Positions 1-22,750 of a stretch of 22,750 bases of DNA are shown here, piece after piece; the first letter of the stretch is position 1; each line of letters begins with the position of its first letter. The position numbers and the translations under genes are program-made. The notes under the pieces were generated by a model. The model saw nothing but the letters and a program-made list of their open reading frames with translations. It was not told the origin of the DNA and did not search any database. Origin of the DNA: a virus; the IMG/VR virus record IMGVR_UViG_3300027763_000248, positions 1 through 22,750 of that record. One strand, 5' to 3'.

Positions 1-193
1 CAATCATTTCCTTTAGCCAGTCCAGAGCCTTTTGGCGACCTTTGACGCCCCTGCCAAATGTAGCGTAAGCGTCAATCTGGAGTAGGCGACCTAGAGACTT
101 CATTGCTGGCTCTCTAGTCATAGACATTCTGCCGTTTGACTTAATTTCCATTTCTAGCCCAATGACTAGAACCCTTGCCTGTAATCCGTTCAT
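1..193 (-). CDS. Hypothetical small phage protein, truncated by window edge
   Basis: This reading frame starts with ATG at 193 and is still open at base 1, giving at least 64 codons (begins MNGLQARVLVIGLEMEIK). The start is set by AAAGGGAAGT directly before the ATG. It contains a basic stretch (RLLQIDAYATFGRGVKGRQK) that could be helical. No family is recognised. It is the last cassette of the array in this window, with its own 16-mer promoter at 249-320 and a leader that can fold (ACTAC/GTAGT). Being incomplete, its true length and terminator are unknown. Confidence 0.75.
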   Translation of the reverse strand, partial: MNGLQARVLVIGLEMEIKSNGRMSMTREPAMKSLGRLLQIDAYATFGRGVKGRQKALDWLKEMI

Positions 194-248
194 ACTTCCC
201 TTTACTTCCCGTAGCCCCAAACTTTTGTCTGGTTTTAACTACAAGAGT

Positions 249-320
249 AGTTTAGCAGTTATCACCGACAAAGTCAAGTTACGGCGTGTCGGCAAGGGGG
301 AACTGTGAAAAAATGAATAC
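249..320 (-). promoter_or_regulatory. 16-mer box plus sigma70-like promoter for the gene at 1-193
   Basis: The box GTATTCATTTTTTCAC (minus strand) is at 305-320. TTGACT lies at 272-277 and TAAACT at 249-254 with a 17 bp spacer. Fifty bases separate the box from the -10. Confidence 0.85.
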
Positions 321-348
321 GACTTCGCCCTGGTTAAAACTTTCGGGC

Positions 349-388
349 AAAAAATTAACCTGGAAGCCGTAGCCACCAGGTTAACTTT
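349..388 (-). terminator. Intrinsic terminator after the gene at 399-581
   Basis: On the minus strand TTAACCTGG pairs with CCAGGTTAA and is followed directly by TTTTTT. Confidence 0.85.
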
Positions 389-398
389 TACTTAAGTA

Positions 399-581
399 TT
401 AGCCGTGATTAGTCTCAAGTTCAGCAAGGGTGTCGTAATAAAACGCTCCATAGCCGTCAGGTGAGTAGGCGAACAGCACAGCACCATTAGGAAACCTTAC
501 CCTTACGGCTACGTCAGTAGGGCGTCTCTCGCCATCTTCCAAAGCGTCCCAAGTTTTTTCGCTCATAGTTCGTGTTTTCAT
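399..581 (-). CDS. Hypothetical 60-aa phage protein
   Basis: The product begins MKTRTMSEKTWDALEDGE and ends with an aromatic, Gly-rich segment (FAYSPDGYGAFYYD). The ATG at 581 is chosen because AAAAGGGACAAA lies just before it. A longer frame back to 656 would run through the leader hairpin and the -10 hexamer and is rejected. The leader carries a GTTGG-AAAA-TCCAAC-type hairpin at 597-611. It is a single-gene cassette with its own promoter (619-689) and terminator (349-388). No function is recognised. Confidence 0.75.
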   Translation of the reverse strand: MKTRTMSEKTWDALEDGERRPTDVAVRVRFPNGAVLFAYSPDGYGAFYYDTLAELETNHG

Positions 582-618
582 TTTGTCCCTTTTCCAGTTG
601 GATTTTCCAACTACTAGT

Positions 619-689
619 AGTTTAGCACAAAGTTCCGACAAACGCCAACATTTCATTTAACCCGTGTCTCATTGTGAAAAAATGAATAC
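619..689 (-). promoter_or_regulatory. 16-mer box plus promoter for the gene at 399-581
   Basis: The box is at 674-689 and the -10 TAAACT at 619-624, 49 bases away. The -35 is weak (TTGGCG or TGGCGT). An ACACGGG element follows the box. Confidence 0.8.
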
Positions 690-702
690 AACTCGTATCA
701 CC

Positions 703-742
703 AAAAACTAACCCCCGTCAATTTCTCAACGGGGGATTAGTT
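703..742 (-). terminator. Intrinsic terminator after the gene at 761-925
   Basis: A CCCCCGT/ACGGGGG stem, extended by CTAA/TTAG, is followed by TTTTT on the minus strand. Confidence 0.85.
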
Positions 743-760
743 CTAAGTTTGATTTACAAA

Positions 761-925
761 CTAGACATCTAGGACAACTGTTTCCAACATCACTTTGTCC
801 AAGTCGCCAATCAAAAACCACTCAACTAGTTCTTTGCCATTAGCCCAAGTGTATAGATTGACTATGCCTTTCTGGTGTAGCACAACTAGTTCTTTTGCTA
901 GCTGGATTAAATTTTCCTGTTTCAT
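761..925 (-). CDS. Hypothetical 54-aa phage protein
   Basis: A short ORF (begins MKQENLIQLAKELVVLHQKG) starts at ATG 925 and stops at TAG 761-763. AAAAAGGGTAAGT supplies a good ribosome-binding site four to five bases before the ATG. It sits exactly where a gene is expected, between a 16-mer promoter (974-1045) and an intrinsic terminator (703-742), and the leader has the recurrent GTTGG/CCAAC hairpin at 952-966. The N-terminal half looks amphipathic-helical. No family is recognised. Confidence 0.75.
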   Translation of the reverse strand: MKQENLIQLAKELVVLHQKGIVNLYTWANGKELVEWFLIGDLDKVMLETVVLDV

Positions 926-973
926 ACTTACCCTTTTTCTTGTTGTTTCTTGTTGGCATTTCCAACTACTATG

Positions 974-1045
974 ATTTTAGCACCCCCTAGTGACAAAAGT
1001 CAAATACCAACACGAACCCGTGTTCCGAGGTGAAAAAATGAATAC
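974..1045 (-). promoter_or_regulatory. 16-mer box plus promoter for the gene at 761-925
   Basis: The box is at 1030-1045, with ACACGGG after it, then TTGACT, an 18 bp spacer and TAAAAT at 974-979. The box to -10 distance is 50 bases. Confidence 0.85.
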
Positions 1046-1203
1046 AGCAGTCGTGCTGGTCAATCTCGTATCTGGCAGAGGCAAGGCAAGGGTAATACTC
1101 TAAATCGAGGCTGTAAGGCTCGTAGAAGGCTTAGGGGTCTAAAACAAGATGAACCATAATCCCCCTAATAAAACTCTCTCTACGGGGCTTACAGGGGCTT
1201 AAA
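1046..1203. other. Non-coding stretch between a terminator and the next box
   Basis: This is the longest gap between cassettes in the left third. It has no ORF with a convincing start. On the minus strand an AGGGGG-preceded ATG at 1157 opens only eight codons (MVHLVLDP) before TAA. The same frame then continues open for 47 codons but runs through the 16-mer, so it may be a decayed gene. Short repeats of AAGCCCC and CTTGCC are present. Confidence 0.4.
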
Positions 1204-1236
1204 CAAATAACCCCCCGTATCAACGGGGGGCTAATG
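1204..1236 (-). terminator. Intrinsic terminator after the gene at 1254-1613
   Basis: A CCCCCCGT/ACGGGGGG stem with a TGAT loop is followed by TTATTTGTTT on the minus strand. Confidence 0.85.
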
Positions 1237-1253
1237 TTTGCGGCAACTAGGGG

Positions 1254-1613
1254 TTAGTCGTCCCCGAGATACAGGGCGATAACATCTTTCGGGAACTCGT
1301 TAAACTCGTCCAGCAGATACTCCACGCCGTCTTTGGTCAGGTCGCACTCAAGATACAAGTTACAATCTTCGCAACTGGCAGGAGTATCACTCTCGTAGCA
1401 ATCAGGAGCATAGACCAAAGGCTCATACTCTTCATCTTCAGGGCGTGTAACTCCAGCAGGAGTTTCCATAGTGTCTGGCATAAATGGATAAGTGTTCCAC
1501 GCTAACTGGTGCTCTTCACCAAACTTGGTGGCACACTCTCGGCAGTATGTATGCCAACTCTCGTCAGTATGTTTGGCGAGATAGAGTGTTACTAGGTTTT
1601 TTTGTTCGGACAT
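1254..1613 (-). CDS. Hypothetical 119-aa acidic protein with CxxC pairs
   Basis: The protein (begins MSEQKNLVTLYLAKHTDE) contains YCREC near residue 24 and CEDCNLYLEC near residue 81, with a further Cys near 72. These could bind zinc, but no named zinc-finger family is recognised. It is strongly acidic and ends LYLGDD. The ATG at 1613 follows AAAGGGG by nine bases. A leader hairpin (GAACTTC/GAAGTTC) lies just upstream. It forms a single-gene cassette with promoter 1666-1736 and terminator 1204-1236. Confidence 0.8.
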   Translation of the reverse strand: MSEQKNLVTLYLAKHTDESWHTYCRECATKFGEEHQLAWNTYPFMPDTMETPAGVTRPEDEEYEPLVYAPDCYESDTPASCEDCNLYLECDLTKDGVEYLLDEFNEFPKDVIALYLGDD

Positions 1614-1665
1614 TAGCCGAACCCCTTTCAGTTTGGAACTTCCCCTTTAGAAGTTCTCTACTTGG

Positions 1666-1736
1666 AGTTTAGCACAGGGGCAGGACATTTCCAAATCGCC
1701 TACTAGTTCCCGTGTTAGCTGTGAAAAAATGAATAC
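1666..1736 (-). promoter_or_regulatory. 16-mer box plus promoter for the gene at 1254-1613
   Basis: The box is at 1721-1736 and TAAACT at 1666-1671, 49 bases apart. The -35 is weak (TTGGAA). AACACGGG follows the box. Confidence 0.8.
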
Positions 1737-1749
1737 GCTAAAACTTGAT

Positions 1750-1783
1750 AAAGAAAACTCCCCGCATTTCTACGGGGAATAAT
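1750..1783 (-). terminator. Intrinsic terminator after the gene at 1796-2068
   Basis: The stem CCCCG/CGGGG is followed by a TTTTCTTT tail on the minus strand. Confidence 0.75.
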
Positions 1784-1795
1784 CTTGACCTAACC

Positions 1796-2068
1796 CTAAA
1801 CAATTATGATGGCAGTTACATCATCAGCAAGAGAGAACTTCTTGTCGTGTTCAGTAATAGTCGGCAAAGTGTCAGTTGCTTCAGCAGAAGTAACTGGTGT
1901 CCATCTATAACCACAGCAGTCGCAGTCGCCATTGCCATCAAAGTAAAGACCATTAGCAACAGCAATGTTGTTTGCTGTATCAGCATCATCAGCAGTTGCT
2001 ACAAAGTAAAGAGATGGACCAGTGAAGTATCCACCAGAATTGTTCTGGCGAAAGATGAAGTAGGACAT
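1796..2068 (-). CDS. Conserved phage protein, FRQNNSGG...DCDCCGYRW type
   Basis: The N-terminus (MSYFIFRQNNSGGYF) and the central GLYFDGNGDCDCCGYRW segment match a pattern I associate with a widespread, uncharacterised phage protein family; this was not checked against a database. The Cys cluster (three Cys within five residues near position 50) may hold metal. The ATG at 2068 follows GAAAGGGG. That ribosome-binding site lies in the loop of an AATTTCC/GGAAATT hairpin that also covers the start, so translation may be structure-sensitive. Promoter 2118-2189 and terminator 1750-1783 make it a stand-alone cassette. Confidence 0.85.
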   Translation of the reverse strand: MSYFIFRQNNSGGYFTGPSLYFVATADDADTANNIAVANGLYFDGNGDCDCCGYRWTPVTSAEATDTLPTITEHDKKFSLADDVTAIIIV

Positions 2069-2117
2069 AATTTCCCCTTTCGGAAATTTGTAATTGGCGT
2101 TTCCAACTACTAATAGT

Positions 2118-2189
2118 AGTTTACCACATACTTCCAGAAATAGTCAAATCGGCACAGCTTCCCGTGTTTCTATGTGAAAAAATGAATAC
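2118..2189 (-). promoter_or_regulatory. 16-mer box plus promoter for the gene at 1796-2068
   Basis: The box is at 2174-2189, then AACACGGG, TTGACT, an 18 bp spacer and TAAACT at 2118-2123. The distance is 50 bases. Confidence 0.85.
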
Positions 2190-2202
2190 ACAAAATCTTC
2201 TA

Positions 2203-2240
2203 ACAAAAATCCCCCCTAACTTTTCATTAAGGGGGACTTC
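2203..2240 (-). terminator. Intrinsic terminator after the gene at 2251-2520
   Basis: The stem TCCCCCTTAA paired with TTAGGGGGGA is followed by TTTTTG on the minus strand. Confidence 0.8.
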
Positions 2241-2250
2241 GTGAAACCGC

Positions 2251-2520
2251 TTACAGCGTTAGCAGTTTGGCGGTAATCTCTGACCACACTCGCAAATAAA
2301 CTGCCAACTTAAATTCGGCTTCTTGCTTAAGTTTGGTAACTACAATCTCGCCAACTGGCGTAGATGTTTCATACTCTTTTTGAGTTTCTTTAAACGCTTG
2401 CTCAATGTGGCGACCAACTTGATTATCAACAAATAGCAGTTGTTCCCGTGTTGTTCTTTGTTCTAGGTTTAACTTGGTAATCAGGTGATTAGCAAGTGTT
2501 TCCACTTTCTTAGTATCCAC
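2251..2520 (-). CDS. Hypothetical 89-aa helical protein, GTG start
   Basis: The product reads MDTKKVETLANHLITKLNLE at its start and is rich in charged helical segments throughout, with no Cys. GTG at 2520 is preferred because AAAGGGG lies eight bases before it; an in-frame GTG at 2529 would directly abut the ribosome-binding site. Its promoter (2550-2621) has the only perfect TATAAT among the boxed units. No family is recognised. Confidence 0.75.
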   Translation of the reverse strand: MDTKKVETLANHLITKLNLEQRTTREQLLFVDNQVGRHIEQAFKETQKEYETSTPVGEIVVTKLKQEAEFKLAVYLRVWSEITAKLLTL

Positions 2521-2549
2521 TTTGGACACCCCTTTCTTGTTATGTCTTA

Positions 2550-2621
2550 ATTATACATCAACCCCCCGACATTTCGCAAAACATACACGACAGCGGTGTT
2601 AGGGTGTGAAAAAATGAATAC
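2550..2621 (-). promoter_or_regulatory. 16-mer box plus promoter with consensus -10
   Basis: The box is at 2606-2621 and TATAAT at 2550-2555, 50 bases apart. The -35 is TTGCGA with an 18 bp spacer. Confidence 0.85.
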
Positions 2622-2635
2622 TCTCTAACTTGCCA

Positions 2636-2664
2636 AGAAATCCCCGCCCTTTCGGGCGGGAACT
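2636..2664 (-). terminator. Intrinsic terminator after the gene at 2675-2944
   Basis: The stem CCCGCCC/GGGCGGG has a GAAA tetraloop and a GATTTC tail on the minus strand. Confidence 0.8.
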
Positions 2665-2674
2665 CTCGGTGAGA

Positions 2675-2944
2675 TTAGGACTTTCTAGCCCTTTGGATTG
2701 CTTCTAGAACTTTGGTAAGTTCGTTAATGTGTTCTTGGTGTAGAGCAATTGTGGTGTTCTCGGCAGTTCTAGCAATCTCTTCTTCTACTAGGCGTTCTAG
2801 TTTGATTAGCCCTAGAAAAGTAAATCCAGTCATAGAAATAGCAATCGTGTAATCGTTCTCTGCTGAGCCCGTGTAAGTGTAACCTTCTGCGAACTCGCCA
2901 GTTAGGACTAGTTCCCAGACTTTTTTCTTCTCTGTAGTTTCCAA
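2675..2944 (-). CDS. Hypothetical 89-aa protein, TTG start
   Basis: The frame starts at TTG 2944, seven bases after AAAGGGG; no ATG or GTG fits the ribosome-binding site. The sequence (METTEKKKVWELVLTGEFAE) has a predicted beta-rich front, then a helical, charged C-terminal half (HINELTKVLEAIQRARKS). The leader forms an extended hairpin in which GTAATC pairs with GATTAC and AGGC with GCCT. It is a single-gene cassette with promoter 2998-3069. Function unknown. Confidence 0.75.
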   Translation of the reverse strand: METTEKKKVWELVLTGEFAEGYTYTGSAENDYTIAISMTGFTFLGLIKLERLVEEEIARTAENTTIALHQEHINELTKVLEAIQRARKS

Positions 2945-2997
2945 TTGGAAACCCCTTTCTGTAATCTAGGCGACTTGCCTTTCTTGATTACATAGTA

Positions 2998-3069
2998 ATC
3001 CTACACCTTGCCACCGACAAAGTCAAATTAAGGGGGAGCTTCGGTGTTTCGGGGTGAAAAAATGAATAC
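2998..3069 (-). promoter_or_regulatory. 16-mer box plus promoter for the gene at 2675-2944
   Basis: The box is at 3054-3069, followed by AACACCG, then TTGACT, 17 bp and TAGGAT at 2998-3003. The distance is 50 bases. Confidence 0.85.
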
Positions 3070-3081
3070 ACAAAACTTCGG

Positions 3082-3121
3082 TAAAAACTTTCCCCCTATC
3101 AACTTCGGCAAGGGGAGAGTT
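3082..3121 (-). terminator. Intrinsic terminator after the gene at 3129-3698
   Basis: ACTCTCCCC pairs with GGGGAAAGT (one G-U) and TTTTTACC follows on the minus strand. Confidence 0.75.
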
Positions 3122-3128
3122 CGGGAGA

Positions 3129-3698
3129 TTACAATCCAAAGTTATTCAGGACATAATCCTTGTCCAACTCAAAGAACTCTTGGACAACTTCGGTGTAAGC
3201 GTAATCTTCATCTTGTATCCACTCTGTAAGCGTTGAGCCGTCATCTGCCGTATAGACTTTTGCTTGCTCAATGTGGACTAAATAGACTTCGCCCTTGTAG
3301 TAAGTGTCTATGCTCTTGATAAGGCTCTCTAAGTCGCCCTTGCTAAGACCCTTGCCATAGACAACAACTTCATTCCACTCGCCCTGTGAATAGCCCTTGA
3401 GTTCATAGAATAGGTGTGGAACGCCCTTGCTGTCTAGGTATTTGCCAATTTGTTTCTTGGTGTTAGCAAAGTCGCCTTGATAGACGCTGTCGCCAACTAT
3501 GGATTGGATACCATTAGAGAGTTCGGTGTCTGTGCCAAAGTGTGCCATACCTCTAGCAGATTGAATTGTGTCTAGGTTAACGCCTAACTCACTAGCGTAT
3601 TCATCAGTAGAACTATACTGCCCTGTGTGATACGCAACTGCCCTTGTGTTGCTGTCTATCTCAAAGATAGAACTTGGTGTTTCAGTTTGAGTTTCCAT
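3129..3698 (-). CDS. Conserved hypothetical phage protein, 189 aa
   Basis: The longest gene of the left cassette array (begins METQTETPSSIFEIDSNTRA). Its C-terminal half, with YSQGEWNEVVVYGKG followed by YYKGEVYLVHIEQAKVY, has the regular hydrophobic pattern of a folded alpha/beta domain. Acidity and size recall anti-restriction proteins of the ArdA type, but I see no diagnostic motif, so that is only a possibility. The ATG at 3698 follows GAAAGGGAAGT. The leader hairpin GTTAG/CTAAC (3711-3725) is a compensatory variant of the GTTGG/CCAAC hairpin in other leaders. Confidence 0.8.
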   Translation of the reverse strand: METQTETPSSIFEIDSNTRAVAYHTGQYSSTDEYASELGVNLDTIQSARGMAHFGTDTELSNGIQSIVGDSVYQGDFANTKKQIGKYLDSKGVPHLFYELKGYSQGEWNEVVVYGKGLSKGDLESLIKSIDTYYKGEVYLVHIEQAKVYTADDGSTLTEWIQDEDYAYTEVVQEFFELDKDYVLNNFGL

Positions 3699-3732
3699 AC
3701 TTCCCTTTCAGTTAGACTTTCTAACTACTTCC

Positions 3733-3804
3733 ACTTTACACCATAGAGCAGACATTACGCAACATCTCGCAATTCCCGTGTGTTGTCTGTGAAAAAATGA
3801 ATAC
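3733..3804 (-). promoter_or_regulatory. 16-mer box plus promoter for the gene at 3129-3698
   Basis: The box is at 3789-3804, followed by ACACACGGG, TTGCGT, 18 bp and TAAAGT at 3733-3738. The distance is 50 bases. Confidence 0.85.
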
Positions 3805-3824
3805 AAATCCAACCGAATCTGTTA

Positions 3825-3858
3825 CAAAAAATCCCCGTATCTCTACGGGGACTTTTGT
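3825..3858 (-). terminator. Intrinsic terminator after the gene at 3869-4261
   Basis: The stem TCCCCGTAGA/TACGGGGA is followed by TTTTTTG on the minus strand. Confidence 0.85.
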
Positions 3859-3868
3859 GGCGAAGCTT

Positions 3869-4261
3869 TTAATCTTCGTCTTCGTCTTCGTCTTCGTCTT
3901 CGTCTTCGTCTTCACACTCGCCATTACAACCAAACTCGTAACACTCTTCGCACTCGTCTTCGTCTGTTGCGAATTGTGGAATAAGGTCTGTAAATCCTGC
4001 GTTCGGGTCTTCGTGATTAGTTTCTACGCCCTGAATAAACTTAAGCGAGCAAGACTTAGAGAACCAATCTTTCAGCGTTTCCAACATCTCTGCTGGTGTC
4101 TGGTCTTCTGTTGTCCTAATCTCTTCGTATTCGTATTTACGCATTAGAGCAACTTGCTCGGTGTCCATAAGAACATAGATTTTGTGGCAGGTATCAAACG
4201 CAATACCCTTAGCGGTGTCTAGGCTGTCTTCTACAACGCCCCAATCAATTTTTACTTTCAT
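3869..4261 (-). CDS. Hypothetical 130-aa protein with Cys cluster and (ED)n tail
   Basis: The protein (begins MKVKIDWGVVEDSLDTAKG) has a folded N-terminal region and a C-terminal segment DECEECYEFGCNGEC followed by nine alternating Glu-Asp pairs. Four Cys in 13 residues suggest a small metal site. The tail is encoded by a six-base tandem repeat (GAAGAC units, 3872-3920) that could vary in length by slippage. ATG 4261 follows AAAAGGGAAGT. A longer frame to 4288 would overlap the leader hairpin (4275-4289). A DNA-mimic role is conceivable from the acidity, but is a guess. Confidence 0.8.
   Translation of the reverse strand: MKVKIDWGVVEDSLDTAKGIAFDTCHKIYVLMDTEQVALMRKYEYEEIRTTEDQTPAEMLETLKDWFSKSCSLKFIQGVETNHEDPNAGFTDLIPQFATDEDECEECYEFGCNGECEDEDEDEDEDEDED
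3870..3922 (-). repeat. Six-base tandem repeat coding (Glu-Asp)n
   Basis: GAAGAC-type hexamers (GTCTTC on the plus strand) repeat about eight to nine times almost without change at the 3' end of the gene at 3869-4261. The low complexity makes length change by slippage likely. Confidence 0.9.
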
Positions 4262-4296
4262 ACTTCCCTTTTCTGTTGGACTTTCCAACTACTCCA

Positions 4297-4367
4297 ATAA
4301 TACCAAAATACTATCTGGAATACAAATTAGGGTAAAGTTCGGTGTGTTTCTGTGAAAAAATGAATAC
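4297..4367 (-). promoter_or_regulatory. 16-mer box plus promoter for the gene at 3869-4261
   Basis: The box is at 4352-4367 and TATTAT at 4297-4302, 49 bases apart. The -35 is weak (TTGTAT, 17 bp spacer). Confidence 0.8.
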
Positions 4368-4385
4368 AACCCTTTCCCCCCTTAA

Positions 4386-4422
4386 TCCAAAGTTCCCCCC
4401 TGATTTCGCAGGGGGGACTTCG
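4386..4422 (-). terminator. Intrinsic terminator after the gene at 4433-4777
   Basis: AAGTCCCCCC pairs with GGGGGGAACTT. The T-run after it is weak (AACTTTGG). Confidence 0.65.
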
Positions 4423-4432
4423 GCAACCTGAT

Positions 4433-4777
4433 TTAGATTGTGGTGTGGATTACGTTAATCCTGATTGCTGGACTATCGTATTTCACTGCTTCCCAAACTT
4501 CAGGATAGGCAGACTTGAGAACCTTAAGGTCTGGTCGTGGAGTGATTACTTCACTAATCTTGGCAACCTTAATGTTTCGGTGGATAAGGGTCGCAGGTGT
4601 CGTGCCAACTTCGGCTAGAACCTGTGCCTTAAGGGTGTCTGCCAACTTCTCAAGGTCGGCAATCTGGCTTCTAACCTTAGACAAATGGTCTAGGGTATCA
4701 ACCATCGGCTTAGACACTTTGATAAGTGTTTCAGTTATGGTGCTGGTGCTAGTGGTGGTGCTGATTGTAGTTTTGAT
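4433..4777 (-). CDS. Coiled-coil-like phage protein, possible non-canonical ATC start
   Basis: The conserved-looking part begins MVDTLDHLSKVRSQIADLEK and is a heptad-like helix, then a C-terminal segment with ITPRPDLKVLKSAYPEVWEA. The frame stays open upstream of GTG 4717, which has no ribosome-binding site. A strong AAAGGGG lies seven bases before an in-frame ATC at 4777, giving a 20-residue Thr/Ser-rich extension. ATC initiation is rare, so either start remains possible. The overall layout resembles the protein at 10825-11214. Both may be accessory to recombination or nuclease functions, but that is speculative. Confidence 0.7.
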   Translation of the reverse strand: MKTTISTTTSTSTITETLIKVSKPMVDTLDHLSKVRSQIADLEKLADTLKAQVLAEVGTTPATLIHRNIKVAKISEVITPRPDLKVLKSAYPEVWEAVKYDSPAIRINVIHTTI

Positions 4778-4847
4778 TTTTTGTCCCCTTTGGACTTTGA
4801 TGGTGCTGTTTGGTGGTGCTATCTAATCACCTGAACTAGATACTAGT

Positions 4848-4919
4848 ATCTTACCACTATCTCCCCTGTAAAGTCAAATCACGCCACGCCAAGCCAAAAA
4901 TCTGTGAAAAAATGAATAC
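4848..4919 (-). promoter_or_regulatory. 16-mer box plus promoter for the gene at 4433-4777
   Basis: The box is at 4904-4919, then TTGACT, 18 bp and TAAGAT at 4848-4853, 50 bases from the box. A GATACTAGTATC palindrome overlaps the start of the leader. Confidence 0.85.
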
Positions 4920-4929
4920 GCTACAAAGC

Positions 4930-4972
4930 TTAAAAAAATAACCCCCCTATTGCTAGGGGGATTATTTCAATC
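4930..4972 (-). terminator. Intrinsic terminator after the gene at 4977-5195
   Basis: AATAATCCCCCTA pairs with TAGGGGGGTTATT and is followed by TTTTT on the minus strand. Confidence 0.9.
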
Positions 4973-4976
4973 GTGT

Positions 4977-5195
4977 TTAGTCTTTTCGTGTAGTTACCAA
5001 TGCCCAGATAGTTAGAGCAACTCCCAGACCTGCCAATACCCAAGTAGCAGTTTCCCAGCGACCATAGGCAACTAGCGTGTTGTTAGCGTATGAGTATGAA
5101 TACTCAACCATTAATCTATGAGCAATCTCACTAGCCAGAACTGCTGAACCCATTACTGATACAGCAAGACCTAAGCGAACAATAAGTTTTTTCAT
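4977..5195 (-). CDS. Small membrane protein with two predicted TM segments
   Basis: The 72-residue protein begins MKKLIVRLGLAVSVMGSAV, which is either a first membrane helix (about residues 5-21) or an uncleaved signal. A second helix covers about 51-68 (WVLAGLGVALTIWALV) and ends in TTRKD. Positive residues at both ends would put both termini inside, with a short tyrosine-rich external loop. It is the only clear membrane protein in the cassette array. It could act in superinfection exclusion or lysis, but nothing in the sequence decides this. The ATG at 5195 follows AAAAGGGTT. Confidence 0.8.
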   Translation of the reverse strand: MKKLIVRLGLAVSVMGSAVLASEIAHRLMVEYSYSYANNTLVAYGRWETATWVLAGLGVALTIWALVTTRKD

Positions 5196-5240
5196 AACCC
5201 TTTTCCTTTTTAGATACCAAGCGATTTGCTTGATACTTGT

Positions 5241-5311
5241 ATCTTACCAGCAACCAGCGACATTACAAAATCTAACACGCCAAGCCGTATTCCCTGTGAA
5301 AAAATGAATAC
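5241..5311 (-). promoter_or_regulatory. 16-mer box plus promoter for the gene at 4977-5195
   Basis: The box is at 5296-5311 and TAAGAT at 5241-5246, 49 bases apart. The -35 is weak (TTTGTA). Confidence 0.8.
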
Positions 5312-5321
5312 TAAATCGTGA

Positions 5322-5360
5322 GATTAAAAATAACCCCCCTAGTTTCAGGGGGATTATTCA
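5322..5360 (-). terminator. Intrinsic terminator after the gene at 5369-5896
   Basis: AATAATCCCCCT pairs with AGGGGGGTTATT and TTTAATC follows on the minus strand. Confidence 0.9.
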
Positions 5361-5368
5361 GCGTGAGT

Positions 5369-5896
5369 TTATGCTCGCCAGAACTCTAAGTCTTGTGCCA
5401 GCAACCACTCTACGAAGTGTGGATTGAATAGAACCTTGTCGTGTCGCTTGGCTCGCATTAAGTCAATGGCGTCTTGTGCCGTATAGCCGTCAATCATTAG
5501 CACTAGGGTAAAGATTAGGCTAGACCTGTTTAGACCTGCTTGGCAACGCAAGAGAACTCTCTCGCCCCGTTTCCAATCAGCGTGAGCCATTAGAGCAATA
5601 CGCTTAAAAGCTTCCAAGTCAAAATCAGTTTCGCCACTATCAAAGTAACCGAACCTGAACTCTTTAACTAGCCAATCGGCAGGATTGGCGTGAGCATAAA
5701 AGGTATAGACACTATCAAAGTGTCGTATCTTGATAGAGATGTCCCGTCTATCAAACTCGCAATGCTTATCACCAACTCTGTCGTTGTCTGCCGTGCCACC
5801 TAGCCAAAGGTTAGGCAGGACTTCACTCCAAATAGGTATGTCCAACTGACCATTTAAAAACGGCTCGTTGCTGTATGACTTCTCGTAGTTGTTCAT
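5369..5896 (-). CDS. Dual-specificity/tyrosine phosphatase-like protein
   Basis: This 175-aa protein carries the Cys-phosphatase signature CQAGLNRSS: nucleophile Cys about 118 and Arg about 124 in the C-x5-R P-loop. The His usual before the Cys is replaced by Arg (LLRCQAG). Upstream, LPNLWLGGTADND resembles the start of the dual-specificity fold, and FGYFDSGETDFD could hold the general acid. The family hydrolyses phosphoserine, threonine or tyrosine; substrates here are unknown, perhaps host signalling proteins. ATG 5896 has GGAAAGGG. An in-frame ATG at 5911 is only six bases from the -10 and could start a leaderless form. Confidence 0.85.
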   Translation of the reverse strand: MNNYEKSYSNEPFLNGQLDIPIWSEVLPNLWLGGTADNDRVGDKHCEFDRRDISIKIRHFDSVYTFYAHANPADWLVKEFRFGYFDSGETDFDLEAFKRIALMAHADWKRGERVLLRCQAGLNRSSLIFTLVLMIDGYTAQDAIDLMRAKRHDKVLFNPHFVEWLLAQDLEFWRA

Positions 5897-5917
5897 AGTT
5901 TCCCTTTCCATAAGTTA

Positions 5918-5988
5918 AGTATCTCATTAATAGAACCTTAAGTCAAACTCATTTATTCCCAGCGTGTTTGGTGTGAAAAAATGAATAC
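5918..5988 (-). promoter_or_regulatory. 16-mer box plus promoter for the phosphatase gene
   Basis: The box is at 5973-5988, followed by AACACG, TTGACT, 17 bp and GATACT at 5918-5923. The distance is 49 bases. The leader is at most about 20 nt. Confidence 0.85.
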
Positions 5989-6004
5989 ACCCTGACTGCC
6001 GTAA

Positions 6005-6040
6005 AAAATCTGTTACCAGACTTCTACGGGTTCGGTGTCA
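6005..6040 (-). terminator. Possible terminator overlapping a stop codon
   Basis: On the minus strand TCTG-GTAA-CAGA is followed by TTTTTT, inside an outer CCGTA/TACGG pair. The stem overlaps the stop codon of the small gene at 6013-6117. Confidence 0.5.
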
Positions 6041-6117
6041 TAGACTTCACCTTGACTAAGCAAGCGAGCAACTAGGGTATCTAGTTGCTCACCTGTTAGC
6101 GTGATTGGTTCAGTCAT
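6013..6117 (-). CDS. Hypothetical 34-aa protein coupled to the upstream gene
   Basis: A very short ORF (MTEPITLTGEQLDTLVARLL, then an acidic end) starts at ATG 6117, inside the last codons of the gene at 6110-6499, and stops at TAA 6013-6015. The eight-base overlap suggests translational coupling. The start resembles a small helical binding module. It fills the space up to the terminator-like hairpin exactly, which supports it as real. No family is recognised. Confidence 0.6.
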   Translation of the reverse strand: MTEPITLTGEQLDTLVARLLSQGEVYDTEPVEVW

Positions 6118-6499
6118 CTTGGTATTCGTCGCTCAACTCAAACTCAAACTTACCTGTCCCCATTGGTTCGTCGTGAGATGACCTGACGGCAGTTAGTTCG
6201 TGTCCATCAAACTCAAAGCGTAAAGTCCAGTCGCCATCAAAAACTAGCGTGTCTATCAACTTTTCAGGTGTCGTGTAAGCGTATCCACTCAATCCACGCC
6301 AGCCTAGTCGTGAGTTGGTAACCTTGATAGGCGTGTCCATTTCCCAGCCCTTAACGGCAAGGTAAGGCACTAACATCTCACTAGTGAAGATAGCAAGTTC
6401 GTCTGGATAGCAGTCGTAACACTCTTCGCTTGGTTCGTCGTTTTCATTGACACACACGCAACTACTAGTGAGTGTCCATTTCATAATCTCTTTTGTCAT
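6110..6499 (-). CDS. Conserved hypothetical phage protein, 129 aa
   Basis: The protein begins MTKEIMKWTLTSSCVCVNEN and has four Cys near the N-terminus (SCVC then ECYDC), followed by a C-terminal region with SRLGWRGLSGYAYT and RSSHDEPMGTGKFEF. The GWRGLSGY and SSHDEP patterns look conserved and fold-defining, and I believe similar proteins occur in other phages, but their role is unknown. ATG 6499 follows AAAAGGGAAAA; upstream in-frame ATGs would overlap the leader. It is followed by the coupled 34-aa gene. Confidence 0.8.
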   Translation of the reverse strand: MTKEIMKWTLTSSCVCVNENDEPSEECYDCYPDELAIFTSEMLVPYLAVKGWEMDTPIKVTNSRLGWRGLSGYAYTTPEKLIDTLVFDGDWTLRFEFDGHELTAVRSSHDEPMGTGKFEFELSDEYQDD

Positions 6500-6545
6500 T
6501 TTTCCCTTTTCAGCGATACTTAGTTTTCTCGCTTGTTGTATCTCA

Positions 6546-6617
6546 ATGGTATCACACTTCACACTAAAACTCAAACTAAGCCTAGTCGTGTCGTGTATGG
6601 TGTGAAAAAATGAATAC
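6546..6617 (-). promoter_or_regulatory. 16-mer box plus promoter for the genes at 6110-6499 and 6013-6117
   Basis: The box is at 6602-6617, followed by ACACGACACG, TTGAGT, 17 bp and TACCAT at 6546-6551. The distance is 50 bases. Confidence 0.8.
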
Positions 6618-6627
6618 GAATTAAAAG

Positions 6628-6668
6628 CTTAAAAATAATTCCCGTATTTCTACGGGAATTATTTTAAG
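6628..6668 (-). terminator. Intrinsic terminator after the gene at 6678-6866
   Basis: AAATAATTCCCGTA pairs perfectly with TACGGGAATTATTT and TTAAGC follows on the minus strand. Confidence 0.9.
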
Positions 6669-6677
6669 TCGTGTCGC

Positions 6678-6866
6678 CTATTCTTCTTCTTCTTCTTCTT
6701 CTACTTCTTCTTCTTCTTCTACTTCTATGCTCTCAACGCTTTCGTATTCCAAAACGGCATCTTCGCCATAATACGCTGACCACGCCTTTTCTTCTGCTTC
6801 TGCTTCACTATTCGCAACAATAATTCCCGAATAGTTAACTTGTATCTTCACTTCGTAGTTTGGCAC
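6678..6866 (-). CDS. Hypothetical 62-aa protein with poly-Glu tail, GTG start
   Basis: Starting at GTG 6866, the product runs MPNYEVKIQVNYSGIIVANS and then EAEAEEKAWSAYYGE, a beta-strand pair and helix pattern seen in many small phage proteins that end in acidic tails. The last 20 or so residues are almost all Glu. AAAAGGGATAAA precedes the GTG; the longer frame to 6908 would include the leader hairpin (6883-6897). Function unknown. Confidence 0.75.
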   Translation of the reverse strand: MPNYEVKIQVNYSGIIVANSEAEAEEKAWSAYYGEDAVLEYESVESIEVEEEEEVEEEEEEE

Positions 6867-6907
6867 TTTATCCCTTTTCCCAATTGGCATTTCCAACTGA
6901 TAAGACA

Positions 6908-6977
6908 ATTCTACCAGTTTTTAGCCAGATAGCAAATCAAGACCTCAACCAGCGTTTCTTTGTGAAAAAATGAATAC
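6908..6977 (-). promoter_or_regulatory. 16-mer box plus promoter for the gene at 6678-6866
   Basis: The box is at 6962-6977 and TAGAAT at 6908-6913, 48 bases apart. The -35 is TTGCTA with a 16 bp spacer. Confidence 0.8.
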
Positions 6978-6989
6978 AACTTCCACCAG

Positions 6990-7024
6990 CAAAAAAATCC
7001 CCTGCTGATTAGGCAGGGGACTTG
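6990..7024 (-). terminator. Intrinsic terminator after the gene at 7026-7184
   Basis: TCCCCTGC pairs with GCAGGGGA and TTTTTTT follows. It begins within a few bases of the stop codon. Confidence 0.9.
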
Positions 7025-7025
7025 A

Positions 7026-7184
7026 TTAATCTATTTGTGGATAATACGGGGTCGGGTCATAGCAACTTAGGCAATAACCCGTCTTATCGCTTACTGAATA
7101 GCGTTCAGCGTCAATAAGAGGGTTGCTCTCTGTAACTGCTTCAGAGCAACTTGGACAGACTTCCTGCTTTGTGTTTTCGTTCAT
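7026..7184 (-). CDS. Small zinc-ribbon protein, leaderless
   Basis: A 52-aa ORF starts at ATG 7184 (MNENTKQEVCPSCSEAVTES) and stops at TAA 7026-7028. CPSC near residue 10 and CLSC near residue 38 form a classic two-CxxC zinc ribbon. The -10 TAGAGT (7191-7196) ends only six bases before the ATG and there is no ribosome-binding site, so the mRNA is probably leaderless. Zinc ribbons of this size often bind nucleic acids or protein partners; the partner is unknown. Confidence 0.75.
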   Translation of the reverse strand: MNENTKQEVCPSCSEAVTESNPLIDAERYSVSDKTGYCLSCYDPTPYYPQID

Positions 7185-7190
7185 AAGGTA

Positions 7191-7252
7191 ACTCTACCAG
7201 CAAGCACCGACAAAAGCAAGCACCGACACTCTACGGGTGAAAAAATGAATAC
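7191..7252 (-). promoter_or_regulatory. 16-mer box plus short-spaced promoter for the zinc-ribbon gene
   Basis: The box is at 7237-7252 and TAGAGT at 7191-7196, only 40 bases apart, one helical turn less than most others. The -35 is TTGCTT with a 17 bp spacer. Confidence 0.8.
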
Positions 7253-7269
7253 AGAGCAAGCCGTCAAAG

Positions 7270-7372
7270 AGAACGGGTAACAACCGAAAGGGGATAAGGT
7301 TGCTACCCGTCAGGGCGGAATAGGCACGCCCGTTGCGATTAGGGGAAAGGGGGTTAACCCTAATCGCAAGCC
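7270..7372 (-). terminator. Tandem strong hairpins after the gene at 7374-7721
   Basis: Two hairpins follow the stop codon on the minus strand: TTGCGATTAGGG/CCCTAATCGCAA, then ACGGGTAGCAACC/GGTTGTTACCCGT (one G-U). Both loops contain CCCCTTTC. The tail TTCTCTTT is only moderately T-rich. Confidence 0.7.
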
Positions 7373-7373
7373 G

Positions 7374-7721
7374 TTAGACTTTGCTTGCCGAGCCGTCAGC
7401 GAACTCCGTTATCGGCTCGCCGTTACCGACCCAATACGAGCCGTCGTCAGCATTAACATAGATGTTGTCGTTGTCGTTTGTGTCCCCTAAGTCCGAGCCG
7501 AAAGCGTCTATCCCGAAAGATAACTCGCCGTCATACTCGCCGAGCCGTGCGAACTCGTAGAACAGTTGAGCCGTCAAATAAGACGGGTCGCCTATCCTGC
7601 CTGTCCGTGCCAGCACATTACGGACAGCAGGTAAGGCTTGGTCGCCTGCCCAATGCCCGTAAATGTTAATCGGTGTGAGAAATCTCTCACTCTGAACCTG
7701 AATTATTACTCTGTTTCCCAT
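7374..7721 (-). CDS. Conserved phage protein, MGNR N-terminus, 115 aa
   Basis: The protein begins MGNRVIIQVQSERFLTPINI and continues YGHWAGDQALPAVRNVLA. That pattern (MGNR, a beta-strand, then an HW-G motif and helix) resembles a family common in actinobacterial phages, as I recall it; function unknown. The C-terminus is acidic and ends GEPITEFADGSASKV. ATG 7721 follows GAAAGGGAAACA. The open frame upstream to 7934 runs through the promoter and is not used. It ends in two strong hairpins. Confidence 0.8.
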   Translation of the reverse strand: MGNRVIIQVQSERFLTPINIYGHWAGDQALPAVRNVLARTGRIGDPSYLTAQLFYEFARLGEYDGELSFGIDAFGSDLGDTNDNDNIYVNADDGSYWVGNGEPITEFADGSASKV

Positions 7722-7761
7722 TGTTTCCCTTTCGTGCCGAGCCTTTCCCGACAACAAGATA

Positions 7762-7833
7762 ACTTTACCACAGACCAGCCCTGAAAGCAAATCATCACGC
7801 CTGCCCGTGTGTGTCGTGTGAAAAAATGAATAC
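7762..7833 (-). promoter_or_regulatory. 16-mer box plus promoter for the gene at 7374-7721
   Basis: The box is at 7818-7833, followed by ACACACGGG, TTGCTT, 17 bp and TAAAGT at 7762-7767. The distance is 50 bases. Confidence 0.85.
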
Positions 7834-7848
7834 AGGTTTCGGCAAACC

Positions 7849-7877
7849 AAAAGACAGGGTTGCCCCTGCCTAATGGT
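7849..7877 (-). terminator. Intrinsic terminator after the gene at 7888-8088
   Basis: GGCAGGG pairs with CCCTGTC and CTTTTGG follows on the minus strand. Confidence 0.7.
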
Positions 7878-7887
7878 GTTCGTGTTG

Positions 7888-8088
7888 CTAGTCGTTTTCG
7901 TGTTCAGCGATAAACTTTTCCAAAGCTTCATCAACTTCGGGATTGAATAACCACTCTAAGAAACCCTTGATGTCTGGCGTATCTGTGTTCAGCCCAAACT
8001 TCGGGTTTAGCAAGTTGTCGTTTTCGTTGGTGTTGTCGTTGGTGTTGATTTGTCTGCCCTTTCGTGTGGCGTTTGTTTGTTTGTTCAT
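7888..8088 (-). CDS. Hypothetical 66-aa protein with Asn-rich N-terminus
   Basis: It starts at ATG 8088 (MNKQTNATRKGRQINTNDNT). The first half is Asn/Thr-rich and probably disordered; the second half (IKGFLEWLFNPEVDEALEKF) is helical and acidic. It follows the gene at 8117-8365 after 28 bases, has no 16-mer of its own and no obvious ribosome-binding site, so it is probably the second gene of that unit. Function unknown. Confidence 0.65.
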   Translation of the reverse strand: MNKQTNATRKGRQINTNDNTNENDNLLNPKFGLNTDTPDIKGFLEWLFNPEVDEALEKFIAEHEND

Positions 8089-8116
8089 ACTTAATGTAAC
8101 CAAGCAAGCCTAAGAA

Positions 8117-8365
8117 TTATTCCCCAGAACTTAGATTTTCTTTTAACTTTGTTAAAACTCTTTCGCACTCGTGTTCAGGTGATACCAACTGCCTAGCAAT
8201 TCCAGCAGGGTCGTCATAGCAGGTGTCGTCTATTTGTTCCTGAATACATCTAAGCAGGTAGTCAGTTGTCGCCCCACAGAAACCACAGCAGTATTCCACC
8301 ACTTCTAGTTTGTGTCCAGCGTGGCTACTTAGCAGGTCGTTAAAATACATTTCTGGTTTTTCCAT
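8117..8365 (-). CDS. Hypothetical 82-aa Cys-containing protein
   Basis: The product begins MEKPEMYFNDLLSSHAGHKL and contains EYCCGFCGATTDYLL, with further Cys near 40, 49 and 66, suggesting a structural zinc. ATG 8365 follows GAAAGGGACAA. A longer frame starts at an ATG almost on the expected transcription start, but a leader hairpin (TGCCAAA/TTTGGCA) fits better as untranslated sequence. It heads a two-gene unit with 7888-8088. Confidence 0.75.
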   Translation of the reverse strand: MEKPEMYFNDLLSSHAGHKLEVVEYCCGFCGATTDYLLRCIQEQIDDTCYDDPAGIARQLVSPEHECERVLTKLKENLSSGE

Positions 8366-8402
8366 TTGTCCCTTTCGTGCCAAACCATTTGGCAACATCA
8401 CT

Positions 8403-8472
8403 AACTTACCACTAATCCAAAGTTAATACAAACTTGCCACGCTACTATTTTCACAGGTGAAAAAATGAATAC
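8403..8472 (-). promoter_or_regulatory. 16-mer box plus promoter for the genes at 8117-8365 and 7888-8088
   Basis: The box is at 8457-8472 and TAAGTT at 8403-8408, 48 bases apart. The -35 is TTGTAT with a 17 bp spacer. Confidence 0.8.
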
Positions 8473-8484
8473 TAAAAAAATCGG

Positions 8485-8545
8485 CAAATAAAAAAGTGCC
8501 ACCTAATCCAATCTCTCGTATTGGTTTATTAGGCAACACCTAGTC
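8485..8545 (-). terminator. Intrinsic terminator after the gene at 8550-8747
   Basis: A long, slightly bulged stem (GCCTAAT...CCAAT with ATTGG.ATTAGG) ends in CACTTTTTTA on the minus strand. Confidence 0.75.
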
Positions 8546-8549
8546 TCTG

Positions 8550-8747
8550 CTAGTCGTCAGTTGCGTCAGCAACAAACAGACTTTCAGGGTTGTCGTTTAT
8601 AGACGCAAGCAAGCACTTCTTACAAACAGGCTCTTCCCAAGTTGAGTATTGCCCATTTACAATTATGGTTGCTACTGCTACTACTTCGCCACAAGTTAAG
8701 CAGTTAACCTTTGTTTTAGTTTCCATTTCCTCACCACCTTTGCTCAT
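8550..8747 (-). CDS. Small zinc-ribbon protein, 58-65 aa
   Basis: CLTCGE near residue 16 and CKKCLLA near residue 42 form a two-CxxC zinc ribbon, and the tail is acidic (FVADATDD). Two starts are possible. ATG 8747 lies six bases after the -10 TAAGAT and would be leaderless (MSKGGEEMETK). ATG 8726 has AAAGGTGG seven bases before it. Both may be used. It resembles the zinc ribbon at 7026-7184 in size and in the leaderless arrangement. Confidence 0.75.
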   Translation of the reverse strand: MSKGGEEMETKTKVNCLTCGEVVAVATIIVNGQYSTWEEPVCKKCLLASINDNPESLFVADATDD

Positions 8748-8753
8748 AGTTCA

Positions 8754-8823
8754 ATCTTAGCAGATACCACTGACATAATCAAGTTCCCACGCAGAGAAGT
8801 TTTCCAAGTGAAAAAATGAATAC
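8754..8823 (-). promoter_or_regulatory. 16-mer box plus promoter for the gene at 8550-8747
   Basis: The box is at 8808-8823 and TAAGAT at 8754-8759, 48 bases apart. The -35 is TTGATT with a 17 bp spacer. Confidence 0.8.
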
Positions 8824-8833
8824 AAACCTGCCA

Positions 8834-8866
8834 AACCAAAAAGCCGAACAAAAGTTCGGCTCTGGT
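8834..8866 (-). terminator. Intrinsic terminator after the gene at 8867-9112
   Basis: AGCCGAAC pairs with GTTCGGCT around a TTTT loop, with a TTTTT tail on the minus strand. Confidence 0.9.
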
Positions 8867-9112
8867 TTAAAGCGTTCCACGCATTTTGCGAAGTCTGGAA
8901 ATCTGCTGGTCTATTTCCACTAGTTCAGGCATAGTCAGTTCGTCAGTTGCTACTGCTCGTCTAATGCTCTCGTCTAGTTTCATAACTCCGTCAGCAACTC
9001 TCCACCCGTTAACCACTCCAACCAAGCGTTCGTTCTGATTGTAAAGTGCGATAGTAGGTTGTCCGTTGCGTTCCGTCATAGCGTTTAGTTCTGTTAGTGT
9101 GTCCGTTGTCAT
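8867..9112 (-). CDS. Hypothetical 81-aa protein
   Basis: The product begins MTTDTLTELNAMTERNGQPT, with a strand-turn region (IALYNQNERLVGVVNGWRV) and a helical C-terminus (VEIDQQISRLRKMRGTL). The ATG at 9112 follows GAGAGGACACAA, a different ribosome-binding style from the GAAAGGG cassettes. Its promoter (9146-9174) has no 16-mer and sits directly after the tandem hairpins that close the ssb gene. Function unknown. Confidence 0.75.
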   Translation of the reverse strand: MTTDTLTELNAMTERNGQPTIALYNQNERLVGVVNGWRVADGVMKLDESIRRAVATDELTMPELVEIDQQISRLRKMRGTL

Positions 9113-9145
9113 TTGTGTCCTCTCTAAGACATTGTTGTTAGTTCC

Positions 9146-9174
9146 AGCATACCAGATAGGCTTGCCGTTGTCAA
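9146..9174 (-). promoter_or_regulatory. Box-less promoter for the gene at 8867-9112
   Basis: TTGACA (9169-9174), 17 bp, TATGCT (9146-9151) on the minus strand. No 16-mer lies upstream; the tandem hairpin repeats occupy that place. Confidence 0.75.
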
Positions 9175-9175
9175 G

Positions 9176-9277
9176 CCCTAAGCGAGCCGTTAGGCTCGCC
9201 CTAAGCGAGCCGTTAGGCTCGCCATAAGCGAGCCGTTAGCAAAGGAATAGGCGAGCCGTTATGCTCGCCTACCCCCA
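9176..9277 (-). repeat. Tandem hairpin repeats downstream of ssb
   Basis: On the plus strand TAAGCGAGCCGTTAGGCTCG is present twice in near-perfect tandem copies, followed by a partial third and a diverged fourth (GGCGAGCCGTTATGCTCGCC). On the minus-strand RNA three copies fold as GCGAGC.../GCTCGC hairpins with TAAC-like loops. They may act together as a terminator or 3' stabiliser, as no clear T-run follows. Confidence 0.85.
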
Positions 9278-9289
9278 AGCCGTTCCGTT

Positions 9290-9667
9290 CTACTCTGCGT
9301 CTTTCGCCATTACAGTTCGGGTAAAGGTGCTTTGACCCCACGATAAATCGTGTCCGAGTGTATCGGCTTCAAGTTCTACCGAAGTGCCAGCCCGTTCGCC
9401 ATTGTCCCAATCACGCACACGCAGACTACCCGATACAACTACTCGGTCGCCCTTGCTGATACTTGTTGCCGTGTTGATTGCCAACTGCTTAAAAGCCGTA
9501 ATGGTGAACCAATTTGTTTCGCCATCAACCCACTCACCCTTGCCGTTGTCCCAGCGTTTTACAGAACTCGCTAGGCGAAAAGATGTAATCGGCAAGCCGT
9601 CTTGCGTTACTATGTGTCGTGGTGTTGTTGCTACCAGACCTGTAATTGTTGTTGCTTGTTCTTTCAT
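9290..9667 (-). CDS. ssb: Single-stranded DNA-binding protein
   Basis: The 125-aa protein has the SSB OB-fold pattern: an N-terminal strand (ITGLVATTPRHIVT), a middle with TNWFTITAFKQLAINTATSI and the conserved KGDRVVVSGSLRVRDWDNGE segment, then VELEADTLGHDLSWG. It should coat ssDNA in phage replication and recombination. It stops soon after the OB fold and lacks the acidic DDIPF-like tip through which bacterial SSBs recruit partners. ATG 9667 follows GAAAGGGACAA. It is expressed from a boxed promoter (9715-9786), so replication is under the same control as the small cassettes. Confidence 0.92.
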   Translation of the reverse strand: MKEQATTITGLVATTPRHIVTQDGLPITSFRLASSVKRWDNGKGEWVDGETNWFTITAFKQLAINTATSISKGDRVVVSGSLRVRDWDNGERAGTSVELEADTLGHDLSWGQSTFTRTVMAKDAE

Positions 9668-9714
9668 TTGTCCCTTTCAGAACTACTTTGGTTTCGTTCT
9701 GTGTTTATAGTTCC

Positions 9715-9786
9715 ACTTTACACCAACGCTAATGAAAAGTCAAACTCACACGCCCAGAAGATTTTGTCGTGTGAAAAAATGAATAC
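9715..9786 (-). promoter_or_regulatory. 16-mer box plus promoter for ssb
   Basis: The box is at 9771-9786, then TTGACT, 17 bp and TAAAGT at 9715-9720, 50 bases from the box. The leader has a CAGAAC/GTTCTG hairpin. Confidence 0.85.
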
Positions 9787-9797
9787 ACTTTAAAAGC

Positions 9798-9845
9798 TTA
9801 AAAAGAAACCACCTAACCGAAAGGGGTAAGGTTAGGTGGCTGGTC
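9798..9845 (-). terminator. Intrinsic terminator after the gene at 9863-10354
   Basis: GCCACCTAACC pairs with GGTTAGGTGG, the loop is TTACCCCTTTC and the tail TTTCTTTTT on the minus strand. Confidence 0.9.
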
Positions 9846-9862
9846 TTTTGTGGTGCTAGGTT

Positions 9863-10354
9863 CTACCAAGAACTATCGTAGTAGAAGTCCCAGCCCAAGA
9901 ACTTTGGATTACCGAGTAGGCGTTCTAGTATCTCAACTGTTTTCTCTAAGCCTTTAAAATACCACTCGTCATACTCAACATCACCAAAGAAAAACCCAGA
10001 GTGTCTTGGTAGAAGTTTCTCTGCTTTGTCGTGTTCCCATAAAACCTCTTTACAAAGGTTATGTAGGTCTGTGAGTTTGTCAGGCGATACATAGTAAGCC
10101 TTACAATCGTCCTCGCCCTCTTGGACATTATCAACAAACCACTTGTGTATCTGGTTGTCTTTACGCCAATAACCAACTTTGACACTCAACTCCACACTTG
10201 GATACTCGTCATCAACATCAGACGAAGTTAATCCCAACTGCGAGATTATGTTTTCGTATTCTTGGTTCTGTATTCTCACTAGTTCGCCACCTACTTTTTT
10301 GTAGTCGCTACCACTAATGTATTTCCTTGCGTATAGGTATTGGTCTAATCCCAT
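9863..10354 (-). CDS. Conserved phage protein, MGLDQYL...YWRKDNQIHKWF type
   Basis: The 163-aa protein opens with MGLDQYLYARKY and contains GYWRKDNQIHKWFVDNVQ (about residues 61-78), a Cys/acidic patch (GEDDCKAYYV) and GFFFGDVEYDEWY. I associate this set of motifs with a widespread phage family of unknown function. ATG 10354 follows AGAAAGGGCTGAAGCAA. The promoter (10394-10422) lies inside the 3' end of the preceding gene and has no 16-mer. Confidence 0.85.
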   Translation of the reverse strand: MGLDQYLYARKYISGSDYKKVGGELVRIQNQEYENIISQLGLTSSDVDDEYPSVELSVKVGYWRKDNQIHKWFVDNVQEGEDDCKAYYVSPDKLTDLHNLCKEVLWEHDKAEKLLPRHSGFFFGDVEYDEWYFKGLEKTVEILERLLGNPKFLGWDFYYDSSW

Positions 10355-10393
10355 TTGCTTCAGCCCTTTCTGGCTCTTGTTGTTGTCGTGTTC

Positions 10394-10422
10394 ATTGTAT
10401 CAAACTAATCGTCTAGTGTCAA
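10394..10422 (-). promoter_or_regulatory. Box-less near-consensus promoter inside a coding end
   Basis: TTGACA (10417-10422), 17 bp, TACAAT (10394-10399). The -35 and most of the spacer are the last codons of the gene at 10405-10677. Confidence 0.85.
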
Positions 10423-10677
10423 GTGGAACTGACTAGGCAGATTGGCGATTGACCAATCAGAAATCCTTTTCATTTCCAACCCAACCAGAGTTAGTCGTGC
10501 GTTCATCTCAACGAACTCTGTGAGCATACTGCCAACCCTGTCAGGTGTCAGCCCTGTCTCTTTTAGTTCTGTCTCAATGCCCTCTATTCGTGCCTGTAAT
10601 CCAGCCCTTACTAGAAGTGTGTCGCTTAACATTGCCCTAAGCGTTTTCAGTTTCTCAATCAGTTCATCTTCGTTCAT
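10405..10677 (-). CDS. Hypothetical 90-aa coiled-coil-like protein, leaderless
   Basis: A mostly helical protein (MNEDELIEKLKTLRAMLSDT, then LQARIEGIETELKETG) with heptad-like spacing. The ATG at 10677 lies six bases after the -10 TAGAGT (10684-10689), with no room for a ribosome-binding site, so the mRNA is likely leaderless. Its last codons double as the promoter of the next gene. Function unknown; helical accessory proteins of this size often sit near replication genes. Confidence 0.8.
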   Translation of the reverse strand: MNEDELIEKLKTLRAMLSDTLLVRAGLQARIEGIETELKETGLTPDRVGSMLTEFVEMNARLTLVGLEMKRISDWSIANLPSQFHLTLDD

Positions 10678-10683
10678 AACCTC

Positions 10684-10755
10684 ACTCTACCAGAACCAGC
10701 CCTGTAAAGCAAATCCATTTAGGAACAGGCGTGTTGCGTGTGAAAAAATGAATAC
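10684..10755 (-). promoter_or_regulatory. 16-mer box plus promoter, leaderless start
   Basis: The box is at 10740-10755, followed by AACACG, TTGCTT, 17 bp and TAGAGT at 10684-10689. The distance is 50 bases. Confidence 0.85.
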
Positions 10756-10767
10756 AGATTTAAAAGC

Positions 10768-10818
10768 TTAAAAAGAAAACCAACCAACCTTAATGAAAAG
10801 TTGGCTGGCTTTCTTTGA
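10768..10818 (-). terminator. Intrinsic terminator after the gene at 10825-11214
   Basis: GCCAGCCAAC pairs with GTTGGTTGGT (G-U pairs) and TTTCTTTTT follows on the minus strand. Confidence 0.85.
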
Positions 10819-10824
10819 CCAACG

Positions 10825-11214
10825 CTAGTTCAGCGTGAGAACTCTAACTGTGGCAGTTGCGTCCTCTGCTCTAAACATAGCCAAAACTTCTGGCTGTGTC
10901 TTAGCAAGGAACGCTACGAGTTCTGCTGTGTTGTAGCGAGTTGGGGTTTTTGGTTGGACAAGGTGGATTTTCACTAAACGCTGTCCCTTTGCGTTAGTTC
11001 CAAACTTGGTCTGCTCGTCGCCAAGTTCGTCAAGGATAATCTCACGACTAGCCTTTACTACTTCGGCAACTTGCTTTTCCAAGTTGTGAGCATCTCGGAG
11101 TTCCCGAACTGCCTTTTGACCCTTTGCCGAGAGGCGAACCTCTGGCTCTGTGGTTGGTGTCATCACTACTCTTGATGTTGAGGCAGTCTTTCCTGCTGTC
11201 GTGGTGTTTGCCAT
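10825..11214 (-). CDS. Hypothetical 129-aa phage protein, leaderless
   Basis: A Thr/Ser-rich start (MANTTTAGKTASTSRVVMTP) is followed by a helical region (LEKQVAEVVKASREIILDEL) and a C-terminal part with KTPTRYNTAELVAFLAKTQP and PEVLAMF. This order of helix, Arg/Pro-containing strand and a PEV motif is also seen in the protein at 4433-4777, so the two may be distant relatives. The ATG at 11214 is six bases from the -10 TAAGTT, indicating a leaderless mRNA. Function unknown. Confidence 0.8.
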   Translation of the reverse strand: MANTTTAGKTASTSRVVMTPTTEPEVRLSAKGQKAVRELRDAHNLEKQVAEVVKASREIILDELGDEQTKFGTNAKGQRLVKIHLVQPKTPTRYNTAELVAFLAKTQPEVLAMFRAEDATATVRVLTLN

Positions 11215-11220
11215 AAGTCA

Positions 11221-11292
11221 AACTTAGCATTAAGTATTTCCAAAGTCAAATCCATTTGGGAAATAGCGTGTCGTGGGTGAAAAAATGAATAC
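11221..11292 (-). promoter_or_regulatory. 16-mer box plus promoter, leaderless start
   Basis: The box is at 11277-11292, followed by CGACACG, TTGACT, 17 bp and TAAGTT at 11221-11226. The distance is 50 bases. Confidence 0.85.
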
Positions 11293-11302
11293 AGATTAAA
11301 AG

Positions 11303-11345
11303 CTTAAAAAAGTAGCGAGCAGTTTAGAACACTTGCTCAGGTGTT
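11303..11345 (-). terminator. Probable terminator after the gene at 11367-11600
   Basis: GAGCA pairs with TGCTC (extra pairs possible) and CGCTACTTTTTT follows on the minus strand. Confidence 0.6.
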
Positions 11346-11366
11346 ATCTCTTTCTGCGAGATTGGT

Positions 11367-11600
11367 CTAGCGTTTCCACTCGTTCAGAGCAACCAGAAGT
11401 TCCTCTGGCTTGACTTTGAGAGCAAGGCAAACAGCAACCAGAGTATCTGCTGGCATTTGTCTTTGCTTGTGGAAGTATCTGCTAAGGCTGGACTTCTGGA
11501 AGCCCTGCTTGATAGCAAACTGATTTAGTGATTTGTATCCGAGTTCTTGGTAGCGTTCTACGAACCAATCCCAAGTGTCTATCTTTTTTGTCTTTGGCAC
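11367..11600 (-). CDS. XRE/Cro-type helix-turn-helix regulator
   Basis: The 77-aa protein is essentially one HTH domain: YKSLNQFAIKQGFQKSSLSR covers helices 1-3 and the recognition helix, followed by MPADTLVAVCLALKVKPEEL, the typical XRE helix 4-5 pattern. The GTG at 11600 is read from GGAG that overlaps the stop of the preceding gene (11603), so the two are translationally coupled. Target sites cannot be told from sequence. It is one of two HTH proteins here that could bind the 16-mer or other operators. Confidence 0.85.
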   Translation of the reverse strand: MPKTKKIDTWDWFVERYQELGYKSLNQFAIKQGFQKSSLSRYFHKQRQMPADTLVAVCLALKVKPEELLVALNEWKR

Positions 11601-11602
11601 TT

Positions 11603-11857
11603 TTACTCCGTTTCTTTCTCGTCCAAAACCTTTATGATTTGGAAGTTTATGTCCTCTACTATTCCCGTCTTTGCTAACTCAAACTGCTCTCGGTTATCAA
11701 AGTAGAAATACACTCTTGCGTCAAAGGGGTAGTTATCGTCATACACTACCGAGCCGTCCCCGATTACAACTGTTACTTCGTCTGTATCGGTTTGCTCGCC
11801 GTCCCAAGTTATTAGGACATCTACATACTCGCCTGTTTCCGTTTGGTTTTTATTCAT
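11603..11857 (-). CDS. Hypothetical 84-aa acidic protein, leaderless
   Basis: The product (MNKNQTETGEYVDVLITWDG) is beta-rich and acidic, with VYFYFDNREQFELAKTG near the C-terminus. A -10 TAGAGT (11864-11869) directly abuts an ATG at 11863; the next in-frame ATG at 11857 is six bases away and matches the leaderless spacing of other genes, so it is preferred. First gene of a pair with the HTH regulator. Function unknown. Confidence 0.75.
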   Translation of the reverse strand: MNKNQTETGEYVDVLITWDGEQTDTDEVTVVIGDGSVVYDDNYPFDARVYFYFDNREQFELAKTGIVEDINFQIIKVLDEKETE

Positions 11858-11863
11858 ACCCAT

Positions 11864-11892
11864 ACTCTACACCAAGCCGTCTGTATTGTCAA
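11864..11892 (-). promoter_or_regulatory. Box-less promoter inside a coding end
   Basis: TTGACA (11887-11892), 17 bp, TAGAGT (11864-11869). It is made from the last codons and stop (TAG) of the gene at 11867-12082 and drives the pair ending in the HTH gene. Confidence 0.85.
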
Positions 11893-12082
11893 GTTCCATT
11901 AGCGAGCCGTTTTCGTCATAGACCTCAAACTCGTCAGACATTACTGCTGTTTCTAAGTCAATGTCCCAGCCCGTATTCTCTGCGTCATCTTGCGAAAGCT
12001 TAACGGCTTGCTCTGGACTATCAGCCGTTACTTTGGTCTTATACCAAACTGTCGCTTTCTGCCAAACTGTAAAGTCGTCCAT
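11867..12082 (-). CDS. Hypothetical 71-aa acidic protein
   Basis: It begins MDDFTVWQKATVWYKTKVTA and continues DSPEQAVKLSQDDAEN, a strand then AEQA-helix pattern typical of small phage proteins. Its ATG overlaps the TAA of the preceding gene (TAATG), pointing to coupled translation in a three-gene run with 12082-12390 and 12390-12737. Its 3' end holds the promoter for the next unit. Function unknown. Confidence 0.8.
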   Translation of the reverse strand: MDDFTVWQKATVWYKTKVTADSPEQAVKLSQDDAENTGWDIDLETAVMSDEFEVYDENGSLMELDNTDGLV

Positions 12083-12390
12083 TACTCGCCCACCTCAAAC
12101 TCAACCGAGTAAGTGTCAGGGATTACATCAAGCAAGCCCGTTGAGAACATACTTTCTAGGCTGTCATACCCGTCAAGGTTCTCGTCAAGCCACTCCTCAA
12201 AGTCCTCGGTGTATTTGGTGTCGCTGACTAACCAGAACCCGTCATACTGCGTGGACATTTCTAACCATTGAGGCTTGCCTTGCCAGAGAAACCAAACTCT
12301 CCGTTCGGTTCTGTCGCCCTCAACCTTAGTCATCTTGACATCTGGTATCCAGCCCGTTTCGTTTTCGTCTGCGTAGAAGTTGTGTTCCAT
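12082..12390 (-). CDS. Hypothetical 102-aa acidic protein
   Basis: The protein (MEHNFYADENETGWIPDVKM) is rich in Trp and acidic residues (RRVWFLWQGKPQWLEMS, then EDFEEWLDENLDG). It sits in the middle of the three-gene run, sharing TAATG overlaps at both ends. No family is recognised. Confidence 0.8.
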   Translation of the reverse strand: MEHNFYADENETGWIPDVKMTKVEGDRTERRVWFLWQGKPQWLEMSTQYDGFWLVSDTKYTEDFEEWLDENLDGYDSLESMFSTGLLDVIPDTYSVEFEVGE

Positions 12391-12737
12391 TAGTTAACCT
12401 CGTCCTCGTCAATGAAAATGATTTCTAGGCGAGCAACACGCTTGCCCCAGTTGTCGTCCTCTACATAGTGAGCATAGACGGGATAGAACCCGTCCCCGTA
12501 ACCAGTTCTGGCTACAATACCAGCACCCTCGCCACCAGTTCTAATAAACCCAAGTTGCCCTGCCCCCTCGTCCGTGAGAGTTGTAGCACAAGCACCAGCC
12601 CAAGAATAGTGTCCCACGCCAGCCTCACCCATTTTGTTATCCACGAAATCGGAAACATAACTAGGGTCGGTGATTAGGATTGTTCCACTATCAACGGCAC
12701 AATAACCAATGCGTTCTGTGTATGTCTTTGTAATCAT
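12390..12737 (-). CDS. DUF4241-like conserved protein, 115 aa
   Basis: The motifs AVDSGTILITDPSYVSDF near the N-terminus and GEGAGIVARTGYGDGFYPVY, followed by RVARLEIIFIDE, are like the DUF4241 group and related phage proteins: a DSG/DP turn, a GDG-Y-P strand and a terminal strand. Role unknown. ATG 12737 follows AGAAAAGGACAAA. First gene of the run 12737 to 11867, read from the box-less promoter at 12774-12803. Confidence 0.75.
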   Translation of the reverse strand: MITKTYTERIGYCAVDSGTILITDPSYVSDFVDNKMGEAGVGHYSWAGACATTLTDEGAGQLGFIRTGGEGAGIVARTGYGDGFYPVYAHYVEDDNWGKRVARLEIIFIDEDEVN

Positions 12738-12765
12738 TTTGTCCTTTTCTGTTAGTTGTTTGTTG

Positions 12766-13056
12766 CTACTTTGATACTACCATAGTGTCAAGATAGTTGT
12801 CAAGTATTCCCTCTGGCGTGTCTGGAAAAGTCCCGCCCATATTAAACGCTGTGAGGATTAGGATTTCAGGCAGGCTGATACCCAGAGCAATAGATAGTGC
12901 TTCAAGGATTTCTGACGAAGCTTCTTTTCTACCTCGTTCTATTTCAGATAGGTAGCCAAGTGCTACTCCTGCTTGCCCAGAAATGTCCCTAAGCGTTCTG
13001 TGTTTCTCTAAGCGTAACTCTTTTAGCGTGTCGCCCAATGCTGTTCTTAGTTTCAT
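12766..13056 (-). CDS. ClgR-like XRE-family transcriptional regulator
   Basis: This 96-aa protein has GDTLKELRLEKHRTLRDISG followed by GVALGYLSEIERGRKEASSE and ILEALSIALGI. The LGYLSE-ERGRKEASSE recognition-helix segment closely matches actinobacterial ClgR, which activates clp protease and stress genes in the host; the match is from memory. Phage ClgR homologues could redirect host proteolysis or phage promoters. Its ATG overlaps the stop of 13053-13508 (ATGA), so the two are coupled. The TTGACA of the next promoter lies in its 3' end. Confidence 0.88.
   Translation of the reverse strand: MKLRTALGDTLKELRLEKHRTLRDISGQAGVALGYLSEIERGRKEASSEILEALSIALGISLPEILILTAFNMGGTFPDTPEGILDNYLDTMVVSK
12774..12803 (-). 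promoter_or_regulatory. Box-less promoter for the three-gene run 12737-11867
   Basis: TTGACA (12798-12803), 18 bp, TAGTAT (12774-12779), within the last codons of the ClgR-like gene. A second TTGACA lies within the spacer. Confidence 0.75.
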
Positions 13057-13508
13057 ACCATAAAGCCTTTCTCTTTACCTAACTCTATCGCTTTTGCTAT
13101 GGCTGTGTCCAACTCAAAGAACACATCACCATACTCCCACATCTCGTCTTGGTCGTGGAAAATCTCAAACCAAGGATTATTCAGGCTCTCTAACCTGTTC
13201 GTGTCCAGAAGTTTCTCTAAGTCTTTGTCTGTCTTGACACCAAGTTCAAAGAAGTCGCTGGTGTATTTGACTACTTCGTAATACTCGTGGTTCTCGTCTG
13301 TGTAGAGGTGGTATCTCATTTCACCATTACGCATTACATAGAAGTTGGTTTCAGTTGGTTTAGCCCAGATTTGTTCTATGCCAGCCTCATACACATAAAA
13401 CTCTGGTGCTTGCTGTTCAGCACAGCGACACTCCAACTCAAAAGCACCCTCGCCTGTATCTGACATAGCAAAGCCACACATCTCGCATACTTGTTTTTCA
13501 TTGTCCAT
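13053..13508 (-). CDS. Hypothetical 151-aa protein with N-terminal Cys cluster, leaderless
   Basis: The first 30 residues (MDNEKQVCEMCGFAMSDTGE, then ECRC) hold four Cys in a likely zinc-ribbon arrangement. The rest is acidic and aromatic (YHLYTDENHEYYEVVKYTSD) with a helical end. ATG 13508 lies seven bases after the -10 TAGGCT, so it is probably leaderless. It is co-transcribed and coupled with the ClgR-like gene, so it may be a partner or regulator of it. No family is recognised. Confidence 0.8.
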   Translation of the reverse strand: MDNEKQVCEMCGFAMSDTGEGAFELECRCAEQQAPEFYVYEAGIEQIWAKPTETNFYVMRNGEMRYHLYTDENHEYYEVVKYTSDFFELGVKTDKDLEKLLDTNRLESLNNPWFEIFHDQDEMWEYGDVFFELDTAIAKAIELGKEKGFMV

Positions 13509-13515
13509 AGGGGAC

Positions 13516-13611
13516 AGCCTAGCATACGCCTATGACATTTCGCAACTCATTTCAGAACTTTTCATTACTAATCCAAAGTGTCCTTCACCTTCGCTGTGAA
13601 AAAATGAATAC
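13516..13611 (-). promoter_or_regulatory. 16-mer box with an unusually distant promoter
   Basis: The box is at 13596-13611, but the best promoter (TTGCGA 13540-13545, 18 bp, TAGGCT 13516-13521) is 74 bases from it, against 48-50 elsewhere. A CTAATCCAAAGTG motif sits between them. Confidence 0.65.
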
Positions 13612-13880
13612 AAGTCCAGAGGGTAAAAGAAAAGACAGAGTGCTACTTAGTTCGCTGGTGTTTTCGCAGTATTGCTCTGGTGGCGTTAACTCCACCCCTG
13701 CTACTTCCACTTGGGAACTGTATTTCGCATTTTGCTCTGTCTTTTAATTTGGTCTGCTTCTCATTAAGCTAATTAGATTATGTCCTTGACGGACAAGTGC
13801 TTCTATCTCCACAGACCTAGTTTAGCGAGTATCCACTCGGTTTCCTTGACATTGAGAGTTCGTCATTACACTAACCCAAC

Positions 13881-13965
13881 GCACCAACTATGGTTCTGCG
13901 AGTGCCGTTATGGACATTAAGGTATGAGCATTATCTCCTACCCTCGCACCAACTATGGTTCAGCG
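13881..13965. repeat. Two direct copies of GCACCAACTATGGTTC
   Basis: Copies at 13881-13896 and 13946-13961 are identical over 16 bases, 65 bases apart, and extend as GCACCAACTATGGTTC(T/A)GCG. Each contains ACCA-ACTA-TGGT, an imperfect dyad that could be an operator. Confidence 0.8.
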
Positions 13966-14008
13966 TTTGTCAAGCAAGTCTTTATTGAGTTATCAAGTTC
14001 TATCCGTC

Positions 14009-14037
14009 ATACTATCACAGATAAGCGAGCCTGTCAA
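14009..14037 (-). promoter_or_regulatory. Box-less promoter in the non-coding region
   Basis: TTGACA, 17 bp, TAGTAT on the minus strand. No ORF follows closely. Confidence 0.7.
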
Positions 14038-14164
14038 ATCCGTTTCCGTCTGGCGTGTCGGTCTGCTAAATCGGATAGCGAGCCAACCCAATAAGCGAGC
14101 CTGTGTATCCGTCTGCTAATCCAAAGAAGCTTTTTAGAGCAAGCCGTCCAAGTCCAACTTCTCA

Positions 14165-15028
14165 TTAGTTATCCAATGTTGGATAGATACGCTTGCCGTC
14201 CGTATCAACTACATACGAGTTTAGAGTTCCCTCAACGAACTCCATAAGTTCGTCAGGGTCGTTGCCGTTCTCTTGGATAAGTGCGTATGCGTTCTCGGCT
14301 GTGTTGGTTCTGACTTTGTAAGTCTTGGTAACAACAACTAGGAACTCGCCGTCCTCTCTCGGACAATCGGAATACCAATCATCTTGGTCGTCGTCCCTAG
14401 CACAGACACAGCCGTCCTCGTCGTCCTTAGCAACATAGTCAGCGTGGCTCTGTGGTATGTCCCACTCTTTATCAAGATACAACGAGCCGTCCCTTGCTGA
14501 GTATTCAGCACCCCAACCCTGTTCTTCCTCGCAACCCATAGTGAAAGTCAAGGTCGGGTGTTGTTCTGCCATAGCACGAAAGACAGGTTCGGGGATAGAC
14601 CAAGCCGTAGAGAAAGTATAGACAGCTTCATTTTCGTCTTGCGTTAAATCAACATCTCTGGCGTTCCACTTAGTTCCCCAGTTCTCTAAGTTCCAGCCAT
14701 ACCAGCCATTAGAGCCGTCTATGTTGTTATCTGACTTCTCGCCAGTAAAGCCCACGCCCTCAACGAAACCAGTAGTTCCAAAGTATTCAGACCAGATTTC
14801 CTCTGGTGGTGCTACGAAGTTCCAAAATGATAAGTCGCACTCTGGCGATAACTCAACCTCAATCTTTCGGTCTTTGTCCTCAACGGAAGTATTAGTTCCG
14901 TCCTCGTTCCTAATCCATTGTTCAGATAGCCAGCGTGTTTCATTTTGCTTTCTAGCCTTATCAACGAACTCTTGTAGTTCGTGTTGGTTACCCTCAACAC
15001 TCAATCTGTTATAGACCCAGTTTGGCAT
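14165..15028 (-). CDS. YubB/DUF1281-like protein, 287 aa
   Basis: The start MPNWVYNRLSVEGNQHELQE and the central WYGWNLENWGTKWNARDVDL followed by TAWSIPEPVFRAMAEQHP are hallmarks of the DUF1281/YubB ferredoxin-like domain found on conjugative plasmids and phages; its role is not established. The C-terminal third (from about residue 205) is acidic with CVCARDDDQDD and then a beta-rich segment. ATG 15028 follows AGAAAAGGACAATACAA. The promoter at 15061-15089 has no 16-mer. Confidence 0.85.
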   Translation of the reverse strand: MPNWVYNRLSVEGNQHELQEFVDKARKQNETRWLSEQWIRNEDGTNTSVEDKDRKIEVELSPECDLSFWNFVAPPEEIWSEYFGTTGFVEGVGFTGEKSDNNIDGSNGWYGWNLENWGTKWNARDVDLTQDENEAVYTFSTAWSIPEPVFRAMAEQHPTLTFTMGCEEEQGWGAEYSARDGSLYLDKEWDIPQSHADYVAKDDEDGCVCARDDDQDDWYSDCPREDGEFLVVVTKTYKVRTNTAENAYALIQENGNDPDELMEFVEGTLNSYVVDTDGKRIYPTLDN

Positions 15029-15060
15029 TTGTATTGTCCTTTTCTCTTTGTGTTAGTTTC

Positions 15061-15089
15061 ACCTTACAGCAAGTTTGATTATTTGTCAA
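15061..15089 (-). promoter_or_regulatory. Box-less promoter whose -35 contains a stop codon
   Basis: TTGACA (15084-15089), 17 bp, TAAGGT (15061-15066). The TGA inside TTGACA is the stop codon of the gene at 15086-15427. Confidence 0.85.
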
Positions 15090-15427
15090 GGCAGAAACGC
15101 CTCGTATGCTGGCAAACTTTCTAGGTGTGGTTTCATAATGTGTAGCAACATAGGCAGGTGTGCGAACTCCACTTCAAAGTGTGTGCGAGTTGTCCAATGG
15201 TCAGATACATAGAAGTCCCACGCTTTGAGTGTGGCGTCGTCTATCTCGCAGAGTTCTATTGGATTGTCGTAGTTGTTAAGACAATGTATGTATTCGCCCT
15301 TATTGTCTTTGTCCTCTTCCCAATCAAGTTCGTAGGCGATAACGAGCAACCTACTTCTCTCTTTGTCGTAGTAGAGGTTGATGTCGTATTCGTTCGTGTA
15401 TGGAAACGCTTCTGTATCTATTATCAT
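15086..15427 (-). CDS. Hypothetical 113-aa protein, leaderless
   Basis: The protein begins MIIDTEAFPYTNEYDINLYY and is beta-rich and acidic, with a helical end (LPMLLHIMKPHLESLPAYEA). ATG 15427 lies six bases after TAAAGT (15434-15439), so the mRNA should be leaderless. Its promoter carries the 16-mer at an atypical 44-base distance, and that 16-mer also lies upstream of a divergent plus-strand promoter. No family is recognised. Confidence 0.8.
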   Translation of the reverse strand: MIIDTEAFPYTNEYDINLYYDKERSRLLVIAYELDWEEDKDNKGEYIHCLNNYDNPIELCEIDDATLKAWDFYVSDHWTTRTHFEVEFAHLPMLLHIMKPHLESLPAYEAFLP

Positions 15428-15433
15428 ACCCTC

Positions 15434-15499
15434 ACTTTACACTAAGACTAATCAAAAGTCAAACTCATCTACGAGTGTGTTTAGTGAAAAAATGAATAC
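15434..15499 (-). promoter_or_regulatory. 16-mer box plus promoter, divergent site
   Basis: The box is at 15484-15499, then TTGACT, 17 bp and TAAAGT at 15434-15439. The distance is 44 bases, out of phase with most units. Confidence 0.75.
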
Positions 15500-15524
15500 A
15501 ACAGAGAAAGTAAAAATCTTCGGC

Positions 15525-15554
15525 TTGACAACTTTGTATTAGTTAGTGTAAAGT
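15525..15554 (+). promoter_or_regulatory. Divergent plus-strand promoter
   Basis: TTGACA (15525-15530), 18 bp, TAAAGT (15549-15554) point rightward, 49 bases beyond the shared 16-mer. No plus-strand gene follows; a symmetrical hairpin at 15617-15655 could end a transcript of about 100 nt. Confidence 0.6.
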
Positions 15555-15559
15555 TCGCA

Positions 15560-15660
15560 CACTCATCAGCATCTACTGGAACTCATCTACATTTGAAGCT
15601 CGCCAGATAGACGAAACCCCCTGATAGGAAATGGGAATAAACTATCAGAGGGTTTCTAAT
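15560..15660 (+). ncRNA. Possible short divergent RNA
   Basis: From the promoter at 15525-15554 a transcript would begin near 15561 and meet the GAAACCCCCTGATAG/CTATCAGAGGGTTTC hairpin at 15617-15655. No start codon with a ribosome-binding site lies between. The RNA is inferred from promoter and hairpin only. Confidence 0.3.
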
Positions 15661-15725
15661 CCGTCAGGGAGAACCTGCTGTGAAAGGGGACAACAAAAAC
15701 AGCGTTGCTCAATCCCTGACGGACT
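15613..15725 (-). terminator. Two hairpins after the VWA gene
   Basis: On the minus strand TCCGTCAGGGA/TCCCTGACGGA with an inner GCTGT/ACAGC comes first, then GAAACCCTCTGATAG/CTATCAGGGGGTTTC. The inner loop of the first has CCCCTTTC. T-runs are weak, so termination may be bidirectional for converging transcripts. Confidence 0.7.
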
Positions 15726-15739
15726 TCTTGTGGAACTAG

Positions 15740-17602
15740 TTAGGCATTACGCTTGCCGACCTGTTCCAATGCTTTCGCACACGCCGAACCAATCAGCGTT
15801 GCTATGTCCTTGCCAGCAGTTCCGTCAATCAAAACTGCTTCGGAGTTCTCGGCAACAATGTCGTAAGCACCATTACTCCCAATCTTGTCAGGTGAAATCC
15901 ACATCACAGCCACGCCGTTACGCTGGCACTCTTTCATAACTTCTTTTGCTCTCTTGCTTTCGCCACCTGTGTAATGTCCGTCAGAAACGATTACGAGCAA
16001 TCTCGCACCACGCCCATAAAGTAAATCAAGCGAGCCATTTAGAGCAGACCAGCCCTCACCAAACTTTTCAGTTCCGTCTGGTGCTGTATAGACCTTGACC
16101 TCTGGAAGTCGCTGACCGACTTTGAGAGTTGGGAATACGCCAGAGCCATAATAGACCATAGCAGTTTTCGCCTGAACCCTGCGACCTGCTTCAGCGAGAA
16201 CCCACGCTGTCGTTGCGAGAGGGTTCATAGCGTTCCCCATAGAGCCAGATACATCTACCATTACACCAACAGACAGAGTTGGCTCGTCTGTGTATTTGCG
16301 TGTCTTGTGTTCCCACGCTTCAACTTGGGTCTTGATACCCTTGCTCTCTAACGCTTTGCCCTGAACCAAAGTTCTAGTGCGAAGTCTGCCAGCAGGAACT
16401 ACACCTGTCTTGGTAACGACATCTCTCTCACGATACTTTGCTCGTTCCAACATCTGTGATACACGAACGCTTGCTATGCGTTCCTCGCTGGTAGGCTGAC
16501 GAGTTTCAATCAGCGTAGAGGAACTACCTGTTTCGCCACCACCAGACGAACGAGAGAAAATCTTATTAGCAATCTCTTTGTCCTTGTTCTGCTGTTCTGA
16601 CTTCTTACTCTTTTCTGAAGCCTGTTCCTTACTTTCCTCTTGGTCTTGCTGGTCAGCCAAATCGTCATTAGTAGCCAGAGCAGTATCGTCAGCAGAGTTC
16701 TCAACAGCTTCAATCAGGTCAGAGATAATCTTGCCAATCATCTCTTTCATCTCGTCAGACATTTCAGAGCCAGCACCAGAACCCTCGCCCTCGCCCTCGC
16801 CCTCGCCCTGCTCTGGCTCTTGACCCTGCTCTACTGCTTTGTCCTTGACAAGTTGTGTCCAGAGTTTAGCAAGTTCCACTCCACGAACGAAGTGTGCTGG
16901 GTTGTGGTGAGATAGAGTTTGGAACTCTGTCCAAATCTCACGAAGTTTGTCTAGCAAGTCGTAGCCAAGAACTTCTGAAACCTTGTCCTCAATCAGATAG
17001 ACATCATCAGGTTCTAATACGCCACCTGTAACTCTCGCAAGTGCCAGCCCTGCTAGTTGGCTCGCAACTGCGACAGCAGACATCTCACCAATCTTTTCGT
17101 TGATGTCGCCAAGTGAAAGTTTGAGAGCAGACGAACGCAAGAACAATCTGTTCTTAGGCATAAGGCTCGCACCCAACGCTTCAATGCGACTTTCCTCTAA
17201 CAGATAGAAGTTGTCGTATTCACGCTTAGTTAGTTCCTTAGCCTTAAACAGTTCGTCAAAGCGTGAGTGTTCCCAACCAGAGTATCTAGCGTGTAGTGCT
17301 TCGTGATAGATAACACCAATGGCTTCTGGAAACTCGTATTGGTTTTTTCTTAGCTTCAAATCGCCAACCATTTCAGGCGTGGTAACTTCACCAAAAGCGT
17401 TAGGTAGGCTTACCTCAATCTCTGCTGTGTCAGGAATAAAGCAAGCAATCGCTTCACCCATACCTGCGTCTTTGCCACCATACACAACGAGGTCAGAACG
17501 CCCTGCCCACTCGTTAGCGATTTGTCCAATAGTCGCACAAGTTGATAGCCACGCTTTCGGAGTTTCACTAGTGCGTGTTGCTAGTCTTGATAAATGTCCC
17601 AT
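15740..17602 (-). CDS. Metallopeptidase-like/VWA-domain protein, 620 aa
   Basis: The N-terminal domain has HEALH (about 100-104) and a downstream LLEESRIEA (about 134-142), the ligand pattern of a gluzincin-type zinc peptidase. A low-complexity Glu/Gly, Gln and Lys linker spans roughly 265-360. The C-terminal domain is von Willebrand factor A: DVSGSMG at about 450-456 gives the MIDAS Asp-x-Ser-x-Ser, with IVSDGHYTGG near 539 supplying the later Asp. Such proteins pair with MoxR AAA+ ATPases as metal-dependent adaptors or chaperone partners, and the ATPase gene is immediately upstream. ATG 17602 follows AAAGGAAAACAA. It is the largest gene in the window. Confidence 0.9.
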   Translation of the reverse strand: MGHLSRLATRTSETPKAWLSTCATIGQIANEWAGRSDLVVYGGKDAGMGEAIACFIPDTAEIEVSLPNAFGEVTTPEMVGDLKLRKNQYEFPEAIGVIYHEALHARYSGWEHSRFDELFKAKELTKREYDNFYLLEESRIEALGASLMPKNRLFLRSSALKLSLGDINEKIGEMSAVAVASQLAGLALARVTGGVLEPDDVYLIEDKVSEVLGYDLLDKLREIWTEFQTLSHHNPAHFVRGVELAKLWTQLVKDKAVEQGQEPEQGEGEGEGEGSGAGSEMSDEMKEMIGKIISDLIEAVENSADDTALATNDDLADQQDQEESKEQASEKSKKSEQQNKDKEIANKIFSRSSGGGETGSSSTLIETRQPTSEERIASVRVSQMLERAKYRERDVVTKTGVVPAGRLRTRTLVQGKALESKGIKTQVEAWEHKTRKYTDEPTLSVGVMVDVSGSMGNAMNPLATTAWVLAEAGRRVQAKTAMVYYGSGVFPTLKVGQRLPEVKVYTAPDGTEKFGEGWSALNGSLDLLYGRGARLLVIVSDGHYTGGESKRAKEVMKECQRNGVAVMWISPDKIGSNGAYDIVAENSEAVLIDGTAGKDIATLIGSACAKALEQVGKRNA

Positions 17603-17637
17603 TTGTTTTCCTTTGTTTGTTGTTTCGTTCTACTGCG

Positions 17638-17666
17638 AGTTTAGCAGTTTTGGTTGGGAGTGTCAA
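17638..17666 (-). promoter_or_regulatory. Box-less promoter for the VWA gene
   Basis: TTGACA (17661-17666), 17 bp, TAAACT (17638-17643). The -35 lies inside a 12 bp inverted-repeat arm (17656-17667 with 17684-17695). Confidence 0.8.
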
Positions 17667-17720
17667 GTCCATTTCGCAACTTTCTTGACACTCCCTTTTA
17701 GCAGGAACGGAACTGCTAAA
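17640..17720. repeat. Nested inverted repeats over the VWA promoter
   Basis: An inner pair GGGAGTGTCAAG (17656-17667)/CTTGACACTCCC (17684-17695) is perfect over 12 bases, and an outer pair TTTAGCAGTT (17640-17649)/AACTGCTAAA (17711-17720) over 10. They cover both promoter hexamers and the end of the MoxR gene. No T-run follows, so an operator or attenuating hairpin is as likely as a terminator. Confidence 0.8.
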
Positions 17721-18723
17721 TCTTGGCTGACCTGACTTCCTCACCAAACACTCTGGTAAAGACATCAGCGACAACTGACCTGTCGTTTTCAGGCGAGCAA
17801 GCGATTAGGTTGGAAACTGCCCAAGCAGTTCCAAAGGTGCTGGCTACATCTCGGAACGCTAGGAGTTCTCGCATTTGAGGCGACCAACTGATTTCCCCTG
17901 ATTGCTGTTTCTTGGATAGGTTCTGGCTTGCTGTAACTGCTGGAACAGGAACGCCCAACTTCTTAGCCAAAGACCAATCAGTAGTCATTTCAGCCTGAAT
18001 AGAAAAGCGTGAAAGCAAAGCTTCAGATAGACGAACTCCAACAGCGTTAGGGTTGGTCGCACCAACGACATAGAAACCTGACTTGGCTTTAACAGTTCCT
18101 CGTTCTGGGTTCTGTGTGATTGTGATTTCATCTCGTCCGTCCATTAGACCATAGACAAGTGAAAGCACCTTTGGGTCAATCAGACCAATCTCGTCAATCA
18201 GCAGAACCTTACCCTGCTCAACTGCTCTAACCAAAGGTCCGTCAATCCACTCAAAGCCACCTGACGGAGTTTGGACATAGCCACCAACGAAGTCAGCGAC
18301 TTCTGTATCGCCTGTTCCAATGATAGTTTCCAACTCGTCTGGGAACGCACCCTCAACGAGTGCTGTCTTACCAGTTCCTGGACTTCCATAGAGCAGGATA
18401 AACTGACTTAGAGTTCTGGCTTTACGCAGAACCTCAATGTCAGAGTGAGTTCCCCAAGTGCGAGAATAGTAATCCTGACCATTTGGTCGTGGGTATTTAG
18501 TTTCACCAACTAGGCTATCTACACTCACAGGTGGTTTCTCTTTCGGGGTTGATTTGTTGTCGCCTTTTGCTCGCAAAGTTGCCCTTGCTTCTGCTGGCAT
18601 TAATGATACTAGACCAGCAGGAACTCCACTTGGGTCTAGGTTCTGAATAGCAACTCCATAGATAAGACTTGATAGGTCTGGGTAGAGAGTGTCTATTTGT
18701 TCGGTGATAGGTGATGTAGTCAT
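17716..18723 (-). CDS. MoxR-family AAA+ ATPase
   Basis: The 335-aa protein has Walker A GSPGTGKT (113-120), Walker B LLIDEIG (174-180), a sensor-1 like GATNPN (221-226) and an Arg-finger region EALLSRF near 239, all typical of MoxR/CobS-type AAA+ ATPases. These ATP-driven machines remodel or metallate partner proteins together with VWA proteins, one of which is encoded next. The first 70 residues form an extra N-terminal region. ATG 18723 follows GGAAAATCTAAA. The start MTTSPITEQ resembles that of the upstream gene (MTTTAITEN). Confidence 0.92.
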   Translation of the reverse strand: MTTSPITEQIDTLYPDLSSLIYGVAIQNLDPSGVPAGLVSLMPAEARATLRAKGDNKSTPKEKPPVSVDSLVGETKYPRPNGQDYYSRTWGTHSDIEVLRKARTLSQFILLYGSPGTGKTALVEGAFPDELETIIGTGDTEVADFVGGYVQTPSGGFEWIDGPLVRAVEQGKVLLIDEIGLIDPKVLSLVYGLMDGRDEITITQNPERGTVKAKSGFYVVGATNPNAVGVRLSEALLSRFSIQAEMTTDWSLAKKLGVPVPAVTASQNLSKKQQSGEISWSPQMRELLAFRDVASTFGTAWAVSNLIACSPENDRSVVADVFTRVFGEEVRSAKI

Positions 18724-18758
18724 TTTAGATTTTCCGTTCTGTTAGTTTGACTATTTTG

Positions 18759-18787
18759 ATTATACTAGTTTTTCGGGGAAAGCACAA
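18759..18787 (-). promoter_or_regulatory. Box-less promoter for the MoxR gene
   Basis: TTGTGC (18782-18787), 17 bp, TATAAT (18759-18764), inside the 3' end of the gene at 18760-19251. This is the only box-less promoter here with a non-TTGACA -35. Confidence 0.7.
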
Positions 18788-19251
18788 GCAACTCTGGCTT
18801 TTTGTAATCTACGCATTAGAGCCTGTGGTGTTGTGTATTTACTAATCTCGTTAAGGTCTATTGCTGAAACCTCAACTACGATTGGTCTGTTGCGAACTAC
18901 GAACTTGTATGATACCTGCTTTGCGAGTGAAGCTTCAAAGCGAGCAACCATTTTCACAGCGAGTTCCTGTGCTAGTGGCGAACTCATACCTACTCCTGTA
19001 AGAACTCTGCTGTCAAAGACCTCTTTGTTATTTACATCAGAGAAGTTGATACGCCACTGCTTTCGTGGCGAACTAGGTGAGATAGTGCGTGAGTGTAGAG
19101 CCATACCAACAAAGTTGCCTGTGTGGTCGTATGCTTCTGGCGTGATAAGGATTTGGGTAATCCTGCTATCAGCAGAGGTATCAGTAGGAACTAACTCTAA
19201 GTAGAGAGCCTTACCAATAACGCTGTTCTCTGTTATTGCTGTTGTTGTCAT
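18760..19251 (-). CDS. Hypothetical 163-aa protein next to MoxR
   Basis: The product begins MTTTAITENSVIGKALYLEL and is a strand-rich protein with a helical end (TTPQALMRRLQKARVACAFP). The RNRPIVVEVSAIDLNEIS segment looks like a core strand pair. It uses the same ribosome-binding style (ACGGAAAACGAA) as the MoxR gene and lies directly before it, so a role in the MoxR-VWA system is likely by context only. No family is recognised. Confidence 0.8.
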   Translation of the reverse strand: MTTTAITENSVIGKALYLELVPTDTSADSRITQILITPEAYDHTGNFVGMALHSRTISPSSPRKQWRINFSDVNNKEVFDSRVLTGVGMSSPLAQELAVKMVARFEASLAKQVSYKFVVRNRPIVVEVSAIDLNEISKYTTPQALMRRLQKARVACAFPEKLV

Positions 19252-19291
19252 TTCGTTTTCCGTTCGTTTGATGTTTTGTTATTACTTAGTC

Positions 19292-19320
19292 ATTAAAGCA
19301 TTAAACTTTTCATTTGTCAA
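19292..19320 (-). promoter_or_regulatory. Box-less promoter for the gene at 18760-19251
   Basis: TTGACA (19315-19320), 17 bp, TTTAAT (19292-19297). The -35 lies just after the stop of the gene at 19323-19916. Confidence 0.75.
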
Positions 19321-19322
19321 GT

Positions 19323-19916
19323 TTAGTGATTAAGTTTTTTTAGCGTGTCGTTTATCAACTCGTAGGCGAGTATTCGTCTTTCCTCTGCGAAGTCCTTAAT
19401 AGCCTGCTGATTGTTCTCTATCCAGTTGCGAATAGTTCCTGTCTGGTCTAGGTAGATAGGGTCGCCAATGTCGTAGGTATTAAGACTAGGTGCGTAGCCT
19501 GTTTCTGCGAACTTCTCTACTATCAAAATGTCGCCAATCTGTATTCCATTTGCGAACGAAGCTAAGGTTATGCGTATAAATCCCCACCTCTGCTTTTCGT
19601 GTAGGTTTTTCTTGTATCTGTAATAAGTCTCACCAACGCTACTGTCCCACTCTTTATACCTAGATAGTTCCTCTTTGGTATAGTCCCTGAAATGCTTAGC
19701 GTGAGTTGGGTCTTTCGGGTCTGGACACTCGTTCCACAGATACTCAATACCAATCCAAACCTCTATGCCCTCAATGATACCTAGCGAGTGTTCCTCGTTT
19801 AGCACAGAGTATTTGCGTTGGGTATAGCGAGTAGGGAAATCGTTAAACTCCATAGAAGTTAACTCAAAGTCGCCAACCTCTATTGGAGTTGGCTTTGGTG
19901 TCTTAATTCGTTTCAT
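19323..19916 (-). CDS. Hypothetical 197-aa protein, leaderless
   Basis: The protein (MKRIKTPKPTPIEVGDFELT) has many Tyr and Trp residues and a charged helical C-terminus (QQAIKDFAEERRILAYELIN). I see no known catalytic motif. ATG 19916 lies seven bases after TAAGTT (19924-19929), so it is probably leaderless. It heads the leftward series that runs into the MoxR-VWA genes. A 16-mer in the opposite orientation lies 42 bases upstream of its -10. Confidence 0.8.
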   Translation of the reverse strand: MKRIKTPKPTPIEVGDFELTSMEFNDFPTRYTQRKYSVLNEEHSLGIIEGIEVWIGIEYLWNECPDPKDPTHAKHFRDYTKEELSRYKEWDSSVGETYYRYKKNLHEKQRWGFIRITLASFANGIQIGDILIVEKFAETGYAPSLNTYDIGDPIYLDQTGTIRNWIENNQQAIKDFAEERRILAYELINDTLKKLNH

Positions 19917-19923
19917 ACCAGAG

Positions 19924-19953
19924 AACTTAGCACAGGTTCTCGGAACTTGTCAA
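19924..19953 (-). promoter_or_regulatory. Promoter for the gene at 19323-19916
   Basis: TTGACA (19948-19953), 18 bp, TAAGTT (19924-19929). The nearby 16-mer (19972-19987) is inverted relative to it. Confidence 0.75.
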
Positions 19954-19971
19954 GCGTGTCGCAAAAATCCT

Positions 19972-20034
19972 GTATTCATTTTTTCACAAGGATTTCTAAA
20001 TGTTGTTGCTTTTTGGCAACCTGTGTGATACACT
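19972..20034 (+). promoter_or_regulatory. The only plus-oriented 16-mer box, with plus-strand promoter
   Basis: GTATTCATTTTTTCAC reads on the plus strand at 19972-19987, followed by TTGCTT (20006-20011), 17 bp and TACACT (20029-20034), 41 bases from the box. A transcript would start near 20041 and run antisense to the gene at 20098-20385. AAGGAG (20042-20047) and a 28-codon ORF from ATG 20065 exist but are poorly spaced. A GATGGCT/AGCCGTC hairpin at 20064-20081 may stop it. Confidence 0.6.
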
Positions 20035-20097
20035 TTGTATTAAGGAGTTAGTGGAAAGTTGTTGATGGCTAGTCAGCCGTCACTTCTTAACTTCGGA

Positions 20098-20385
20098 TTA
20101 GTAAAGCAAGAACCCGTCATCTTCGTCGGACTCATCTTCGTCATCATCTAGATAGTCGTCTGACGGGTTTGGGTCAAACAAAGGCAACGAGCAGTCGTAG
20201 CACAAAATCCATTGGTCATCTCCGTTGAGCACAATGACGAACGGGTGGAAGTTACCAAGGACTCCGACTTCATCATCGCAATGCTCGCAGGGGTCAATGG
20301 CGAACGGTCCGTCAAGCAGGCCGCACTCTACAGCAGCGTCAATGTCGCGGTCGGATTCAATAACGTGAATTTCTATATGTTGCAT
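20098..20385 (-). CDS. Hypothetical 95-aa CxxC protein with acidic tail, leaderless
   Basis: The protein (MQHIEIHVIESDRDIDAAVE) has CEHC (about 33-36) and CYDC (about 62-65), a likely zinc ribbon, and then an acidic end DDDEDESDEDDG. ATG 20385 lies six bases after TAAGAT (20392-20397) with no ribosome-binding site, so the mRNA may be leaderless; the -35 is weak. It marks the border between the cassette region and the differently composed right arm. Confidence 0.75.
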   Translation of the reverse strand: MQHIEIHVIESDRDIDAAVECGLLDGPFAIDPCEHCDDEVGVLGNFHPFVIVLNGDDQWILCYDCSLPLFDPNPSDDYLDDDEDESDEDDGFLLY

Positions 20386-20544
20386 GTTTGTATCTTATCC
20401 GTTGCTGAAAATGGTGTGTTGGGCAGGCCGGTGATTTTTCCAGGCGGCTGGAAGCAAGCCGTTGCTTAGTGCAAAGTTGGAGCTTGAGGTATCCGGCAGC
20501 TGAGCTCGCCGTTAGTGCAAAGTTAGGATACAGTTCGCATCCGG
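20386..20544. other. Intergenic region with two copies of the TTAGTGCAAAGTT motif
   Basis: No ORF is supported. CTTAGTGCAAAGTTG (20465-20479) and TTAGTGCAAAGTT (20512-20524) occur in the same orientation, and CGGCT/AGCCG and CCAG/CTGG hairpins are possible near 20440-20465. Confidence 0.55.
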
Positions 20545-21405
20545 TTAGTCCTGGACTGTGAACAAGCCCGTCTCACGTCCGAGCCGTTGAAGGCTAGACC
20601 TATCAGGCATGCCGCTTGCATCCTTGCCGACAAATCCTATAGACCGCTGCCATCTCTGGTAGGCAGACTCCGTTGATGAATCCCATACACCGCGGGCCGC
20701 ATCTTTGATGTCCGTCACCAGGCTTAGTGCTAACTGAACCGTTTCTACTTGGCGGTTGCGGTTGCCTGCCCGTAAGGCTGCCTGGTTTATTGATGGTAAG
20801 TCCGTTGATGCAAAGTTGACAGAGGCTGCGTCCAGGACTTCAGCAGCTCTGAGCTTTTGAATAACCTTAGTGAAAAGTTGGAAGCGAGCCGCTCCTTCAA
20901 ATTCCAGGGGCCTGGCAAATGCAAGTACTTCAGTCGAATGACGAATCCGTTGATAGACCCCGTCCATCTGAGTCGATGCAAACTTTGGATTACCACCGCG
21001 GGTATTACCTTCGATGCTCAGGAACTTGCCCGTTATGTGAAACTCACGAACGTCTACTACCACACCAACATGTGGCATCTCAAAAGCGCTTGCCGCGAAT
21101 TCCTCAGCGGCTGCGAAGAAGACTATATCTCCAGGCAACGGCTTAGTGCGAAGTTGACCATCCCGGATAAATTCAGCAAGTGCGCTTGCCGTTTGCACGC
21201 AAGCTGGTAACTTTACATTAGCGTCACGGGCCGCTACATCAATGAATGCTCCGGCCCAGGGAAGTCCGTCATATCCAACTATCGCACCAAACTGATTACG
21301 CAGGCCGGCGTTTGCCTGGTATCCGTTGTAATTCTTTACCGTTGCGATAAATTGTTCCCGCTTAGTGCGGGCCGGTTTTCCTGGCGGCTGTCTTCTTTTA
21401 AACAT
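20545..21405 (-). CDS. CHAP-like plus peptidoglycan-binding-like protein lacking the catalytic Cys
   Basis: Residues about 30-170 follow the CHAP pattern: GYDGLPWAGAFIDVAARD, then PLPGDIVFF, PHVGVVVDV (His about 112) and LSIEGNTRGGNP (Glu about 132). The nucleophile normally sits in PWCGAF; here the codon is GCC, so Cys is replaced by Ala51. The C-terminal 70 residues (AARGVWDSSTESAYQRWQRS to SLQRLGRETGLF) resemble the peptidoglycan-binding repeat of actinophage lysins. It may be a binding or structural derivative of an endolysin rather than an active one. ATG 21405 follows AGGGAG at a rather long spacing. Confidence 0.8.
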   Translation of the reverse strand: MFKRRQPPGKPARTKREQFIATVKNYNGYQANAGLRNQFGAIVGYDGLPWAGAFIDVAARDANVKLPACVQTASALAEFIRDGQLRTKPLPGDIVFFAAAEEFAASAFEMPHVGVVVDVREFHITGKFLSIEGNTRGGNPKFASTQMDGVYQRIRHSTEVLAFARPLEFEGAARFQLFTKVIQKLRAAEVLDAASVNFASTDLPSINQAALRAGNRNRQVETVQLALSLVTDIKDAARGVWDSSTESAYQRWQRSIGFVGKDASGMPDRSSLQRLGRETGLFTVQD

Positions 21406-21438
21406 TAATGCAAAGTCTCCCTGGATACGAGCCGTTAT

Positions 21439-21663
21439 CTAGTTTTCGTGAGTCGGGCCGAATGAAGTAACTGCAGCTGTGTGCGTGTAAACAAGCCCTA
21501 ATGCAAAGTTGCTCAGCATGTCCCGGATGAGTTTCGCTTCTTCAGCAAGAGCACTAAGGCGAAGATGTTCGATGCGGGTAGATGCATTCTCGATATCGCT
21601 TAGTGAATTCTGGTAGTGCAGCTCAGCGGCCTGGATTATGTCTTCCAACTTTGGATTAGTCAT
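21439..21663 (-). CDS. Hypothetical 74-aa helical protein
   Basis: It starts at ATG 21663, overlapping the last eight bases of the gene at 21656-22561, with AGGAAGAG upstream. The product (MTNPKLEDIIQAAELHYQNS) is helical, with a LRLSALAEEAKLIRDMLSNF heptad-like stretch. The overlap with the terminase-like gene suggests a coupled partner. No family is recognised. Confidence 0.75.
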   Translation of the reverse strand: MTNPKLEDIIQAAELHYQNSLSDIENASTRIEHLRLSALAEEAKLIRDMLSNFALGLVYTHTAAVTSFGPTHEN

Positions 21664-22561
21664 TTGTTTGTTTCTCTTCCTGGCCGTCATCTTCTACAAC
21701 TTCGCCATCAATTGGTTCTTGTTCTGGTGCAAGCCTAGCAGATGCTTCCATTGCTGTAGTGGTTAGACGTTGTAGTCGCTCAGCAATGATGCTGGCCGCT
21801 GGTCTTACGTCAATGTTGACCGAGGTATCTACTTCAATACCACCTCGAACTCCGGCACGGTCAAGAATCTCAGTGGCGGCTTTCAACTTCACCGGTTCAG
21901 ACTCTGCACTTTCCATTAGCTCTTCTAGAACATCTACGGCGTAAGGTGCAGCTTGCATCAACTTTGTACGAGCACGCTCAATGTCATCCGATGTTTTATG
22001 TTTGGTACTTCTTAAGTGGATTCTGCACAGGCCGTCATCTTTAGGACGTCCGCTGGACCATAGCATACAACGGATATTGTCATCTTTGATTTGGCGACAA
22101 CGATGAGGGAGGGCGAGCGGTTGACGTTTTTCACTACGCGGGCCGCCTTCGTTCTGTTCCTTAATCCAAAGTCGGGAAGCGTGAATCACCCATGGGGGTA
22201 CCAGGTAATCCGTTTTCTCTTCCGCTATCAAGTCCAGGCCGGTTAGGTAATCTGAGTTGCGGTTACTAGGGTCAACCATAATCGGTTTCTTTTCCGCAAG
22301 GGAAAGTATCCGTCTTTCAATAGTGCTTTGTTTAGAGCGGGCCCGTATTAGTCCAGTAGGGATACCGTTGGTTGAATAGACAGGGTCCCAGTTTAGTTGC
22401 GCTCGCCGTAATATCTGTCGGTTCTCAAATGTATCAGCACATACACCTTTGTCAACTTCTTCTAGTCCGATAAGTGAAAGGTCAGGCCTGAGGTCTAACG
22501 GTTCATCAATAACGTATTCGGCGCGGTCGTTATCGTGATTATCAAAAAGCTCGACTGACAT
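21656..22561 (-). CDS. Probable terminase small subunit
   Basis: The 301-aa protein has an unrecognised N-terminal half, a possible zinc site (Cys 155, 165, 179 and His 182 in HRCRQI, IRCMLWSSGRPK, LCRIHLR), and a helical segment DVLEELMESAESEPVKLKAA followed by TEILDRAGVRGG. That last pattern recurs in actinophage small terminase subunits and related DNA-binding proteins. It would bind the packaging site and hand DNA to the large subunit, which would lie outside the window. ATG 22561 follows AAGGAT. The assignment is from motif memory and moderate. Confidence 0.55.
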   Translation of the reverse strand: MSVELFDNHDNDRAEYVIDEPLDLRPDLSLIGLEEVDKGVCADTFENRQILRRAQLNWDPVYSTNGIPTGLIRARSKQSTIERRILSLAEKKPIMVDPSNRNSDYLTGLDLIAEEKTDYLVPPWVIHASRLWIKEQNEGGPRSEKRQPLALPHRCRQIKDDNIRCMLWSSGRPKDDGLCRIHLRSTKHKTSDDIERARTKLMQAAPYAVDVLEELMESAESEPVKLKAATEILDRAGVRGGIEVDTSVNIDVRPAASIIAERLQRLTTTAMEASARLAPEQEPIDGEVVEDDGQEEKQTND

Positions 22562-22750
22562 TGCATTAATCCTTAATGTAAAGAAGACGACTCCGTTAGC
22601 TGGGGAGAGGTCTGTAACGGAGTCGCCTTCGTTACAAGTTTACCAGACGCCAGTAAAGTTATCCGTCTCGGAGTTATTGTACAAGTTGTTTAGTAAAGTG
22701 CGAGCCGCTAAATTCTCGGACGAATTTTTGCGTGAGGTGAGGCTGACGCC
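22562..22750 (-). promoter_or_regulatory. Upstream region of the terminase-like gene with a strong hairpin
   Basis: CGACTCCGTTA and TAACGGAGTCG form an 11 bp perfect stem (22590-22629) followed by TCTTCTTT on the minus strand, a terminator or attenuator just before the gene. TAAACT and TACAAT -10-like hexamers lie upstream but lack a good -35. The last bases of the window show no ORF. Confidence 0.55.

Follow-up and report, generated by a model that had tools for sequence, protein, structure and literature searches.

Phage-specific 16-bp boxes upstream of small-gene units: a probable activating site that also marks gene-order junctions

The window and its boxed units

The window, by which we mean the whole 22,750-bp stretch of DNA that was analysed, is a fragment of an IMG/VR record of an uncultivated caudovirus. 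Because its MoxR-like ATPase and endolysin are respectively 73.7% and 38.7% identical to those of Actinomycetia phage DSL-LC01, protein similarity places the virus as kin to that phage and to the large Microbacterium phages. Megablast of the window against deposited phages returned no match, and neither an Rfam family nor a tRNA was found within it. The 16-mer GTATTCATTTTTTCAC, hereafter the box, is present in 24 exact copies, 23 on the minus strand and one on the plus strand; all of the starts and strands listed in the first-pass annotation proved correct. Spacings in the following list are nucleotides from the T6 run of the box to the predicted -10 hexamer.

305..320, minus: box 1; predicted -10 TAAACT 249-254, spacing 54
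674..689, minus: box 2; predicted -10 TAAACT 619-624, spacing 53
1030..1045, minus: box 3; predicted -10 TAAAAT 974-979, spacing 54
1721..1736, minus: box 4; predicted -10 TAAACT 1666-1671, spacing 53
2174..2189, minus: box 5; predicted -10 TAAACT 2118-2123, spacing 54
2606..2621, minus: box 6; predicted -10 TATAAT 2550-2555, spacing 54
3054..3069, minus: box 7; predicted -10 TAGGAT 2998-3003, spacing 54
3789..3804, minus: box 8; predicted -10 TAAAGT 3733-3738, spacing 54
4352..4367, minus: box 9; predicted -10 TATTAT 4297-4302, spacing 53
4904..4919, minus: box 10; predicted -10 TAAGAT 4848-4853, spacing 54
5296..5311, minus: box 11; predicted -10 TAAGAT 5241-5246, spacing 53
5369-5896, minus: boxed gene with a dual-specificity phosphatase domain (DSPc, E 4e-9); orthologue in contig L061
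5973..5988, minus: box 12, upstream of the 5369-5896 gene; predicted -10 GATACT 5918-5923, spacing 53
6602..6617, minus: box 13; predicted -10 TACCAT 6546-6551, spacing 54
6962..6977, minus: box 14; predicted -10 TAGAAT 6908-6913, spacing 52
7237..7252, minus: box 15; predicted -10 TAGAGT 7191-7196, spacing 44, one helical turn nearer
7818..7833, minus: box 16; predicted -10 TAAAGT 7762-7767, spacing 54
8457..8472, minus: box 17; predicted -10 TAAGTT 8403-8408, spacing 52
8808..8823, minus: box 18; predicted -10 TAAGAT 8754-8759, spacing 52
9290..9667, minus: boxed SSB gene, whose orthologues in other phages bear those phages' own boxes
9771..9786, minus: box 19, upstream of the SSB gene; predicted -10 TAAAGT 9715-9720, spacing 54
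10740..10755, minus: box 20; predicted -10 TAGAGT 10684-10689, spacing 54
11277..11292, minus: box 21; predicted -10 TAAGTT 11221-11226, spacing 54
13596..13611, minus: box 22; predicted -10 TAGGCT 13516-13521, spacing 78, out of phase
15484..15499, minus: box 23; predicted -10 TAAAGT 15434-15439, spacing 48, out of phase
15740-17602, minus: VWA/CoxE-like gene, paired with the MoxR-like ATPase in block 15740..18723
17716-18723, minus: MoxR-like AAA ATPase, in the syntenic block adjoining the array; served to find relatives
19972..19987, plus: box 24, the sole plus copy, between divergent predicted promoters
20029-20034, plus, and 19924-19929, minus: predicted -10 hexamers flanking box 24, TACACT and TAAGTT respectively

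The conservation of the box is all-or-none, because no copies with one or two mismatches occur in the window and the single site with three (574, plus strand) is chance-like, 0.41 sites being expected at up to three mismatches. The reversed pattern, used as a control, gave 0 matches in the window. Information content is at its maximum over these 16 positions exactly and is back at background 1-2 bases beyond either edge. The first-pass annotation had asked whether the box might be common host sequence; the composite of box and ACACG has 11 matches in the window against 4 isolated ones, scattered over unrelated bacteria, in the genomes of ~85,000 prokaryote species, and is not a host feature.

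Units follow one order: the terminator-like hairpin of the previous gene, a short spacer, the box, ACACG, a TTGACT-like -35, a TAAACT-like -10, the gene and the next hairpin. A sigma-70-type promoter-like hexamer pair follows all 24 window boxes (scores 10.3-21.3), and a terminator-like hairpin with a T-run lies within 80 nt upstream of 19 of them (2 in shuffled sequences). Over 11 phages such a hairpin precedes 197 of 268 boxes (39 in shuffles) and ACACG occurs within 40 nt downstream of 128 (9 expected), its position being broad and mostly ~35-53 nt upstream of the predicted -10. Measured against the predicted promoters, the box is ~25 bp upstream of the -35 and ~50 bp upstream of the -10; the start codon is usually ~75-130 bp away. 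In the longer relatives the array occupies a single island that adjoins the lysis/MoxR block, precedes the terminase and is outside the structural genes.

Several further features were seen within the array. The product of the 5369-5896 gene is, from its predicted domain, a possible effector on host signalling, and the products of two other boxed small genes (3869-4261 and 6678-6866, both minus) end in long Glu/Asp runs. Beside box 23 there is a second strong promoter-like site, with plus-strand hexamers at 15525-15554 facing the antisense strand of the VWA gene, from which an antisense or divergent transcript is possible.

Box versions in related phages

Relatives were gathered through the MoxR-like ATPase and SSB. 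The search for the 16-mer in related phages that had been proposed at first pass located exact GTATTCATTTTTTCAC more than once in three other contigs only, other relatives having versions of their own. L061 contains 13 exact copies and one with a final G; L019 contains 5, its matching boxed stretches being identical to those of the window; the third, G001, is a 73.8-kb contig. Within positions 38386-55410 of G001 (loci L193-L194) the first base of the box is G early in the array and C in a block at its end, all eight copies from 51171 on being contiguous and of the C type, as if this block came from a phage with another box version.

Arrays of this kind, with 10-43 copies each, are present in no fewer than nine relatives, most of which have their own near-invariant box:

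G004: GTATTTATTTTTTCTG, 38 copies
G005: GTATTTATTTTTTCT, 10 copies
G006: TTATGTATTTTTTCCT, 13 copies
G007: GTATTCATTTTTTATC, 21 copies
G008: ATTTTTCATTTTTAC, 26 copies
G022 and G024: GTATTCGTTTTTTCC, 41 and 43 copies
G023: GGTATTTATTTTTTCTG, 15 copies

A T5-T6 run is present in every version. The non-T positions (GTATTC, GTATTT, GTATTCG, TTATGT) are invariant inside a phage and different from phage to phage. In 12 gene families, each represented in at least 3 box phages, every gene bears the box of its own phage: the box version tracks the phage, not the gene. Nor does it simply follow the tree of the MoxR-like ATPase, in which six box phages fall in one 13-row clade (support 99/89) that also takes in some box-less relatives; the neighbours G005 and G007 have different boxes, and those of G004 and G005 are alike. 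The box is absent from some close relatives (G010, G011 and G013), so the lineage can do without it.

Repeats of other kinds occur elsewhere among the relatives. L168/G009 was rejected as a box phage, as it lies outside the MoxR clade and its repeat is of another type, a few copies of which are located at the start codon itself. Other relatives have T-rich or palindromic repeats that are likewise a different element; in L146, L133 and L140, from another branch, TTTTTCCATGC is repeated, often in inverted pairs with GCATGGAAAAA. Six relatives (L184, which is DSL-LC01, L113, L117, L122, L123 and L131) have no T-rich box and instead carry phage-specific motifs that end in a -10-like TATAAT, for example CTAAAG..GTTATAAT, TTCCAGAGTTTATATAAT and ACCTGATATAATTA, in ~10-30 copies; these are perhaps promoters of a phage-modified polymerase. 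In the more distant L256/L258, L257 and L254 the conserved upstream elements are longer and A-rich, and their distance from the predicted -10 is nearly fixed: 59-61 nt in L256 (all 16), 73-77 in most cases in L257, and 40-43 nt in all 12 scored in L254.

No cognate DNA-binding protein for the box was found among the genes of the partial contigs. A ClgR-like HTH_3 protein (12766-13056, minus), a possible mimic of the host's Clp protease gene regulator, was rejected: it occurs throughout the clade, box or no box, and has strongly diverged between the window and L061 despite their identical box. Also rejected were an HTH_26 protein (11367-11600), present in the window, L061 and G022 only; WhiB proteins, found in only 4 of the 8 contigs searched; and a weak Sigma70_r4-like match that adjoins the terminase, recurs in box-less relatives and is probably the terminase small subunit. 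Genes common to the box phages and absent from four box-less relatives comprise two small coiled-coil-looking families and one 177-aa family, with no recognised DNA-binding domain, and a comparison of box distance with protein distance across the other shared genes yielded no clear candidate and no convincing correlation. Because the contigs are partial, the gene for the factor may lie outside them; a factor from the host is also possible.

Helical spacing between box and predicted promoter

Promoters were predicted with a -35/-10 model learned by expectation maximisation, with no position term, from 143 boxes of seven phages. In these learning phages the best promoter was mostly 44-46, 53-56 or 62-66 nt from the T6 run. 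G022, G023 and G024 were left out of the learning and used as a test set, and their box-to-(-10) distances cluster at 53-54, 63-66, 72-76 and 85. The best period in this set was 10.9 bp, and at 10.5 bp the resultant was 0.645 (n=68; Rayleigh p ~5e-13, on box counts that are not fully independent since the units may have common ancestry); with jitter of up to 5.25 bp, 0 of 2000 control sets was as periodic. Pooling ten phages (n=184) gave a period of 10.6 bp, with modes at ~44, 54, 64, 75 and 85 bp that put the box centre at ~-61, -71, -81 and -92, taking the predicted -10 to start at -12. These data show that the box is helically phased with respect to the predicted promoters.

The window itself is dominated by one of these modes, with 20 of its 24 boxes at 52-54 nt. 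Two boxes (7237 and 19972) are one turn closer, at 44-45, and two (15484 at 48 and 13596 at 78) are out of phase. The range of about -65 to -85 originally given for the box is thereby tightened, the 16-mer extending from ~-78 to -63 at the main spacing. In the 25 nt that follow the box, units have unrelated sequence (mean identity 0.31), and the fixed spacing is therefore not simply copied sequence.

This arrangement resembles that of class I activators. CRP acts at class I sites centred at -61.5, -71.5 and -82.5, with a dependence of ~10.5 bp (PMC6301791). The box sites, measured against predicted start sites, lie upstream of the -35 at ~-61, -71 and -82 and show the same periodicity, but the box differs in being asymmetric and invariant. 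Its orientation seems to be preferred and not strict. Thirteen boxes in G022/G024 have the opposite orientation to the nearest good promoter, at distances similar to those of the other boxes and with phasing that is not significant, and on their account the reversed orientation looks tolerated; box 24 of the window is at ~-62 from promoter-like sequence on each side. Such tolerance looks unusual for a directional activator and, like the two out-of-phase boxes of the window, counts against an activating role.

Gene-order changes, alternative readings and significance

The closest divergent relative of the window is L061, ~77-88% identical across the longer aligned segments, and the homologous BLAST segments of this pair repeatedly run from the first base of one box through to the final base of the following box. 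A junction was scored where the left flank of an L061 box matched one window box and the right flank another. By this measure, seven of the 14 L061 boxes are same-to-same, six are clear junctions (6932, 7757, 8376, 9939, 10488 and 11165) and one (7422) is uncertain; all six clear gene-order changes in this phage pair thus fall at a box. As no sequence other than the box is shared by all of the gaps, short-homology recombination within the box would be the simplest reading, the alignment ends not fixing the exact crossover.

We favour, with a probability of about 0.68, the reading that the box is a phage-specific upstream activating site, used from one face of the helix and serving 10-43 small units per phage, which is also a point of shuffling. 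A phage-encoded activator would bind the asymmetric box at about -71 (alternatively at about -61, -81 or -92) and would contact host RNA polymerase, probably through the C-terminal domain of the alpha subunit. It would thereby switch on, with shared timing, an array of ~20-40 units of small non-structural genes, mostly one gene to a unit, each unit being built as box, promoter, gene and terminator. The box would have a second role as the short stretch of common homology where units are acquired, lost or put in a new order.

Three other readings, recombination only, repression and a purely architectural role, are less likely than an activating site. The best of them, though improbable, is that the box is a cassette-exchange boundary with no part in transcription, either short perfect homology or a recombinase site, whose identity is maintained by recombination. 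The six clear junctions among 14 boxes and the box-delimited BLAST segments are as this predicts, and all-or-none conservation is stricter than that of most factor sites. However, it does not predict helical phasing to the -10 in several discrete modes, nor that the box is kept upstream of the promoter and not elsewhere in the gap. Moreover, in two cases where genes are related across box versions the coding sequence is shared, with largely unrelated upstream DNA and the box of the recipient phage. Exchange had been proposed at first pass as an alternative to regulation; gene-order changes do fall at boxes, and the two readings are supported at once.

A little less probable again is a repressor or road-block site, asymmetric and bound by a monomeric immunity repressor in the manner of stoperators. 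The stoperators of Cluster A mycobacteriophages are short asymmetric sites, more than 20 per genome, with one main orientation and a lineage-specific version, and they bind repressor in operators and in short intergenic spaces of transcribed regions (PMC9283540, PMC6550527). The box is similar in length, asymmetry, number, predominant orientation and phage-specific version, and DSL-LC01 is termed lysogenic by its authors (PMC10611076). Its location is different: the box occupies the gap that separates a terminator-like hairpin from the promoter, ~25 bp upstream of the -35, and is neither over the promoter nor inside transcription units. Boxes are also phased with the promoter over several turns and occur in reversed copies. 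In addition, no gene of the window was identified as encoding a repressor, and a search of species genomes with short exact peptides found no MoxR-type relative. Least probable of all is an architectural element, such as the intrinsic bend of an A6 tract or a nucleoid protein of the host, phased with the promoter. In its favour, curved upstream DNA does act helix-dependently and the T5-T6 run is present in every box version; against it, bending alone would not need non-T positions that are fixed within each phage and differ between phages. This invariance is better explained by sequence-specific recognition. An activator or architectural-protein site had been suggested first, and the phasing backs a transcription-factor site.

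With respect to shuffling, the nearest evolutionary analogue appears to be the PeSLs of T4-like phages, summarised as a motif of promoter and stem-loop terminator between small genes that permits modular shuffling (PMC4503421, citing Arbiol 2010, Comeau 2014). Boxed units likewise have a modelled sigma-70-type promoter and a terminator-like stem-loop between small genes, and gene order changes at the box at six clear junctions in one phage pair. By comparison with that summary, in which the early promoter is the shared motif and the hosts of the motif are T4-like, the relatives of the virus studied here are actinobacteriophages, and the junctions are marked by an extra invariant 16-bp box that is neither promoter nor hairpin, is phage-specific and is phased. 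Highly conserved short repeats are also known from Cluster K mycobacteriophages (SAS/ESAS) and from intergenic regions of Microbacterium phage clusters EC, EF, EG and EI, at the start codon or ~14-30 bp from it (PMC3203893, PMC7302621). These resemble the box in occupying small intergenic gaps of actinobacteriophages, but the box is not in the ribosome-binding-site position beside the start codon. The box is distinct from both stoperators and SAS. We know of no system described in the open-access literature that combines an invariant asymmetric box, a phage-specific version, helical phasing and junctions at the box.

The box arrays suggest a private gene-switch system with 10-43 matching sites per virus. 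More tentatively, at somewhat below an even chance, a clade of actinobacteriophages may possess private activator-box systems in which the regulator and its 10-43 sites change specificity together and the box is the recombination point; small-gene units would be traded at the box, and incoming genes would therefore come under the recipient's regulator. With several versions, 10-43 near-identical sites per phage and a measurable spacing rule, the arrays would offer a natural case of a regulator and its set of sites changing in concert, and the question of how a single factor and its dozens of sites come to change specificity jointly becomes directly testable. They link regulation with gene shuffling in phage accessory regions and, because nearly every unit begins at a box, supply a rule for finding and delimiting small, mostly unknown and probably host-directed phage genes.
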